From Caldifarciminota bacterium (lineage in GTDB: Bacteria > Hydrothermota > Hydrothermia > UBA1063 > CAJXJZ01): a stretch of 54,449 bases of DNA. Position 1 is the first letter of the stretch; the number at the start of each line of letters is the position of its first letter. Positions 1 to 54,449 of the stretch are shown here, piece by piece. A program made the translations under genes and the position numbers. The stretch is from the NCBI GenBank assembly GCA_026986775.1, contig JALSNX010000009.1, positions 1-54,449 of the forward strand, read 5' to 3'. The notes under the pieces are model-generated. The model searched no databases. It was not told the origin of the DNA and saw only the letters and a list, made by a program, of their open reading frames with translations.

Positions 1-2
1 CA

Positions 3-504
3 CTTGGAAATGCAGAAAGGGCGAGATCTTTCACCTTCTGGGTAAAAGATACCTTTTTGAATGAAGATGGAGAACATCCGAACATTTATATTTTTGATTT
101 CAGGGGCATAGTTGCAGATTCCGATAATATTTTCTTGAAGTATGAATACGAACGCAGTCATACAGGCACTGACTCACACCCCAATGATTCTGCAAATAAT
201 GTAGCAGGGCCTCAATTTGCACAATTTATAGTGGATGCGGTGAGCGATTTTGAGGCTAATGAAGTGAACGAAAACTCAGGAAAAAATAATGCTGGGTTCA
301 ACGTTTTCAGAAAGGTTCTTTATTTCAGAAGAATGGAGAGGGATGAGAAAGTCATAATATATGATAGAAGTGGCAAAATACTATACGGCTGCAAGGTCAG
401 GTGCAATTGAAATGCCTGTGTCTGTATTCAGAAATGGTGTGTACTTTTACCGAATTCTTGGTAATAAATACATTAAATCGGGGAAGTTCATCGTGGTTCA
501 CTGA
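3..504 (+). CDS. Secreted SGNH/GDSL-like hydrolase, C-terminal part with Por secretion tail, frameshifted
   Basis: The reading frame is open from the left edge (codons from base 3), so the N-terminus lies outside the window. It has a GTDSHPND block followed by GPQFAQFI, resembling the last block of SGNH/GDSL esterases, where the catalytic Asp/His sit. The end has the shape of a type IX secretion tail: VIIYDRSGKILYG in one frame, then a stop at 408-410, then NGVYFYRILGN and KFIVVH in the frame starting near 406 and ending at 502-504. Removing one base around 399-406 joins the two into a normal tail. The frame break is therefore either a disabling mutation or a sequence error. Family assignment is moderate, and the tail assignment rests on pattern only. 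Confidence 0.55.
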
Positions 505-571
505 GATAGTATGTGTTTTCGGATTTATTAGTGCGGGATTTATTTGCTGAATAATGGGACGAAATATGTTT

Positions 572-599
572 TTTACGTTCGTCATTGTTCTTTTAAACT
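572..599 (+). promoter_or_regulatory. Putative promoter of the DegT aminotransferase gene
   Basis: A -10-like TAAACT (594-599) ends six bases before the ATG at 606. TTTACG (572-577) lies 16 nt upstream as a weak -35. There is no Shine-Dalgarno sequence, so transcription would begin at or next to the start codon. Confidence 0.4.
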
Positions 600-605
600 A
601 TCCTG

Positions 606-1784
606 ATGATGAAGGTTCCTCTTTCAAGACCTTATAAAACAGAGAATGCTATTGAATATATACGGGATGTTATCTCAAGTCCTTACATAAGTTCCGGGCC
701 TTACATAAAAAGATTTGAAGAATACATAAGCAAAATAAGCGGAGCAAAGTACGCTGTATCCTGTTCAAGTGGCACAGCGGGTCTTCATCTCGCTGTGAAA
801 GCACTTGGTATAGGAGATGGTGACGAGGTTATCACAACGCCATATTCCTTTATTGCCACATCTAATGTGATTCTCTACGAGAGAGCAATGCCTGTATTTT
901 GTGATGTTGAGCCTGAGCATCTCAATCTCTCCTATGAAAGGGTTAAAGAGTGTATAGAAAAGACCTATATATGGCATGATGGAGCACTTAAAAATAGATA
1001 TACCGGTAGGATTCTCAAAGCAATAATGCCTGTTCATATATATGGTTATCCTGCAGATATGAAAGGGTTTATTGAACTTGCAGAAAAGTATAACCTTAAA
1101 GTTATTGAAGATTCAGCAGAGGCACTTGGAAGTTATATAAGCATCAACGGTAGGATGCACATGGCAGGCACAATTGGTGATGCTGGGATTTATGCTTTTT
1201 ACGCAAATAAGCAGATTACCACGGGGGAGGGTGGAGTGGTTGTTACAAACAATGTGAAAATCAGAGACTATGTGCTGTCAGTTAGAAATCAGGGACGTTC
1301 ACTTACTTCCAGCTGGCTTGTTCATGAAAAAGTGGGATACAATTACAGAATGTCCGCTTTAAATGCCGCACTTGGTCTTTCCCAGTTAGAACACCTTCCA
1401 GAAATAGTAAGTAAAAGGAGAGAAGCATTCAAAAGATACGAAGAACTTCTCAGAGAAGTGGATGAAATAGAACTCTTCAGAGAAGAAGATGGCGTAAAAA
1501 CCAACTGGTTTGTATTTGTTATTCGCTTCAGGCATATGGAATTGAGGGATAAGGTGATGAACTATCTTAGAGATAAGGGTATTGAGACGAGACCATATTT
1601 TGATCCTCCACTGCATTTGCAACCTGTTTATAAGAATATTCTGCCTTATAAAAGAGGTGATTTCCCTGTTGCTGAAGAGGCCTCAAAAAGGGTGCTTGCT
1701 TTGCCGTTTTTTACAGGTATAAGCCATGAAGAGCAGATTTACGTGGTCAAAACGCTGAAACAGGGTATCGTAAAGGTGGCATGA
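606..1784 (+). CDS. DegT/DnrJ/EryC1/StrS family sugar aminotransferase
   Basis: PLP-dependent aminotransferase that transfers an amino group to a keto-sugar nucleotide. The 392 residues match the family's usual length. Visible landmarks are SSGTAGLHLAV (about 54-64), the PLP-ring Asp in IEDSAEALG (D169), and the Schiff-base Lys in FYANKQITTGEGG (K202). The ATG at 606 is followed directly by a second ATG at 609 and has no clear ribosome site. It overlaps the next gene by 4 nt (ATGA). That gene is a PglF/WbpM-like 4,6-dehydratase, so the pair probably makes a UDP-4-amino-4,6-dideoxy sugar (a PglF/PglE-like step of bacillosamine-type synthesis) for a glycan. The exact sugar cannot be read from the sequence. 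Confidence 0.9.
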   Translation: MMKVPLSRPYKTENAIEYIRDVISSPYISSGPYIKRFEEYISKISGAKYAVSCSSGTAGLHLAVKALGIGDGDEVITTPYSFIATSNVILYERAMPVFCDVEPEHLNLSYERVKECIEKTYIWHDGALKNRYTGRILKAIMPVHIYGYPADMKGFIELAEKYNLKVIEDSAEALGSYISINGRMHMAGTIGDAGIYAFYANKQITTGEGGVVVTNNVKIRDYVLSVRNQGRSLTSSWLVHEKVGYNYRMSALNAALGLSQLEHLPEIVSKRREAFKRYEELLREVDEIELFREEDGVKTNWFVFVIRFRHMELRDKVMNYLRDKGIETRPYFDPPLHLQPVYKNILPYKRGDFPVAEEASKRVLALPFFTGISHEEQIYVVKTLKQGIVKVA

Positions 1785-3574
1785 GAGTAACAAGTGGCCT
1801 GAGACGATTATTCTTTTTGTTGATGTACCCTTTACTGTGGGCTCTATCGTTGATTTTATCCTTTTACATAGTCGGTATAAGAGTTGATTTTATTTTGTAT
1901 GGTATTGTGTTCTCGGTTCTGTTTGTTTTCAGACTCCTTCTTTTGAACGCCTTTCATCTATTTGATGTAAGCTGGAGGTTTGTCAGCATAGGAGAGGTGT
2001 TTGACCTTGGATTTGCCATGCTTCTTGCTGAAGTACCTGCTATTTTAATGCTCTATCTGGTGGATGTGCCTTTTAACTTGCGTCTATTGGTGGTTGAATA
2101 TATGTTCTCTCTTGTATTCTCTCTAACCTTACTTGCATCCAAACGTTTATATTTAACTTTTCGTGCTGATTCCCAGAGTGTAAGCGGAAAGAGAAAGGCT
2201 GTGCTGGTGGGAGACACGTCAAGAGTAGAGAAATTTTTAAGAACCATGGAGGGGACTCCATCCTCATTTTTTATTGACGGGATTATTGCTACGGATATGG
2301 CACGAAAGGGCGATTTTATTCGTGGAACCCGAATTATAGGGAGTTATGAAGACCTCATGTACATTGTAAAAAACAGACTGTACGATACCATTTATGTGAT
2401 AGGGGATTCTGTGGAGAAAACAGAATTGAGAAAACTCATACGGGAATGTGAGCGTTCAAACATAAGACTGCGTATAATAAGCATTGATATAGCCTATAAA
2501 AACAGTTCCATTTTCACGGTAAGAGATGTTGACACTGAAGACCTTTTATTCAGAGGGGAAATAAAAATAGAACCTGAAGTTATAGAAAAGTTTATTAACC
2601 ACAAAAGCATCCTGATAACAGGAGCTGCCGGGTCAATTGGTAGTGAACTTTCTTATCAGGTGGCAAGATTCACTCCCCTGAAACTCGTGCTCTTGGATAT
2701 TGATGAAACAAACGTGTTTTTACTTTCAGAAAGACTGAAAAAACAGTTCCCGTATCTTGACGTAGATTACTACGTTGCAGACGTTGCTAATGAGGAAAAA
2801 ATTGCCCGAATATTTAACAAAGAGAAGATAGATGTTGTATTTCACGCTGCTGCATATAAACACGTTCCCGTAATGGAAAGATTCCCGGATGAAGCAGTAA
2901 GAGTTAATGTAATAGGCACCTACATTGTAGCAAGGGAAGCCGCAAGAGCAAATGTAAGTCGCTTTATCCTGATTTCTACTGATAAAGCAGTAAAACCAAC
3001 ATCTTTCATGGGAGCCACTAAAAGAATTGCGGAGAAAATAACGATAAGTATGGCAAAAGACTATAAGAACACATCTTTCATCGTTGTGAGATTTGGAAAT
3101 GTTTTAGGTTCACGAGGGAGTGTGGTTCCCATATTCAACGAGCAGATACGCCAGGGAGGTCCTGTTACAATAACTCATCCGGATATGGAAAGGTATTTCA
3201 TGACAACACGGGAAGCCGTTTTACTCGTTTTAGAGGCAGGTTCAATAGGAAAAACGGGAGAAATTTACGTCCTTGATATGGGAAAACCAGTTAAGATTGT
3301 TGAACTTGCAAAGGAACTTATAAGATTGCATGGGCTTGAACCAGATGTTGACATCATGATTAAATTTGTGGGAAAAAGACCTGGAGAGAAGCTAACGGAG
3401 GAATTGTATTCAAACGAGGAAAACCTCAGCAAAACAGAGCTTGAAAAACTACTACGCCTTGTACCAAATGGTGCATATAGCTTTGAATACAGCGAATTTA
3501 TTAAAGAAGTGCGTAAAACCCTCAGGGAGTATGATGAGGAAAAACTTAAAAGATTAATCTGGAGATCTATCTGA
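1781..3574 (+). CDS. Membrane nucleotide-sugar 4,6-dehydratase (PglF/WbpM/CapD family)
   Basis: A 597-residue polytopic enzyme with four hydrophobic segments in residues 8-125, a first nucleotide-binding region near 138-210 and a C-terminal SDR dehydratase domain from about 275. The cofactor loop is TGAAGSIG (280-287). The active-site region has TDKAVKPT and then M410-x3-K414, where classical SDRs have Y-x3-K; this Met replacement is the hallmark of the FlaA1/WbpM/PglF group. The family converts UDP-GlcNAc to UDP-4-keto-6-deoxy-HexNAc. The gene is translationally coupled (ATGA) to the upstream DegT aminotransferase, which would use that product. The length and N-terminal membrane domain fit the long (PglF/WbpM) form rather than soluble FlaA1. 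Confidence 0.9.
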   Translation: MRVTSGLRRLFFLLMYPLLWALSLILSFYIVGIRVDFILYGIVFSVLFVFRLLLLNAFHLFDVSWRFVSIGEVFDLGFAMLLAEVPAILMLYLVDVPFNLRLLVVEYMFSLVFSLTLLASKRLYLTFRADSQSVSGKRKAVLVGDTSRVEKFLRTMEGTPSSFFIDGIIATDMARKGDFIRGTRIIGSYEDLMYIVKNRLYDTIYVIGDSVEKTELRKLIRECERSNIRLRIISIDIAYKNSSIFTVRDVDTEDLLFRGEIKIEPEVIEKFINHKSILITGAAGSIGSELSYQVARFTPLKLVLLDIDETNVFLLSERLKKQFPYLDVDYYVADVANEEKIARIFNKEKIDVVFHAAAYKHVPVMERFPDEAVRVNVIGTYIVAREAARANVSRFILISTDKAVKPTSFMGATKRIAEKITISMAKDYKNTSFIVVRFGNVLGSRGSVVPIFNEQIRQGGPVTITHPDMERYFMTTREAVLLVLEAGSIGKTGEIYVLDMGKPVKIVELAKELIRLHGLEPDVDIMIKFVGKRPGEKLTEELYSNEENLSKTELEKLLRLVPNGAYSFEYSEFIKEVRKTLREYDEEKLKRLIWRSI

Positions 3575-3588
3575 ATTATTAAACTTCT

Positions 3589-3616
3589 AAGACTTCCCTG
3601 CGTTCAGCCTTATAAT
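3589..3616 (+). promoter_or_regulatory. Putative promoter of the PEP mutase-family gene
   Basis: A perfect -10 TATAAT lies at 3611-3616. The best -35 candidate, AAGACT (3589-3594), matches only the GAC core, with a 16-nt spacer. It predicts a leader of about 46 nt that carries the strong ribosome site at 3656-3663. Confidence 0.5.
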
Positions 3617-3668
3617 ATAAATATGCACAATCAAGCATTTGGACAACAATACAAATTGGAGGTTCACA

Positions 3669-4649
3669 ATGCAGGTATGCGATGATTTCGCAACAAGGGC
3701 AAACAGGTTTCGCAGCCTGATCAAGGGCGATGGACTGGTGCTGAGGCCATGTGCTTATGATGCTCTCTCTGCCATAATGATAGAAAAGGCTGGTTTCAGT
3801 GTAGTGGGTACCACAGGATATGGAATATCTGCTTCCCTGATAGGGCAACCTGATATAGGTCTCGTTGGTTATGGGGAGATGGTGGAAAGGGTTAGAACCA
3901 TTGTAAATGCTGTGAAACTTCCCGTGGATGTGGATGCTGACACAGGATACGGAAACGCCATGAATGTGTACTGGACTGTTAAAAATTTCGCAGGTATAGG
4001 GGCATCGGGAATAAGAATTGAGGACCAGGTGTGGCCAAAAAGATGTGGGCATATGGAAGGGAAACAGATTATTCCAACAGAAGATATGGTGAGAAAAATA
4101 CGAGCAGCCGTTAAAGCCAGAGACGAAGAAAACCCTTTCATGATAGTAGGTGCAAGAACCGATGCAAGAAGCGTGCTTGGTTTTAAGGCCGTGATAGAGA
4201 GGGCAAAGGCCTATGCAGATGCCGGTGCAGATTATATTTATGTGGAGTCGCCGGAATCCATGGATGAGGTTGAAACACTCGTTCGTGAGATTCCGGTACC
4301 TGTAGCGTTTAATATAATACCCGGTGGCCGCACTCCACCCTTCACACTTAAGCAGCTTGAGGACGCAGGTGTAAGGTATCTATCCGTTCCCATGGTCTGT
4401 CTTTATCCTGCTGTAAAGGCCATGCAGGAGGCCCTTGAAGCCCTGAAAAACAGAGATCTGGAGACGATGGTAAAACTTGGAGTTTCATGGAGAGAATTCA
4501 ATGAAATAGTTGGGCTTTCTGAATGGAGAAGGCTTGAACTGGAACTTCTTCCTGAAAATGAACTTAAGGAAAGATATGGGACATCGGACATTGATGAGAT
4601 AATGAATAGAGAAAAAAGTAAAACCGAGGCGAAATGGACTAAAAAATAG
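3669..4649 (+). CDS. Isocitrate lyase/PEP mutase superfamily carbon-carbon lyase
   Basis: A 326-residue TIM-barrel enzyme of the PEP mutase/isocitrate lyase superfamily. It has DVDADTGYGN (Mg-binding Asp residues) and KRCGHMEGK, the catalytic-Cys loop typical of the lyases (methylisocitrate lyase, dimethylmalate lyase, carboxyphosphonoenolpyruvate mutase-like). The Cys loop favours a lyase over a true mutase or an oxaloacetate decarboxylase, but the substrate is open. The start is ATG 3669, not the earlier in-frame codon at 3639, because TTGGAGGT at 3656-3663 is correctly spaced. It is a single-gene unit bounded by a promoter at 3611 and a hairpin terminator at 4669. No methylcitrate-cycle neighbours (prpC/prpD) are visible. 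Confidence 0.85.
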   Translation: MQVCDDFATRANRFRSLIKGDGLVLRPCAYDALSAIMIEKAGFSVVGTTGYGISASLIGQPDIGLVGYGEMVERVRTIVNAVKLPVDVDADTGYGNAMNVYWTVKNFAGIGASGIRIEDQVWPKRCGHMEGKQIIPTEDMVRKIRAAVKARDEENPFMIVGARTDARSVLGFKAVIERAKAYADAGADYIYVESPESMDEVETLVREIPVPVAFNIIPGGRTPPFTLKQLEDAGVRYLSVPMVCLYPAVKAMQEALEALKNRDLETMVKLGVSWREFNEIVGLSEWRRLELELLPENELKERYGTSDIDEIMNREKSKTEAKWTKK

Positions 4650-4668
4650 TCCGCTTTTCTGCCATCCT

Positions 4669-4707
4669 GCACCCCGGAGGGCTCATGCCCTCCCTTTGTG
4701 CTTTTTT
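4669..4707 (+). terminator. Rho-independent terminator
   Basis: GGAGGGC (4676-4682) pairs with GCCCTCC (4687-4693) around a TCAT loop. An outer GCAC/GTGC pairing (4669-4672 with 4698-4701) and six T (4702-4707) follow. The last T residues are also the start of the asnS -35 box. Confidence 0.85.
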
Positions 4708-4734
4708 GACCGATTGTCCTTCTTAATTTAAAAT
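4706..4734 (+). promoter_or_regulatory. Promoter of asnS, predicted leaderless
   Basis: TTGACC (4706-4711), a 17-nt spacer, TAAAAT (4729-4734), then six bases to the ATG at 4741. No Shine-Dalgarno sequence fits between promoter and start, so the predicted mRNA begins at the start codon. Confidence 0.75.
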
Positions 4735-4740
4735 TTAAGT

Positions 4741-6048
4741 ATGGCAAAGTGGGTTTATATAGAGGACTTAAAATCTCACATTGGTGAAGAAGTTGAAATA
4801 AGGGGCTGGCTTTATAACAAGCGCAGTTCTGGTAAGGTTAAGTTCCTTATTTTACGGGATGGTAGTGGCTTTGTTCAGAGCGTCATGGTTAAAGGAACTG
4901 TACCTGACGAACTCTTTCAGCAGTTTAAAGATCTGACTCTTGAATCGTCCATTGTTCTTGTTGGAACTGTTAGAGAAGAAAAAAGAGCTCCTGGTGGAGT
5001 TGAGTTAGACGTAAAGGACTTTAAGATAATTCAGAAGGCAGTTGACTATCCTATTCCGAAGGTTAGAGAGGAAAATATTCCTGATGTGGGAGTTTTATTA
5101 CCAAAAAGACACTTGTGGCTCAGGTCAAAGAAACAATGGGCTTTATTAAGGATAAGGGACACCATAGAAAAGGCTATAGAGGACTTCTTTCATGAAAAAA
5201 AGTTTGTCAGAATAGATTCTCCAATACTTACACCATCAGCCTGTGAAGGAACTACCACACTATTCAAAACTGACTATTTTGGTGAACCCGCTTACCTTTC
5301 CCAGTCCGGTCAACTTTATGTTGAGGCTGCCTGCATGGCTCATGGAAAGGTATATTGTTTTGGGCCGACATTCCGTGCAGAAAAATCAAAGACCAGACGA
5401 CATCTTATGGAATTCTGGATGGTTGAGCCTGAAATAGCATTCTTTGAACTGGATGATATTATGGCACTCTCTGAAGAGTTTGTTGAATATCTTGTAAAAA
5501 GGGTTTTAAATGAGAGAGAAGAAGAATTATCAATACTCGGTAGAGACGTTAAAAAGCTTGAAAAAATAAAGAGACCTTTTGCAAGAATTACATATGATGA
5601 TGCCGTCCGTATTCTCAAAGATAGGAAAATGGAATTTGAATGGGGTGATGATTTTGGGGGTGATGAGGAAACAGCCATTTCTGAGGCCTTTGAAACTCCT
5701 GTTATAATCCACAGATATCCTGCCAAAATCAAACCCTTCTATATGAAGCGGGACCCTGATAATCCCGATGTGGTGCTTAACATGGATATGCTTGCACCGG
5801 AAGGTTATGGAGAAATTATAGGAGGCTCACAGAGGGAAGACGATTATGACACTCTATTAAAGAGATTTGAGGAGGAGAACCTTCCGGTAGAAGATTATAG
5901 ATGGTATTTAGACCTCAGAAAGTATGGCTCTGTGCCTCATAGTGGTTTCGGACTTGGCATTGAAAGAACCATTGTCTGGATTTCTGGAATAAGGCATGTG
6001 AGGGAATCCATTCCTTTCCCGAGATTACTTGAAAAAATTTACCCTTAA
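4741..6048 (+). CDS. asnS: Asparaginyl-tRNA synthetase
   Basis: Charges tRNA-Asn. It is a class IIb synthetase of 435 residues with an N-terminal OB-fold anticodon domain (about 1-105, containing EIRGWLYNKRSSGKVKF) and a catalytic core. Motif 2 is FRAEKSKTRRHLMEFW; motif 3 is GFGLGIERTIVW followed by RESIPFPR. The YLSQSGQLY stretch is typical of AsnRS and archaeal-type AspRS. A separate bacterial-type aspS lies at 49269, which supports AsnRS here. The start ATG at 4741 follows a promoter directly (see 4706-4734). The small gene at 6064 follows after 15 nt, probably in the same unit. Confidence 0.93.
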   Translation: MAKWVYIEDLKSHIGEEVEIRGWLYNKRSSGKVKFLILRDGSGFVQSVMVKGTVPDELFQQFKDLTLESSIVLVGTVREEKRAPGGVELDVKDFKIIQKAVDYPIPKVREENIPDVGVLLPKRHLWLRSKKQWALLRIRDTIEKAIEDFFHEKKFVRIDSPILTPSACEGTTTLFKTDYFGEPAYLSQSGQLYVEAACMAHGKVYCFGPTFRAEKSKTRRHLMEFWMVEPEIAFFELDDIMALSEEFVEYLVKRVLNEREEELSILGRDVKKLEKIKRPFARITYDDAVRILKDRKMEFEWGDDFGGDEETAISEAFETPVIIHRYPAKIKPFYMKRDPDNPDVVLNMDMLAPEGYGEIIGGSQREDDYDTLLKRFEEENLPVEDYRWYLDLRKYGSVPHSGFGLGIERTIVWISGIRHVRESIPFPRLLEKIYP

Positions 6049-6063
6049 GGAGGCTTTTGTAAG

Positions 6064-6384
6064 ATGGCAAAACTTCAGAATGCGTCATTTTTCGTAAGGG
6101 AAGAATATAAAGAAGGTTTGTTAATTGTTAAGAATCAATACCAGAAGGGTGTGGATATTCTTACAATACTCGCTGATATATCTCAGTATGCAAGAGAGCA
6201 TTCTACCTCTGAAAAGGACAAGCTCTCCCTGTTTAAGTATCTTATTTTGTATCTAAAGCACCTTGCAGAGCTGGATAAAGATGATATTTTCATGGGCGAA
6301 ATTGAAACTCTCACAGAGGATACTGAGGAAGTGATTGATCCCGAACTCTTTGAATTTATGAGAGACATAATAGAGGAGGAGTGA
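6064..6384 (+). CDS. Hypothetical small protein, function unknown
   Basis: A 106-residue, highly charged, predicted soluble helical protein that I do not recognise. It has no signal peptide and no cysteine or metal motif. The sequence is Glu/Asp/Lys rich with an acidic tail ending EEE. It follows asnS by 15 nt with AAGGAGG (6047-6053) in front of ATG 6064, so it is well translated and very likely real. The downstream glycosyltransferase begins at or within a few bases of its stop (6382-6384). Its position between asnS and sugar-transfer genes gives no functional clue. Confidence 0.75.
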   Translation: MAKLQNASFFVREEYKEGLLIVKNQYQKGVDILTILADISQYAREHSTSEKDKLSLFKYLILYLKHLAELDKDDIFMGEIETLTEDTEEVIDPELFEFMRDIIEEE

Positions 6385-6388
6385 GCGT

Positions 6389-7441
6389 ATAAGGATTCTC
6401 CAGTTAGGAGACCTCTATTCTTTTCATACCATAAGATGGCACCAGATACTTATAGAGGCAGGACATGATGTACTGACAACTGGTTTTGAGCCGCCCAGAG
6501 AGGACTGGAAAAAAGAAGTAGTTTATGTAAGGCCTCTTGTAAAAAGGAGACCATTTCGTTATCTTGTTATACCTCATGCACTGAAAAGACTCTACGAAAA
6601 ATTCAGACCCGATGTTGTCATAGCGCACATGATTGGTTCGTATGGTTACGTGGCCTCAAAGATTCATAAAGGCAAGATTATAATGGTTGGCTGGGGACCC
6701 GATGTTCTTATAACACCATTCAAATCCTCCATCCATCGCAACTTCTTAAAAATGGTTGTAAAACGATCTACACTTCTGGTTGTGGATTCAAATAACATGA
6801 TGGTGATATTGAAAAAACTTGGCGTAAGTGATAAAAAGATTAAAGTGTTTCCCTTTGGACCTGAAAAAATATGGTATATCTTTCCTGAAAGGAAAAGTAT
6901 TTCAATACCTCTTAAAATGGTTTCCCACAGAAAACTTGAACCTGAATATGACCCTTTAACAATCCTGAATGCTTTAAGGATTTTAAAAGAATCTAAAGTG
7001 GATTTTCGTTTCATCTTTGCATCATTCGGGAGTTTAAAAGATGTCATTGAAAAGAAAATCAGAAAATACGGATTAAATGATTGGGTACATGTCACAGGAT
7101 ACCTTCCATCGGAAAGACTTATAAGAATATTACGAGAATCAGATATTTATATTTCTGCGAGTATTTATGATTCAACGAGTGTTTCTCTCCTTGAAGCAAT
7201 GGCAGTGGGACTTTATCCTGTGGTGAGTGATGTTGAAGCCAATACAGAATGGATAACTCATGAAAAAAATGGACTCATTTTCAAAAAAAGGGATTCTAAT
7301 TCACTCGTAGCGTCTATTATGAAGCTGTTAAACATGAAAAATCTTGATTACGCAGACGCTATAAAATTTAATTACTCAGTTGTCAGAAAAATAGGAACTT
7401 TTGAGAATAATGTTATTAAAACAGTGGAGAGTTTAGCTTGA
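6389..7441 (+). CDS. Glycosyltransferase, GT-B fold (family 4-like), start codon unclear
   Basis: A GT-B glycosyltransferase. The C-terminal half has SDIYISASIYDSTSVSLLEAMAVGLYPVVS, the usual sugar-nucleotide site with the EAMA block. The reading frame clearly extends upstream of the first ATG (6629): bases 6383-6628 encode RILQLGDLYSFHTIRW and HQILIEAGHDVLTTG, a normal N-terminal Rossmann strand and helix. There is no ATG, GTG or TTG between the in-frame stop at 6371 and this segment. Either an AUA at 6389 is used (GAGGAGGAG lies 7 nt upstream), or GTG 6381, which overlaps the previous stop as GTGA, is the true start and one base is missing near 6385-6392. The length from 6389 is 350 residues. 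Confidence 0.8.
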   Translation: MRILQLGDLYSFHTIRWHQILIEAGHDVLTTGFEPPREDWKKEVVYVRPLVKRRPFRYLVIPHALKRLYEKFRPDVVIAHMIGSYGYVASKIHKGKIIMVGWGPDVLITPFKSSIHRNFLKMVVKRSTLLVVDSNNMMVILKKLGVSDKKIKVFPFGPEKIWYIFPERKSISIPLKMVSHRKLEPEYDPLTILNALRILKESKVDFRFIFASFGSLKDVIEKKIRKYGLNDWVHVTGYLPSERLIRILRESDIYISASIYDSTSVSLLEAMAVGLYPVVSDVEANTEWITHEKNGLIFKKRDSNSLVASIMKLLNMKNLDYADAIKFNYSVVRKIGTFENNVIKTVESLA

Positions 7442-8649
7442 GAGTGCTTTTTATTGCATTCTATTTTCCTCCATACTCTGTATCAACTCCTGTAACACGA
7501 GCAGTGGAACTCATCAAGAACCTGTCGGAACTGGGCATTGAGCCCTATGTTCTATCACAGGAAGGCTTTGTTTTTGGAAAAAAGGATTACACATTTGAGA
7601 ACGACATAAAAAACATTCCTGTTTTCAGAGTAAAAATGCCATCGGTTAAAAGGAAATACGGAGATAAATCTTTCCTTCAATCCATTATGAGAAACCTCTT
7701 CTGGCCTGATGGTGCAACTCTGTTTATTAAAAGGGCGTTACCCATTGCTCTGAGAGTAACAAAGGAGCACAGTATAGATTTCGTCTTTACTTTTTCTCCC
7801 CCTTTTTCCTCGTTATTTCTTACATACCTTATTCACAAAAGAACTGGTATTCCATATGCAATAGACATGCAGGACCCATGGAAAGAAGACCTTTATAATC
7901 TTTATCAGAATAGATTTCAGAGAAGGCTTACATATTACTATGAAAAAAGGATCCTAAGGACAGCAAGATTCATAACAGCCATTAACATGCCAATGGTTAC
8001 TGCTTACAGGAGCGAATACAATCTTAAAAATGTTTATTTTTTGCCTTTTGGTTACAGGAATGAGGATATTGAGAGAATAAAACCACCTCAAAAGGGTGGA
8101 AAATTGAGGTTTTTGTATGCAGGAACCCTTGGTGGTAACTACAAAAACGCAGATTACCTGTTAGCAGCACTGGACCTCTTTTTCTCAAAACATTACGGCG
8201 CTAAAGTGGAATTTTATTTTGTCGGGAATAAAACTCCACAAATAGAGAGAAGGCTTTCAGAGTTCCCAGATGATGAGGTTATATCCATTCCCTATGTGGA
8301 AAAGAAGGATATACCAGAACTTGTAAACAGGGCACATGTTCTACTTTTGCTTTCCTCAGGTGGAAGACATTCACATCTTGTATCTACAAGTAAGGTTTAT
8401 GAGCTTTTGAATATGAAAAGGCCGCTTGCCGCTTTTTTGGAGGAAGGCTGGCTTTACGACCTTGTAAAGAGACATACACCCTTCTTGACAAGATGGGATG
8501 ACACAGTGGGTATGGCAGAGATATTTGAAAAATTATACAGTCTCTGGAGAGAGGATAAATTAGATAAGTATTTGCTTGGGCCTGAAAAGGAGTATTCTTA
8601 TCCTTATCTTGCAGAAAAGCTTTTTGAATTAATAAAAAAACACTCCTAA
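7438..8649 (+). CDS. Glycosyltransferase, GT4-like
   Basis: A 403-residue GT-B glycosyltransferase. The N-terminus, FIAFYFPPYSVSTPVTRAVEL, is typical of family 4 enzymes that act on surface or lipid-linked saccharides. The C-terminal domain contains LRFLYAGTLGGNYKNADYLL and KVYELLNMKRPLAAF. It starts at TTG 7438, overlapping the previous stop as TTGA, so the two glycosyltransferases are coupled and may act in sequence on one glycan. Donor and acceptor are unknown. Its stop overlaps the stop of xerD on the other strand by 4 nt. Confidence 0.85.
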   Translation: MRVLFIAFYFPPYSVSTPVTRAVELIKNLSELGIEPYVLSQEGFVFGKKDYTFENDIKNIPVFRVKMPSVKRKYGDKSFLQSIMRNLFWPDGATLFIKRALPIALRVTKEHSIDFVFTFSPPFSSLFLTYLIHKRTGIPYAIDMQDPWKEDLYNLYQNRFQRRLTYYYEKRILRTARFITAINMPMVTAYRSEYNLKNVYFLPFGYRNEDIERIKPPQKGGKLRFLYAGTLGGNYKNADYLLAALDLFFSKHYGAKVEFYFVGNKTPQIERRLSEFPDDEVISIPYVEKKDIPELVNRAHVLLLLSSGGRHSHLVSTSKVYELLNMKRPLAAFLEEGWLYDLVKRHTPFLTRWDDTVGMAEIFEKLYSLWREDKLDKYLLGPEKEYSYPYLAEKLFELIKKHS

Positions 8650-9530
8650 ACTCTGGGATGTGCCTTTTCGTATGTTTCTTTCAGAAGCTTTATATCCACA
8701 TGAGTATAGACCTGTGTTGTTGTTATGGAGGAGTGGCCAAGAAGTATTTGAAGTGTTCTCAGGTCGCATCCAGCCTGAAGCATCTGGGTGGCGAAACTGT
8801 GCCTTAAAATATGGGGATAGACCCGTTTTCTGATGCCCGCTTTTATGGCATAATTTTTTAGAATTTTATAGAACCCAATCCGTGTTATAGGTTCCCCTCT
8901 GTAGTTTAGAAAAAGATAGGGTGTCTTCTTTTTCAAAATCTGCTTTCTGCCCTCTTTTATATACAAAAGAAGGAATTTTCTGGCCATGCTGCCAAAAGGC
9001 ACAATCCTCTCTTTGTTGCCTTTTCCCACAACCCTCACAAAATCAATATCAAAATCAATGTCTTTCAATTTCAAATTAACAAGTTCTGAAACCCTGAGTC
9101 CAGATGCAAAGTCAAGTTCCAGCATGGCTCTGTCCCTCTGTCCAAGGGAAGTTGATATATTCGGAGCTTCAAGTAACTTTTCTATCTCTTCTTTTGTAAG
9201 GTAATCCGGGATTTTCTTGACTTTTTTGGGCATGTATAGCAGTTTTGCGGGGTTTAATTCAAGCTCATGAACCTCTGCCATGAATGAGAAAAATGAGCGA
9301 AGGGCTGCAATTATTCTTTCCCTTGTGGATGCCGCAAGACCGTATTTACTTATGAAGTTTACAAACTCTTGCAGTTCTTCCTTACCTATGGACTTTACTT
9401 CTATATCATCGCCAATGTATTCCATGAGTTTAATCAGGTCCCTCTCATATGCCTGTGCAGTATTTGAGGAGTAGCCTTTGTTTTCTAAAAGATATGTTAT
9501 GAATTCCGAAACAGCATCGCGAAGTTCCAT
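8646..9530 (-). CDS. xerD: Tyrosine recombinase XerC/XerD-type
   Basis: A site-specific recombinase expected to resolve chromosome dimers. The 294 residues match XerC/XerD. The N-terminal SAM-like core-binding domain (about 1-90) is followed by the catalytic domain with SGLRVSELVNL (first Arg), a Lys in VVGKGNKER, HILRHSFATQMLQAG (His and second Arg), LGHSSITTTQVYTHV (His and Tyr nucleophile). ATG 9530 overlaps the ribE stop as TGATG; a TTG at 9533 is an alternative. It is the last gene of the PorV-like-trpS-ribE-xerD unit. Whether it is the XerC or XerD paralogue cannot be fixed here, since an integrase-like role is not supported by any nearby mobile element. Confidence 0.88.
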   Translation of the reverse strand: MELRDAVSEFITYLLENKGYSSNTAQAYERDLIKLMEYIGDDIEVKSIGKEELQEFVNFISKYGLAASTRERIIAALRSFFSFMAEVHELELNPAKLLYMPKKVKKIPDYLTKEEIEKLLEAPNISTSLGQRDRAMLELDFASGLRVSELVNLKLKDIDFDIDFVRVVGKGNKERIVPFGSMARKFLLLYIKEGRKQILKKKTPYLFLNYRGEPITRIGFYKILKNYAIKAGIRKRVYPHILRHSFATQMLQAGCDLRTLQILLGHSSITTTQVYTHVDIKLLKETYEKAHPRV

Positions 9531-10141
9531 CAAATGAGGTAACGGCCTGATTTTTTCAGGTAATTTTCCACCACTTTCACCACATATTTTCCTATCATAT
9601 CAAACTCAAGATTAACCGTGTATCCTGCAGACATCCTCTTAATGGTTGTCACATTGAAGGTATGAGGTATTATCTGAACGGTGAAAAAAACAGGGGTTAC
9701 TTCGTTTACCGTGAGAGAAATTCCATCTATTGCTACAGAGCCTTTTTCAACAAGAAACTTCCCATAATCTGAAGGATAAAAGACAGTAAGCTTATATGAA
9801 CTTCCTTCTCTTTGAATACTTTTAACCTTTCCCGTTGTATCCACATGACCTGTTACAAAGTGTCCACCCAGAAAGGAATCTGCTTTAAGAGCCCTCTCAA
9901 GATTTACAAACTGACCAACCTTTATCTGTGTCCTGAACTTTGTTCTTTCAAGTGTCTCTTTTGAAAGAAAAAAGGTGAGAATATCCTTTTCAATCTTTTC
10001 TACCGTAAGACAAACCCCATCCACAGCTACCGAATCACCCATACCTACTGAAAGTGATGTCTTAACTTTAATCCTCTTACCATGGGCCACATTGAGAACA
10101 TTGACAATTTTCCCTTCATCTTCTATAAGTCCAGTAAACAT
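9530..10141 (-). CDS. ribE: Riboflavin synthase, alpha subunit
   Basis: Catalyses dismutation of two 6,7-dimethyl-8-ribityllumazines to riboflavin. It has the classical two tandem lumazine-binding barrels: MFTGLIEDEG with VAVDGVCLTV in the first, and GGHFVTGHVD with VAIDGISLTV in the second, 203 residues in total. The start overlaps the trpS stop (TGATG) and the stop overlaps the xerD start, so all three are translationally coupled. No other riboflavin genes and no FMN riboswitch are visible nearby, so the rest of the pathway must lie elsewhere. Confidence 0.93.
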   Translation of the reverse strand: MFTGLIEDEGKIVNVLNVAHGKRIKVKTSLSVGMGDSVAVDGVCLTVEKIEKDILTFFLSKETLERTKFRTQIKVGQFVNLERALKADSFLGGHFVTGHVDTTGKVKSIQREGSSYKLTVFYPSDYGKFLVEKGSVAIDGISLTVNEVTPVFFTVQIIPHTFNVTTIKRMSAGYTVNLEFDMIGKYVVKVVENYLKKSGRYLI

Positions 10142-11304
10142 CAGTAGTTTATCCTCATCTTTTCTCTTACAATCTCCATTGTTTCCTCAGCCTTTACACG
10201 GGCTTTTTTATCACCTTCTTTTATAATATCCCATACTAAGTCTCTTTTCTTCTCAAAAGTTGCCCTCTTTTCCCTGTATGGTTCCATAAATTCATCCATT
10301 TTGCTGAATATCTCTTTCTTACACTGCACGCAGCCTCTTATACCTTTTATACATTCATTCTTTATTATGTCCGTGTTTTCCCTGTTAAAAATAAGATGAT
10401 ACTGGAATATGGGGCAGGTATCAGGATGCCCGGGGTCGTTTTTACGTATCTTCTGAGGGTCTGTATATGAACTCATAATCTTCTTTTTAAGGCTTTGAGT
10501 ATCCTCTCCTATAAGAATAGTGTTCCCGTATGATTTTGACATCTTTCTGCCATCTGTTCCCGGTACCTTTGCAAATTCATTTAGCAGTGGCTCAGGTATG
10601 GGAAATACCTGACCGTAAAGTGAATTAAATCTTCTTGCAATCTCCCTTGTCAGTTCAAGATGGGGTAACTGGTCTTTCCCTATGGGCACAACATGTGCCC
10701 TGTAAATGAGTATGTCTGCTGCCTGTAAAACAGGATAACCCAGAAAGCCATAATTCACAATGTCTCCGTAAGGAACTTCTGTATCTTCGGAAAATAGATT
10801 TTCCGAAAGCTCGGACAGCACAAACTCTTTAATTTTACCTTCAAGCACCCCTCTTCTTTCTTCATTCTCATTGATGATTTTATGAGTTATGTTTGCGGCT
10901 ATTTTATTGAGTGTTTTCTTCTCTGTTTTCAACTTAAGTGTTTCTTTTTCTGCAATGTATTCCTTCAATGTTGGATTTCTCAAAAGCCTTGAAAGAGAAA
11001 CAAGCATTGAGAAAAGTATGTGTAGTTCCGCATGTTGTTTAATATGTGATTGGACAAAAATAACAGATTTTTCAGGCGAAATACCGGAAACCAACCAGTC
11101 AATAACCATATCTTCTATGTCCTGTTTCATGGTTTCTGTATCCCTGTATTTTGTTGTCAGGGCATGCCAGTCAGCAACTTCAAAGTAGGTTTCATATTCT
11201 GATTGAAGCTTTGCCCAGTTTTCAAGAACACCAAAAAGATGCCCTATATGCAACCTTCCTGTTGGTCTGTTCCCTGAAAGAATTACTTTACGCTGCTCTG
11301 TCAT
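10141..11304 (-). CDS. trpS: Tryptophanyl-tRNA synthetase
   Basis: A class I synthetase charging tRNA-Trp. It shows the HIGH-type motif in GRLHIGHL (about 16-23) and GRKMSKSYGN for KMSKS. At 387 residues it is longer than the usual 325-340; the extra length is a Lys/Glu-rich helical insert at roughly 125-180 (around KETLKLKTEKK and NITHKIINENEERRG). Two CxxC-like cysteines occur near the C-terminus (GCVQCKK). ATG 11304 is preceded by GGAGGA with good spacing. It is the second gene of the unit that begins with the PorV-like outer-membrane protein. Confidence 0.93.
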   Translation of the reverse strand: MTEQRKVILSGNRPTGRLHIGHLFGVLENWAKLQSEYETYFEVADWHALTTKYRDTETMKQDIEDMVIDWLVSGISPEKSVIFVQSHIKQHAELHILFSMLVSLSRLLRNPTLKEYIAEKETLKLKTEKKTLNKIAANITHKIINENEERRGVLEGKIKEFVLSELSENLFSEDTEVPYGDIVNYGFLGYPVLQAADILIYRAHVVPIGKDQLPHLELTREIARRFNSLYGQVFPIPEPLLNEFAKVPGTDGRKMSKSYGNTILIGEDTQSLKKKIMSSYTDPQKIRKNDPGHPDTCPIFQYHLIFNRENTDIIKNECIKGIRGCVQCKKEIFSKMDEFMEPYREKRATFEKKRDLVWDIIKEGDKKARVKAEETMEIVREKMRINY

Positions 11305-11319
11305 TTTGTCCTCCTGTGT

Positions 11320-12204
11320 TTACTGGCCACTTGTGTACACGGTAACAGACAGGTTTCCTTTGTTGTCAAAACCAAAACCTGTTTTTAATGCACCTTTATC
11401 AATAATAAAACCAAAGGTTATTAATTTATCCTCTGAATCTGTTAGATATCCAAAAGATAATGCCCCTTTCCATCCATGTGGTTCATAGGGAATATAGAAT
11501 ATAAGTCCGCCCTTCAGGGCGCTGTGCAAACTGGCCGAGTTTTTCTCATATTCTCCAGCGATGTGTAAATGGTCATTGAAAAGGTGTAGCCCCAGTGTGA
11601 GAAAGAATTTAGAAGGCAACCGTTCTTTTGTGGTATCTTCCCACCATAGCTGACCGTATAAATTATTGTATGCAGCACCAAAAGAAAAACTGTTTGCCTT
11701 TACGTAAATACCTACATCCTGGGTAAAGCCCTTTGCAAAGTCAAGTATAACGGTCGGGTTTATAGAATCTGAATAAGCATGAGCATACAATGCTGTCAGA
11801 TATTTTAAATTAACTCCTAAAGAAGTGGATTTACTGGATGATGCAAGGGAAATTGTGTATTCTGAATACCTCTCTTTATCAATAAGGTAGGGTGAGCTTC
11901 TCTTAATATCAATTGCAAATACTTTTCTGTAGTACAGGGCAAATTTTGGTGTAACTATACCCCACAGAGGAGATTTGGACCTGCCCAGTGTATCCACATA
12001 GAAAGTAGGATTACTACGTGGGCTTTGGGTGCTAAAGGCAAAAATATTTCCCAGCATACCTAAAAGTGCTGGATTGTCGTATGATGATGAAATTGCTAAA
12101 GGACTGTGGACAAATCCCGCTGCCATATAGTCTCCGCCGAGAAGGTTATCAAAATAAACACTTCTGGGAAAATAGGCCACAAGTAGTAAAAACAGTTTAA
12201 GCAT
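11320..12204 (-). CDS. Putative outer-membrane beta-barrel protein, PorV/UPF0164-like
   Basis: Predicted to sit in the outer membrane. A hydrophobic signal segment (LKLFLLLVAYF) is followed by alternating amphipathic strands rich in Tyr, Phe, Gly and Ser. The early AISSSYDNPALLG resembles the dasaiyyNPAgla block at the start of PorV/PorQ/UPF0164 barrels. I chose ATG 12204 (294 residues) because TATAAT sits just upstream (12217-12212); the longer GTG start at 12237 would lie before that -10 box. PorV-type proteins act in type IX secretion, which would suit the two Por-tailed proteins in this window. The family call is by pattern, not by alignment. Confidence 0.6.
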   Translation of the reverse strand: MLKLFLLLVAYFPRSVYFDNLLGGDYMAAGFVHSPLAISSSYDNPALLGMLGNIFAFSTQSPRSNPTFYVDTLGRSKSPLWGIVTPKFALYYRKVFAIDIKRSSPYLIDKERYSEYTISLASSSKSTSLGVNLKYLTALYAHAYSDSINPTVILDFAKGFTQDVGIYVKANSFSFGAAYNNLYGQLWWEDTTKERLPSKFFLTLGLHLFNDHLHIAGEYEKNSASLHSALKGGLIFYIPYEPHGWKGALSFGYLTDSEDKLITFGFIIDKGALKTGFGFDNKGNLSVTVYTSGQ

Positions 12205-12211
12205 GAAGAAA

Positions 12212-12239
12212 ATTATAAAATCGGAGCCCCGAAACACAA
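12212..12239 (-). promoter_or_regulatory. Putative promoter of the PorV-like/trpS/ribE/xerD unit, predicted leaderless
   Basis: On the minus strand, TATAAT (12217-12212) ends seven bases before ATG 12204. TTGTGT (12239-12234) lies 16 nt upstream as a weak -35. No ribosome site is present. Confidence 0.5.
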
Positions 12240-12258
12240 AAAAAGAGTTATAATCTCA

Positions 12259-12287
12259 TTGAATGAGCCCGCCTGTTAAGTTATACT
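12259..12287 (+). promoter_or_regulatory. Promoter of the small secreted protein gene
   Basis: TTGAAT (12259-12264), 17-nt spacer, TATACT (12282-12287). It gives a leader of about 20 nt that contains AGGAGG (12302-12307) before ATG 12314. Confidence 0.65.
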
Positions 12288-12313
12288 TTAGAACAAAACA
12301 AAGGAGGGAAGCT

Positions 12314-12943
12314 ATGAAAAATGCCCTTGTAGCACTTATGGTGATGGCAGCTGTTTTAACAGCAGGGGAGAATAAGAAAGAAACAAAGGTCTGGGAACCT
12401 TACAAATTCAAGGGTACTGAGCATTTCAAGTATGCCCTTACAGTCAAAGATGAGGATGGAAAGACACAGAAAGGTGAATATGTAATAGACCTGTCAAAAC
12501 AGGGTGAAAAGTACAAAATCAAAATCAATGGTTCGTTTGCGGGCAATGAGGGAAGTGTTTCCACCACCGTTGACGATGCGAGTTCTATTTCAGGTGTAAT
12601 TTTTGGGCAGATGATTTTCAATCCCTGGCTTACTCCTCTTACAACTACACTTTTTGCCAATGCTTTCATGGCTGTGTTTACAAGTGGAGCTTTTGCAGGT
12701 GGTCTTGAGGAAGGCTCCCACTGGTCATACAAGTCAAAGGATGGAGATAAAGTTGAGTTTAATGTAAAAGGTGAATGTAAATATGCGGGAAGAAAGGGGA
12801 AACTCCTTACGATGAAATCCAATGGTAAAACAGTGTATGAAACGTGCATAGACCCTGAGGTTGCATTGCCCATTTATGTCAAATACATTGACAAGGATGA
12901 TGGAACATTTTCCTCCATGGAGCTTGTGGAGTACAAGGAATAG
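12314..12943 (+). CDS. Hypothetical exported protein
   Basis: I do not recognise this 209-residue protein. The start ATG 12314 is set by AGGAGG 6 nt upstream and a promoter at 12259-12287; an in-frame ATG at 12263 precedes the predicted transcription start. Residues 1-18 form a signal peptide (MKNALVALMVMAAVLTAG). The mature part is Lys/Glu/Asp rich with beta-type alternation and one hydrophobic stretch in the middle (around FNPWLTPLTTTLFANAFMA). The ending KYIDKDDGTFSSMELVEYKE and the start KFKGTEHFKYALTVKDEDGK suggest a DUF3108-like periplasmic or outer-envelope beta protein, but this is weak. It is a monocistronic unit ended by a perfect hairpin terminator. Confidence 0.75.
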   Translation: MKNALVALMVMAAVLTAGENKKETKVWEPYKFKGTEHFKYALTVKDEDGKTQKGEYVIDLSKQGEKYKIKINGSFAGNEGSVSTTVDDASSISGVIFGQMIFNPWLTPLTTTLFANAFMAVFTSGAFAGGLEEGSHWSYKSKDGDKVEFNVKGECKYAGRKGKLLTMKSNGKTVYETCIDPEVALPIYVKYIDKDDGTFSSMELVEYKE

Positions 12944-12952
12944 ATAGACTTT

Positions 12953-12976
12953 AAGGCGCCCTTATTGGCGCCTTTT
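12953..12976 (+). terminator. Rho-independent terminator
   Basis: A perfect 8-bp stem, AAGGCGCC (12953-12960) with GGCGCCTT (12967-12974), a CTTATT loop and a short T run to 12976. It closes the small secreted protein gene. Confidence 0.85.
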
Positions 12977-13028
12977 ACTCTGGTAAACGCACACAATTCT
13001 TTATTGTTTGAAAAACTGGTGGGGTTAG

Positions 13029-13034
13029 TATAAA
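13029..13034 (+). promoter_or_regulatory. Putative -10 element for sppA-purB-acyl-CoA synthetase unit
   Basis: TATAAA at 13029-13034 ends nine bases before ATG 13044. TTGAAA at 13008-13013 is a -35 candidate with a short 15-nt spacer. No Shine-Dalgarno sequence is visible, so the leader would be only a few bases. Confidence 0.4.
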
Positions 13035-13043
13035 ATTAAGAGC

Positions 13044-13877
13044 ATGAAGAGAAGAGATGTATTTGTAGTAGTAGGAGTTCTGGTGTTTTTCCTTCTTGTT
13101 TTGATTTTCAGAGCAAGGGGGAATTTTGATATGTTTTCTACAGAGATCGGTGTGGTCAGAATTACTGGAACAATAACGAATTCTGAACCTTTAGTGAAAT
13201 GGATTGATGAACTCTCCAAAAATAAACGCATAAAAGGTATTCTGCTTTATATAAACAGCCCGGGTGGAAGTGCTGTATCTTCTGATGAAATTTACAGGGC
13301 CATCCTCAGATTTAAGAGCAAAATCAATCGTCCTGTAGTTGCTTACATATCACAGGTTGGAGCCTCTGGTGGTTATTATATTGCATGTGCTGCCGATAAA
13401 ATAGTGATAAATCCATCGTCTATAACAGGCTCTATTGGTGTTATTGCTGAATTTCCAGAGTTCAGCGGGCTTCTACAAAAAGTGGGAGTAAAAATGAGAG
13501 TTATAAAATCGGGTGCACACAAGGATATTGGTTCTCCCTTCAGGGATATGACACCACAGGAAAAAAGGATTATAGAAAGGCTGATAGACCAGACCTACGA
13601 AAGATTTGTGGAAATAGTTATCAAAGGGAGAGGACTTACAGAGGACTCAGTTCGCCATATTGGGGACGGAAGAATTTTCTCGGGTAAAGAGGCAGTAGAT
13701 GTTGGATTATGTGATACCACAGGTGATTTTACCACGGCAAAAGAAATTATGAAGAAAATGCTGAACGTCTCAAAGATTAAAGAAGTGGAGATGAAAAGGC
13801 CATTTTCTATTAAGGACCTTGTCTTAAAATCAAAACTACCTTATGGGATGATTTTATCATACAGGATGGTGCCATGA
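13044..13877 (+). CDS. sppA: Signal peptide peptidase SppA-type protease
   Basis: A membrane-anchored protease that degrades cleaved signal peptides. One N-terminal transmembrane helix (residues 5-22) is followed by a single S49 domain with ILLYINSPGGS (67-76), the nucleophile in GASGGYY (S108) and the general base in SGAHKDIGSPFR (K160), matching the Ser/Lys dyad of the short 36-kDa-type SppA. The 277 residues fit the single-domain form of Bacillus rather than the tandem E. coli form. It ends with an ATGA overlap with purB, which implies cotranscription but no obvious shared function. Confidence 0.92.
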   Translation: MKRRDVFVVVGVLVFFLLVLIFRARGNFDMFSTEIGVVRITGTITNSEPLVKWIDELSKNKRIKGILLYINSPGGSAVSSDEIYRAILRFKSKINRPVVAYISQVGASGGYYIACAADKIVINPSSITGSIGVIAEFPEFSGLLQKVGVKMRVIKSGAHKDIGSPFRDMTPQEKRIIERLIDQTYERFVEIVIKGRGLTEDSVRHIGDGRIFSGKEAVDVGLCDTTGDFTTAKEIMKKMLNVSKIKEVEMKRPFSIKDLVLKSKLPYGMILSYRMVP

Positions 13878-15178
13878 TCGAAAGATACCTTTATCCAGAA
13901 ATAGAGAAAGTATTTTCAAGGGAAAATAAGATAAAAAAGTGGATACATGTTGAGTATCAGGTTTTGAAGGCTGAAGAAGAGTTTGGTATAGTCCCGGAAG
14001 GATTATCCTCAAGACTTGCCCCAAAACTGGAAGCACTTGATATAAATGAAGTCATAAAATTGCAGGACGAATATGAAAAGGAAAGTGACCATGAGGTTGT
14101 GGCTTTTTTGATGGCTATAGAAACACTGATTGGAGAAGATGCAAGGTATTTACATTTCGGTCTTACATCAAGCGATCTCATTGATACAGCCCAGGCTCTT
14201 ATTCTTGTTGAGGCATTAAATCTTATCCTTTCAGAACTTGACCTTGTAATAAACACGCTCAGGGTAAAAGCAGTTGAGAATAAATATGTCCCGTTTATGG
14301 GAAGAACTCATGGGGTGTTTGCTGAACCCACAAGCCTCGGGCTCAAATTTCTGTCCCATTATTCAGAATTCTTGAGAGGAAGAGAAAGACTGATAAAAGC
14401 TATACAGGAAGTATCTTACGGTAAGATATCCGGCGCGGTGGGGAATTACTCCTTCATTCCACCAGAAGTGGAACAAAAGGTGCTGCAGGAACTTGGTCTC
14501 AAACCTGAACCTGTTTCAACCCAGATAGTGCCAAGGGACAGGATAGCATTTTTACTGTCAGTATATGCCCTTATTGGTGAAGCTATTGAACGAATATCTC
14601 AGGAGATACGGCTTTTGCAGAGGACTGAGGTAGGGGAGATGGCAGAACCATTCTACTCAAAGCAAAGAGGTTCATCAGCTATGCCCCACAAGAGGAATCC
14701 CATAAGGAGCGAACGTCTTATGGGGCTTGCTCGCCTTTTAAGGGGGTATCTTATCCCGGCTCATGAGAATATTGCACTGTGGCATGAGAGAGATATTTCC
14801 CATTCTTCTGTGGAAAGATTCATTCTGCCCGATGCAACTGAAGTTCTCTTCTATATGCTAAGGCTTTTAAGAAAAAACCTTGAAGGACTTGTGATTAACA
14901 AGGACAGGATAAAAGAAAATATGGAAAAATATGGTAAATATTACCTTTCAGAACCCATACTTCTTGCGCTTGTGAAGAAAGGGATTGCGAGAAAAGAAGC
15001 CTATGTCTGGGTAAAGGAGTGCGCAATAAAAGCACAGACAGAAGGACTTGATTTTGAAGATGTTTTAAAGAACCATCCTAAAATAAAGTATTATCTTGAT
15101 GAAAATGAAATAGAGGAGGCCCTTAATCACAACTTTTTGAAACATGTGGACGGGATTTTCAAAAGGTTTAATCTTTAG
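13874..15178 (+). CDS. purB: Adenylosuccinate lyase
   Basis: Catalyses two steps of purine synthesis: release of fumarate from SAICAR and from adenylosuccinate. A fumarase/aspartase-superfamily protein of 434 residues with HFGLTSSD (94-101), the His in GRTHG (H146) and the signature GSSAMPHKRNP carrying the catalytic Ser loop. The start overlaps the sppA stop (ATGA). No other purine genes are in the window. It lies within the sppA-purB-acyl-CoA synthetase run, with 10 nt to the next start. Confidence 0.95.
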   Translation: MIERYLYPEIEKVFSRENKIKKWIHVEYQVLKAEEEFGIVPEGLSSRLAPKLEALDINEVIKLQDEYEKESDHEVVAFLMAIETLIGEDARYLHFGLTSSDLIDTAQALILVEALNLILSELDLVINTLRVKAVENKYVPFMGRTHGVFAEPTSLGLKFLSHYSEFLRGRERLIKAIQEVSYGKISGAVGNYSFIPPEVEQKVLQELGLKPEPVSTQIVPRDRIAFLLSVYALIGEAIERISQEIRLLQRTEVGEMAEPFYSKQRGSSAMPHKRNPIRSERLMGLARLLRGYLIPAHENIALWHERDISHSSVERFILPDATEVLFYMLRLLRKNLEGLVINKDRIKENMEKYGKYYLSEPILLALVKKGIARKEAYVWVKECAIKAQTEGLDFEDVLKNHPKIKYYLDENEIEEALNHNFLKHVDGIFKRFNL

Positions 15179-15188
15179 GAGTGAGAAT

Positions 15189-16925
15189 ATGGGTTTTAAA
15201 GAAATAAGAAACGGGATAGGAGTGAGGCCTTTAAATGAGATGATAGCACTCACTGCAGATAGATTTCCCAATAAACTTGCTGTTAGAATAAAGGACGCGA
15301 AAACAAAAAAATACAGAGAATACACTTACGCAGAAATGTTATCATCAATTAAAAAGATAGGAGGCTTTTTAAAGAGTCAGGGTATAAAGAAGGGAGATTT
15401 CGTAGGGGTTATTGGTGAGAACAGGTCTGAATGGATTATCTCATATTTTGGCATATTGTGGATTGGGGGAGTGGTGGTCCCTCTTGATTCAAGAGCGAAA
15501 GAGACGGAGATAAGACACATTCTGCATCATTCAGGAGCAAAAGCAGTGCTTGCTTCGTCAAGATATCTTGACACGATTTTTGAGATAAAGGAAAGTTGTA
15601 AAAAGAAAACCTTTAATTTAGTGGTTAGCATGGATAAATCTGAGGAAGTGCCGAATCTACCTGAAATTTTTGAGAATTACAATGATGTGGTACCTATAGA
15701 AAGGGTTAATCTGGAAGATGTAGCTGTTATACTCTATACCTCAGGGACGACAGGAAGTTCAAAGGGAGTTATGCTAACCCATAGAAACCTATCCTCCAAC
15801 GTTGATCAGATATCAAAAGTTATTTATTTTGATGAAAATGATAGATTTTTCTCTGTTCTACCTATACACCATGTATATGAAAACACCGCTGGAAATCTCG
15901 TTCCACTGGCTAAAGGTGCATCAATTACATACGCCCGTTCTTTGAAATCTAAAATACTCTTTGAAGACCTGAAAGAAACAGAGCCAACTGTCTTCCTTGC
16001 AGTACCTCTTCTTCTTGAGAAAATCCTGATTGGAATACAGAAGAAGATAGAGCAGGCTCCTGTTCACACAAAGGGCATATTTACTGTTATCAGGGGTGGC
16101 GCAAAACTTTTAAACACATTCAGTAAAGGTAAAGGAAGTGTGATATTTTTCAGGTCAATACGTGAGAAAATGGGATTTGGAAAATTAAGATTTATGATAT
16201 CAGGAGGGGCTGCACTTCCCTTATGGGTTGCAAGAGGACTTGAAGAGCTGGGTTTTCCAATACTTCAGGGATACGGGCTTTCAGAAACCTCACCTGTTTT
16301 AACGTTGAATCCTCCATGCTGCCCTAAAAACGAAACAGCCGGTGTGCCACTTCCTGATGTGGAACTAAAAATCATTGACCCTAACGAAAATGGGGTGGGT
16401 GAAATCGCCGCAAAAGGGCCAAATATTATGAAAGGTTACTACAAAAATCCAGATGCTACCAAAGAGGTGTTCACTCCGGATGGATTTTTCCTTACAGGAG
16501 ACCTTGGCTACATAGATGAAGATGGATATCTCCATATAACAGGCAGAAAGAAATCTGTGATAGTGACCAAAGGTGGCAAAAATATTTTTCCGGAAGAGGT
16601 TGAAAATGTCCTGCTTCAATCTCCTTTTATTGAGGAGATTCTGGTGCTTAGAGGATTTAATCCCGATACCGGGGCAGAGGAGGTTCATGCCATAGTTTAC
16701 CCCAACATGGAAAAGCTTGATGAGTACTTCCTCAAAAAGGGTATTGAAAACCCCACGGAAAAAGATGTCTATGAGGTTCTGAAAAGAGAGATTGATAAAT
16801 ACGGAGCTTCACTCGCTGAGTATAAGAGAGTCAAAAGATTTACTATAAGGGACGAGGAATTTCCAAAAACTACTACCAACAAAATCAAAAGATATCTGTT
16901 TGAGCAACAGCATTTTGACAGGTGA
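15189..16925 (+). CDS. Long-chain acyl-CoA synthetase (AMP-forming)
   Basis: An ANL-superfamily enzyme that activates fatty acids to acyl-CoA through an acyl-adenylate. From ATG 15189 it has 578 residues. I chose this start because AGGAG at 15177-15181 precedes it; the in-frame ATG at 15144 lies inside purB. Landmarks are the P-loop LYTSGTTGSSKG (about 183-193), LQGYGLSETSPVL (motif A5), FFLTGDLGYIDEDGYL with the hinge GRKKSVIV, and the C-terminal KFK-type region ending TTTNKIKRYLF, which carries the catalytic Lys. FadD-like long-chain specificity is inferred from overall similarity. Confidence 0.9.
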   Translation: MGFKEIRNGIGVRPLNEMIALTADRFPNKLAVRIKDAKTKKYREYTYAEMLSSIKKIGGFLKSQGIKKGDFVGVIGENRSEWIISYFGILWIGGVVVPLDSRAKETEIRHILHHSGAKAVLASSRYLDTIFEIKESCKKKTFNLVVSMDKSEEVPNLPEIFENYNDVVPIERVNLEDVAVILYTSGTTGSSKGVMLTHRNLSSNVDQISKVIYFDENDRFFSVLPIHHVYENTAGNLVPLAKGASITYARSLKSKILFEDLKETEPTVFLAVPLLLEKILIGIQKKIEQAPVHTKGIFTVIRGGAKLLNTFSKGKGSVIFFRSIREKMGFGKLRFMISGGAALPLWVARGLEELGFPILQGYGLSETSPVLTLNPPCCPKNETAGVPLPDVELKIIDPNENGVGEIAAKGPNIMKGYYKNPDATKEVFTPDGFFLTGDLGYIDEDGYLHITGRKKSVIVTKGGKNIFPEEVENVLLQSPFIEEILVLRGFNPDTGAEEVHAIVYPNMEKLDEYFLKKGIENPTEKDVYEVLKREIDKYGASLAEYKRVKRFTIRDEEFPKTTTNKIKRYLFEQQHFDR

Positions 16926-16937
16926 TGGTTTTAATGG

Positions 16938-16964
16938 GGTGGAAGGTTGAGGCCCTTTTCCACC
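16938..16964. other. Inverted repeat downstream of the acyl-CoA synthetase gene
   Basis: GGTGGAA (16938-16944) can pair with TTCCACC (16958-16964) over a 13-nt loop with a possible inner GG/CC pair. It lies 12 nt after the stop. It lacks a T run, so a terminator role is uncertain. Confidence 0.3.
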
Positions 16965-16975
16965 TCATCAACTCT

Positions 16976-17227
16976 TTACTTAAAACCCATCTTTTTATAT
17001 AATCTTAGAGCCTCTTTCAGGTCAGAAATGGAACGCTCAGGGTCTATTTTTCTATAAATCAAACCTGAAACGTACTTGTATTCTGCCCTGTAAATGTCAT
17101 CAGGATATTCTTCAATAAATTTTTCAACCTGAATGAGTGAAGAAAGAGACTTTTCAATCTCACCTTTTTCAAAATAACATCTTGCAAGGAGGATATAGTA
17201 AGATGTTTTGTTTCTGAAGATTCTGCA
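16976..17227 (-). pseudogene. Remnant of a TPR-repeat protein gene (C-terminal piece)
   Basis: The minus strand encodes about 83 residues ending at a TAA (16978-16976). They include SYYILLARCYFEKGEIEKSL and EKFIEEYPDDIYRAEYKYV, then ALRLYKKMGFK, which read as tetratricopeptide-like helices. Upstream the frame hits a stop at 17230-17228, just before the left end of the insertion-sequence remnant (17244). The N-terminal part is not found on the far side of the element, so insertion was probably accompanied by deletion. Confidence 0.6.
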
Positions 17228-17243
17228 TCAGCCGGTAGTATAT

Positions 17244-17799
17244 CCAAAAATTGTGTAAACGAGGAAGGAGATAAAAAATAATGTAAAGAGAAGAAGAAGG
17301 AGTAGGCAGAAATGGGGAGTAAGAGGAGAGAAAAGAGCCCAGTAGAAGAGCATATAAGTGCGGTAGCGAATCATTACATAGAGAGGATGCAGGCAGGAGA
17401 GAACATCACGATAATAGGGATATTAGAGGAGTTATTGAATGCTTTGATGGTAGCGGAGAGAGATTTATATTTAAGGATGGCAACAGAGTAGAGGCGAATG
17501 GGTTTTACGAGCGAGATTTAAGGTTAACGATAGGGAAATTAGGGTTAAAAGTACCGTCAATGCAGTAGAAAGCATAAACTCAGGGCTTGAACTAATGAGA
17601 CTTGAACTCGGAGGTTATTTCCCATCAATAAAATCCCTTGAAGTAAACCTGTTTGTCCAGCTTTCCACTCTAAATGACAGATGGATGAGAAAAACTACCC
17701 CTGTTATCCATGCCAATCTGTACAGAATAATTCAACACATGAATATTAAATTTAACCATGACCTTGACTATACGAATGTTTGATTACACGATTTTTAGG
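17244..17799 (+). mobile_element. Internally deleted Mutator/IS256-type insertion sequence
   Basis: Imperfect terminal inverted repeats bound a decayed transposase. The left end, CCAAAAATTGTGTAAAC (17244-17260), matches the reverse complement of 17778-17799 (CCTAAAAATCGTGTAATC) at 14 of about 16 aligned positions with one gap. The transposase stop codon lies inside the right repeat, as is common for compact IS. I found no clear 8-9 bp target duplication, consistent with age or deletion at one edge. At about 556 bp, roughly 40 percent of a full element, it could only move if a full-length transposase is supplied elsewhere. Confidence 0.7.
17312..17783 (+). pseudogene. Mutator-type (IS256-like) transposase remnant
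   Basis: Three pieces of one transposase are visible. First, 17312-17491 encodes 59 N-terminal residues (ILEELLNALMVAERDLYLR) behind AGAAGGAG. Second, after a stop, the adjoining frame from 17488 gives VEANGFYERDLRLTIGKLGL and KVP, the conserved N-terminal NGYYERDLRT-like region of the family. Third, from 17559 a further frame gives NAVESINSGLELMRLELGGYF, SIKSLEVNLFVQL and the tail to the TGA at 17781, the conserved C-terminus. The DDE-containing middle, about 250 residues, is missing. The family call comes from both flanking conserved blocks. Confidence 0.75.
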
Positions 17800-17894
17800 G
17801 TAAGTTTCAGGATAACACCTGAGGTGCAATCATTATATTTTCTGAAAGTTTTGGTTTATAATAATTAAAACGTTACCACACAAGGAGGTGAGAA

Positions 17895-18449
17895 ATGGAA
17901 CACGTATTCAAAGACGTTGAAGACAGGATGCAGAAAGCAGTAAACGTTTTTAAAAATGAAATTTCAAAGCTACGCACAGGTCGTGCAAGTCCACAAATAC
18001 TTGATGGTATAAGGGTAGAGTATTACGGCCAGAAGGTTCCTTTAAAACAGGTAGCAACAATAAATGCTCCTGAACCAAATCTTCTTGTCGTTCAGGCGTG
18101 GGACAAAACAGTAGTACCTGAAATAGACAGAGAAATTAAAAAGTCTGGGCTCGGTCTCAATCCACGTGTGGAAGGTAACATAATAAAAATACCAATTCCT
18201 CCCATGTCAGAGGAACGCCGTCAGGAACTCATAAAGATAGTGAAAAAGTTTGCAGAGGACACAAGGGTTGCAATAAGGAATATAAGAAGAGATGGAATGG
18301 ATAAATTGAAGAAAATGGAAAAAGACAAAGAAATATCTGAAGACGAACGAAAGAAAGGCGAAGAGAAAATTCAGAAGCTTACCGATAAATACATTGAAGA
18401 GGTCGCCATACTGGTAAAGGATAAAGAAACGGAGATACTTGAAGAATGA
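17895..18449 (+). CDS. frr: Ribosome recycling factor
   Basis: Releases post-termination ribosomes together with EF-G. The 184 residues match the family's 185. The N-terminal helix contains KLRTGRASPQILDGI (about 26-40), the core KVPLKQVATI, and the C-terminal helix EEKIQKLTDKYIEEV. The ribosome site AAGGAGGTGAG precedes ATG 17895 and TATAAT (17857-17862) lies 32 nt upstream, giving a conventional leader. It starts the frr-uppS-cdsA unit. In many bacteria pyrH and tsf precede frr; here the insertion-sequence remnant ends about 95 bp upstream. Confidence 0.96.
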   Translation: MEHVFKDVEDRMQKAVNVFKNEISKLRTGRASPQILDGIRVEYYGQKVPLKQVATINAPEPNLLVVQAWDKTVVPEIDREIKKSGLGLNPRVEGNIIKIPIPPMSEERRQELIKIVKKFAEDTRVAIRNIRRDGMDKLKKMEKDKEISEDERKKGEEKIQKLTDKYIEEVAILVKDKETEILEE

Positions 18450-19132
18450 GCCGAATACCCCTGCACGTTGCCATTATAATGGACGGTAACGGCAGGTGGG
18501 CAAAAGAGAGGAATCTACCAAGATATATAGGACATAGAGTAGGGAGCGAATCTGTTAGAGATGTCATAGAGGTTTCAAGGGAGATTGGAATAAAGTACCT
18601 TACTTTATATACATTTTCAACTGAAAACTGGCAGAGACCAAAAGAAGAGGTTGAGTTTCTGATGAGGCTCTTTATGCGCCTGATAGACGAAGAAATACCG
18701 ATATTGAAAAATAAGGGCGTGAGATTTGATTTAACAGGCGATGAAGAACTTATCCCTGATTTTTTGAGAGAAAAAATTGAGTGGGCAAGAGAAGAAACAT
18801 CTAATTGCAAAGATCTACATCTTTATCTTGCTTTCTCTTACGGTGGGAGGCGTGAAATAATACATGGAATAAACAAACTTCTTAAAGAAAAAAAATCACA
18901 CATTACAGAGAAAGAGTTTAGAAACTATCTGTACAGACCCAGTATGCCAGACCCGGATATGCTCATAAGAACAGGTGGTGAAAAGAGAATCTCAAACTTC
19001 CTTTTGTGGCAGATTGCCTATGCTGAGCTGTTTTTTACACAAACACTGTGGCCTGATTTCAGGAGAGAAGAGTATTTAAAGATGATTGAAGAGTTCTCTC
19101 AAAGAGAGCGCAGATTCGGGAGAGTGTCTTGA
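18446..19132 (+). CDS. uppS: Undecaprenyl diphosphate synthase (cis-prenyltransferase)
   Basis: Makes the C55 lipid carrier for peptidoglycan and surface glycans by cis-condensation of isopentenyl diphosphate onto FPP. Landmarks are IIMDGNGRWAK with the catalytic Asp (D13), HRVGSESV, LTLYTFSTENW (about 52-62), and MLIRTGGEKRISNFLLWQ with YAELFFTQTLWPDF. The 228 residues are slightly short but complete. It overlaps frr (ATGA) and cdsA (TTGA), the conserved order of many bacterial genomes. It would supply the carrier for the glycosyltransferases in this window. Confidence 0.95.
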   Translation: MSRIPLHVAIIMDGNGRWAKERNLPRYIGHRVGSESVRDVIEVSREIGIKYLTLYTFSTENWQRPKEEVEFLMRLFMRLIDEEIPILKNKGVRFDLTGDEELIPDFLREKIEWAREETSNCKDLHLYLAFSYGGRREIIHGINKLLKEKKSHITEKEFRNYLYRPSMPDPDMLIRTGGEKRISNFLLWQIAYAELFFTQTLWPDFRREEYLKMIEEFSQRERRFGRVS

Positions 19133-19914
19133 AAGAGCTTGTAAGGCGCGTTGTTACAGGGGCTATACTCATTCCTGTGGTGTTTCTTATCTTCTACATA
19201 TCCGGGATACCACTTCTTGTTTTTGTTATACTCTTTCTTACGGGAGGAATGCTTGAATATCTGAACCTTTGTAGGATTCAAAATTATTTTTCTCTCATCC
19301 TACTTACTTTCACGATGGTAGCCTTTTACGTTTTAAATATAGAGAGCTTCTTTTACCTTATGGGTGTTTTGTTACTTCTTTATATTACCGTTTTTCTTGT
19401 AAGATGGCAAAAAGGTCATACCTTTGAAAAATTTGCAGGCGAGTTATTCGTCTTTGTGTATCTTTTAATTGGTGGGATTTTTGTAATCCTGATAAGAGAA
19501 AACCTCGGTTTTAAACACCTCGTGCTCTTTTTTGTGTCGGTGTGGGTATATGATACTGGAGCATATATTTTTGGAAAGGCTCTGGGTAAGCATAAACTTG
19601 CTCGCAGAATAAGTCCTAAAAAGACCGTAGAAGGAGTTATTTTTGGATTCTTCACCCTCTTTGCAGGTATGATACTCTATTCATACCTCATAGACAACGA
19701 TTTCGGTTTTACCATCAAAACAATGCTTTATTTTTCCCTTCTGGTCTCATATACATCCACTGTTGGTGACCTGATTGAGTCAGTATGGAAGAGAGAGCAA
19801 GGTAAAAAAGATTCTTCAAATCTGTTTCCCGGGCATGGGGGTATACTTGACAGAGTGGACAGCCTCATACTAACGGCACCCTTCTATTATCTCTTTTTTA
19901 AACTCCTTTCTTGA
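19129..19914 (+). CDS. cdsA: Phosphatidate cytidylyltransferase
   Basis: Makes CDP-diacylglycerol for phospholipid synthesis. A polytopic membrane protein of 261 residues with about seven or eight hydrophobic helices and the C-terminal family signature KREQGKKDSSNLFPGHGGIL followed by DRVDS. The start is TTG 19129 overlapping the uppS stop (TTGA). Its last 45 nt overlap the 3' end of the oppositely oriented endonuclease V-like gene. Confidence 0.94.
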   Translation: MKELVRRVVTGAILIPVVFLIFYISGIPLLVFVILFLTGGMLEYLNLCRIQNYFSLILLTFTMVAFYVLNIESFFYLMGVLLLLYITVFLVRWQKGHTFEKFAGELFVFVYLLIGGIFVILIRENLGFKHLVLFFVSVWVYDTGAYIFGKALGKHKLARRISPKKTVEGVIFGFFTLFAGMILYSYLIDNDFGFTIKTMLYFSLLVSYTSTVGDLIESVWKREQGKKDSSNLFPGHGGILDRVDSLILTAPFYYLFFKLLS

Positions 19915-20553
19915 GTAAATGTCGGCAATTCTTAAAGGTTCTGGAAATCTTGCATGAAAAGGTAATTTTATTGTAATTTCTAATGCATTTTTCGGAGATA
20001 TAAGATGCCCCGGTGTAATAAATATGGGTCTTACGTAATCCTGTGACCTTAATACATAACCTATAACTCTCCTCTCTCTGTCCATAATCCGGGTGTAATT
20101 ACCTTTTTTAAGGCCGGGCATTTTGTATGCACCGCAAGGTATTCTGTCTGTTATACCAAAGGATGGCTTTTTAAAGTAGAGTCCCGCATGGGATGCAAGT
20201 CCTATTCCAGCAGGATGTGCAATGCCGGATGCATTTAAAAGCAAAAGATCAAACTCTATTGAGAATGTCCTGATTATTGAAACAACAGGAGGAAGTTCCC
20301 GTATAAAAAACATTCCAGATATATAGGGTAATTCTGCCAAAACCCTTAAGAGATAAATTCTAACGGGACATGCCTTTTCCGTATTCCAGATTACAGCACT
20401 TACATAGGCATCTTCCTCTCTATAACTTACATCAACAGCGAGTAATAATCGTACTGGATTCTCAGGACCTGCAAGAACTATTCTCCTTGCAAGCCGTCTT
20501 TGAAGGTCTCTATATAGCCTCCTGCTTGTTTCGTCTGGCCATCTCTTCTTCAT
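19870..20553 (-). CDS. Endonuclease V-like protein with altered active site
   Basis: Related to endonuclease V, which nicks next to deoxyinosine in DNA or inosine in RNA. Matching blocks are LAVDVSY (D41), YISGMFFIRELPP (E86), LLLNASGIAHPAGIGLASH and PEPLRIADIYS (D211). In the third block, where active enzymes have D-G-x-G (VDGHGIAHPR-like), this protein has N107-A-S-G, so a metal-binding Asp is replaced by Asn. The IGVAK-like block reads FGITD, replacing a conserved Lys. The remaining acidic residues are kept. It may bind but not cleave, or use altered chemistry. The start ATG 20553 overlaps hisS by 44 nt; no better internal start exists. It is the last gene of the C25 peptidase-hisS unit. 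Confidence 0.75.
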   Translation of the reverse strand: MKKRWPDETSRRLYRDLQRRLARRIVLAGPENPVRLLLAVDVSYREEDAYVSAVIWNTEKACPVRIYLLRVLAELPYISGMFFIRELPPVVSIIRTFSIEFDLLLLNASGIAHPAGIGLASHAGLYFKKPSFGITDRIPCGAYKMPGLKKGNYTRIMDRERRVIGYVLRSQDYVRPIFITPGHLISPKNALEITIKLPFHARFPEPLRIADIYSRKEFKKEIIEGCR

Positions 20554-21790
20554 AGATGCGTACGAGTTCTTCTTCTGGCACTAAGACTTCCTTGCCTGTT
20601 TCAAGGTCTCTTACCCTGACCTTCTGCACCTTGATTTCGTCTTCTCCAACAATAACTGCCTTTACAGCATTTAACCTGTCTGCAATTTTCATCTGTGCCT
20701 TCAGGCTTTTAGGTTCGTAAGTCATGTCAGATGGTATTTTCCACTCTCTTATCTTCTTGAGAAGGCCAATGGCGTAACCCTTTGAGAACTCGTTAACAGT
20801 GGCAACAAAATAAAATGGACCAGAAATCCTTGGTATCTGATAAAAGTAGTTGATTATCCTCTCAAGTCCAAATGCCCAGCCCACTGCTGGAGTGGCAGGA
20901 CCACCAAGGTCTTCAACGAGAGAATCATATCTTCCACCACCCAGAATAGTATCCTCAACTCCAATTTTCTCGGATACTATTTCAAAGGCGGTGTGGTTAT
21001 AATAGTCAAGACCCCTGACAAGTCTCGGCTCCTCTCTGTATTTTACACCCCATTTGTCAAGGTACGTCTTTATCTCCTCAAAGTATTTTAAGGATTCAGA
21101 CGACAGGAACTCCTTTAGCTTTGGTGCATCCTTTAATTTGGGACCATCTATTTTACAATCAAGAATCCTCAGGGGATTCCTGCTCTTTCTTCTTTTACAG
21201 TCATTACACAACTCAAGAGATCCATCCTGTTCCTTTTCGTTGAGATAATCCAGAAGAGCTGATTTGTAAGCCTGTCTTTCCTCTATGGAGCCTATTGAGT
21301 TTATAAGAACCACAAGCTTTTCAGCACCCAACTCTTTTAGTATGCTGTATCCCATTTCAATAACCTCTGCATCAATCAGCGGGTCTTTTATTCCTATTGC
21401 CTCAACCCCAACCTGCCAGAACTCTCTAAAACGCCCCTTCTGGGGTCTTTCTGCTCTGAACATGTTCATTATATAGGCCAGTTTTGCGGGTGGCATAATG
21501 CTATTTTCTAAAAACGCACGTATAACTGGAGCTGTGCCTTCCGGTCTCAGCGTATAGCTCCTTCCCTTTCTGTCCTGAAACGTATACATCTCTTTTTCCA
21601 CAATGTCCGTTGAGTCTCCAATGGAACGAATAAAGAGTTCTGTATGCTCAAACGTTGGGGTATTTATGAACTTGTATCCGTACGCTCGTATGGATTTTTT
21701 GATTTTTTCTATCAGCCTTTCCCGAAGCTCAAACTCTTCAGGTATTATATCTCTTGTACCCTTTGGTCTTTTGTATTTCAGCGTATTCAT
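20510..21790 (-). CDS. hisS: Histidyl-tRNA synthetase
   Basis: A class II synthetase of 426 residues. N-terminal KRPKGTRDIIP, motif 2 region MFRAERPQKGRFREFWQ preceded by YTLRPEGTAPVIRAF, histidine-binding LVRGLDYYNHTAFEI, motif 3 AVGWAFGLERI, and an anticodon-binding domain from about 325. A CxxC pair with a third Cys (ELCNDCKRRK, RILDCK) sits in the insertion domain. ATG 21790 overlaps the stop of the large C25 peptidase gene (ATGA), an odd coupling of a housekeeping enzyme to a secreted protease. Confidence 0.95.
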   Translation of the reverse strand: MNTLKYKRPKGTRDIIPEEFELRERLIEKIKKSIRAYGYKFINTPTFEHTELFIRSIGDSTDIVEKEMYTFQDRKGRSYTLRPEGTAPVIRAFLENSIMPPAKLAYIMNMFRAERPQKGRFREFWQVGVEAIGIKDPLIDAEVIEMGYSILKELGAEKLVVLINSIGSIEERQAYKSALLDYLNEKEQDGSLELCNDCKRRKSRNPLRILDCKIDGPKLKDAPKLKEFLSSESLKYFEEIKTYLDKWGVKYREEPRLVRGLDYYNHTAFEIVSEKIGVEDTILGGGRYDSLVEDLGGPATPAVGWAFGLERIINYFYQIPRISGPFYFVATVNEFSKGYAIGLLKKIREWKIPSDMTYEPKSLKAQMKIADRLNAVKAVIVGEDEIKVQKVRVRDLETGKEVLVPEEELVRIYEEEMARRNKQEAI

Positions 21791-24700
21791 CTTTCTACCA
21801 CCACCTTTTTTACGATTTTTTCATTATTTTGACTTACGATAACAAAATAAAGTCCGGGCATTATTTCTCCCAAATCAATATTTGCCCGCCCCTTTTTGCT
21901 TTTAAGTTTTCTTGAAAGTAATTTTCTTCCATTAACATCAAAAACAAATATAGATGGAGCCTTTTTGAGTTTGTATTCAAATGAGAGGCTTCTGGTATTT
22001 ATAATTGAAGGCATGGCGACGTAGAAACCATAATGTGGATTTTCTTCCTTACTGGAGTATGATACTGAATTCACACTTATGTCGTCTATATAAAACCCTT
22101 CTGCTGTGTCGCTATCATCTGTTATAAGAACAAACATTATGCGTGTAGAATCACCATAACCAAGCCCTTCAAGTAAATAACGGTATTCTGACCATCCTAC
22201 GATAAAACTCTTATCCATAAGTGCACCGCCTGAACCGAGATAATCAAGCTCTCTCCAGGCATTATTTACGTTATAATAAATATGAACACCGTCGGTGCCA
22301 TAGGTTGCTGCATCATACCACATATAGAAGGAAAGTACTGGACTGTAACCTGTTTTTATCCACGGCGTCATCAATGTGTCGTGGGCATTATTTGCATAGT
22401 GGCCGGAAATTCCCGACCATACGGAGTAATTCCCTGAATGTGAGCGTGTAGTGGTTCTCTGCCAGTTCCCCGTAAAATAAAAACCATCCATAGATGTTTC
22501 AAAATCAAACAGGTATTTCCCGGGATTTAGTCCATAAGAAATGCTGACAGTATCATCTAAAAAAGCGTTGTTTTTTATTCGGTATTCAATATTGACGATT
22601 GAGTCAGACACATAGCCGCTAAAACCAATAACAACAGAGTCGTGTGCATGAATTGTGCCTGTCATTATGGAATCCTGGTACGGGGTTATTCCCGATGCAG
22701 ACTGAATATAGACTACCACGTTGAAAAGGTCATAAGAGAAAGCATTGTAAATTACAAGTTCAAAGGTATCTACGCCTTCTGTCACAAGATTTACTGGTGA
22801 GCGAGGCCTCAAAAGGACATGTGGCTTTTTGATATATCTTATGAAAGTTCTGGAACCCCAAGAATTTTCAACAGTGAAAGAGATTTTGTCAGAATCAGCG
22901 AGATTTGACGGAATACTGAAGCCGACTGTAATGGAGAATGTAGAATCAGGCAGAACAGTATCTTCAATAACAACTGAATCCTGTGCAAATGTTATGTTAT
23001 TTCCCGTAAGCTTTACATAGAAGTCGCTTATGGAACTACCTGTCAAATTTCGGAAATTGATTTTCAATGTCCCCGTCTCGTCAGGATAGAAATACGATGC
23101 AGAATCGTTATTTAAAATCTCAAAGTTTTCAGCCAGGACTGTGCCAGAGTTGTAAACCCATCTTATAAGTGTCCTGTGGTTTCTTGCATAGATTAAAAGC
23201 AACATTGAATCAGGAATATTTTCTGGAACGGTTATACTCGCAGCACCAGAGAATCCAGTTTGTGCTACAACATAAACGGAATCACCATAGGAAAGAGAGA
23301 CCCTTGCACCGCTCAAAACCCTTCCAGTGGTGTCATATACTGAAAAAGACACCGTACCCCCAGGATGCAAATATAGCGGAAAATTGCTCAAAACATCGCC
23401 TTCGTATCGGGTATGAATTTCCATTTCAGGGTCCCCAAAAAGGTTCAACTGATACTGATGCCATCTATATACATTTTTCCAGTGAGATAGGGGAATATAG
23501 TCTGCTTTATCTTCGGCAAGGGTCATGCCAACATGGAATACAGAATCAATAAAAATCTTGCGGTAAAAATTATGGTCAAACTTATCAGAGTAACCGTAGA
23601 GGGGATTGCCCGGAGACCCCCATCCGTATCTTGAATTTGCTATCATTGCCACAGGACCATCAGGATTCAACACAAAATGTTCTGAGATGGCATCTTCCCT
23701 GTCAAATGCACCAACCCAGCATCCTATGGAATAGAGCACTCCAGAGAAGGCCATTTTCAGGGTATCGGCATCTTCATTTGAGAGGTGTTCCCATGACGGA
23801 CTACCGTTTAACCACATACCCGTCCACCACCCGTGTCCATCGTGATTCAGAATTCCCTGTCCTTCTTTAAGTGCTGATGTAACAGATTCATAGGTTTCAT
23901 TGCCAAGTGCCTCATAGAGTTTTGTGATCTCGTAGTATTCTGGCATAAAAGTGGTATCTATATAGTCCTTACTTTCACCTGAATTGGTATAAGGGTATGG
24001 ATCGTCATTCCACAGTATCATTGCAAAGAACAGGGCATTATCTGCTCTTTGAGTTGGATGCTGCTCGTAGTTTATGAGTTTTCTTGAGAAATTCCTTGCC
24101 TCTTCTATATTATCCACCGGAACCCTTCCCACATAGACATCCGGATATAACTCAACCGAATCCTCAACCTCACCATAGATGCCATCACCGTCAAAGTCCC
24201 ATGTGCCATCAAGGTCAGAGTAGTAAAGATCAGCCCTTATGCTGTCTTCGTCATCCCTGTAACCAGCATTACACGTCATTGCATAGGCAATTCTTGCTGG
24301 AACCTTATCCACATCCCCACCAAGCAAAACGTACATGAGTCCTGAATCAGCATAATACTCTTTAAGAGCATTTCTAAGTTTTTCAGCACTATCTAAACCA
24401 GTATAAGTTGTGTCAATCTCTTCCATTGAAAGTAGTTTAACTCTGTAGCCCTTCTGCTTTTTCCAGAGAGCAAGTGAATCAAATCCGTGAATAATACTGT
24501 CTGTTGACACTATTAAGTAAAGAGGCTCATCATAAGCCTTTCTGGATGTAACTGTACCAGAGTGAAGCTCAAACTCTATATTACAGGAGTCAAGTTTCAA
24601 AAGGATTCTTTCTTTTTTATCATACTTAAAAGGAAAGATAATTACATTTGCAATGTAAATTCCATTTTCCTTTCTCACATCAGCAAGGTATGCAGGATAT

Positions 24701-25041
24701 TCAATATGTATTCCTTCTCCTGTGTATTTATAGGCAGTTTTTTTCACTGAAAAGGGCACAGGGGATGGTGTCATCTGAATATCAACGTTTTTTACAACTT
24801 GAGAATATGTATAATTCAGCACCTTCATTTTTACGGGTTGTTCCTTCAGATAAAAACGCTTTATAACAACAGGTATGTCGTAAAATTGAGGCACTCTAAT
24901 GGCATTAATGGTCGGTGAAGTCTGGACGTGTACTTTCTGCCCATCTTTTCTTATCAGATAATCACTATCTGAAAATCTGATAAGAAAAGTTTGTGATGCG
25001 AACTGAAGCAGTAAAGTTATAAAAACAGAGACATAATTCAT
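21787..25041 (-). CDS. Secreted gingipain-like C25 cysteine peptidase with Por secretion tail
   Basis: A large exported peptidase, 1084 residues from ATG 25041. A signal peptide (MNYVSVFITLLLQFASQ) is followed by a propeptide-like region, then the C25 caspase-like domain starting near EPLYLIVSTDSI. The catalytic His is in NHDGHGWW (H403 in this numbering) and the nucleophile is in YSIGCWVGAFD (C441). Several beta-sandwich domains follow, including a carbohydrate-binding-like domain around WQRTTTRSHSGNYS. The last 80 residues form a type IX sorting tail (IFVFDVNGRKLLSRKL, MPGLYFVIVSQNNEKIVKK). The in-frame TTG at 25077 cannot be the start: it is the -35 box of a perfect promoter. Probable role: extracellular protein degradation or processing of other secreted proteins. 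Confidence 0.9.
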   Translation of the reverse strand: MNYVSVFITLLLQFASQTFLIRFSDSDYLIRKDGQKVHVQTSPTINAIRVPQFYDIPVVIKRFYLKEQPVKMKVLNYTYSQVVKNVDIQMTPSPVPFSVKKTAYKYTGEGIHIEYPAYLADVRKENGIYIANVIIFPFKYDKKERILLKLDSCNIEFELHSGTVTSRKAYDEPLYLIVSTDSIIHGFDSLALWKKQKGYRVKLLSMEEIDTTYTGLDSAEKLRNALKEYYADSGLMYVLLGGDVDKVPARIAYAMTCNAGYRDDEDSIRADLYYSDLDGTWDFDGDGIYGEVEDSVELYPDVYVGRVPVDNIEEARNFSRKLINYEQHPTQRADNALFFAMILWNDDPYPYTNSGESKDYIDTTFMPEYYEITKLYEALGNETYESVTSALKEGQGILNHDGHGWWTGMWLNGSPSWEHLSNEDADTLKMAFSGVLYSIGCWVGAFDREDAISEHFVLNPDGPVAMIANSRYGWGSPGNPLYGYSDKFDHNFYRKIFIDSVFHVGMTLAEDKADYIPLSHWKNVYRWHQYQLNLFGDPEMEIHTRYEGDVLSNFPLYLHPGGTVSFSVYDTTGRVLSGARVSLSYGDSVYVVAQTGFSGAASITVPENIPDSMLLLIYARNHRTLIRWVYNSGTVLAENFEILNNDSASYFYPDETGTLKINFRNLTGSSISDFYVKLTGNNITFAQDSVVIEDTVLPDSTFSITVGFSIPSNLADSDKISFTVENSWGSRTFIRYIKKPHVLLRPRSPVNLVTEGVDTFELVIYNAFSYDLFNVVVYIQSASGITPYQDSIMTGTIHAHDSVVIGFSGYVSDSIVNIEYRIKNNAFLDDTVSISYGLNPGKYLFDFETSMDGFYFTGNWQRTTTRSHSGNYSVWSGISGHYANNAHDTLMTPWIKTGYSPVLSFYMWYDAATYGTDGVHIYYNVNNAWRELDYLGSGGALMDKSFIVGWSEYRYLLEGLGYGDSTRIMFVLITDDSDTAEGFYIDDISVNSVSYSSKEENPHYGFYVAMPSIINTRSLSFEYKLKKAPSIFVFDVNGRKLLSRKLKSKKGRANIDLGEIMPGLYFVIVSQNNEKIVKKVVVER

Positions 25042-25048
25042 GATAATA

Positions 25049-25077
25049 ATTATAAGGCTCTGATCATAAAATTTCAA
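25049..25077 (-). promoter_or_regulatory. Promoter of the C25 peptidase-hisS-endonuclease V unit, predicted leaderless
   Basis: On the minus strand, TTGAAA (25077-25072), 17-nt spacer, TATAAT (25054-25049), then seven bases to ATG 25041. It is a near-consensus housekeeping promoter with no room for a ribosome site. Confidence 0.8.
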
Positions 25078-25120
25078 ATTTTACAACTTAAATTATTGCG
25101 GCGCAATTTGTTGCGTGTTT

Positions 25121-25149
25121 TTGATTAAATGGTGTTTGGGAGTTATAAT
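25121..25149 (+). promoter_or_regulatory. Promoter of pncA
   Basis: TTGATT (25121-25126), 17-nt spacer, TATAAT (25144-25149). It lies downstream of the in-frame ATG at 25129, so it excludes that start and supports GTG 25174. Confidence 0.75.
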
Positions 25150-25173
25150 TTTTATAAACGGAGGTTGTATGCG

Positions 25174-25755
25174 GTGAAGGTACGAATAACGAAAGATTAT
25201 GCCTTAATAATAGTGGATGTACAGTATGATTCCATGCCAGGTGGGGCTCTACCGGTTCCAGATGGCGACAGGGTGGTCCCTGTTTTAAATAAATACATCA
25301 AAATATTCACAGAAAAAGGAGCACAGATTGTGGCCTCAAGGGACTGGCATCCAGAAAATCATTCTTCTTTTAAAGAGTATGGAGGTATATGGCCTTCCCA
25401 CTGTGTTCAAAACACACACGGTGCTATGTTTCACAGTGACCTTCAATTGCCTGAAAATACCTATATTGTTTCCAAGGCCACACATCCTGATAAAGATGCT
25501 TATTCAGCATTTTCTGGTACTGATCTTGCTGCTTACCTTAAAGAGAAAAACATTAAGAGGGTTTTTATTGGGGGGCTGGCAACAGATTATTGTGTTAAAG
25601 CCACTGTTCTGGATGCTATAAAAGAAGGATTCTGTACATTTTTCCTTGAAGATGCCTCAAAGGGAGTTGATGTTAACAAAGGGGATGTTGATAGAGCAAT
25701 AGATGAAATGCTGGAGCATGGTGGTATAAAACTCACTATTAGCGATATTATATAA
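25174..25755 (+). CDS. pncA: Nicotinamidase (isochorismatase-like hydrolase)
   Basis: Deamidates nicotinamide to nicotinate for NAD salvage. Start GTG 25174, with CGGAGG about 9 nt upstream, gives 193 residues. The triad is D15 (IIVDVQYD), K101 (IVSKATHPDKDAYSAF) and C140 (GGLATDYCVKATV); the metal site is D57, H59 and H63 (SRDWHPENHSSF). These are the residues of true nicotinamidases rather than isochorismatases. It is a single-gene unit. Its stop overlaps the stop of pcm on the other strand by 8 nt. Confidence 0.92.
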   Translation: MKVRITKDYALIIVDVQYDSMPGGALPVPDGDRVVPVLNKYIKIFTEKGAQIVASRDWHPENHSSFKEYGGIWPSHCVQNTHGAMFHSDLQLPENTYIVSKATHPDKDAYSAFSGTDLAAYLKEKNIKRVFIGGLATDYCVKATVLDAIKEGFCTFFLEDASKGVDVNKGDVDRAIDEMLEHGGIKLTISDII

Positions 25756-26893
25756 AGTTAACGAAGTTAATCTCTGTATCCAGAAATCCTGAAGCGGCTT
25801 TTCTCTTTACAAATACAATTTTATAGTCTTTGAGCCCGGGCTTTCCAAGTTCTTTCCATCTCTCAAATATATTTTTAAACTCGTAGTAAGCAGAATGTGC
25901 CCCCCATTTTATAACCCTGTCTTCAAGTATAGCGACTACCCCCATACCTTCACCCTGTTCCTTGATTATCCCATAAACCTTCTTTTCATCTTCAGTAAGC
26001 ATGGAAAAACTATCCTCGCAATGAATGGCTACAAAAAATGCGAAATCCTGTCTGTCTCTCTTTGAAAGTCCGTTAAATGCGCGGGTAAGATGCGGGTCTT
26101 CAATTCCATATTCCTCTATAATCTCCTTGAGAGAGATAAACTCATTTTTGAAAAGCGGAAAGTGTTTTGTTGCACTGGCACCCCTCAGCCTTGTGAAAAC
26201 AACATAGTGAATACCCTCTCCAAAAAGCACCTCATCGTTGAGTTTAGTAAGTTTGATAAGGACCTCACTACCTCTTATGACATATGGCATTACGATTCTG
26301 CCACCTGTTTTGAGCTCTTCAAACCACACATGGGGTATTTCCGGGGTGGAGGATGTAACAACTATAACATCAAATGGTGCGTGCTCTGGAACGCCTTCAA
26401 CTGCATTGCGATTTAAAAGAATAATATCCTCTGAAAGACCGGCATTCTTGAAAGCAGCCCTTGCAAGGTTGTAAACGGTTTCATTGATTTCCGTTGTAAT
26501 TACTTTTCCTTCTTTTCCCACTACTTTGCTTAAAACAGCAGCATTATAGCCTGAGCCTGTGCCCACTTCAAGCACTCTGTCTCCTTTCCTTATATCTGCC
26601 TCTTCAATCATCACACTCATTACTGCTGGTTGAGAGGAAGAAGAAATAATATTATCATCTTCCACAAGTATGGGGATAGAATCGTCTCTGTAAATGAGTT
26701 CTGCAATTTCAGGGCTTACATCATGTCTGTTAACAGGATAAGATTTCCAGCCCTCTGCTGTTTTTTGCCACAGGCTCCAGATAAAATCCTCTCTTTTAAT
26801 ATTAAGGAAAGCCTCTGCTATATCGTCTCGGTGTAAGTATCCCTTTTTTCTTAAACTATCAACAAGCGCTTTTCTCAATTCAAGTGTTTCCAT
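25748..26893 (-). CDS. pcm: Protein-L-isoaspartate O-methyltransferase with C-terminal extension
   Basis: Methylates isoaspartyl residues so that damaged proteins can be repaired. The N-terminal 210 residues form the methyltransferase: ISSSSQPAVMSVMIEEA, then the SAM loop LEVGTGSGYNAAVLSKVVG and VITTEIN. The protein is 381 residues, against about 210 for the basic enzyme; the extra 170 C-terminal residues (from about 215) are a separate domain I do not recognise, seen in some longer bacterial homologues. The promoter is TTGACC-17-TATAAT (26949-26921). The predicted leader is about 20 nt without a Shine-Dalgarno site. Confidence 0.88.
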   Translation of the reverse strand: METLELRKALVDSLRKKGYLHRDDIAEAFLNIKREDFIWSLWQKTAEGWKSYPVNRHDVSPEIAELIYRDDSIPILVEDDNIISSSSQPAVMSVMIEEADIRKGDRVLEVGTGSGYNAAVLSKVVGKEGKVITTEINETVYNLARAAFKNAGLSEDIILLNRNAVEGVPEHAPFDVIVVTSSTPEIPHVWFEELKTGGRIVMPYVIRGSEVLIKLTKLNDEVLFGEGIHYVVFTRLRGASATKHFPLFKNEFISLKEIIEEYGIEDPHLTRAFNGLSKRDRQDFAFFVAIHCEDSFSMLTEDEKKVYGIIKEQGEGMGVVAILEDRVIKWGAHSAYYEFKNIFERWKELGKPGLKDYKIVFVKRKAASGFLDTEINFVNFI

Positions 26894-26920
26894 TTTTAGT
26901 TATGTTTTCGTTCTGTGAAA

Positions 26921-26949
26921 ATTATATAATAAAACCTGTTATTGGTCAA
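26921..26949 (-). promoter_or_regulatory. Promoter of pcm
   Basis: On the minus strand, TTGACC (26949-26944), 17-nt spacer, TATAAT (26926-26921), with about 27 bases from the -10 to ATG 26893. The -10 region is palindromic (ATTATATAAT) and could also serve the opposite strand. Confidence 0.7.
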
Positions 26950-27016
26950 GTTATGTGAAATTGATTTGTAAATCTTTGATTTTTGCTTTAATCTAAATAC
27001 GCAAAAGGGAGGCTGT

Positions 27017-27466
27017 ATGAAAATTTTAGATGTTCTGGATATACATCACATAAAACTTGATCTTGAGAGTAAATCAAAGGAAAGTGTAATTGATGAACTT
27101 ATTTCCATCCTGACTGAAATACCCGAAAACAAACGCTCTGTAATCAGAAAAGAAGTAATGGAAAGAGAAGCCATAAAATCAACCGGTATAGGACATGGCA
27201 TAGCTATCCCGCATACGGAGACAGATAGTGTTGAAGGCATTCACGTCGCTTTTGGTTTGAGTAAAAAAGGCGTTGATTTCCTCGCTCTTGACGGAGAGCC
27301 AGTTTATCTTCTCATATTAGTTGTCGCAAATAAAAAACTAAACCTGAAATACCTGAGTCTCCTCGCCCACGTGGCCAGGATTTTGAGTAAAGAGGATATA
27401 AGAAACAAACTTAAAAGCGCCAGTTCACCTGAAAATATAATTGAAATACTCAAAGAGGTGGATTGA
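27017..27466 (+). CDS. PTS EIIA domain protein (Ntr/fructose type)
   Basis: A 149-residue stand-alone EIIA domain of the fructose/nitrogen (PtsN) class. The phosphorylatable His lies in GIGHGIAIPHTET (H66). AAAGGGAGG precedes ATG 27017. It is the first gene of a four-gene unit with a PII-like protein and two antiporter-like membrane proteins. EIIA-Ntr domains regulate potassium and other ion transporters and are found fused to or beside CPA-type antiporters, so a regulatory role on the two downstream membrane proteins is the simplest reading. No HPr or EI gene is in the window. Confidence 0.85.
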   Translation: MKILDVLDIHHIKLDLESKSKESVIDELISILTEIPENKRSVIRKEVMEREAIKSTGIGHGIAIPHTETDSVEGIHVAFGLSKKGVDFLALDGEPVYLLILVVANKKLNLKYLSLLAHVARILSKEDIRNKLKSASSPENIIEILKEVD

Positions 27467-27780
27467 TGAATCTGTATATCTTTATTCTGGAGCGGGAGGA
27501 GTTTCTTGATGACCTTCTTGAAGCCATGATAGAGGCTGAGATAGAAGGGATTTCTATTATAGATGCAACGGGTGCAAAAAAAGTTCTCGCAGAGGACATA
27601 CCTATATTTGCAGGAATAATACAGGCCATGCAGGGGGATAGGGGAAGACATAAAATAATTTTAGGTACCTCTGAAAACAATGCCATCTATGAACTCAGGG
27701 AGATCTTAAGCGACCTTGCTCCAGAGTTGTTGGATAAAGGACTCAGAATATACAGTTTCAGGGTGGAGCAGGGGATTTGA
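27466..27780 (+). CDS. Small PII-like regulatory protein
   Basis: A 104-residue soluble protein starting at ATG 27466, which overlaps the EIIA stop as TGATG (a TTG at 27463 is an alternative). The pattern YIFILEREEFLDDLLEAMIE, a strand and then a helix followed by GISIIDATGA, resembles the ferredoxin-like fold of PII/CutA-type proteins; no T-loop uridylylation Tyr is evident. The C-terminus (LRIYSFRVEQGI) overlaps the next gene (TTGA). Coupling on both sides implies that it works with the EIIA and membrane proteins, perhaps as a nucleotide or ion sensor. The family call is tentative. Confidence 0.65.
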   Translation: MNLYIFILEREEFLDDLLEAMIEAEIEGISIIDATGAKKVLAEDIPIFAGIIQAMQGDRGRHKIILGTSENNAIYELREILSDLAPELLDKGLRIYSFRVEQGI

Positions 27781-28799
27781 GGCTATTTGCCCTTGTTCTA
27801 ATCGCATTTTTTGCGTCATTCTTGAGTTTTAGGGGACAGAAGTTTGTCGTTTCAGAATTTTTATTTTTAGCCTCAGGGCTTATAGGTGGCCTTTATATTA
27901 AGGGGCTTGAGCCGGGTACATACAGATTCTTTGAGCTTTTCCTGATAGGTTTTTTTGGTATAATTTATGGAATGAGTCTGGACCTTTCAATGATTCTTAA
28001 ATCTGCACAAAAATCTCTCAAACTTGCATTTATGGAAGCCTTTTTGGGGATCGTCTATTTAATTGTAGTGTCTTTAGTGCTTCACCCTCATGGTATAACA
28101 CTTACTGAAAAATTGGCTATTCTGGCCTTTGTGATTGTTGGTGCAAGCCCCTATTTTATTGTATCTCTTGCCAGAGAGGAGATAATAGCATCCTTTTTTC
28201 TACCTGCCATTGTTGCTCTTGCTCTTGGACTTGCTGGATTTCATCGTAGCTCACTTATTATGTTTGGAGCAGTTCTTGTAACGGGAATTATACTTAAGGT
28301 CACGGAAGACAGAGCACCTGATACAACCACAGCACTGAGCATAGTTATGGGTGGCTCCATTATAATACCATATATTGCAATTCATTATGACCAGAGCCCT
28401 TTTTTTTATTCCTTCATCATGGGGATTCTGCTCACCAACCTCTTAAGGAGCAAACGTCTTCTTGAACTTTTACTTAAACTGAAAGAAGACGAGAGATTAT
28501 TTTTTCTTGTATTCCTGTTTATGATTGGGTTATTTACAAATGTAAATACAGAAGTTATCAAAAAGTCCCTCATAATTTTTGCTCTAAGGGTGTTTTACAA
28601 GATAGCAATTTCCCGTGGGCTATATAATAGCAAGGATGACCACCACTTTGTTTCATGTGGAGCCCTGTCTCTTATTATAGCAATAGATGTACTCGGACAC
28701 GGAGAGATACTTCGGGGATGGGGGGCAGCCATTGTTATTGCATACTTCATAAACATCGTGTTCACAGGAATTTTTACTTTGAAGGCACAACCCAAATGA
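27777..28799 (+). CDS. Antiporter-like polytopic membrane protein (divergent CPA2 type), subunit 1
   Basis: A 340-residue integral membrane protein with about ten or eleven hydrophobic helices. The C-terminal half (FIMGILLTN, then DERLFFLVFLFMIGLFTN) matches the layout of CPA2 cation/proton antiporters, where an FFvxxGl block occurs. The place of the ion-binding Asp in the usual STDP/ND segment reads VIVGASPYFIV, without an acidic residue. It starts at TTG 27777 (TTGA overlap) and ends overlapping the next gene (ATGA). With the paralogous neighbour it may form a two-subunit transporter or an ion sensor. Substrate unknown. Confidence 0.7.
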   Translation: MRLFALVLIAFFASFLSFRGQKFVVSEFLFLASGLIGGLYIKGLEPGTYRFFELFLIGFFGIIYGMSLDLSMILKSAQKSLKLAFMEAFLGIVYLIVVSLVLHPHGITLTEKLAILAFVIVGASPYFIVSLAREEIIASFFLPAIVALALGLAGFHRSSLIMFGAVLVTGIILKVTEDRAPDTTTALSIVMGGSIIIPYIAIHYDQSPFFYSFIMGILLTNLLRSKRLLELLLKLKEDERLFFLVFLFMIGLFTNVNTEVIKKSLIIFALRVFYKIAISRGLYNSKDDHHFVSCGALSLIIAIDVLGHGEILRGWGAAIVIAYFINIVFTGIFTLKAQPK

Positions 28800-29923
28800 G
28801 TATATTCTGGATTTTGCCGTTTGTTTTTGTGTTATTCTATCTTGCGGGTTCAGGTCCACAGGCTTTTATTGGTACAACCTTCCTGCTTGTTCCCTTTGCA
28901 AAGGAATTCCTGTCCTATGGAATTTCCACACCATTGTTCTTCCTTTTAAGCGGGGTGCTTATGGGTGCAATAAGAAATAATACTTCTTCTCTTCTTCTAA
29001 AAGAAGTATTTGAAATCTCCACGTTGTTTCTTGCCTATGCTGCCAGTTATGAGTTTACTTCAGCCCTTAAAAAGCATTCTCTGGCCATTATAAGCAAGAG
29101 AGTGCTTGCTGAATTCGTGATTGTTCCCCTTCCATTTGTAGTGTATTTTCTTTTACTTGGTCTGGATTTAACTTTTGCTCTGGTGCTTTCTCTTCTGTTT
29201 CTCTCAATTTCTCCCATTACATCCATGATTCTACTTTATGAATCTCCCATAGAAAAAAAACTAAGGGAAACCATAGAAGGAGGAATTATTTTTCGGGACG
29301 GATTACAGATATTGCTCCTCATAGTCGCAGCACACTTCGTATTTCGTGGTGCAGAAGATGCATCAAGAGGACTTGTAAAGGCCATTTTTATCGCTCCTTT
29401 CCTGGGTTTATTTCTTGCAACAGGAAGTACCCTGAGTAGAAAAGGGACATATCTATTCCTTCCTGTTGCAATTGTTATTGCCATTTTGCTGGAAATGTAT
29501 CTGCACATCTCTTCTATTTTCCTCATGATTTTTGCGGGGTTCTGGGAAAGAGTTTCAGAGCGAAAAGCTCGTCCAGCTTTCAGGGTTATTGATATGGGAA
29601 AAATCCTTTATCCATTCGTTTACACATACACGGGACAGTTAATGGTTACTTTTTCTATTTCAGTATTTTTAGCCGGGTTTGTTGCACTTTCTATAAAGGT
29701 TTTATCTGAATATACTGCCGCAGTGATTTCAAAATGTCATAACAAAAAAGTTGATATTTCAGTAAAAATTCCAATGGCAGGCCTATCTCTCCACCACCTT
29801 ATTTACTTTAAAGACAGTATCGCCCCATTTATTTTTTCCATAATAGCATTTGTACTAATTGCAAGTGAGTTCCTTGCACCGCTTTTGCTCTCATCTTTAA
29901 AAAACGTAAAGGAAAAAATATAA
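28796..29923 (+). CDS. Antiporter-like polytopic membrane protein (divergent CPA2 type), subunit 2
   Basis: A 375-residue membrane protein with about eleven hydrophobic helices. FLSISPITSMILLYESPIEK corresponds to the sSTsxxvxxxLxE region of CPA2 antiporters, and GGIIFRDGLQILLLIVAA to the following helix with its conserved Asp. Like its neighbour it lacks the canonical STD motif, though the Asp in FRDG is kept. ATG 28796 overlaps the previous stop; the long upstream extension of the frame overlaps subunit 1 and is not coding. The pair look like distant paralogues. The mazG promoter sits in its last codons. Confidence 0.7.
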   Translation: MSIFWILPFVFVLFYLAGSGPQAFIGTTFLLVPFAKEFLSYGISTPLFFLLSGVLMGAIRNNTSSLLLKEVFEISTLFLAYAASYEFTSALKKHSLAIISKRVLAEFVIVPLPFVVYFLLLGLDLTFALVLSLLFLSISPITSMILLYESPIEKKLRETIEGGIIFRDGLQILLLIVAAHFVFRGAEDASRGLVKAIFIAPFLGLFLATGSTLSRKGTYLFLPVAIVIAILLEMYLHISSIFLMIFAGFWERVSERKARPAFRVIDMGKILYPFVYTYTGQLMVTFSISVFLAGFVALSIKVLSEYTAAVISKCHNKKVDISVKIPMAGLSLHHLIYFKDSIAPFIFSIIAFVLIASEFLAPLLLSSLKNVKEKI

Positions 29924-29924
29924 T
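29896..29924 (+). promoter_or_regulatory. Putative promoter of mazG, predicted leaderless
   Basis: TTTAAA (29896-29901), 17-nt spacer, TATAAT (29919-29924), then six bases to ATG 29931. It overlaps the end of the preceding coding region. Confidence 0.55.
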
Positions 29925-29930
29925 ATAAAC

Positions 29931-30524
29931 ATGCAGTTTAAAGGATTTGATGGTCTTTATCGTCTTGTAAAGAAACTCAGGGCTCCGGATGGTTGTCCAT
30001 GGGACCGAAAGCAAACCAGCCAGACCCTGAAAAACGACCTCATAGAAGAGGTGTATGAGGTCGTGGATGCGATAGAAAGAAAGGACAATGATTCACTTAA
30101 AGAGGAACTGGGTGACCTTTTATTTCTCATTCTCATGCATATAAGAATTAAGGAAGAAGAAGGGAAGTTCACTCTGAATGATGTCCTGGAAGGTATAACA
30201 AACAAAATGATCTACAGACATCCACATGTTTTTGGTGATGTAAAGATAAAAAATGAGGATGAACTATTGAAAAACTGGGAAAAAAGCAAAAAAGGCAAAT
30301 CGCTTAAAGAATTTCCTCTTAATCAGCCTGCATTACTCGGCCTTGAAAGAGTGGTAAAGAGGCTTAAAAGGCATGAGATAAAAGAAGATGACATTATCCA
30401 GTGTTGCGAAAAGGACAAAAATCTTCAGAAGATAATTGAAGGCGCTCTCGGTATTATAAAAGAAAACAAAAGCCCCGAGGATGAGCTCAGGGCTTTTATA
30501 AAAAAATATCTTGTAATGAAGTGA
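29931..30524 (+). CDS. mazG: Nucleoside triphosphate pyrophosphohydrolase MazG
   Basis: Hydrolyses (d)NTPs to NMP and pyrophosphate, a house-cleaning function. The N-terminal KLRAPDGCPWDRKQT, then EEVYEVVDAI and EELGDLLFLILMH, provide the EExxE...ExxD metal-binding residues of MazG; YRHPHVFGDV follows. At 197 residues it is shorter than the two-domain E. coli form (263), so the second domain is reduced. The last codons contain a strong hairpin (30468-30497). The stop lies 2 nt from the deoC stop on the other strand. Confidence 0.92.
   Translation: MQFKGFDGLYRLVKKLRAPDGCPWDRKQTSQTLKNDLIEEVYEVVDAIERKDNDSLKEELGDLLFLILMHIRIKEEEGKFTLNDVLEGITNKMIYRHPHVFGDVKIKNEDELLKNWEKSKKGKSLKEFPLNQPALLGLERVVKRLKRHEIKEDDIIQCCEKDKNLQKIIEGALGIIKENKSPEDELRAFIKKYLVMK
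30468..30497. terminator. Bidirectional terminator hairpin inside the 3' end of mazG
   Basis: AAAAGCCCCGAG (30468-30479) pairs with CTCAGGGCTTTT (30486-30497), 11 of 12 pairs, loop GATGAG. On the plus strand it ends in TTTT; on the minus strand GGGCTTTTGTTTTC follows deoC by about 30 nt. One hairpin could stop both convergent transcripts while coding for MazG. Confidence 0.65.
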
Positions 30525-30526
30525 GC

Positions 30527-31249
30527 TTACTTTATTCCCTTAATAATATCAATACTTCTTGATGCACCTATACGGTCGGCACCAGAAAGAATCATTAATG
30601 CCGCATCCTTATAGGTTCTAATACCACCAGCTGCTTTTACTTTTATTTTTCCATCAGATACAATTGACAGGAGTGCCACGTCAAAAGGTGTTGCACCATG
30701 AGTTCCAAACCCTGTGGATGTTTTAACAAAATGGGCGCCTGCATCAACAACAAGTTCAGTGGCCCTTACCTTTTCTTCAAATGTGAGATAACATGTTTCA
30801 ATAATGACCTTTACAACATTACCCTGTGCTGCATCTACAACCGCTTTTATATCTTCTTTCACTCGCTCATAATCACCATCCTTCAACCAGCCTATATTGA
30901 TAACCATATCAATCTCAGTGGCACCATTTTTTACAGCCTCTTCTGTCTCCCTGGCTTTCATATACGTTGTATGAGCACCAAGAGGAAAACCCACAACGCT
31001 GCAGGTTTCTACATTACTATCTTTTAAAATCTCACGCACCATTACAACGCGGGAAGGATTTACACATACAGATTTAAAACCATATTCAAGAGCTTCTCTG
31101 GCAACCCGTTCAATGATTTTTTCAGTGGCATCGGGTTTCAAGATTGTATGGTCTATATACGATGCAAGCTTTTCTCTGCTAATACGAAAATCCTTTAACC
31201 TGTTTTCAGCCTCCTTTACCCTTTTTTCTACCATGGACTTTAACTCCAT
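30527..31249 (-). CDS. deoC: Deoxyribose-phosphate aldolase
   Basis: Cleaves 2-deoxyribose 5-phosphate to glyceraldehyde 3-phosphate and acetaldehyde in nucleoside catabolism. A 240-residue class I aldolase with LASYIDHTILKPDAT, GAHTTYMKARET, the Lys in VKVIIETCYLT and the Schiff-base Lys in FVKTSTGFGTHGAT, then VKAAGGIRTYKDA. The N-terminal 25 residues are a charged helical extension. Start ATG 31249 has AAAGGAGGG in front. No other deoxynucleoside genes flank it. Confidence 0.94.
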   Translation of the reverse strand: MELKSMVEKRVKEAENRLKDFRISREKLASYIDHTILKPDATEKIIERVAREALEYGFKSVCVNPSRVVMVREILKDSNVETCSVVGFPLGAHTTYMKARETEEAVKNGATEIDMVINIGWLKDGDYERVKEDIKAVVDAAQGNVVKVIIETCYLTFEEKVRATELVVDAGAHFVKTSTGFGTHGATPFDVALLSIVSDGKIKVKAAGGIRTYKDAALMILSGADRIGASRSIDIIKGIK

Positions 31250-31450
31250 ATCTTCCCTCCTTTATTGATGCACGTTAATTTTAAAGGAAAAGAAAAACTC
31301 CTCAAAGAGATGGGGACTAAAGTGTATCATATTATTACAACAAAATGTTTTCCTCAGGATATTTCACTCTGAAATCTATTGGCACTCAAGGGATTTAATG
31401 GTGAGACTGTGGCATAATTATTGCATAAGTTAAAATGGAGGTGATAAAAG

Positions 31451-31690
31451 ATGATGAAAATTTTAGTGGCACTTATTCTGTGGTTTCCATTCTCAATTCC
31501 GCAGGATACAACACCAAAAGTGGTTTTTGTAAATGAAACTCAAGAGGCTATTGGGGAAAATAGGGGCCATACAAAGGGAGCTATAAAAATTTCAAAGGGT
31601 GGAGAGCTTATATCCCGGGTCAAAGTAAGACTGATAATTCCCCCTAAAGATACCACAAAAATAGTACGAGGGATTACTGAAACTCAATGA
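31451..31690 (+). CDS. Small hypothetical exported protein
   Basis: A 79-residue protein with a signal-like start (MMKILVALILWFPFSIP) and a basic mature part (KGAIKISKGGELISRVKVRL). Not recognised. TGGAGGTG lies about 10 nt before the first ATG (31451) and 13 nt before the second (31454), which is a good ribosome site and supports it being real. Its last 17 nt overlap the end of the GT39-like gene on the other strand. A degenerate -10 (TAAAAT near 31431) is possible. Low-information sequence, so function is open. Confidence 0.5.
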   Translation: MMKILVALILWFPFSIPQDTTPKVVFVNETQEAIGENRGHTKGAIKISKGGELISRVKVRLIIPPKDTTKIVRGITETQ

Positions 31691-32967
31691 GATAGAGATT
31701 TGTATAGACACGTGCAGAAGAGTTTGTAGTATCCAGATCATAGATAAAATTACAGGTGCCAAGTTGCTTTACATGGGAAGGATTAAGTGGAAGAGCATGT
31801 AAAAACTCATCAAAATATGCATCCTCTTTTAGGCTCACTCTCTTTTTAAAAGGAAAACCAAATACAAGTATTCTTTTTTTCGTAAGACAGCTTGTGTCGT
31901 GAATATAGCCTTTGTCTCTATGAAAAGAACCAACCTCATAATCAGGACCAAGTACCCCGATTACAGCTACTTTCCTGAACAACATTATGTTATCCGCAGC
32001 CCTGCCACTTACAGCATCAAATTGGATGTTATGAGCTTCTACACAGGTATTGATAATATTCCTGAATCTATTCTTCCCCCTGAAATATCCCACCTCATTT
32101 TTTATATAAACTGGAGATATGAGTGCATAGAGGAGCAGGACGAATAAAGGGAATGAAATTGTCGGCAAATTACTTTTCTTGCCACTCATTTTAATGCCAA
32201 AGAGAATTACGAGCAGGTTGACTATCAGTATGTAAGAGAGGTTCACAAGAGTTGAAAGCGACATACCAACCTTCGGACTTATAAACACAAGACCGTTTAC
32301 AAGGAAAATAATGTAAAGAATTTCTCTTAAAGAAAGCCCCATCTTTCGGTATAAATAGTAAAAAGCGGGATAGGGTAGCCACAAAGAAATAATCAGAAGT
32401 GCCTTATCATTAAAAGTATTTGTAAAGTGACCCCTGATAAAAAACTGAAGTCCAAAAAGCATTAAAGTTAATATTGCTATAGATTTCCATCTGTCCCTCA
32501 GGAATAGTTTTTTATTGTAAAGATACATAACGCCTGTAACATAGGCTGGAAGTGCTGCAAGATTATACCTTATTGTATTTCCCATTATGAATACTGTTGT
32601 GAAATAAAAAACTGCAGCAATGGTAAATGAGAGAGAATTTTCTCTAAAAATAGACTTTACAGGGAATTTCACAAGCAAAATGTATATAACAAGCCAGAAA
32701 GCAGGGGTAATAAAGATATGGAAAGGATTCAGAGTATAGTCTTTCAGCAAAAAACCTGTGATTATAATGACATTTACTATCATACCATGTTCCATAAAGG
32801 TATTTATGCCTTGCTGGATATGTCCAGAATCCTTCATCTGTAAAATAAATAATGTCATCCTGAAACCTGAACTTATCGTATTTTATGTAGTGAAAAAGAT
32901 GAGCCACCCATATGATAAAGACGGTAAAAAATAAGAAAATTGACCATCTATAACGATTTTGTATCAT
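31674..32967 (-). CDS. GT39-like polytopic glycosyltransferase, frameshifted in an A6/T6 run
   Basis: A membrane protein of the dolichol-P-mannose/ArnT-like class. The N-terminal frame (32967 downward) gives a first transmembrane helix, then IIYFTDEGFWTYPARHKYLYG with the acidic DEG loop where these enzymes bind the lipid donor. That frame is lost after 32754; the adjoining frame continues LLKDYTLNPFHIFITPAF and about eight more hydrophobic helices to 31674. Dropping one T from the T6 run (32749-32754 on the plus strand as A6) fuses both into a 430-residue protein. The start ATG 32967 overlaps the GT4 gene upstream by 4 nt. Whether the break is real, phase-variable or an error is undecided. 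Confidence 0.7.
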
Positions 32968-34160
32968 CTTTCTGTCGTGTAAATGCCATTTAATACTTTA
33001 AAGAGCTTCTTCGCCATTATCTCTCTGGAATAGTTGTTCCTGACAAACTCCCTTGCTGTTTTACCCGCAAACATTTCAGGCTTCCTGGTGAATCTGTCAT
33101 AAAGTTCTTTGATTGTTGATGAAAGAATTTGAGGGTTGGCTGGCTCAACAGTTGTACCGTATCCGCTTCTTTTTAATATATCTTCCATTTCACCTTTCAC
33201 TGTGGAGACAACGTAAAGTCCAAGAGAAAGGTAGTCAAAAAGTTTATTGGGACTTACCCCGTATCTGAAGAGGTCTATGTCTCTTAATGTCAAAAGGCCA
33301 ACCTGACACCCGGCCATTATTCTGAAAGCCTCCTTTTTGGGCAGTAAACCATGGTATATCAGGTTTAAAAGACCTTTCTGTATTGCCCCTTCAATTTTTT
33401 TTCTATAAGGCCCATCCCCAAGAATGTGTATCCTTATATTGTTTTCGTTTTTCAATAACTCTGCTGCTTTAATTATTGTATCAACATCGTTGGCATATCC
33501 AAGTGCACCTGCATAAACCACATTGAAACCATCAAACTTTTTTGTATCGCTCAGGCTCTCAACGATTTTATCAGACATTCCATTATAAACGACTTCCATG
33601 GGTATTTCTGTAAAATTTTCAATATATTCCTTCTGACCCAGAGAAAGTGTTACTATGTAATGGGCATCTCTGTAAAGTTTTCTGGCAATTCTATCCAAAA
33701 CAAAATACACAGGAGATTTATCACTCAGTTTTCCACTATCTCTCAATATCTCTGGCCATAGGTCTCTTATCTCAAGAACAAAGGGTTTATGATACTTCTT
33801 TGCAATCTTCATGGTAGAATAGGCTCCAAAGAGTGTTGGAGATGAACCTATAATAATATCCGCTTCTTTAAACCAGTCACCCTTCTTCCATAGCTTCGCT
33901 GCGAACTCTATCCATGAGTAGGCCCGTCTTACGTATCCTGGCCTGTATGCAACGTCTATTACGCAAAAATTAACACCACCTATTTTATAACACCCATCTC
34001 TTTCAAAGACTCTTTTTCCTGAAAGATAGTTGCGATTCGCCGCTATTATTGTGGTGCGGATACCATAATTTTCATAGAGTTCTGTGGCAAGTTCAATATG
34101 CCGTGTGCCGCCCCCGGCATCTGGCAGCTGTGCAAACTGATTGGTCCATACAATCCTCAT
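32964..34160 (-). CDS. Glycosyltransferase family 4 (WbuB-like)
   Basis: A 398-residue GT-B enzyme. The N-terminal TNQFAQLPDAGGGTRHIELA is typical of WbuB/WcaI-type enzymes. It continues with VLEIRDLWPEILRDSG, FNVVYAGALGYANDVDTIIKA, IHILGDGPYRKKIE and, in the donor site, RYGVSPNKLFDYLSLGLYVV. These are features of enzymes adding sugars to undecaprenyl-linked or surface glycans. ATG 34160 lies 2 nt after the stop of the C5-epimerase-like gene, and its end overlaps the membrane GT gene by 4 nt. Confidence 0.9.
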   Translation of the reverse strand: MRIVWTNQFAQLPDAGGGTRHIELATELYENYGIRTTIIAANRNYLSGKRVFERDGCYKIGGVNFCVIDVAYRPGYVRRAYSWIEFAAKLWKKGDWFKEADIIIGSSPTLFGAYSTMKIAKKYHKPFVLEIRDLWPEILRDSGKLSDKSPVYFVLDRIARKLYRDAHYIVTLSLGQKEYIENFTEIPMEVVYNGMSDKIVESLSDTKKFDGFNVVYAGALGYANDVDTIIKAAELLKNENNIRIHILGDGPYRKKIEGAIQKGLLNLIYHGLLPKKEAFRIMAGCQVGLLTLRDIDLFRYGVSPNKLFDYLSLGLYVVSTVKGEMEDILKRSGYGTTVEPANPQILSSTIKELYDRFTRKPEMFAGKTAREFVRNNYSREIMAKKLFKVLNGIYTTER

Positions 34161-34162
34161 GC

Positions 34163-35128
34163 TCAGTACTTTAAAAGCTTGAACCCTGCCTTATAGAACA
34201 GAGCAATAATCTTATTGAATTCATTTTCAGTATAGGCATACCATTTGTCTCTAAAATGCCTGAAAACAGGTTCATGGGTCATCCTGTAAAGAATATCAAG
34301 TTGCACCAGGTGGAGTCTGTGATAAAAGGGGCTTGCGAGCATTCTGTCAGAAGTTGCATCATAAAAACTCCATATTCTGGCATCAAAAAGATATAAATTG
34401 TCACGTAGTGTTTTAATGTATGAATCAAACTCTCTCTTGTAAAAAGGACTCTGTATAAAAAGATACAGATCATAAACACCAAACACCGCCCACATAAATC
34501 CATTAAGTATGTGTGTGGGAGGATTTTTAATAATCTCCTCAATCCATCTATAGCCTTTTCTGTCCCTGTAGGTGCACCCGCCGCTGTTAATGGGAGACAT
34601 AAGGCTTTCTGCTGCCCGCTCTAAAGCGATAAGATACTTTTTCTCGCCTGTCTCATGATAAGCCCTGACAAGGAGTGAAACACCATTACCCTGTGCAAGA
34701 CCTGAGTACCACGGAGATTTAACCTTGCCCCTGTAATCCCAGTCAAAGTGATGGAACCATACGTAAAGCCCCTTTTCGTTTTTTTCAAGTGTCTTCACCA
34801 TAAAATCAGACACCTTAACAAACTTATGGCAGCTTTCAGTGTTGCCTTCATAACACAGGTTGTAATGACCGAGTCCATACTGCGCTATAGCTATCGGATT
34901 ATACTGCCTGCCTATTTTTCCATGATAATCAAGGAGCGGTATACCGTTTTCGTCTTTTGGCCCTCTGTAAAGAGCTTTATATCTGAACTTCTGATAATAG
35001 GGCCCCAATACATCATACCTTGCACGGGGGTTTGTTTCTGGTTTTCCGTGCCAGAAGTCCAGCTGACTGGTCTTCCGAAGTACATAGGCATCTATAATTC
35101 TTGAAAAATAGTAGAGTCTATCGCTCAC
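34163..35128 (-). CDS. D-glucuronyl C5-epimerase-like protein
   Basis: A 321-residue protein matching the C-terminal catalytic domain of heparan/heparosan glucuronyl C5-epimerases. Key stretches are DYHGKIGRQYNPIAIAQYGL, SPWYSGLAQGNGVSLLVRAY, the Tyr/Glu-bearing YRWIEEIIKNPPTHILNGF and GVYDLYLF. In the animal enzyme this domain inverts C5 of glucuronate in a polymer. Start GTG 35128 overlaps the M42 peptidase stop by 11 nt. No signal peptide is seen, so it may act on a lipid-linked or cytoplasmic glycan. Two glycosyltransferases follow in the same unit, so a uronic-acid-containing polymer is the likely substrate. Confidence 0.8.
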   Translation of the reverse strand: MSDRLYYFSRIIDAYVLRKTSQLDFWHGKPETNPRARYDVLGPYYQKFRYKALYRGPKDENGIPLLDYHGKIGRQYNPIAIAQYGLGHYNLCYEGNTESCHKFVKVSDFMVKTLEKNEKGLYVWFHHFDWDYRGKVKSPWYSGLAQGNGVSLLVRAYHETGEKKYLIALERAAESLMSPINSGGCTYRDRKGYRWIEEIIKNPPTHILNGFMWAVFGVYDLYLFIQSPFYKREFDSYIKTLRDNLYLFDARIWSFYDATSDRMLASPFYHRLHLVQLDILYRMTHEPVFRHFRDKWYAYTENEFNKIIALFYKAGFKLLKY

Positions 35129-36170
35129 GATTTAAATACTCTGGTAGCGCAAGAATCACCTCTTTTGCAAGAGTCAAAGTAGCGGTGAAATCATTTACGT
35201 CAATTAAGGAAGTAGGGGAGTGTATATTCCTTGCCGGCACTGCTATCACAGCAACTTCCATATTCTTCAGGCCATAAGCACCACCATCTGTTCCGCCAAC
35301 CCCCGGCATTTTGTACTGATACGGTATATTGTTTCGCTCCGCAATTTTTTCTATAAACCTTAGTAGCCTGTGAGAAGGTATAACGCTCCTGTCCATGAGA
35401 GTTAGAGCAGGGCCAAATCCAGCCCTTGTAATCATACTCTTTTCCGATACGCCCTCTATATCAGTGGCAAGTGTTCCCTCAAAAATAAGGGCTATATCAC
35501 CTTCATACTGCTCCTTTATTACATGGGCTCCCTTAAGACCCACTTCCTCCTGAGTGGCAAACGCAAATACAATGTCATATGGTAATCCAACATCTTTCAG
35601 TTCTTCCATGAGATACAACAGCACAGCACATCCTGCCCTGTCGTCAAAGGCTTTACCCATAATTTTATTGCCCATTTTTCTTGAATTATAGTGAATAACT
35701 CCTGGAGTACCTGGGCTTATACCTTTTTTCAGGATCTCCTCTTTAGAATTTGCGCCAATATCCACCCAGAGTTTATCTAATTTGAGGGGTTTACTTCTTT
35801 CCTCCTGTGTCAAAACATGTGGTGGAAGGGTAGAAAAAACACCTTCCACAAAAGTCCCATCGGTTTTAAATTTAACTATATGTCCGGGTAAAATCCTATC
35901 ATCATAACCACCAATAGGTACGAGTTGAATAAATCCTCTTTCAGAGATATATTTTACCATGAAACCAACCTCGTCCATATGCGCATCCACTATCACCCTG
36001 TAGTTTCCCTCACCCTTTTTAATTGCAATTAAATTTCCCCTTCTATCAACAGTATAACTGTATCCAAGTGCACTTATTCTGTTGATTATGAGTTCTCTTA
36101 CATCATCTTCAAAACCAGAGGGGCCAAAAGCATCCGAAAGTTCCATCAAAAGCTCAATATACCTATCCAC
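35118..36170 (-). CDS. M42 family metallo-aminopeptidase
   Basis: A cocatalytic metal aminopeptidase (glutamyl aminopeptidase/FrvX/TET type), 350 residues. Metal ligands are visible in VDAHMDEVG (His), AFDDRAGC (Asp), ATQEEVGLKGA (Glu-Glu), EGTLATDIEG (Asp) and the closing His in ARNIHSPTSLI. Start GTG 36170 is preceded by AAGGAGG at good spacing. It is the first gene of a unit whose other members are glycan genes, so any link in function is unclear. TATAAT (36200-36195) lies upstream on the minus strand. Confidence 0.93.
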   Translation of the reverse strand: MDRYIELLMELSDAFGPSGFEDDVRELIINRISALGYSYTVDRRGNLIAIKKGEGNYRVIVDAHMDEVGFMVKYISERGFIQLVPIGGYDDRILPGHIVKFKTDGTFVEGVFSTLPPHVLTQEERSKPLKLDKLWVDIGANSKEEILKKGISPGTPGVIHYNSRKMGNKIMGKAFDDRAGCAVLLYLMEELKDVGLPYDIVFAFATQEEVGLKGAHVIKEQYEGDIALIFEGTLATDIEGVSEKSMITRAGFGPALTLMDRSVIPSHRLLRFIEKIAERNNIPYQYKMPGVGGTDGGAYGLKNMEVAVIAVPARNIHSPTSLIDVNDFTATLTLAKEVILALPEYLNRER

Positions 36171-36251
36171 TTGCTTCCTCCTTTTTGATTTTTAATTATA
36201 CCACAGTTTGAGCGTAAAAAGGAAAGGACGTATATTCCGTGAGAAAAAGAG

Positions 36252-36257
36252 TATAAT
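36252..36257 (+). promoter_or_regulatory. -10 element of the ABC_ATPase gene, predicted leaderless
   Basis: TATAAT at 36252-36257 ends six bases before ATG 36264. No convincing -35 is seen and there is no ribosome site. Confidence 0.5.
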
Positions 36258-36263
36258 TTAGGC

Positions 36264-37961
36264 ATGCACAGACTCAAAAATCTTATAAAAAGCCTGGATG
36301 GAAAGGGTTACAAAGAGTATAAAAAACTTCGTGGTTCTTACAGGTTCGCTGATTTTGTTTTACACATAGACCACGTCCAGGGTGACCCATTTGCTGCACC
36401 TTCAAGGATACGTATAGAAATTGAGAAAAATATAGCAAAGTATCCACCTATATTTTTAAAAACAGAGGCCGGAAAAATTGCAACCGAGGATTTTATTCTA
36501 AGGAAACTCTATAAATACATATCAAAACTCTCCGATAAAGTCGGATCCGGGAAAAGTGGTCTTTTAAGTATTCAGAAACCCTCATCTGTTATTCTAAAAC
36601 AGAGTGCTGTAGTGTTCAGGGAAAAGAGTCTTGAGATAAGGTTTTTCGCTGGCCTTCCTGCATTCGGAAGAAGGATAAACGCAACTGGCGCTGAAAAGAT
36701 ATTCTTTGAGAAAATCCCGCAGATTGTTTATAAGGCGGTAATATTTAATAAATACGACCTTGAAAAACTGAAAGTACACGTTCAACTCAAGGAACACCAG
36801 ACATTTATACGAAAAAAGCTTAAGGAACTTAAACTTGTATGCTTTATTAAAGATGGGGCTATTCTTCCACGAGAAACAGGAATATCAGATAAGCCACTGA
36901 AAGACGCCATTCCTTTTAAATCACCTGATAACCTCAGAATATCCATCCACCTACCCGATGGGACTTATATAACAGGCATGGGAATCAGAGAGGGAGTTAC
37001 ACTTATAACAGGAGGTGGATATCATGGTAAATCAACACTCCTTCGGGCAATCATAGAAGGTATTTATGACCATGTTCCAGATGATGGCAGAGAGTATGTA
37101 ATAACGATAAAGGAAGCACACTATATACGGGCAGAAGATAGAAGAAGGGTGGAGAAAGTAAACATAAAACCATTTATTGACAACCTTCCAAAGGAAATTG
37201 ACACTGCTTTATTTTCAACTGATAATGCATCGGGCTCAACATCTCAAGCTACCAATATTCAGGAAGGCGTTGAATTAGGGGCCAGGCTTCTTTTACTGGA
37301 TGAAGACACATCAGCCACTAACTTCATGACGAGAGATAGAAGGATGCAGGAACTTGTGGAAAAGAAGAAAGAACCTATAACTCCATTTCTTGACAGGGTA
37401 AGAGAACTTTACGAAAAGCATGGAATCTCTACGATTCTGGTTGCGGGTGGAATAGGTGACTACCTTGATGTGGCAGATACAGTAATTCAGATGGACACTT
37501 TTTTACCACAAGATGTTACAGAAAGGGCAAGGGCGATTGTCAAAAACTTCCCATCACACAGAAAAAACGAGACAGCAGGAACACCTTACACATTCACCTC
37601 AAGAATACCTGACCCACAAAGCATCCATCCTGAGAAAGGGAAAAGAGAATTCAAGATAGATGCACCAAGACGTGGTATCGTTGTCATTGGGAGAGAGGAA
37701 ATAGATTTAACCTTACTGGAAGAAATTCTCACGCGTGAACAGACACGTTCAATAGGTTATGCTATTTTATACCTTTTAAGAAATGGCTTCATTGACGGAA
37801 AAACACCTTTTAAGACGCTTGCTAAAATTATTGATGAGATACATCCAGATAGACTTTCACCCTTTTCCTATCCAATGGGTGAATTGTGTGAGGTAAGAGG
37901 AGATGAGGTGATTAAGGCGTTGAACAGATTAAGGACAATCAGGGTTTTTCCAGAACTTTAA
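36264..37961 (+). CDS. ABC_ATPase-family protein of unknown function (PF09818-like)
   Basis: A 565-residue cytoplasmic P-loop protein. It opens with HRLKNLIKSLDGKGYKEYKKLRGSY, characteristic of the conserved predicted ATPase family called ABC_ATPase. The Walker A is TGGGYHGKSTLL (about 248-259), an FSTDNASGSTSQATNI block resembles an ABC signature, and LLLLDEDTSATNFM is the Walker B with D-E. These proteins have ABC-like nucleotide sites but no membrane domain; their role is unknown. It is a single-gene unit, and its last 23 nt overlap the 3' end of the GT4 gene opposite. Confidence 0.88.
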   Translation: MHRLKNLIKSLDGKGYKEYKKLRGSYRFADFVLHIDHVQGDPFAAPSRIRIEIEKNIAKYPPIFLKTEAGKIATEDFILRKLYKYISKLSDKVGSGKSGLLSIQKPSSVILKQSAVVFREKSLEIRFFAGLPAFGRRINATGAEKIFFEKIPQIVYKAVIFNKYDLEKLKVHVQLKEHQTFIRKKLKELKLVCFIKDGAILPRETGISDKPLKDAIPFKSPDNLRISIHLPDGTYITGMGIREGVTLITGGGYHGKSTLLRAIIEGIYDHVPDDGREYVITIKEAHYIRAEDRRRVEKVNIKPFIDNLPKEIDTALFSTDNASGSTSQATNIQEGVELGARLLLLDEDTSATNFMTRDRRMQELVEKKKEPITPFLDRVRELYEKHGISTILVAGGIGDYLDVADTVIQMDTFLPQDVTERARAIVKNFPSHRKNETAGTPYTFTSRIPDPQSIHPEKGKREFKIDAPRRGIVVIGREEIDLTLLEEILTREQTRSIGYAILYLLRNGFIDGKTPFKTLAKIIDEIHPDRLSPFSYPMGELCEVRGDEVIKALNRLRTIRVFPEL

Positions 37962-39102
37962 ATTCTTCAGCTTCCCTCGTTTTCTCTGGTGCAAGGGACA
38001 TGTAAAACTCAAGTGTTCTTTCAGCGATTCTATCCCACGAAAATTCAGACCTCACATACAGAAGTCCTTTTTCAGAAAGCCTTTTCCTGACATCAGGATT
38101 GTTGTAAAGGTAAAGGATTTTATTCTTCAGGTCCAGAGGATTTCTATTCTCAAAAATTAAACCATACTTTCCCCACTTGAGTGTTTCTGAATAGCCAGTA
38201 ATGGAGGAGGCAATTACAGGCACACCACTTGCCATTGCTTCAAGAAGTACTATACCGAAACTCTCTCCCTTAATACTCGGTGCAACCAGGACATCTGCAG
38301 AACGATAAAGGGCTGAAAGCGTAAGAGGCGATACCTTGCCCACAAACGCCACATCAACTTTCAGGTTCTGTGCTGCACCCTCATATTTTTTAAGAAGCGG
38401 ACCATCGCCTGCGATTATCAACCTGATTCTTTCTTTTTCCACGTCTTTTAAGCTTTCCAGTAATACTTTTAGCCCCTTTCTTTTTTCCAGTCTTCCTACA
38501 AAGAGCACATTAAACTTACCATCAGCAAACCTTTCAACCTTTTTACCATAGGGAGTGAACCTTTTAATATCAACTCCATTGGGGATTATGTGCACATTTT
38601 TAAGTTCAAAATGTCTTTGAATGGTTGCTTTTGCAGCCTGCGATACAGCTATGTGCCCGTGCACCATTGAAAGTGCCTTTTGCAATACAGGTTTAAAGAG
38701 CGTATATCCAATAGACTTACCGTGATGTGCATGATAGGTAACAACCTTTATAGCATCGGTATTGAGAACAGCGGAAAAAAGAGGCATGGTAGGCACCACA
38801 GAACCCTGAATATGAACAACATCAAAACCCGTTTTCAAATAATCTCTGAGTCTAAAAAGTGTTTTTGGGGTGTATGTAAATGCAGTAAGAGAGCCATTGG
38901 CGGGAAAGAATGCGGCTTTGCCTATACGAATTATTCTGAAAAGGGGACGCTCCGGTAGAGGAACATACCTGATACCCGAATAAAGGGGTGCAAAAACAAG
39001 AACATCGTGCTCTCTGGCAAGTGACTGTGCAAGGTAGAACGTATGCTCTGAGATACCACCTGTGTAAGGATAGAAATGCTCGGTAACAAAAGCGATTCTC
39101 AT
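37939..39102 (-). CDS. Glycosyltransferase family 4
   Basis: A retaining GT-B enzyme of 387 residues from ATG 39102 (the longer frame to 39156 lacks support). MRIAFVTEHFYPYTGGISEH is the typical PimA/PatA-like N-terminus with the Gly-Gly loop. GRLEKRKGLKVLLESL and the donor site SIKGESFGIVLLEAMASGVP, with the E-x7-E motif, follow. Probably builds a lipid-linked or surface saccharide. TATAAT (39118-39113) sits 10 nt before the ATG without a ribosome site. Confidence 0.9.
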   Translation of the reverse strand: MRIAFVTEHFYPYTGGISEHTFYLAQSLAREHDVLVFAPLYSGIRYVPLPERPLFRIIRIGKAAFFPANGSLTAFTYTPKTLFRLRDYLKTGFDVVHIQGSVVPTMPLFSAVLNTDAIKVVTYHAHHGKSIGYTLFKPVLQKALSMVHGHIAVSQAAKATIQRHFELKNVHIIPNGVDIKRFTPYGKKVERFADGKFNVLFVGRLEKRKGLKVLLESLKDVEKERIRLIIAGDGPLLKKYEGAAQNLKVDVAFVGKVSPLTLSALYRSADVLVAPSIKGESFGIVLLEAMASGVPVIASSITGYSETLKWGKYGLIFENRNPLDLKNKILYLYNNPDVRKRLSEKGLLYVRSEFSWDRIAERTLEFYMSLAPEKTREAEEFKVLEKP

Positions 39103-39112
39103 AGGATTCAAA

Positions 39113-39118
39113 ATTATA
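39113..39118 (-). promoter_or_regulatory. Putative -10 element of the GT4 gene
   Basis: TATAAT on the minus strand (39118-39113), 10 bases before ATG 39102. The -35 is not recognisable. Confidence 0.4.
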
Positions 39119-39182
39119 CAAGATGTCCTGCGAACCCTTAAATAAAAGCAAATCATACTTTTTCACCGAACATTCCCAATAA

Positions 39183-39205
39183 CCCTATTCTTTACCCTAT
39201 TCTTT
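39183..39205 (+). repeat. Tandem direct repeat upstream of the ALDH promoter
   Basis: CCCTATTCTTT occurs at 39183-39193 and again at 39195-39205, a 12-bp period. The second copy runs into the -35 box at 39204. It could be an activator or repressor site, or a chance duplication. Confidence 0.6.
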
Positions 39206-39232
39206 GATCATACGCATTTTACAAGGTAAAAT
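39204..39232 (+). promoter_or_regulatory. Promoter of the paired aldehyde dehydrogenase genes
   Basis: TTGATC (39204-39209), 17-nt spacer, TAAAAT (39227-39232). It gives a leader of about 30 nt with AAAGGAGGT before ATG 39268, so this unit is not leaderless. Confidence 0.65.
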
Positions 39233-39267
39233 AATCCTAAACATTACCCCAAAAGGAGGTAAAATAA

Positions 39268-40845
39268 ATGGCAGATTTATCCAGAGAGGTAATATCTGAG
39301 GTTCTCTCTAAACTCGGACTTGAAGAAGTGAACTCTGGTGTGAGTACTGGACCTGATGGATGGAGTCCCATTGAGGGTCGCGAGGTAATAGAATCCATAT
39401 CTCCAATAGATGGTAAACCTATTGCAAAGGTAACCCTTGCCACACAGGAGGATTATGAGCGGGTTATAAAAGAAGCTCAAAAGGCCTTTGAATACTGGAG
39501 AGAGGTCCCTGCGCCGAAGAGGGGACAGATTATAAGGGAAATTGGTAACAGGCTGCGTAAGTACAAGGATGTTCTTGGAAAATTGGTTACAATAGAGGTT
39601 GGAAAGATCTATCAGGAAGGTAAAGGTGAAGTGCAGGAGATGATAGATATTTCCGATTTTGCTCTCGGTCTTTCAAGACAGTTGTATGGTCTAACCATAC
39701 AGTCCGAAAGGGAACACCACAGATTATACGAGCAGTGGCTTCCTCTTGGACCGATTGGAGTTATTACCTCTTTTAACTTCCCCGTGGCTGTCTATTCATG
39801 GAATGCCTTTATTGCCGCAGTGTGCGGTGATACCATGGTCTGGAAGCCATCAAGTTCTGCGCCTCTCTCTGCTATAGCGGTTCAGAAGATTATTGAAGAG
39901 GTGGTAAAAGAATTTGGTCTGCCAAACGGTATTTTTAACCTGATTATTGGCAAGGGGAGCACAGTAGGGGAGTGGATGATAAATGACAAAAGACTCCCTC
40001 TTATCTCTTTCACGGGCTCAATTCCAATGGGTAAGCGTGTTGCAGAACGTGTGGCAAAAAGGCTTGGCAAAACCATACTTGAACTTGGTGGAAATAATGC
40101 TGCAATTGTAATGGAAGATGCCAATTTTGTCATAGCAAAGAAGGCGATTCTGTTTGGTGCTGTGGGAACAGCGGGACAGAGATGCACCACAACGAGAAGA
40201 CTTCTTTTACATGAAAAGATTTACGATAAATTTCTCTCGGAACTTGTGGAACTTTACAGGCAGGTCAAAGTGGGTAATCCCCTTGAAGAGGGTGTTCTAT
40301 GTGGCCCCCTGATTGACAAAAACGCTGTACAGGTTTACAAAAACGCAATTGAAGAAATCAAAAAACAGGGTGGTAAGATTCTTGTGGGTGGAAATGTCAT
40401 AGAAGAGGAAAATGGATATTATGTGGAGCCCACGATAGTAGAAGCCACACCTGATATGGAAATTGTTAAGAGGGAAACATTTGCCCCAATTCTTTATGCC
40501 ATAAAGATAAAGAACATTGATGAGGCAATCAGAATTCATAACTCAGTTCCTCAGGGTCTATCATCTGCAATTTTCACTAATAATCTTAAGTATGAGGAAA
40601 AGTTCCTTTCAGCAGCAGGTTCTGACTGTGGTATAGCCAATGTTAACACAAGCACTTCTGGAGCAGAGATTGGTGGCGCATTTGGAGGTGAAAAGGAAAC
40701 AGGAGGAGGAAGAGAATCTGGTTCCGATGCATGGAAAGGTTATATGAGAAGGCAGACCGTTACAATCAACTGGGGTGACGACCTGCCACTTGCACAGGGT
40801 ATTAAGTTTGGTCTTGACTTTGGAGAGAATAAAAAGGAGGATTAA
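39268..40845 (+). CDS. Aldehyde dehydrogenase, ALDH7 type (aminoadipate semialdehyde dehydrogenase-like)
   Basis: An NAD(P)-dependent dehydrogenase of 525 residues. The active-site Glu lies in LELGGNNAAIV and the nucleophile in GTAGQRCTTTRRL; GQRCTTxRR is characteristic of ALDH7 (antiquitin), which oxidises alpha-aminoadipate semialdehyde in lysine breakdown. SFTGSIPMGKRVAERV and PLGPIGVITSFNFP support the family. The start is ATG 39268 behind AAAGGAGGT. It lies 2 nt before the stop-to-start junction with an ALDH4-type gene, so the pair probably serves amino-acid catabolism. The substrate is inferred from family membership. Confidence 0.9.
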   Translation: MADLSREVISEVLSKLGLEEVNSGVSTGPDGWSPIEGREVIESISPIDGKPIAKVTLATQEDYERVIKEAQKAFEYWREVPAPKRGQIIREIGNRLRKYKDVLGKLVTIEVGKIYQEGKGEVQEMIDISDFALGLSRQLYGLTIQSEREHHRLYEQWLPLGPIGVITSFNFPVAVYSWNAFIAAVCGDTMVWKPSSSAPLSAIAVQKIIEEVVKEFGLPNGIFNLIIGKGSTVGEWMINDKRLPLISFTGSIPMGKRVAERVAKRLGKTILELGGNNAAIVMEDANFVIAKKAILFGAVGTAGQRCTTTRRLLLHEKIYDKFLSELVELYRQVKVGNPLEEGVLCGPLIDKNAVQVYKNAIEEIKKQGGKILVGGNVIEEENGYYVEPTIVEATPDMEIVKRETFAPILYAIKIKNIDEAIRIHNSVPQGLSSAIFTNNLKYEEKFLSAAGSDCGIANVNTSTSGAEIGGAFGGEKETGGGRESGSDAWKGYMRRQTVTINWGDDLPLAQGIKFGLDFGENKKED

Positions 40846-40847
40846 TA

Positions 40848-42476
40848 ATGGGTAAGGCTTTTGAAGTCCCCTTTCCAAAAAATGAGCCTATTCTCACTTT
40901 TGCACCAGGAACAAAGGAGAGAATAGAGGTTAAAAAAGAAATTGAGAAGATAAGAAATCAGGAGATTGAAATACCTCTCATAATCGGTGGTAAAGAGATT
41001 AAAACCGGCCAGCTGGGTGAGTGTCGTCTTCCCCATGAACACGGCAAGGTTATTGGAAGGTACCACAAAGCCGGTGAAAAAGAGATAGAAATGGCCATTG
41101 AGTCTGCTCTAAAGGCATGGGAAGAATGGCAGGCAATGCCCTGGTATCAGAGAATATCCATATTCATGAAGGCTGCCGAACTTCTATCCAAAAAATACAG
41201 GTATTTTATGGATGCAGTTGTCATGCTCGTTCACTCTAAAAACCCGTTTCAGGCTGAAATTGATATTGCAGAACTCATAGACTTCTGGAGATTCAATGCA
41301 AGATATGCATGGGAGATATACAGAGAACAACCTATTTCACCCACAGGTTTCTGGAATAGACTGGAATATAGACCTCTTGAAGGTTTCATCTTTGCTGTCC
41401 CACCATTTAATTTTATTTCTATTGGCGGGAATTTACCAACTGCTCCTGCCCTCATGGGTAATGTGGCACTCTGGAAGCCTGCCTCAACAGTGGTTTATTC
41501 AAACTACTTTATAATGAAAATCTTGCAGGAAGCAGGATTGCCCGATGGAGTGATTAATTTCATACCCGGAAACTCATCCATGATAGGCAAAAAGGTCTTT
41601 GAAAGCCCCTATTTTGCAGGAGTTCACTTTACAGGCTCAACCAGAACATTCCAGTACATGTGGAAAACAATTGGACAGAACATATCAAAATACAGGACCT
41701 ATCCAAGAATAGTGGGAGAAACCGGTGGAAAGGACTTCGTCTTTGTCCATCCCTCTGCTGATGTTAAAGCAGTGGCAACAGCATTACTGAGAGGTGCATA
41801 CGAATATCAGGGGCAGAAGTGCTCTGCAGCATCAAGGGCTTATATCCCTTCATCCATGTGGAACGAACTCAAAGAGATTATGGTAGAGGAAGTGAAAACA
41901 ATGAAAATGGGTGGTCCTGAGAACTTTACCAACTTTATAACCGCAGTAATAGATAAGCCGTCTTTTGATAAGATATGCAATTACATACAGATAGCAAGAG
42001 ATGATGCGGATACTGAAATAGTTTTCGGTGGTAAATGCGATGACTCTGTGGGATACTTTATTGAACCCACACTGGTTCTCACAAAGAATCCCAAACATAA
42101 ACTTATGCAAGAAGAAATATTTGGCCCTGTGCTCACAGTTTACGTGTATCCTGATGAAAAATATGAAGAAACACTGCACCTCTGTGATGAAACTTCTCCA
42201 TACGGACTTACAGGATCAATCTTTGCTAATGACAGGTACGCTATAGAACTTGCAGAGAAGGTGTTAAGACATGCAGCAGGAAATTTCTACATCAATGACA
42301 AGCCAACTGGTGCTGTGGTGGCTCAGCAGCCATTTGGTGGTTCAAGAGCATCAGGTACAAATGACAAGGCAGGAAGCAAACTCAATCTCTTAAGGTGGAC
42401 AAGTGTTCGTGCTATAAAAGAAACATTCAATCCGCCTGTTGATTACAGGTATCCGTTTCTAAAAGAAGATAAGTAA
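40848..42476 (+). CDS. 1-Pyrroline-5-carboxylate dehydrogenase, ALDH4 type
   Basis: Oxidises glutamate gamma-semialdehyde to glutamate, the last step of proline and arginine breakdown. The 542 residues, N-terminal extension and motifs match mitochondrial-type ALDH4A1: VGETGGKDFVFVHPSADV (catalytic Glu), YEYQGQKCSAASRAYIP (catalytic Cys) and GAVVAQQPFGGSRASGTNDK near the end. It starts 2 nt after the ALDH7 gene. No proline dehydrogenase gene is visible in the window, so that step must be elsewhere. A strong terminator closes the unit. Confidence 0.92.
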   Translation: MGKAFEVPFPKNEPILTFAPGTKERIEVKKEIEKIRNQEIEIPLIIGGKEIKTGQLGECRLPHEHGKVIGRYHKAGEKEIEMAIESALKAWEEWQAMPWYQRISIFMKAAELLSKKYRYFMDAVVMLVHSKNPFQAEIDIAELIDFWRFNARYAWEIYREQPISPTGFWNRLEYRPLEGFIFAVPPFNFISIGGNLPTAPALMGNVALWKPASTVVYSNYFIMKILQEAGLPDGVINFIPGNSSMIGKKVFESPYFAGVHFTGSTRTFQYMWKTIGQNISKYRTYPRIVGETGGKDFVFVHPSADVKAVATALLRGAYEYQGQKCSAASRAYIPSSMWNELKEIMVEEVKTMKMGGPENFTNFITAVIDKPSFDKICNYIQIARDDADTEIVFGGKCDDSVGYFIEPTLVLTKNPKHKLMQEEIFGPVLTVYVYPDEKYEETLHLCDETSPYGLTGSIFANDRYAIELAEKVLRHAAGNFYINDKPTGAVVAQQPFGGSRASGTNDKAGSKLNLLRWTSVRAIKETFNPPVDYRYPFLKEDK

Positions 42477-42488
42477 AACCTGTTTCTG

Positions 42489-42516
42489 AGGGGGCTTAAA
42501 GCCCCCTCTTTGTTTT
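42489..42516 (+). terminator. Rho-independent terminator
   Basis: AGGGGGCT pairs with AGCCCCCT (42489-42507) around a short TAA loop, followed by a T-rich stretch to 42516. It ends the aldehyde dehydrogenase unit. The T-rich tail overlaps the -35 region of the next gene. Confidence 0.85.
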
Positions 42517-42537
42517 TCCTGTTCTTCGCCTTATTAT
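42510..42537 (+). promoter_or_regulatory. Putative promoter of the RmlD-like gene, predicted leaderless
   Basis: TTGTTT (42510-42515), 16-nt spacer, TATTAT (42532-42537), then seven bases to ATG 42545. No ribosome site. Confidence 0.5.
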
Positions 42538-42544
42538 TCATTAC

Positions 42545-43399
42545 ATGAAGGTTTTACTTTTCGGTGCAGGTGGACTTCTGGGTTCATCCCTTTACAGAGA
42601 ACTCTCTGAAAAAGGATTTTCAATACTTGCTCCCACGAGAAAAAACGTTGACTTAAACGACCATGTTCACCTTGAGGATTACTTACGAAATCTGAATTTT
42701 GACCTTCTCGTAAATGCAGCTGCATGTTCTAAAACAGATTACTGTGAGGACCATCGGGATGAATGTTTCAGGGTCAACTGGCTCGCCCCCCTTATCATGC
42801 ATAGGATAGCCAGAAACAAAGGCGCTCTTTTTGTCCATTTTTCCACAGACTACGTATTTGACGGTACCAAAAAAGAGTATTTTGAAGAGGATGCCACATC
42901 ACCCATCTCTGTTTATGGATTCTCCAAGGCATATGCGGAAAAGAGCATTATAGGACAGGGTGGCGACTATTACATTATAAGAACCTCTTTGCTTTACAAG
43001 GAAAATGGCAATAATTTCCTGTCTCTCATCCCGGAAAAAATACTGGATGGAGAGGAAATTCTGTGTACAGATAATATCAAAAGTGCTCCCACCTATGTTC
43101 CATACCTTGCACAGGCAACCTTAAAATTAATAGAACTCAATCTACCTTTTGGAATTTACCATATTTCAGGGGGGTATCCCATGACAGCCTGTGAATTTAT
43201 AGGAATTTACGAAAGAATAATAGGCAAAAAGGCTAAACTTAGAAAAGTAAGAGAAGAAGAAATGAATCGCAGAGCAAAAAGGCCAAAAATGAGTTTTCTC
43301 AATAACTTTAAATTTGTATCCCTTTCGGGTTTTATACCAGAGCACCCTGAGGTCTATATGAGGAGGGTCTATGAAAGAATATCTGGCAAAAAGGATTGA
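42545..43399 (+). CDS. dTDP-4-dehydrorhamnose reductase-like sugar-nucleotide reductase
   Basis: An extended SDR (RmlD superfamily), 284 residues. LLFGAGGLLGSSLY is the NAD(P) loop, VNAAACSKTDYCEDH follows, FVHFSTDYVFDG carries the catalytic Ser/Thr, and YGFSKAYAEK the Tyr-Lys pair. RmlD itself makes dTDP-rhamnose, but no rmlA/B/C genes are nearby, so another nucleotide sugar is possible. It overlaps gmhA by 29 nt, which favours a role in heptose- or LPS-like sugar supply. Confidence 0.85.
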   Translation: MKVLLFGAGGLLGSSLYRELSEKGFSILAPTRKNVDLNDHVHLEDYLRNLNFDLLVNAAACSKTDYCEDHRDECFRVNWLAPLIMHRIARNKGALFVHFSTDYVFDGTKKEYFEEDATSPISVYGFSKAYAEKSIIGQGGDYYIIRTSLLYKENGNNFLSLIPEKILDGEEILCTDNIKSAPTYVPYLAQATLKLIELNLPFGIYHISGGYPMTACEFIGIYERIIGKKAKLRKVREEEMNRRAKRPKMSFLNNFKFVSLSGFIPEHPEVYMRRVYERISGKKD

Positions 43400-43937
43400 C
43401 CATCTTAAAAATGCCTTTCCTGATGATAAGCAAATAGAATCGCTTTTAAAGGCAGTCAGCATAATCAGAGAAACGTTTAATTCTGGCGGGAAATTACTTG
43501 CATGTGGGAATGGTGGCAGCGCCGCAGATGCCCAGCACATTGTTGCCGAGTTTGTGGTAAAATATAAGAAAGAGCGAAAACCATATCCAGCAGTTGCTCT
43601 TTCCGTTGACACTTCCATACTTACAGCCTGTTCCAATGATTTTGGATTTGAATATGTGTTTGAAAGGCAGGTTAGAGCCATCGGGAAGGAAAAAGACGTG
43701 CTTCTGGCAATTTCTACGTCAGGACGCAGCAAAAACGTTAATCTTGCTGTAAAAGCGGCAAAGGATATGGGATTAAAAGTAATATACATGACCGGTTCAA
43801 ACAAACCAGAGGTTTCAGATATGTGTGACGTGGTTCTTTCAGTAAATTCAAAAGAAACACCTGTTATTCAGGAGATACACAGGCTATACGGCCATTTATT
43901 GGTAGAACTTTTTGAACGTATGGAGGGTTATCTATGA
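43371..43937 (+). CDS. gmhA: Sedoheptulose 7-phosphate isomerase
   Basis: Converts sedoheptulose 7-phosphate to D-glycero-D-manno-heptose 7-phosphate, the first step to heptose for LPS or S-layer glycans. The 188-residue SIS protein has LACGNGGSAADAQHIVAEF, LAISTSGRSKNV and SKETPVIQEIHRLYGHLL, which supply the Ser/Thr, Glu and His residues of GmhA. ATG 43371 lies inside the upstream gene but is preceded by GAGGAGGG at good spacing. Other heptose genes (gmhB, hldE) are not in the window. Confidence 0.92.
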   Translation: MKEYLAKRIDHLKNAFPDDKQIESLLKAVSIIRETFNSGGKLLACGNGGSAADAQHIVAEFVVKYKKERKPYPAVALSVDTSILTACSNDFGFEYVFERQVRAIGKEKDVLLAISTSGRSKNVNLAVKAAKDMGLKVIYMTGSNKPEVSDMCDVVLSVNSKETPVIQEIHRLYGHLLVELFERMEGYL

Positions 43938-44890
43938 AAAAGGCTGTGCTGTTCGTACTGGGATTTTTATTCTCAGTGAATTTTCTTGGGGCAAAGGAAT
44001 TTAAGATAGCAACCATAGATATGCAACGTGTTATGAAGGAATACAGGGACCTAAATGACGCACGAAAAGACATGGCAGAATACGAGAGAGAGTGGAGAAA
44101 GGTGCAGGACAGCCTGTATTCTGAATTGCAGCGTAGAAAGAATGAGTTTGAAAAGAAAATCCCAATGCTCACACCTCAGGGTGTTCTTGATGAACAGAAA
44201 AAGATAGAAGAACTTGAAAAAGAGTACAATGATTATGTTAAAAAAATATGGGGAGAGGGAGGGGAATACAGCAGGAAACTAAAGGAAATAACCCGCCCTT
44301 ATCTTGAAAAACTGTATGAGACGATAAATAAGCTGGCAGAAGAGGAAGGTTACGAACTGATTATTGATAAATCTGCCAGATTTGTGATATACGCAAAGAA
44401 TTCACTTGACATAACCGATGAAGTTCTTGATTATCTCAATAAAGAATATGTTGCAACTGCGCCAGCAGAGAGAAAAAAGGTAATTGCTGTTTTCCCTCTC
44501 CTTGAAAAGGATAAAGATGTAAAGACCATGGGATTGGGTATGAGAAGCCAGGAAATAATTATTGCTTCTCTTAAAAATTCACCCAATTTTGACGTTCTTC
44601 CCCAGGGCTCTGTTAATGGAAGGATGAGCAGTATGGGTATACGTCCTGAAAATCTCAATGAATCACAGGCATCGCAGGTAGCAGCAGTTCTCAATGCGGA
44701 TTACTTCATCATAGGTGAAATCTCCAAGCAATCTCAGGGAATTAAATTTATACTTAGTCTTTACGATACACGCACAATGCAGAAGATAAACAGTCTTGAA
44801 AACATTGCTGAAAATGCAGAGGAGATTCTGGAACAGAAACTCGCAAACAAAGCCCGCCAGCTGATTACCCCAATAGTTCCCGAAAACTGA
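43934..44890 (+). CDS. Skp/OmpH-like periplasmic chaperone fused to a CsgG/FlgO-like domain
   Basis: A 318-residue exported protein. Residues 1-20 are a signal peptide (MKKAVLFVLGFLFSVNFLGA). Residues 22-170 match Skp/OmpH: KIATIDMQRVMKEYRDL, a long charged coiled coil, and the closing EEEGYELIIDKSA. Skp shields outer-membrane proteins in the periplasm. Residues from about 180 form a second domain with VIAVFPLLEKDKD and VLNADYFIIGEISKQ, resembling the CsgG/FlgO/TolB-N fold in which two strands frame a helix and an ADYxIxG strand. I know of no such standard fusion. ATG 43934 overlaps gmhA (ATGA). Confidence 0.75.
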   Translation: MKKAVLFVLGFLFSVNFLGAKEFKIATIDMQRVMKEYRDLNDARKDMAEYEREWRKVQDSLYSELQRRKNEFEKKIPMLTPQGVLDEQKKIEELEKEYNDYVKKIWGEGGEYSRKLKEITRPYLEKLYETINKLAEEEGYELIIDKSARFVIYAKNSLDITDEVLDYLNKEYVATAPAERKKVIAVFPLLEKDKDVKTMGLGMRSQEIIIASLKNSPNFDVLPQGSVNGRMSSMGIRPENLNESQASQVAAVLNADYFIIGEISKQSQGIKFILSLYDTRTMQKINSLENIAENAEEILEQKLANKARQLITPIVPEN

Positions 44891-44927
44891 CATGAACTAT
44901 TAATTATGAGGAACCACATAAAAAACG

Positions 44928-44933
44928 TATAAT
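44928..44933 (+). promoter_or_regulatory. -10 element of ispG, predicted leaderless
   Basis: TATAAT at 44928-44933 ends six bases before GTG 44940. The -35 is poor. No Shine-Dalgarno sequence. Confidence 0.5.
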
Positions 44934-44939
44934 TTAAGC

Positions 44940-46010
44940 GTGACACCAAAAAGAAAACCTACAAGAACCGTTAAGGTCGGAAATACAGCAATAGGAGGAG
45001 AAAACCCTATAAGGGTTCAGTCTATGACCTCCACACGCACCACTGACATTGATTCCACAGAAAAACAGATACAGGAACTTGTGGAGGCAGGATGTGAACT
45101 GGTAAGAATATCCATACCTGATCTGAAAAGTCTCAAAGCATTTGAAATCATCAGAAAAGATTTTCCTCATGTGCCCCTGATTGCAGATATCCATTTCAAT
45201 CACAGACTTGCAATTCTCTCCATAGAAAAGGGAGCAGATAAAATCAGAATTAACCCCGGGAACATCAATGATAAAAAGAAAATAAACGAGATTATAGAGG
45301 CGGCAAGGATTAACAAAAAATCTATAAGAATAGGTGTAAACTCCGGCTCACTTGAATCTGACATTATTGATAAATATAACGGGGTTTTTCCTGAAGGACT
45401 GGTTGAAAGCGCTTTAAGATGGATAGACTATTTCACATCAAGAGATTTTTATGACATTGTTATTTCTGTAAAGTCAAGCTCCGTGCCGGATACCATAAAA
45501 GCATATAGTTTACTTTCAAAGAAAACCGACCTTCCACTACATCTTGGAGTAACAGAAGCAGGACCTTTTCTACCCGGGACTGTAAAATCTTCAATTGCAA
45601 TGGGTTATCTTTTACATGAAGGTATAGGCGATACAATAAGAGTATCTCTTACAGATAATCCTGTAAAAGAGGTGGAAGTTGCATGGGAAATTCTAAAATC
45701 TCTTGAAATACGGTACAACGGCCCCCTGCTTATATCATGCCCAACCTGTGCAAGGACGAGGGTAAACTTGATGAAAATTGTTGAAGATGTAAATAAAATG
45801 TTGAAAAAACACACGATACCCATCAAAGTCGCTGTTATGGGCTGCGAGGTCAACGGCCCTGGAGAGGCAAAGGATGCAGACATAGGAGTGGCCGCTGAAC
45901 CCGGCTACGGGCTAATATTTATAAAAGGTAAGGTTGTTAAAAGAGTAAAAGAAAACGAAATAGTTTCAGCCATTGAGGAAGAAATTATTAAAATGGAGGA
46001 ACATAAATGA
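44940..46010 (+). CDS. ispG: 4-hydroxy-3-methylbut-2-enyl diphosphate synthase
   Basis: The [4Fe-4S] enzyme that converts MEcPP to HMBPP in the MEP isoprenoid pathway. The 356 residues match the short bacterial form. N-terminal IRVQSMTSTRTTDID and ADIHFNHRLAI belong to the TIM barrel; the cluster ligands are in SCPTCARTRVN and VMGCEVNGPGEAKDADIG. It would feed UppS and the UbiA prenyltransferase in the window. It starts at GTG 44940 immediately after a TATAAT box and overlaps the next gene (ATGA). Confidence 0.95.
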   Translation: MTPKRKPTRTVKVGNTAIGGENPIRVQSMTSTRTTDIDSTEKQIQELVEAGCELVRISIPDLKSLKAFEIIRKDFPHVPLIADIHFNHRLAILSIEKGADKIRINPGNINDKKKINEIIEAARINKKSIRIGVNSGSLESDIIDKYNGVFPEGLVESALRWIDYFTSRDFYDIVISVKSSSVPDTIKAYSLLSKKTDLPLHLGVTEAGPFLPGTVKSSIAMGYLLHEGIGDTIRVSLTDNPVKEVEVAWEILKSLEIRYNGPLLISCPTCARTRVNLMKIVEDVNKMLKKHTIPIKVAVMGCEVNGPGEAKDADIGVAAEPGYGLIFIKGKVVKRVKENEIVSAIEEEIIKMEEHK

Positions 46011-47218
46011 ATATCATAGCCTATCTTGTTTACTTATTTGCTGCATACTCCTATACTCCGGGGACAGTATCTCCCGAATACTATGTACTGGGACCGGGTG
46101 ATAAAATCATGATTGTCAGCAAATCCACTGGAGCTGCAATAAAAACCGCAGTTTCTCCAGATGGCAAGGTTCCAGTATATGCCCCATGGTTATCTCAGGT
46201 GGATAATGAGAGCGGGAGCTCTACAGATTACCAGCAACCAAAAGCATTCCTTGTTTCAGCAATAGTAAACGGAAAAGGTTTAACTTTAAAACAATTTTCA
46301 GACACCCTGAGTTACTATATTGAAGAAATATCCGGAAAAAAGGATTCCTTCAATGTCATGCTCATCTCACCAAGAATGGTATCCATTGAGATTTCAGGAG
46401 CTGTATATCATCCTGGAATATATACGCTTCCTGCCAATTACACTGTATCAGATGCCCTGTGGAGTGCAGGTGGGCTCATGGGAATGGCTTCATATTCTGC
46501 TATTGCACTTATATCAGGGCATGATACGGTTAGAGTGAACCTCAGTACCTTTGACCTCCTTGATGATCCGAACAATAACAGAAATATATCATCTTTTCAG
46601 AAGGTATGTGTACCTTTTATCAATCGTGATAGTTCTGTATATATTGTAGGTGATATTTCTACATATCCTCTTTCTTCCCCAACTTTTATACCTCTGGGCG
46701 GAGATACAACGATGTCTGCCTTTTCCATAAGAAGTCGTGCTATTTCATTGCCATTATTCAAATCTTCACCGATAAGCAATATACTGAGTGGACCTGTTGG
46801 GAAAAACCTTACTATAAAAATAATGGATAACAGGATTTTTGTGAAGAGAAACGGTAAAATTAAAAAAGTTAATTCACCCTCCTTCACTATAAATCCGGGA
46901 GATTCTCTTTTTGTGTTTCCACTGTTTAGGGGTGTTCTTGTTGCCGGTGAGGTCATGCGTCCGGGCACTTTGATACCCTTTGTTGAAGGAGCGTCTGTTG
47001 ATTACTATATCTCAAAAGCAGGCGGCAAGTCACAGTTTGCAGGTCCTGTGAAAATATTGAGGGGCTTTAAACTCATAGGTATCTCAAGAACAACCATACC
47101 TGAAGATGGTGATGTAATTATAGTAAAGTACTCACGAACAAAGAGATTTGCAGAGTACGTGGCAATACTTCAGGGGATTATAACACTATTGACACTGTAC
47201 TTTGCCTATTCCAAATAG
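46007..47218 (+). CDS. Polysaccharide export protein with SLBB domains (Wza-like)
   Basis: A 403-residue exported protein. A short hydrophobic start (NIIAYLVYLFAAYSY) and EYYVLGPGDKIMIVS open a Poly_export domain; then come SLBB repeats, ISGAVYHPGIYTLPANYTVS (about 130-150) and VAGEVMRPGTLIPFVEG (about 310-330), and a C-terminal hydrophobic helix (YVAILQGIITLLTLYFAY). Proteins of this type form or line the outer-membrane channel for capsule or EPS. No lipobox Cys is present, unlike Wza. It is coupled to ispG (ATGA). Its tail overlaps the deacetylase gene opposite by 33 nt. Confidence 0.85.
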   Translation: MNIIAYLVYLFAAYSYTPGTVSPEYYVLGPGDKIMIVSKSTGAAIKTAVSPDGKVPVYAPWLSQVDNESGSSTDYQQPKAFLVSAIVNGKGLTLKQFSDTLSYYIEEISGKKDSFNVMLISPRMVSIEISGAVYHPGIYTLPANYTVSDALWSAGGLMGMASYSAIALISGHDTVRVNLSTFDLLDDPNNNRNISSFQKVCVPFINRDSSVYIVGDISTYPLSSPTFIPLGGDTTMSAFSIRSRAISLPLFKSSPISNILSGPVGKNLTIKIMDNRIFVKRNGKIKKVNSPSFTINPGDSLFVFPLFRGVLVAGEVMRPGTLIPFVEGASVDYYISKAGGKSQFAGPVKILRGFKLIGISRTTIPEDGDVIIVKYSRTKRFAEYVAILQGIITLLTLYFAYSK

Positions 47219-47959
47219 CCTCTTATACAACGGAGTAAGAGAAGCAAATGATGCAACTATTCGGTTCCTCAGAAGATACATGTGACAATACTTTTTATTT
47301 AGAAGGGGCAGAGGAGAGCGGTCAATAAAATACACAGCCATTCTCCGAATAGCAAATCTGTTCCTTTTTATTCCTGTAGCAGTTGCAAAGGCATAATCAT
47401 ATCCACATTCAGCAACCATATCCATCACTTTTTTGTTGTACAATCCAAAGGGATAGGCAAAAAGAGATATCCTTTTTCCAAGCAAATCCTCAAGTAATTT
47501 CTTTGAATCACATATTTCCATTTTTAAGGCCTTATCTGAGCACTTTCTGAGGTCCACATGATTAAAACCATGCGAACCTATAATCCAGCCTTTTTTAGAC
47601 AGGTTTATGAGCATATTTTTATCCATGTGCTTTAAACCCCTGAAGGGTGAGAAGTCCCAGGAGTTAAACTTCCCTATATATCCAGCGGGTATAAAGACCG
47701 CACCAATAACGCCATATTTTTCCATTACAGGTAGAGCATAGTTGTAAACCCCTTCATAAGCATCATCAAAAGTAATAAGAACAGCATCTTTTCCATCAAA
47801 GATTGTGTTTTGCGCAATATCTTCATTTGTAAAAAATCTTATTTTATTCCCATACAGAGACTTAATATGTTTTTTAAGTAAATCCTTGCTTATGCTTCTA
47901 AAAGAAAAATCAAAACCATTGGATATATTATGATACATCAATATATTACTGCACCGCAA
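47186..47959 (-). CDS. Polysaccharide deacetylase (NodB-like)
   Basis: A carbohydrate esterase family 4 protein of 257 residues. Catalytic Asp region ITFDDAYEGVYNYALPVMEK, metal His pair in IGSHGFNHVDLR, and LFAYPFGLYNKKVMDM for the later motif. It removes N- or O-acetyl groups from a glycan. The start is TTG 47959, preceded by AAGGAG 8 nt upstream; the first ATG (47938) would remove the start of the domain. No signal peptide is evident. It lies beside an SLBB export gene, which fits exopolysaccharide or peptidoglycan modification. Confidence 0.88.
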   Translation of the reverse strand: MRCSNILMYHNISNGFDFSFRSISKDLLKKHIKSLYGNKIRFFTNEDIAQNTIFDGKDAVLITFDDAYEGVYNYALPVMEKYGVIGAVFIPAGYIGKFNSWDFSPFRGLKHMDKNMLINLSKKGWIIGSHGFNHVDLRKCSDKALKMEICDSKKLLEDLLGKRISLFAYPFGLYNKKVMDMVAECGYDYAFATATGIKRNRFAIRRMAVYFIDRSPLPLLNKKYCHMYLLRNRIVASFASLTPLYKRLFGIGKVQCQ

Positions 47960-48314
47960 ACAAATAACTCCTTGTTTTCATAAAAGAATATATTGCATTT
48001 CATTTTTACAAAGACCAAACATCCCGTGTTTATTATACAGTCCAGAATTCATTTTATAAACTACTGACAGAAACCCCGAATTCTGCCCCTAAATCAATAT
48101 AAAACCATCATGAATACATAACCCACTACGACACACTCAATTACATAGGTTAACATAAGATACATTATGTGATAAAAAATATATGTGCAGGTGGGTTTGG
48201 GGATTGACTTCAGAACCGCACTCTTCTTTGTTTAAGCCTTGATTTGATGTTCTTTCTTGCATTTAAACGGAGCAATGACTTGGGAATCCGATTTCTGTAT
48301 AATAAAATTATATC
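47960..48314. other. Intergenic region with an inverted repeat and the ubiA promoter
   Basis: A 355-bp AT-rich gap between divergent genes, without any convincing frame, tRNA or known RNA. It contains ACATAA-gataca-TTATGT (48153-48170), a perfect 6-bp inverted repeat, and the promoter at 48275-48303. Nothing else is supported. Confidence 0.5.
48275..48303 (+). promoter_or_regulatory. Promoter of the ubiA-aspS unit
   Basis: ATGACT (48275-48280), 17-nt spacer, TATAAT (48298-48303), then 11 bases to ATG 48315. The leader would be about 5 nt, with no ribosome site. Confidence 0.6.
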
Positions 48315-49265
48315 ATGCGAAAAGACTTTGATAAAACCTTGAGAATATATGATTTCTTTTTTCTTTTGAGGCCTGTTTTATTTGTGCCTCTGTGGGCTCC
48401 AATGTTTCTGGGCTATGCAGCTGGTGCTGAGGTGCCTTCATTCGGAATACAACTTCTTCCGGGAAAACTATTCTGGATTAATTTACTCTCCTATACCCTG
48501 CTTATGGGAGCCATATATGTTGTAAATCAGATATACGACAGGGAAAGCGACCTTGTCAATAATAAACTGTTCCTTATCCCCTACGGGATTATAGAAACCA
48601 GGTGGGCATGGATATACTCAGGAATCCTTGTAGTTCTTTCTTTTATCATTGCCATCGTATTCTCCACCTCTGATTTTGTTATAATACTATTTCTTTCCGG
48701 GTTACTGGGTGCAATGTATTCTATTCCTCCTTTCCAGTTAAAGGGAAAACCCTTTCTTGATGCACTTGCAAATGGAATAGGTTATGGAATTCTTGCCTAT
48801 CTTGCAGGATGGGCGAGTGCAACACCTGTAATACCACTGGCACTCCTCTACTCTCTACCTCTGTTTTTCTTTGTTATAGCGGTATTTCTCAACACTACAG
48901 TACCGGATATTGAGGGTGACAAAAAGGCCAATCTCAAAACCTCTGCTGTTTATATGGGAAAAAAGAATACTACAATAGTGGCTTCTGTGTTCATGCTCTA
49001 TGCTCTCGTTAGTGCATTCATTTTTATGGATATACATATTCTCATTTCTTCCCTTATAGGCGTTATTCTCTTTGTTCTTGCAATATTTGATGATTCTGAT
49101 TTTATGAGTAAGGTGTCTTACAGAATTTCATCATTTGTTTTCGTGCTTAGCGTGGCCATTAAATTTCCTTTATTCCTTTTAATGGATATAGCGGTCCTTG
49201 TTCTTTTGAGACTGTATTATGAAAAAAGGTTTTATTATCGTTATCCTACGTTTTTTGGGAGGTAA
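48315..49265 (+). CDS. UbiA-family prenyltransferase
   Basis: An integral membrane prenyltransferase, 316 residues with about eight or nine helices. The first aspartate motif is NQIYDRESD (NxxxDxxxD-like, in helix 2) and the second is DIEGDKKANLKT. These bind Mg-prenyl diphosphate. The acceptor (quinone precursor, heme, glycerol-phosphate lipid or other) cannot be told from sequence. The promoter lies just upstream (48275-48303). It is followed by aspS after 3 nt. Confidence 0.88.
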   Translation: MRKDFDKTLRIYDFFFLLRPVLFVPLWAPMFLGYAAGAEVPSFGIQLLPGKLFWINLLSYTLLMGAIYVVNQIYDRESDLVNNKLFLIPYGIIETRWAWIYSGILVVLSFIIAIVFSTSDFVIILFLSGLLGAMYSIPPFQLKGKPFLDALANGIGYGILAYLAGWASATPVIPLALLYSLPLFFFVIAVFLNTTVPDIEGDKKANLKTSAVYMGKKNTTIVASVFMLYALVSAFIFMDIHILISSLIGVILFVLAIFDDSDFMSKVSYRISSFVFVLSVAIKFPLFLLMDIAVLVLLRLYYEKRFYYRYPTFFGR

Positions 49266-49268
49266 TCA

Positions 49269-50978
49269 ATGAGAACATACTGTGGAGAAGTAAGTTTAGA
49301 ACACATTGACAGAGAAATTTCGGTATCTGGCTGGGTGAGGCGTGTAAGGGACCTTGGAGGCGTTATATTCATTAATATTCGGGATATAAGCGGAGAGGTA
49401 CAGTGTGTGGTTGAACCGGACTCTCCATACTATGATACAGCTAAAAGCCTTGGAAGCCAGTATGTTGTGCAAATAAAAGGCACGGTGAGGAAAAGACCTA
49501 AAAATATGGTCAATAAAGATATGAAAACAGGTGAGGTGGAGATTGTGATAAACGACCTTCAAGTGCTTAACGAATCACCTACTCCACCTTTTCTTCCAGA
49601 GGATATTGTGGATGTATCTGAAGAGGTCAGGTTAAGATACAGATTCCTGGATTTGAGAAGGCCAAAACTTCAGAACAACATTGTTAAAAGAAGCCAGTTA
49701 ATGAAACTTGTAAGAGATTTTTTATACGAGCACGGGTTTTATGAGATTGATACACCTTATCTGACCAAATCAACACCTGAGGGTGCAAGGGATTATGTCG
49801 TTCCATCCAGACTTCATCCAGGAAAGTTTTACGCTCTGCCTCAATCACCACAACTGTACAAGCAGATTTTAATGTCAGCAGGTTTTGATAGATACTTTCA
49901 AATAGCAAGATGTTTCAGGGATGAGGATTTAAGAGCGGATAGACAGCCTGAGTTTACCCAGATTGACCTTGAGATGTCATTTGTGGATGTAGAAGACGTG
50001 TTAAGCCTCATAGAAGGCCTCATAACCCATGTATTTGATAAATTAATCGGGGTGAAGCTGAAAAGGCCTTTTTTGAGGCTTTCCTATGCAAAATCCATGG
50101 AACTTTATGGCTCTGACAAACCGGATCTGAGATATTCCAATACTCTCATAGATTTTACTGACACACTTTCTGGCAGAGGCTTCAAAGTAGCCGATAGTAT
50201 TATAGAAAACGGTGGTAAAATTATAGGTGTGAGAACAGGGAAAAATCTTTCAAGAAAAGAAATAGATAATCTTCAGAATGCCATTAAGAAAGAAGGGGCA
50301 GGAGGACTTTTGTGGTTTAAATCTGATGGACAGAAACTTTCTGGACAGATTGCAAAATTTATTAGTGGTCAGTTTGAAGAAGGAACATATCTTCTGGTGG
50401 GAGATAAACCTGATAGGGTTTACAGATTGGCAGGTACCCTCAGAAACCTTGTAAATTACAGATTTGAAGAAAAAACATCCCCTTTTGCAGTGCTCTGGGT
50501 AACGGATTTTCCTCTGTTTGAAAAAAATCCAGACACAGGGGCACTTGAGCCAGCACACCATATATTCACCATGCCCACTGAAGATACGATTGAATTTCTT
50601 GACACTGAACCAGAGAAGGTTATTGGTAAACAGTATGACCTTGTGATAAATGGTATAGAAATGGGCTCTGGTTCTATCAGGAACCACAGGAAGGAACTTC
50701 AGATAAAACTATTGAAAATGATAGGAATTGATGATAAGAGAATAGAGGAGAACTTTGGTTTTTTACTTGAGGCTCTGGAATACGGTGCACCACCACATGG
50801 TGGAATAGCTATTGGATTTGACAGACTCCTTGCGGTAATGCTTGGCCTTGAATCTATAAGGGATGTGATTGCATTTCCCAAGACAACAAGCGCACAGGCT
50901 TTATATGAGAAAGCACCGGACTTTATCTCTGAAGAACAGCTCAGAGAACTTCATCTTAAAATCATAAAGGAGAATTGA
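49269..50978 (+). CDS. aspS: Aspartyl-tRNA synthetase, bacterial type
   Basis: A class IIb synthetase of 569 residues: OB-fold N-domain (EISVSGWVRRVRDLGGVIFI), catalytic core with STPEGARDYVVPSRL and motif 2 RCFRDEDLRADRQPEFTQ, a GAD insertion domain (about 280-420), and motif 3 APPHGGIAIGFDRLLAVM. The GAD domain identifies the bacterial AspRS. GGGAGG precedes ATG 49269, in contrast to the leaderless start of asnS. With AsnRS present, tRNA-dependent asparagine synthesis is not needed for charging tRNA-Asn. Confidence 0.96.
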   Translation: MRTYCGEVSLEHIDREISVSGWVRRVRDLGGVIFINIRDISGEVQCVVEPDSPYYDTAKSLGSQYVVQIKGTVRKRPKNMVNKDMKTGEVEIVINDLQVLNESPTPPFLPEDIVDVSEEVRLRYRFLDLRRPKLQNNIVKRSQLMKLVRDFLYEHGFYEIDTPYLTKSTPEGARDYVVPSRLHPGKFYALPQSPQLYKQILMSAGFDRYFQIARCFRDEDLRADRQPEFTQIDLEMSFVDVEDVLSLIEGLITHVFDKLIGVKLKRPFLRLSYAKSMELYGSDKPDLRYSNTLIDFTDTLSGRGFKVADSIIENGGKIIGVRTGKNLSRKEIDNLQNAIKKEGAGGLLWFKSDGQKLSGQIAKFISGQFEEGTYLLVGDKPDRVYRLAGTLRNLVNYRFEEKTSPFAVLWVTDFPLFEKNPDTGALEPAHHIFTMPTEDTIEFLDTEPEKVIGKQYDLVINGIEMGSGSIRNHRKELQIKLLKMIGIDDKRIEENFGFLLEALEYGAPPHGGIAIGFDRLLAVMLGLESIRDVIAFPKTTSAQALYEKAPDFISEEQLRELHLKIIKEN

Positions 50979-51015
50979 GCATAAATCCTTTAAAAGAATG
51001 CAAATTATTTCGGGT

Positions 51016-52161
51016 TTAATTGGATTTCTGGGTATTTCTATTGCTCTTTTGGTTTATATTATCTCCCATAGAATTCTCTATGCGGTTCTTATCTTTCTTG
51101 GTTTTGCTCTTATTATTTACTTTTTCAACACTTTTTACAACGCTGGAAGAAAACTTTGATTTTCTCTTTTTAAACATTAAATACTTTACATATCTTATGT
51201 TTCTTTGATGCTGCGCATAGGTTCTGGCAAAAAGATGCGTTCCGTCCCCTCTTGCCACAAAGTACAGATACTTAACTTTTTTAGGCCATAGTGCTGCAAG
51301 AATTGATTTTCTTGAGGGTGCGCAAATGGGTCCAGGAGGGAGCCCTGGATAAATATATGTATTATAGGGAGTCTGACTCCTTATAGCCCATCGTGGCAAC
51401 CATCCATAGTTTTCACCCAGAGCGTAATTGAGTGTAGGATTGGATGCAAGGGGCATACCCTTTCTGAGTCTGTTGTGGAATACACCTGATATTATGTATC
51501 TTTCTGAGTCCACCATTGCCTCCTTCTCTATTATGGATGCGAGTGTAAGAACTTCGTGCATATTGAAGTCAATATCACGCATACGCTTTATTACGCTGCT
51601 ATCAAACACCGAACAGGTTCTCCGAAGCATCCTGCAAACAACGTCATAGACACTCTCTCCGTATACAAACCTGTATGTATCGGGATAAAGATAGCCCTCA
51701 AGGGTTCCTGGTGTATCCATAAGTGGACAGCATTTTTTCACCTTTCTGACAAAATTGGTATCGTTTGTGTATTTCAGAAACGTATCCGGTTCTATGCCAA
51801 TCTTTTTAAAAAGTGGAGCCATTTTCTTAAGGGTGTAGCCCTCCGGTATTCTGATTTTAAATTCTTTCAGGGGAGCACCTTCTACTGTAAGTTTGAGTAA
51901 AACCTTAAATTCAGGCAGGTTTTTTTTGAAAGTATAAAAACCGAACTTACTTTTCTTATCAAGCCCCATAACCCTCGCAAGAATAAGAAATCTGAAGGTG
52001 TCCCTGATTATTTGATTTCTTTTCAGTCGTTGCATTGTGGTTCTAAAATCCTCTCCCCTCTTCACGGGGAATTGCACAGGGCCAGATGTAGGAATGCTAA
52101 TAACAGGATAAAACAGAAGTAAGGGAAATATTATGAAGAAAAAGAAAAGGATTTTTCTCAT
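51016..52161 (-). CDS. mltG: Endolytic murein transglycosylase MltG (YceG-like)
   Basis: Cleaves nascent peptidoglycan strands and limits glycan length. An N-terminal membrane anchor (ILFFFFIIFPLLLFY, residues 4-18) is followed by a LysM-like subdomain and the YceG domain: EGYLYPDTYRF, then the catalytic Glu in LASIIEKEAM (about 208-216) and NPTLNYALGE, GLPPGPICAPS. The last 50 residues are a Lys/Ser/Asn-rich disordered tail, an unusual extension of a 381-residue protein. ATG 52161 overlaps ruvX (ATGA). Confidence 0.93.
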   Translation of the reverse strand: MRKILFFFFIIFPLLLFYPVISIPTSGPVQFPVKRGEDFRTTMQRLKRNQIIRDTFRFLILARVMGLDKKSKFGFYTFKKNLPEFKVLLKLTVEGAPLKEFKIRIPEGYTLKKMAPLFKKIGIEPDTFLKYTNDTNFVRKVKKCCPLMDTPGTLEGYLYPDTYRFVYGESVYDVVCRMLRRTCSVFDSSVIKRMRDIDFNMHEVLTLASIIEKEAMVDSERYIISGVFHNRLRKGMPLASNPTLNYALGENYGWLPRWAIRSQTPYNTYIYPGLPPGPICAPSRKSILAALWPKKVKYLYFVARGDGTHLFARTYAQHQRNIRYVKYLMFKKRKSKFSSSVVKSVEKVNNKSKTKKDKNRIENSMGDNINQKSNRNTQKSN

Positions 52162-52592
52162 TCCCGTGAGCGTTCCAGGTACTCCTCAAGCAGGAAGGTG
52201 GCAGCATAAAGGTCTATCTGTTCCTTGGATTTTCTCAGGTCCATCCCCCTGTTTGCAAGCATTCTTTCAGCCATCTTTGAAGTTAATCTCTCGTCATAAA
52301 GGACAATTTTAATGTCCTTTAACACAGATTCAAGCATAGATTTGAACTCTTTAACTTTTTTTGAAAGTTCACTTTCTTTTCCTGAAAGATGCAGTGGATT
52401 ACCCATTACTATGAGACAAACATTGTTCTCTTCAACTATTTTTTTAATTGCAAGTACTGGATTTTCCTTTTTTGCATCTATTACTTTATAGGGCTTTGCC
52501 ATAATTAATAGTTCGTCTGTAATGGCAAGTCCAATACGACGTTCTCCAAAGTCTATACCAAGCCACCTACATTTCCTCTTTCGCAAGAACAT
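52158..52592 (-). CDS. ruvX: YqgF/RuvX-type RNase H-fold nuclease
   Basis: A putative Holliday-junction resolvase or pre-16S rRNA nuclease. It has LGIDFGERRIGLAITDE, VMGNPLHLSG, VLYDERLTSKMAE and QIDLYAATFLLEEYL, the acidic residues of the family. The start is probably ATG 52592 or TTG 52586, inside the end of the ROK gene next to GGAGGG; the frame's first codon at 52622 is less likely. About 140 residues. Confidence 0.9.
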   Translation of the reverse strand: MFLRKRKCRWLGIDFGERRIGLAITDELLIMAKPYKVIDAKKENPVLAIKKIVEENNVCLIVMGNPLHLSGKESELSKKVKEFKSMLESVLKDIKIVLYDERLTSKMAERMLANRGMDLRKSKEQIDLYAATFLLEEYLERSRE

Positions 52593-53472
52593 ACCCTCCG
52601 TAAATGCCTGCCTCTTTCCCAAGAATTCCCTTTTTTATCTTTAGTTTTCTTTTCTCAAAACCCATTACCCTTTTTGCAAGTTCATCCATCATGGATTCTT
52701 TGAAGAAATCAAAACTATCAGCAATCCCTCCACCTAACACTATTACTTCAGGGTCAAGCAGGTGTATAATGTTTACAAGCCCAAAAGCGAGATATCTTCC
52801 ATACTCTTCAAAAAGTGAAAGTGCAATATGGTCACTTTTAACTGCCATACTGTAAAGTTCCTTCATGGTACATTTTTTGCACTCGTATCCCATTTTTCTC
52901 ATGAAATACATGGAGAATTCTGGGAAATAATCTCCACCAATATAGCTTTCAAGACAACCCCTCTGGCCGCATCTGCACCACTGGCCGCCAAAGTCTATAA
53001 TAAGGTGCCCGGCTTCCCCTGCATAATAGTTGGCCCCTCTCAATATTTTTCCATTGACAATTATACCAGAACCGACTCCTGTTCCAAGGGTGATTACAAC
53101 CACGTTATCTTTTTGTTCTCCTGCCCCAAATCTCCATTCTCCGAGTGCATACACATTTGCATCATTGTCAAGATAAAAACTGGCTATATCTTTGAACGCC
53201 TCTTTCAAATTCAATCCATTGAGGAAAGGGAGATTTGGTGAAAAGAGTATTTCTCCACTTTTGGGATTTACAAGTCCTGCTATCCCCATACTCACTGCAT
53301 CAAAAGGAGTATCACCTGAAGCGGCAAGAGTAATATTTCTCAGGATATGCACAAAAGTTTCTCTGCTTTTTATCTCTTTTGTATCGGTCTTACCCTTATT
53401 TACTATTTTACCGTCCTCTACTATTCCAAACTCAATATTTGTTCCACCTATATCAAAGGATATAACTCTCAT
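52567..53472 (-). CDS. ROK-family sugar kinase (glucokinase-like)
   Basis: A 301-residue ATP-dependent sugar kinase. ATP loop SFDIGGTNIEFGIVEDG at the start, LDNDANVYALGEW with the catalytic Asp, LGTGVGSGIIVNGKI, the sugar-binding EAGHLIID, and a ROK zinc site CRCGQRGCLESYIGG. It lacks a DNA-binding HTH, so it is an enzyme and not a ROK repressor. Glucose is the usual substrate, but specificity is not proved. Its tail overlaps ruvX. Start ATG 53472. Confidence 0.92.
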   Translation of the reverse strand: MRVISFDIGGTNIEFGIVEDGKIVNKGKTDTKEIKSRETFVHILRNITLAASGDTPFDAVSMGIAGLVNPKSGEILFSPNLPFLNGLNLKEAFKDIASFYLDNDANVYALGEWRFGAGEQKDNVVVITLGTGVGSGIIVNGKILRGANYYAGEAGHLIIDFGGQWCRCGQRGCLESYIGGDYFPEFSMYFMRKMGYECKKCTMKELYSMAVKSDHIALSLFEEYGRYLAFGLVNIIHLLDPEVIVLGGGIADSFDFFKESMMDELAKRVMGFEKRKLKIKKGILGKEAGIYGGYVLAKEEM

Positions 53473-53498
53473 AATCTCTCAGCCAGTCAAACTTCAAG

Positions 53499-54215
53499 TT
53501 ACAGAGGGATAAGGCTTCCAAGAACAGGAATGTTGGTGTTAAACTCAATAATCTTACCGAAGGCCCACATTTCACCCAGTATTTTTCCATCACGGCGTTT
53601 TGACCAGAACAGGTCATCCCTTTCATAGGTACAGAAAGGAGATTCTACTATATTATAAATATCGTTCTCTTTTAACTCATTCTTGATAAACTCATGCAGG
53701 TCAAAGTGCAGTTTCCCTCTGATTTTTTTCAGAAATGGCTGAAACTTCTTTATCTCTGCAAATTCATCTCCCACTTCATAGTGTTTGACACAGATACCCG
53801 GCCCAATAACAGCATGAATTGAATCAGGGTCGCTTCTGAGTTCGCGAATAAGTTTGTTAACAGCGGATGCTATAATCCCCTCTTTTGCGCCTCTCCAGCC
53901 CACATGCAGAACGGCAAGAGCAGGCTGGCTATAATCAAGAAGAAATAGTGGATAGCAATCTGCAACTTTCACACCTATAAATAATCCACGTTCCTTGGTT
54001 ATGAGTCCATCACCTTCCATCTTGTGAGCCTCTGTTGCACTGTCCACAAAATACACCTTTGAAGAGTGGACCTGTATAAGGCTCTTTATATAGTCATACC
54101 CTATGTGTTCCTTGAGCCCTATGGAGAGTTTGGTTGATACTATTATTCTAAAAACTCTCTCAGGGTCATCATACTCAAGATATGTACTCTTGTTTTCTAC
54201 CAACTTCCAGGCCAT
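53499..54215 (-). CDS. YfiH/PgeF-type multicopper-like (DUF152) purine nucleoside phosphorylase or peptidoglycan-editing factor
   Basis: A 238-residue protein. Zinc residues of the C-H-H type: H in IQVHSSKVYFV, C in VADCYPLFLLDYSQ and H in LAVLHVGWRGAKEG. Members of the family have been reported to act as purine nucleoside phosphorylases/adenosine deaminases or as peptidoglycan-editing factors. The gene lies 1 nt after prmC (stop 54217, ATG 54215) and 26 nt before the ROK gene. The mltG gene in the same unit makes an envelope role plausible. Confidence 0.9.
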   Translation of the reverse strand: MAWKLVENKSTYLEYDDPERVFRIIVSTKLSIGLKEHIGYDYIKSLIQVHSSKVYFVDSATEAHKMEGDGLITKERGLFIGVKVADCYPLFLLDYSQPALAVLHVGWRGAKEGIIASAVNKLIRELRSDPDSIHAVIGPGICVKHYEVGDEFAEIKKFQPFLKKIRGKLHFDLHEFIKNELKENDIYNIVESPFCTYERDDLFWSKRRDGKILGEMWAFGKIIEFNTNIPVLGSLIPL

Positions 54216-54216
54216 A

Positions 54217-54449
54217 TTACATCCACCTCGCTTTCAAAACCCTGTCTTTTCCATTAAAATCCTTTGTTAACTCTATATCACCGTATCCAAGTTTTTTTGC
54301 CATTTCTTTGTATTTTTCCACCCTCAGAGGAGAGATTTCTATAAAGACATACCCTCCCCCTTTCAAGTACTCCCTTGCATACTCCAAAACCTTCAAAGTG
54401 TGCCAGAGGCCATTTTTATCTGAAACAAGTGCCTCATAAGGCTCCTTTT
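54217..54449 (-). CDS. prmC: Release factor glutamine methyltransferase PrmC, C-terminal fragment
   Basis: Only the last 77 residues are in the window; the gene runs off the right edge. KEPYEALVSDKNGLWHTLKV, then YLKGGGYVFIEISPLRVEKY and ELTKDFNGKDRVLKARWM match the end of PrmC/HemK, which methylates the Gln of the GGQ motif in release factors. EPxxAL follows the NPPY motif in the full enzyme, but NPPY itself lies outside the window. It is translationally close to yfiH (1 nt). Confidence 0.82.
   Translation of the reverse strand, partial: KEPYEALVSDKNGLWHTLKVLEYAREYLKGGGYVFIEISPLRVEKYKEMAKKLGYGDIELTKDFNGKDRVLKARWM

Follow-up and report, generated by a model that had tools for sequence, protein, structure and literature searches.

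Hexamers Abutting Start Codons in the Window

The window, i.e., the whole analyzed stretch of 54,449 nucleotides from a Caldifarciminota bacterium (assembly GCA_026986775.1, contig JALSNX010000009.1), contains genes whose start codons are directly preceded by a -10-like hexamer. The sequence-only reading had placed such boxes at degT, asnS, a PorV-like gene, a C25 peptidase gene, mazG, an ABC_ATPase gene, ispG, and an RmlD-like gene. All eight were recovered at these positions, with 6 or 7 nt separating box and start codon (the gap), and none of the eight genes has a Shine-Dalgarno (SD) match of at least four bases. The -35 elements proposed at exactly 17 nt for asnS (TTGACC) and the C25 gene (TTGAAA) are likewise present, each with at most one mismatch to TTGACA. 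Gaps of 9–11 nt had been suggested for three further genes, which is correct for the GT4 gene and ubiA but not for sppA, where the box lies closer. The features are as follows:

594..599, + strand: -10 box TAAACT, gap 6 to the degT start at 606; position 580 (-26) is C
4706..4711, + strand: -35 element TTGACC of asnS, 17 nt from the -10 box; TTGACCGATTG is retained in the relatives L002 and L003
4729..4734, + strand: -10 box TAAAAT, gap 6 to the asnS start at 4741; conserved in orthologues
12212..12217, - strand: -10 box TATAAT, gap 7 to the start of the PorV-like gene at 12204; position 12231 (-26) is C
13008-13013, + strand: -35 element TTGAAA of sppA (Peptidase_S49), at exactly 17 nt, within one mismatch of TTGACA
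13031..13036, + strand: -10 box TAAAAT, gap 7 to the sppA start at 13044
25049..25054, - strand: -10 box TATAAT, gap 7 to the C25 peptidase start at 25041
25072..25077, - strand: -35 element TTGAAA for the C25 peptidase gene; the longest ORF takes its TTG (25077) as start codon
29919..29924, + strand: -10 box TATAAT, gap 6 to the mazG start at 29931; position 29905 (-26) is C
36252..36257, + strand: -10 box TATAAT, gap 6 to the ABC_ATPase start at 36264; position 36238 (-26) is C
39113..39118, - strand: -10 box TATAAT, gap 10 to the GT4 start at 39102; position 39132 (-26) is C
42532..42537, + strand: -10 box TATTAT, gap 7 to the start of the RmlD-like gene at 42545; position 42518 (-26) is C
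44928..44933, + strand: -10 box TATAAT, gap 6 to the GTG start of ispG at 44940; position 44914 (-26) is C
48298..48303, + strand: -10 box TATAAT, gap 11 to the ubiA start at 48315; the -26 base is G

The weakest of the eight boxes is that of degT, with two mismatches to TATAAT; TTTTAAACTAT is retained in L003, there with a gap of 9 nt. The mazG box overlaps the stop codon of the preceding gene (intergenic distance 7 nt) and thus would place a promoter where two operon genes meet, which counts against a simple reading of this case. The product of the C25 gene has domain matches to Peptidase_C25 and Por_Secre_tail. “PorV-like” is a label taken over from the sequence-only reading, and a Pfam search of this gene product gave no match.

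Other genes of the window carry strong SD sites (GGAGGT, AAAGGAGG, or AAGGAGGT), and those named earlier at 3669, 12314, 17895, 25174, and 39268 were all confirmed. For three of the SD-led genes, a candidate promoter lies farther upstream:

12282..12287, + strand: TATACT, gap 26 to the SD-led gene at 12314 (AAAGGAGG)
17857..17862, + strand: TATAAT, gap 32 to SD-led frr at 17895 (AAGGAGGT)
39227..39232, + strand: TAAAAT, gap 35 to the SD-led aldehyde dehydrogenase gene at 39268

The SD of gene 12314 is retained in L003. Two corrected gene starts had also been proposed. The L003 orthologue supports a start at 12204: it aligns from residue 1 and has its ATG behind a TATAAT at a gap of 7 nt. For the C25 gene, the start at 25041 rather than 25077 is plausible, as the longest-ORF TTG at 25077 forms the first three bases of the -35 hexamer.

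Genome-Wide Excess of Abutting -10 Boxes

The distance-specific enrichment was analyzed in half of the window's own genome, with 966 genes called and starts taken from a simple purpose-made gene finder. Among 179 SD-less genes that are first of their unit, 80 show TATAAT with at most one mismatch 5–12 nt upstream of the start codon, compared to 22.1 ± 4.6 expected from 200 dinucleotide shuffles (maximum 35) and to 8/120 SD-led first genes (Fisher 6e-14). Thus, the enrichment of -10 hexamers predicted for SD-less genes over SD genes and shuffled controls was strongly borne out on this half genome. The gap profile is bimodal, with a peak at 6–12 nt in the SD-less first genes (178 genes), whereas the SD-led first genes (123) have a trough at 6–12 nt and a peak at 17–33 nt. 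Seedless EM on the 178 SD-less first genes yielded TAtAAT with a share of 0.48 and a commonest gap of 6 nt; the log-likelihood gain was 139.8 (40 restarts) versus 27.5–34.8 in five shuffled sets (12 restarts). The same EM recovered AGGAGG in the SD genes, and nothing resembling TATAAT emerged from 180 operon-internal SD-less genes. Bacteroidetes-type promoters carry the pair TTTG / TAnnTTTG; their non-canonical -7 element TAnnTTTG did not emerge from the EM, which gave TAtAAT.

Under a strict criterion, the arrangement applies to about 22% of first-of-unit genes (74/331 versus 8/331 in a control window) and to 11% of all genes with usable context (103/942 versus 25/942), in agreement with the claim that it is widespread. 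It is mainly a property of first genes, as the strict signal occurs in 70/179 first SD-less genes versus 16/184 operon-internal SD-less genes. The single commonest gap is 6 nt (21 of 69 strict cases), and gaps of 8–12 nt make up 37/69. The start codons of these 69 leaderless-type genes are ATG (64), GTG (4), and TTG (1).

Raw pattern counts over the whole genome were dropped as evidence: TATAAT-N6-ATG occurs 78 times versus 19 for the reversed pattern, but TATAAT-N14-ATG, with 73 occurrences, is nearly as frequent, so that the raw counts show no effect. We ascribe this failure to matches inside genes, which would make only gene-anchored counts informative. Among 147 genomes of the phylum, raw TATAAT-N6-ATG exceeds its reversed control in most, not all; these counts were set aside, and the spread through the phylum is judged from the sampled genomes only.

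Promoter Partners and Start-Site Bases

A -35 element within two mismatches lies at 17 nt in 24/63 leaderless-type and 22/52 leadered promoters, while any other spacing between 10 and 25 nt gives 0–7/63 among the leaderless-type promoters. This coupling at the right spacing suggests that the box is a promoter element. Like the pyrimidine and the -26 C described below, the -35 element had no part in selecting the boxes, and all three speak for real promoters. One encoded protein, of 563 aa, has the primary sigma factors RpoD/SigA as its best PDB matches, and the 16S rRNA of the genome carries the canonical anti-SD.

At gaps of 6–7 nt (44 genes of the half genome analyzed, with 29 at gap 6 and 15 at gap 7), a pyrimidine precedes the start codon in 39/44 cases versus 65/120 SD-led first genes (p 2e-5); this signal is weaker in two relatives (G051 4/8, G065 10/15). 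At a gap of 9 nt, ACT precedes ATG in 7/13 genes versus 7/532 other ATG genes, and the corresponding raw gap-9 ACTATG pattern was counted 53 times versus 16 for its reverse in nine genomes.

In leadered promoters, the 7th base after the box, i.e., the expected start site, is an A in only 53% of 81 cases, with 41–48% at the neighboring positions; this observation counts against the explanation given below.

A Conserved C at Position -26

The standard sigma-70 promoter is not known to have a conserved mid-spacer base. Here, the spacer does have one: C stands at -26 in 44/69 leaderless-type and 45/85 leadered promoters (together 89/154), with T as second choice and purines in only 23/154. C occupies this position in 50/238 decoys inside genes and in 151/279 cases outside genes. 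That it is part of an extended -35 element was rejected, because in promoters with 16-nt spacing (34, own and relatives pooled) its preferred place is still -14 from the box (0.56), with no shift to -13 (0.29). At longer spacings the share at -14 is 0.44 for 18 nt (9 promoters), 0.42 for 19 nt (12), and 0.09 for 20 nt (11). Compensation for a weak -35 element was hinted at by the window genes and failed in the counts, where, with the -35 element at 17 nt, C is present in 35/59 strong and 28/46 weak cases, and in 73/110 promoters with TT at -35 versus 16/44 lacking it.

We are inclined to think, with some reserve, that the primary-sigma promoters of one WOR-3 clade are tripartite, consisting of the -35 element, a C (else T) at -26 that often follows a T at -28, and the -10 element. 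The -26 base, which keeps its distance to the -10 box at 16-nt spacing and is used by leaderless and leadered promoters alike, did not turn up in most other families of the phylum or in the other sampled phyla. It would represent a previously unrecognized element that is read by the holoenzyme, by a bound factor, or via a flexible DNA step. This lineage-specific base is apparently undescribed and novel beyond the leaderless genes themselves; word searches of the literature, which left subscription papers mostly outside and are weak evidence of absence, returned nothing resembling it.

Conservation in Relatives and Other Phyla

Box and gap are conserved in orthologues of the window genes. A leaderless-type asnS is found at 8/9 WOR-3 loci, 6/7 loci from Aminicenantes, and 15/30 from Acidobacteria, so that the leaderless arrangement of this gene is kept through most of the sampled phylum. 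In G142, a genome of the same phylum, the excess is weak (17/59 versus 9.7 ± 2.5, largest shuffle 18), and in G065 the contrast between SD-less and SD genes is not significant (25/63 versus 3/13, p 0.21).

Interpretation of the Abutting Boxes

Several findings from the sequence, namely the motif with its spacing, the excess across the genome, the accompanying -35 hexamer and -26 base, and the conservation, argue for the boxes being -10 elements of ordinary primary-sigma promoters from which transcription begins at the start codon or a few bases before it, a reading to which we assign a probability of about 90%. As the promoter abuts the start codon, the mRNA probably begins there or a few bases upstream; its first base would be the A (or G) that opens this codon, or one shortly before. 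We infer such 5' ends for gaps of 6–7 nt, where the mRNA most likely starts with the start codon and translation would be SD-free, with ribosomes presumably binding the 5' AUG/GUG directly. The leaderless reading proposed earlier is thereby supported, and genes with gaps of 8–12 nt may carry leaders of 1–6 nt. At gap 9, the recurrent ACT before ATG suggests a start at the A of ACT, giving a 3-nt leader. The same cell would also make leadered mRNAs, with the -10 box mostly 17–33 nt before the start codon and the SD in between, and SD sites would be used inside operons. That both initiation modes coexist, as had been claimed, agrees with the presence of leaderless-type first genes beside SD-led first genes.

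It might also be that the start site mostly lies 1–6 nt before the start codon and that the ribosome tolerates such a short leader, which we consider possible but lean against. The gap range of 6–12 nt is broader than the usual distance from -10 box to transcription start, so that some of these genes may carry short leaders. The 37/69 strict cases at gaps of 8–12 nt favor this explanation, as does the ACT of the gap-9 genes, which puts an A at the usual start distance; on the other side, gap 6 is the commonest, and at gaps 6–7 the pyrimidine before the start codon accords with transcription from the A of ATG. Since called starts are predictions, the boxes could moreover be normal promoters of genes whose true SD-led start codons lie deeper inside, and in 10/69 leaderless-type genes an in-frame start behind an SD does occur within 40 codons. 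This is no more than in SD-less internal genes (28/184) and below the 25/85 of leadered genes, and asnS, degT, and the PorV-like gene each align with their L003 orthologues from residue 1, which leaves miscalled starts very improbable. Even slighter is the chance that AT-rich sequence upstream of SD-less genes, associated with S1-assisted or structure-free initiation, merely mimics a -10 box. An upstream AT bias of SD-less genes can reflect S1 binding (PMC5397173), and six S1 domain matches fall in a 589-aa frame of the genome. However, the signal vanishes in dinucleotide shuffles that preserve composition, the hexamer is specific and comes with a -35 element at 17 nt and the -26 C, and EM finds no such hexamer in operon-internal SD-less genes. 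Both AT-richness and miscalled starts were thus tested and rejected by EM, shuffles, and the counts of downstream SD starts.

Leaderless genes with an abutting -10 box are already known from other bacteria, and what is new here is the host lineage. In Deinococcus-Thermus, -10-motif genes have the -10 about 6–7 bp before the ORF and a leaderless mRNA (PMC12340547). These share with the present genes the abutting -10, the coexistence with SD-led genes, and the correction of annotated starts. In Deinococcus the motif is TANNNT and sufficient without a -35 element, whereas here it is TAWAAT, with a frequent -35 element at 17 nt and C at -26; Deinococcus-Thermus is also a different phylum, and the present case is known from sequence only. 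Zheng et al. (2011) described TA-led genes in 207 of 953 bacterial genomes from many phyla including Acidobacteria, using a dinucleotide-shuffle test on a TA-like signal about 10–12 bp upstream of SD-less genes; no WOR-3 genome is named for them in the part of that paper available (PMC3160421). As in that class, the genes described here have a box at 6–12 nt above shuffles, -35 coupling, a first-gene position, and AUG/GUG starts. A similar division is given in the same paper for Sulfolobus, where first and single genes are leaderless and distal operon genes SD-led, but the TATA box there lies about 25–37 bp from the start, whereas here the promoter is a bacterial -35/-10 promoter (PMC3160421). 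Word searches of the literature found no work on leaderless genes in WOR-3, candidate phyla, or uncultured metagenome-assembled genomes.

Overall, the deep uncultured phylum WOR-3 would join the bacteria that mix leaderless and SD-led mRNAs. For gene-start correction in this phylum, the arrangement offers a rule, namely that a longest-ORF start may lie inside a -35 hexamer, as at 25077. The -26 base, being specific to the lineage, may serve to mark real promoters independently, and it raises the question of what reads it.

Abutting −10 Boxes in the Window

Eight genes (degT, asnS, a PorV-like gene, C25 peptidase, mazG, ABC_ATPase, ispG and RmlD-like) had been proposed to carry a −10 box directly before the start codon, and all eight boxes were found in place with a gap (nucleotides between hexamer and start codon) of 6 or 7 and without a Shine–Dalgarno (SD) match, the weakest being TAAACT of degT. 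Pfam supports the names degT, C25, mazG, ABC_ATPase, ispG, RmlD and GT4 as well as a class II (D/K/N) tRNA synthetase for asnS; the PorV-like gene gave no Pfam match and keeps the label of the sequence-only reading. Gaps of 9–11 nt had been suggested for sppA, ubiA and GT4, which holds for ubiA (11) and GT4 (10), while the sppA box lies nearer (gap 7). The five genes named as SD-led (3669, 12314, 17895, 25174, 39268) are indeed so. When 36170 and 31249, also SD-led, are added to these five, 6/7 have their best −10-like hexamer 24–35 nt upstream; the exception, 3669, has just a two-mismatch hexamer at 13 nt.

The longest-ORF start TTG 25077 (minus strand) sits within the −35 hexamer of the same gene (25072–25077), and the longest-ORF start GTG 12237 (minus strand) within a weak −35-like hexamer of its own gene (12234–12239, three mismatches). 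The mazG TATAAT (29919–29924) shares bases with the stop codon of the preceding gene; as a promoter, it would occupy an operon joint 7 nt wide.

Genome-Wide Enrichment and Promoter Character

The genome holding the window (contig C9, positions 1–54449) is a 2.18 Mb draft (30 contigs, 98.4% complete) whose 16S rRNA ends in the canonical anti-SD (...GGATCACCTCCTTT). About half of it (1,097,146 bases) was sampled, and genes were called by codon hexamers alone, with starts picked by coding score and not by upstream signals. This yielded 963 genes initially and 966 in later analyses after a changed training length, of which 942 had usable upstream context and the remaining 24 were left out. First genes had a divergent neighbour or >60 nt upstream, internal genes ≤30 nt, and SD meant at least 5 bases of AAAGGAGGTG located 2–13 nt ahead of the start.

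A box at gaps 5–12 was present in 80/179 SD-less first genes, compared to 22.1 ± 4.6 in shuffles and 8/120 SD-led first genes, as the sequence-only reading had predicted. The gaps peak at 6–12 in SD-less first genes, whereas in SD-led ones this range is a trough and the peak falls at 17–33. Randomly seeded EM recovered TAtAAT, most often at gap 6, from SD-less first genes but not from the three other gene groups. Under strict rules (a TA....T hexamer with no more than one mismatch and no SD; control gaps 40–47), the signal occurred in 74/331 first-of-unit genes versus 8/331 in the control (70/179 SD-less, 4/32 weak-SD and, by construction, 0/120 SD), and in 103/942 of all genes versus 25.

Judged from sequence, the abutting boxes are promoters. 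A −35 at 17 nt accompanies 24/63 leaderless-type genes (SD-less, gap 5–12) and 22/52 leadered ones, where the box lies farther upstream. Transcription typically starts at a purine (+1) preceded by a pyrimidine (−1). At gaps 6–7 a pyrimidine precedes the start in 39/44 genes versus 65/120 SD-led first genes, which is expected if the first base of the RNA is the purine of the start codon; counts in relatives, introduced below, were 7/8 (G047), 4/8 (G051), 9/10 (named WOR-3), 10/15 (G065), 5/5 (Aminicenantes), 2/3 (Acidobacteria) and 1/1 (L003). At gap 9, ACT precedes the start in 7/13 genes (7/17 with more box variants) versus 7/532 other ATG genes, which suggests transcription from the A of ACT, with a 3-nt leader and an mRNA opening ACU-AUG. 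Examples of gap-9 ACT-ATG in this genome (G000) are:

G000, contig C1: 65780–65797
G000, contig C9: 61219–61236
G000, contig C20: 58364–58381

An SD-led start within the gene was found in 10/69 leaderless-type genes, no more commonly than elsewhere.

Leaderless-Type Genes in Relatives

The AsnRS of the window shares 94% identity with that of L002 (candidate division WOR-3, phylum Caldifarciminota in the current NCBI listing) and 87% with that of L003 (an uncultured bacterium). In a survey of 80 asnS loci besides the gene at 4741, grouped by record titles, leaderless-type asnS occurred in WOR-3 (8/9), Hydrothermota (2/2), Aminicenantes (6/7), Acidobacteria (15/30) and unclassified records (1/2, L003), and in 0/30 loci of eight other groups; some boxes in high-GC Acidobacteria, e.g., TATGAT, may be chance matches. 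In the AsnRS tree (81 rows), all 12 members of the supported clade that includes the own gene are leaderless-type; over the whole tree, 5 changes account for the label, compared to 25.7 with shuffled labels.

Raw pattern counts across the phylum were not used as evidence because an N14 control was equally high in the own genome. Gene-anchored counts were obtained for seven sets.

Box in SD-less first genes (G numbers, other genomes of the phylum; named sets are loci around asnS, in which asnS recurs, and are thus not independent of the asnS result)
G047: 10/29; shuffled mean 3.8
G051: 11/34; shuffled mean 3.4
G065: 25/63; shuffled mean 5.2
G142: 17/59; shuffled mean 9.7, largest shuffle 18
Named WOR-3 loci: 10/22; shuffled mean 2.3
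Aminicenantes: 7/28; shuffled mean 1.9, largest shuffle 8
Acidobacteria loci: 15/134; shuffled mean 2.1

The contrast with SD-led first genes gave p 0.015–0.044 in five of the seven sets and was not significant in G065 (p 0.21) and Acidobacteria (p 0.09). Small sets, counted without shuffles, gave 3/9 (Atribacteria), 2/3 (Hydrothermota), 0/15 (Bacillota), 0/18 (Nitrospirota) and 0/15 (Eremiobacterota). In G065 (L175–L194), another lineage of the phylum, the −35 TTGAC lies 16 and not 17 nt from the −10, gaps 5–6 are commonest, and C at −26 (see below) is absent.

Individual signals are retained in orthologues: TAAAAT of asnS at gap 6 in L002 and L003, TTTTAAACTAT of degT in L003 (there at gap 9), TATAAT of the PorV-like gene at gap 7 in L003 despite a mere 55% protein identity, and the SD of genes 3669 and 12314. 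No switch between leaderless-type and SD occurred in any of the compared pairs.

Orthologue pairs with first-type upstream regions (here divergent or >40 nt) in both members: leaderless-type both / leaderless-type vs no signal / SD both / no signal both / SD vs no signal; starts are misaligned in some no-signal pairs
G047 (n = 24): 4 / 3 / 7 / 8 / 2
G051 (n = 11): 1 / 2 / 4 / 2 / 2
G065 (n = 3): 0 / 1 / 0 / 2 / 0
Named WOR-3 (n = 2): 1 / 0 / 0 / 1 / 0
L003 (n = 6): 1 / 1 / 3 / 1 / 0

A Cytosine at Position −26

Aligned on the −10, 89/154 own promoters carry C at −26, i.e., 14 nt ahead of the hexamer's initial T (background 0.16), and purines are rare there (23/154). The C occurs at gaps 5–12 (44/69) and 13–45 (45/85), recurs in three separate sample parts (37/61, 37/69, 15/24), and keeps its distance from the −10 when the −35 spacing is 16 nt, so that it is anchored to the −10. 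Within TT-N21-TAWAAT, C was found in 50/238 matches inside genes versus 151/279 outside or at gene edges. The 11 abutting promoters of the window have C (7), T (3) or G (1), the C being located at:

580
12231
29905
36238
39132
42518
44914

The primary sigma factor appears ordinary by sequence.

Whole-genome counts of TTG-N6-C-N13-TATAAT versus the same pattern with G in place of C
Own genome: 106:11
Own family f1 (4 genomes): 387:39
Family f2, same order (5 genomes): 251:47
Family f10, same class (2 genomes): 64:7
Family f15 (one genome, G011): 10:1, few counts
Family f37 (5 genomes, such promoters frequent): 353:226

Apart from f1, f2 and f10, the phylum comprises 34 families, and all of these but f15 show a C:G ratio of 0.2–2.2. 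Among 25 named genomes, this ratio is 3.4–10.2 in L002, L003, L007, L008 and L009 and 0.6–2.2 in the other 20.

Leaderless genes adjoining a −10 are described for 207/953 bacterial genomes (PMC3160421) and for nearly a third of the genes of Deinococcus radiodurans (PMC12340547), and PMC9581028 relates that GeneMarkS-2 assigned leaderless genes to 21.6% of bacterial species. Our literature search found no report of leaderless genes in WOR-3, which, such genes being established elsewhere, adds a further example. The −26 base is the part for which we know of no precedent, and the search found nothing like it. As far as the pattern counts indicate, C at −26 is common to families f1, f2 and f10 and absent from most other families of the phylum.

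Follow-up and report, generated by a model that had tools for sequence, protein, structure and literature searches.

By sequence comparison, a pair of CPA antiporter paralogues with reciprocal active-site losses, probably the subunits of a twin form and encoded behind genes for an EIIA and a PII-like protein, is a real and conserved system. Its copy in the 54,449-nucleotide stretch of Caldifarciminota DNA analyzed here (the window) has diverged strongly. Given its recurrence in distant bacteria, the system is probably a two-part ion transporter that is tuned by the metabolic state of the cell.

The coupled gene unit and its two putative regulators

The unit lies on the forward strand, where a ribosome-binding-like sequence (gggagg; positions 27005 to 27016, read directly from the sequence) stands 5' of the EIIA gene. 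Four intact open reading frames follow with successive overlaps of 1, 4, and 4 nt: the EIIA gene (27017 to 27466), the gene for a PII-like protein of 104 amino acids (27466 to 27780), and genes for two membrane proteins, M1 (27777 to 28799; 340 amino acids with a TTG start) and M2 (28796 to 29923; 375 amino acids). A gap of 123 bp, in which the operon promoter probably lies, separates the EIIA gene from a divergent gene ending at 26893. A preliminary description of this DNA had correctly read the four genes as coupled by overlaps of 1 to 4 nt; it missed a fifth gene of the conserved unit, which begins 7 nt after M2 on the same strand and encodes a MazG nucleotide pyrophosphohydrolase (29931 to 30524; Pfam PF03819, E value of 3.5e-28). 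In five of five close genomes, mazG occupies the same position 3' of M2. Three genus-mates (loci L012, L013, and L014) and L015, from another family of the same taxonomic order, carry all five genes in identical order; in L015, mazG and M2 overlap by 4 nt. The PII gene of L014 is broken up by unread bases. MazG may merely be cotranscribed with the antiporter unit.

The EIIA (PTS_EIIA_2, 149 amino acids; Pfam PF00359, E value of 1.7e-30) carries a phosphorylatable His66, as the preliminary description had it, and this residue is invariant in the alignment and sits within a fully conserved stretch. The protein falls below the PtsN equivalog cut-off. Besides the operon EIIA, the window genome encodes one further EIIA_2. 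It also has an HPr kinase gene and HPr and EI genes that lie next to each other, and these are likewise present in the four relatives. A search limited to the PF02378 family of PTS_EIIC found no such protein in the window genome. Because EI, HPr, and HPr kinase are present without a PF02378 EIIC, the PTS is likely regulatory, and the window EIIA is likely of the regulatory type. In a twin module elsewhere (L184), the EIIA lacks the phosphorylatable histidine. In Escherichia coli, the EIIA-Ntr protein PtsN, when unphosphorylated, binds to the K+/H+ antiporter YcgO (CPA1) and inhibits it (PMC11808508), a precedent for control of an antiporter by an EIIA.

The PII-like protein matched no Pfam family and fell below the threshold of PF00543, a family for which no protein was found in the window genome. 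Its top PDB sequence matches are PII proteins, at a weak E value of 0.1. An alignment of 18 relatives compared by hhalign with true PII gave 83.6% (E value of 8.2e-6) over nearly the full length. On the strength of this family profile, which agrees with the earlier PII-like label, we treat the protein as a distant member of the PII superfamily. A B-loop-like motif, GxG(K/R)I, is present in the wider family and reduced in the window protein. A profile search of 390 sampled genomes found the family in 74, including 41 that lie outside the phylum.

Fold and active sites of M1 and M2

M1 and M2 are two distinct CPA paralogues with the NhaA fold, both of sodium/proton antiporter descent. No Pfam or NCBIfam family matches either window protein, and neither passes the cut-off of Pfam PF00999. 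This family does match other members, such as the M2-type protein of L165 (E value of 3.4e-26) and the M1-type protein of L228 (1.2e-15), so the missing match reflects the divergence of the window proteins. Against CPA2 antiporters from within the phylum, hhalign scored M2 at 96.8% (2.8e-10) and M1 at 86.6% (4.5e-6), whereas unrelated polytopic proteins used as negative controls scored only 0.1 to 0.5%. A direct comparison of M1 with M2 by hhalign gave a weak 3.9%; the two are related by way of the CPA family. When the M2 profile was searched against PDB sequences, it matched SOS1 (E value of 0.0074), with "mnDg" of SOS1 opposite "lrDl" of M2. AlphaFold2 models of both proteins (M2, pLDDT of 74 and pTM of 0.76; M1, pLDDT of 77 and pTM of 0.80) contain both broken helices of the NhaA fold, with the breaks at TM4 and TM11. 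The top Foldseek matches were exclusively CPA proteins, namely NapA (1.1e-7), NHA2, SLC9C1, and SOS1 for M2 and SLC9C1, NHA2, and NapA for M1. These results bear out the antiporter layout first read from the translations, and the hhalign scores, set against the unrelated controls, and the Foldseek matches rule out that M1 is unrelated to CPA.

Active sites in this superfamily are described by an eight-position motif, in which positions 6 and 7 form a TM5 pair (D163-D164 of NhaA) and position 8 is a lysine on TM10 (K300) (PMC6181914). The Asp at position 7 is essential and present in 94% of CPAs, the Arg or Lys at position 8 pairs with position 5 or 6 of TM5, and four TM5-TM10 arrangements cover 97% of CPAs (PMC6181914). 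We set position 8, as an alignment-based assignment, at a lysine conserved in 36 of the 38 solo antiporters of our expanded alignment; these 38 proteins all have D6-D7.

Measured against this pattern, M1 and M2 depart in opposite directions. Position 7 is Asp in 19 of 20 M2s, none of which has D6 and only two of which have K8; at position 6 they instead carry Lys (11 proteins), Arg (4), Met (2), Gly (1), Ser (1), or Ala (1). Among 20 M1s, with the register unsure for the most diverged (L166, L219, and L223), D7 is found in two (L228 and L234), D6 in nine, and K8 in 15, and the M1 of L228 retains the complete DD-K site. The window M2 has S-I-S-P140 in TM4, R167-D168 in TM5, and K301...E305 in TM10; E305 falls at position 8 with K301 one turn earlier, and position 6 is Arg rather than the usual Asp or Asn. 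Its TM5 Asp, D168, is invariant and has no counterpart in M1. The window M1 has L142-P143 in place of an acidic pair in TM5 and keeps R271...K275 in TM10. For the M1s of this genus, MAFFT misplaced the TM4-TM5 gap, and registers vary by one to two columns, none of which gives an acidic D6 or D7. As judged from these alignments, the losses are reciprocal: the carboxylate stays in M2, usually beside a basic residue, and the TM10 lysine stays in M1.

The preliminary description had held that both membrane proteins lack the Asp motif and had pointed to GASPYF in M1 and SISPITS in M2. M1 does lack the TM5 Asp, but M2 has it, in R167-D168, and the two cited stretches were misread; they belong to the unwound TM4, which is Asp-free in 37 of 38 solo relatives (e.g., ATAPA). 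A good match of each membrane protein alone to a known homodimeric transporter had been named as evidence against a heteromer. Such matches exist at the level of fold (e.g., NapA), but neither protein has a complete active site.

Distribution of the twin unit and of related modules

The order EIIA, PII-like, M1, M2 was found in 15 genomes of nine families, several outside the phylum. These comprise the window genome, four relatives, five genomes outside the phylum recognized among the PII-like loci (L165, L166, L172, L180, and L184), and five retrieved with an M2-type profile (L219, L220, L222, L223, and L228). The gene order on which the preliminary description had staked its reading is kept in these genomes, and the arrangement is more than coincidence. 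An M1 sequence search and a PII pattern scan had suggested that the system is confined to one genus and its order, but a broader profile search for PII-like proteins showed otherwise. M1 and M2 overlap by 4 to 14 nt in many twin loci. Pairs of M1 and M2 without EIIA or PII-like genes nearby occur at L227, L231, L233, and L236, and L234 has a looser layout; locus L230 ends at a contig end. M2-type proteins occur without M1 at L221, L225, L226, and L229, and L224 has two adjoining M2-type genes. M1 was seen solely beside M2 within our sampling, in which M1s were collected as neighbors of PII or M2 matches.

Both subunits form clades of their own. In our careful tree the M1 clade is supported at 94/92 and the M2 clade at 96/99, and in a tree of 87 rows the 20 M1 rows group at 96 and the M2s group with eight lone KD-type proteins at 100. 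M1 and M2 of the window genus are far more diverged than those elsewhere, with branch lengths of 3 to 4.5, and because of this strong divergence their function may have drifted in this genus. Long-branch attraction was rejected as the sole cause of the two clades, both of which persist when the long rows are removed. Distances among M1s and among M2s over 18 loci are correlated (r of 0.66, Mantel p of 0.0002), a correlation that shared descent alone can yield.

The two regulators also occur beside other antiporters. We inspected 69 PII-like loci and found a same-strand EIIA gene nearby in 51, a CPA gene in 45, and both in 38. Seven of the 69 encode EIIA and the PII-like domain as one fused protein, in most cases immediately following a CPA gene. 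At L153 and L176, PII-like genes directly precede those for Mrp E/F/G subunits, with an EIIA gene too in L176. The placement of EIIA and PII-like genes beside solo CPA and Mrp genes, together with the fusions, links these regulators to cation/proton antiport generally. Solo CPA2 modules with EIIA and PII-like genes (L049, L058, L064, L159, L170, and others) share both regulator families with the twin unit; they differ in that their single antiporter has a complete DD-K site, whereas the twin unit has two antiporter proteins that are reciprocally altered. The solo module, for which we found no published description in the open-access literature searched, is likely the parent arrangement of the twin unit.

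Proposed working, alternatives, and comparison with known systems

We give an even chance to the proposal that the unit encodes an obligate heteromeric CPA-type antiporter in which M2 transports, M1 is a pseudo-antiporter partner, and EIIA phosphorylation and a ligand of the PII-like protein gate the complex. M1 and M2 would pair as a heterodimer through their dimerization domains. M2, probably the transporting subunit given its residues, would exchange a monovalent cation against one proton on the single carboxylate D168, with the Arg or Lys at position 6 acting as a fixed positive charge that substitutes for the usual D6-K8 salt bridge; with such a charge before D168, exchange would be electroneutral. 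M1 is probably the nontransporting partner and would have a structural and regulatory role. As every CPA protomer contains a core domain of its own, a single site built jointly by the two halves is improbable. Unphosphorylated EIIA, reporting the PEP or PTS state via EI and HPr, would bind the complex and either inhibit or release it, and the PII-like protein would contribute a nucleotide or metabolite signal. Since M2-type proteins occur without M1, a homodimer of M2 may be functional in some species. More broadly, and with slightly less than even confidence, we propose a widespread class of obligate heteromeric NhaA-fold antiporters whose active site was divided by an ancient duplication between a subunit with the carboxylate beside a relocated basic residue (K/R-D) and a pseudo-antiporter that has the TM10 lysine but not the carboxylate, gated by EIIA phosphorylation and a new PII-like family from the same operon. 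The heteromeric transporter with two cytosolic inputs envisaged in the preliminary description is strengthened by the cross-phylum gene order, the two paralogue clades, and the reciprocal losses, but the reason originally offered for it was wrong for M2.

It is unlikely, though to be taken seriously, that M1 and M2 each form a separate homodimeric antiporter or transporter, the two being related in function and sharing an operon by chance. Taken singly, both proteins match homodimeric CPA structures; some M2-type proteins occur unpaired, L224 has two of them side by side, and the M1 of L228 keeps DD-K. However, D7, the carboxylate essential in characterized CPAs (PMC6181914), is missing from 18 of 20 M1s, M1 was found solely beside M2, albeit in a sample assembled through neighbors, and the M1 and M2 trees are correlated. 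That the genes are decaying, functionless remnants in the window genus is hardly credible. How far they have diverged and the canonical residues that they have lost would fit such decay, but M1 and M2 are intact, coupled reading frames in every genus member at 41 to 62% identity and the gene order, mazG included, is conserved, which argues for purifying selection.

The remaining alternatives concern what the pair does. It could move something other than Na+ or K+ against H+, such as an anion or organic ion, since K/R at position 6 with loss of K8 lies outside the four arrangements of PMC6181914, NhaA-fold relatives include anion transporters, and SbtA and ASBT are among the weaker Foldseek matches of M1; this is improbable, as the nearest relatives by both sequence and fold are cation/proton antiporters and M2 keeps D7. 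A similarly low probability attaches to the pair being a membrane sensor or receptor of transporter descent, with EIIA and the PII-like protein, both signal proteins, as its outputs or cosensors. The M1s of the genus, which lack an acidic TM5 residue, and the unusual R-D...K...E of M2 fit such a role. Retention of D7 in 19 of 20 M2s makes a pure sensor less likely, the same regulators adjoin ordinary DD antiporters and Mrp antiporters, pointing to regulated transport, and the window operon showed no neighboring gene for a kinase, receiver, or cyclase.

The open-access literature that we searched held no description of operons combining EIIA, PII-like, and antiporter genes or of heteromeric CPAs. 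The closest counterpart of the EIIA input is PtsN-YcgO (PMC11808508), in which an EIIA-type protein likewise acts on a CPA-superfamily antiporter and PTS parts serve without a sugar permease role. YcgO differs in being a single polypeptide that itself carries a cytosolic RCK/CorC region, and neither a second paralogous subunit nor a PII-like partner is described for it. The ptsN gene is not known to belong to the YcgO operon. For the PII-like input, SbtA-SbtB and AmtB-GlnK are comparable in that a small trimeric PII-type protein acts on a membrane transporter, and SbtA has a related inverted-repeat fold. These transporters are of other families, with no known EIIA partner or heteromer, and the PII-like protein of the window is below the PF00543 threshold. 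SbtA-SbtB is cited in PMC10710835. If the proposed antiporter is correct, PTS phosphorylation and PII-type ligand sensing meet on one ion transporter.

TtNapA, KefC, and GerN of CPA2 share with M2 the NhaA fold, the unwound TM4 and TM11, and the D7 carboxylate. As studied, they are homodimers with a complete D6/Q6-D7...K8 or N6-D7...R8 site, whereas in the twin unit the site is split, M2 having K/R6-D7 mostly without K8 and M1 having K8 without D7. The study of CPA antiporters as homodimers raises the questions of why they dimerize and what position 6 and Lys8 contribute to coupling; a natural pair in which the carboxylate is parted from the lysine and a basic residue is added beside the Asp would make those roles directly testable. 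Mrp (MrpA-G) is also a hetero-oligomeric cation/proton antiporter, and the PII-like family adjoins its E/F/G subunits at L153 and L176, but Mrp is not a CPA and its complex I-like fold is unrelated to that of M1 and M2. The presence of the EIIA/PII-like module and its fusions beside both CPA2 and Mrp, within the phylum and beyond it, points to a general coupling of ion and pH homeostasis to metabolism.

Other EIIA and antiporter genes of the same genome

The only further PTS_EIIA_2 (PF00359) gene in the Caldifarciminota genome lies within L076:4857-7037 (contig G000:C3, about 18856-21036), where it immediately follows two sugar-type ABC permease genes (BPD_transp_1); the arrangement suggests that this EIIA controls an ABC importer. 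Three of the genome's other CPA2 antiporters (L073, L074, and L075) are each adjoined by a small protein that, by eye only, looks like a CBS-domain pair, which would be another regulator pairing.

A secreted-type peptidase in the window

A large, secreted-type C25 peptidase is encoded on the reverse strand of the window (21787-25077), with a gingipain-like domain (PF01364; E = 2e-54) and a Por secretion sorting domain at its C terminus.

Variants and gene arrangements at other loci

The EIIA of one twin operon (L184:4552-5016) carries GIPN in place of AIPH and lacks the phosphorylatable His, and is therefore unable to accept phosphate in the usual way. At L234:1640-6160, an M2-type antiporter is contained within a 1,506-aa fusion protein that also has a weak AAA-type match. 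EIIA and the PII-like protein are themselves fused into a single protein of 271 to 276 aa downstream of a solo CPA antiporter in six loci (L150:4491-5312, L164:4491-5321, L168, L178, L183, and L186). A PII-like gene immediately precedes the genes for Mrp antiporter subunits E, F, and G in L153 (5079-6606) and L176 (3462-5414); EIIA accompanies it in L176. Four loci (L048, L060, L067, and L071) share the order CPA, PII-like, and four genes of conserved lengths, which in L048 encode an unknown 428-aa protein, an EPSP-synthase family member, GcpE (ispG), and an M24 peptidase.
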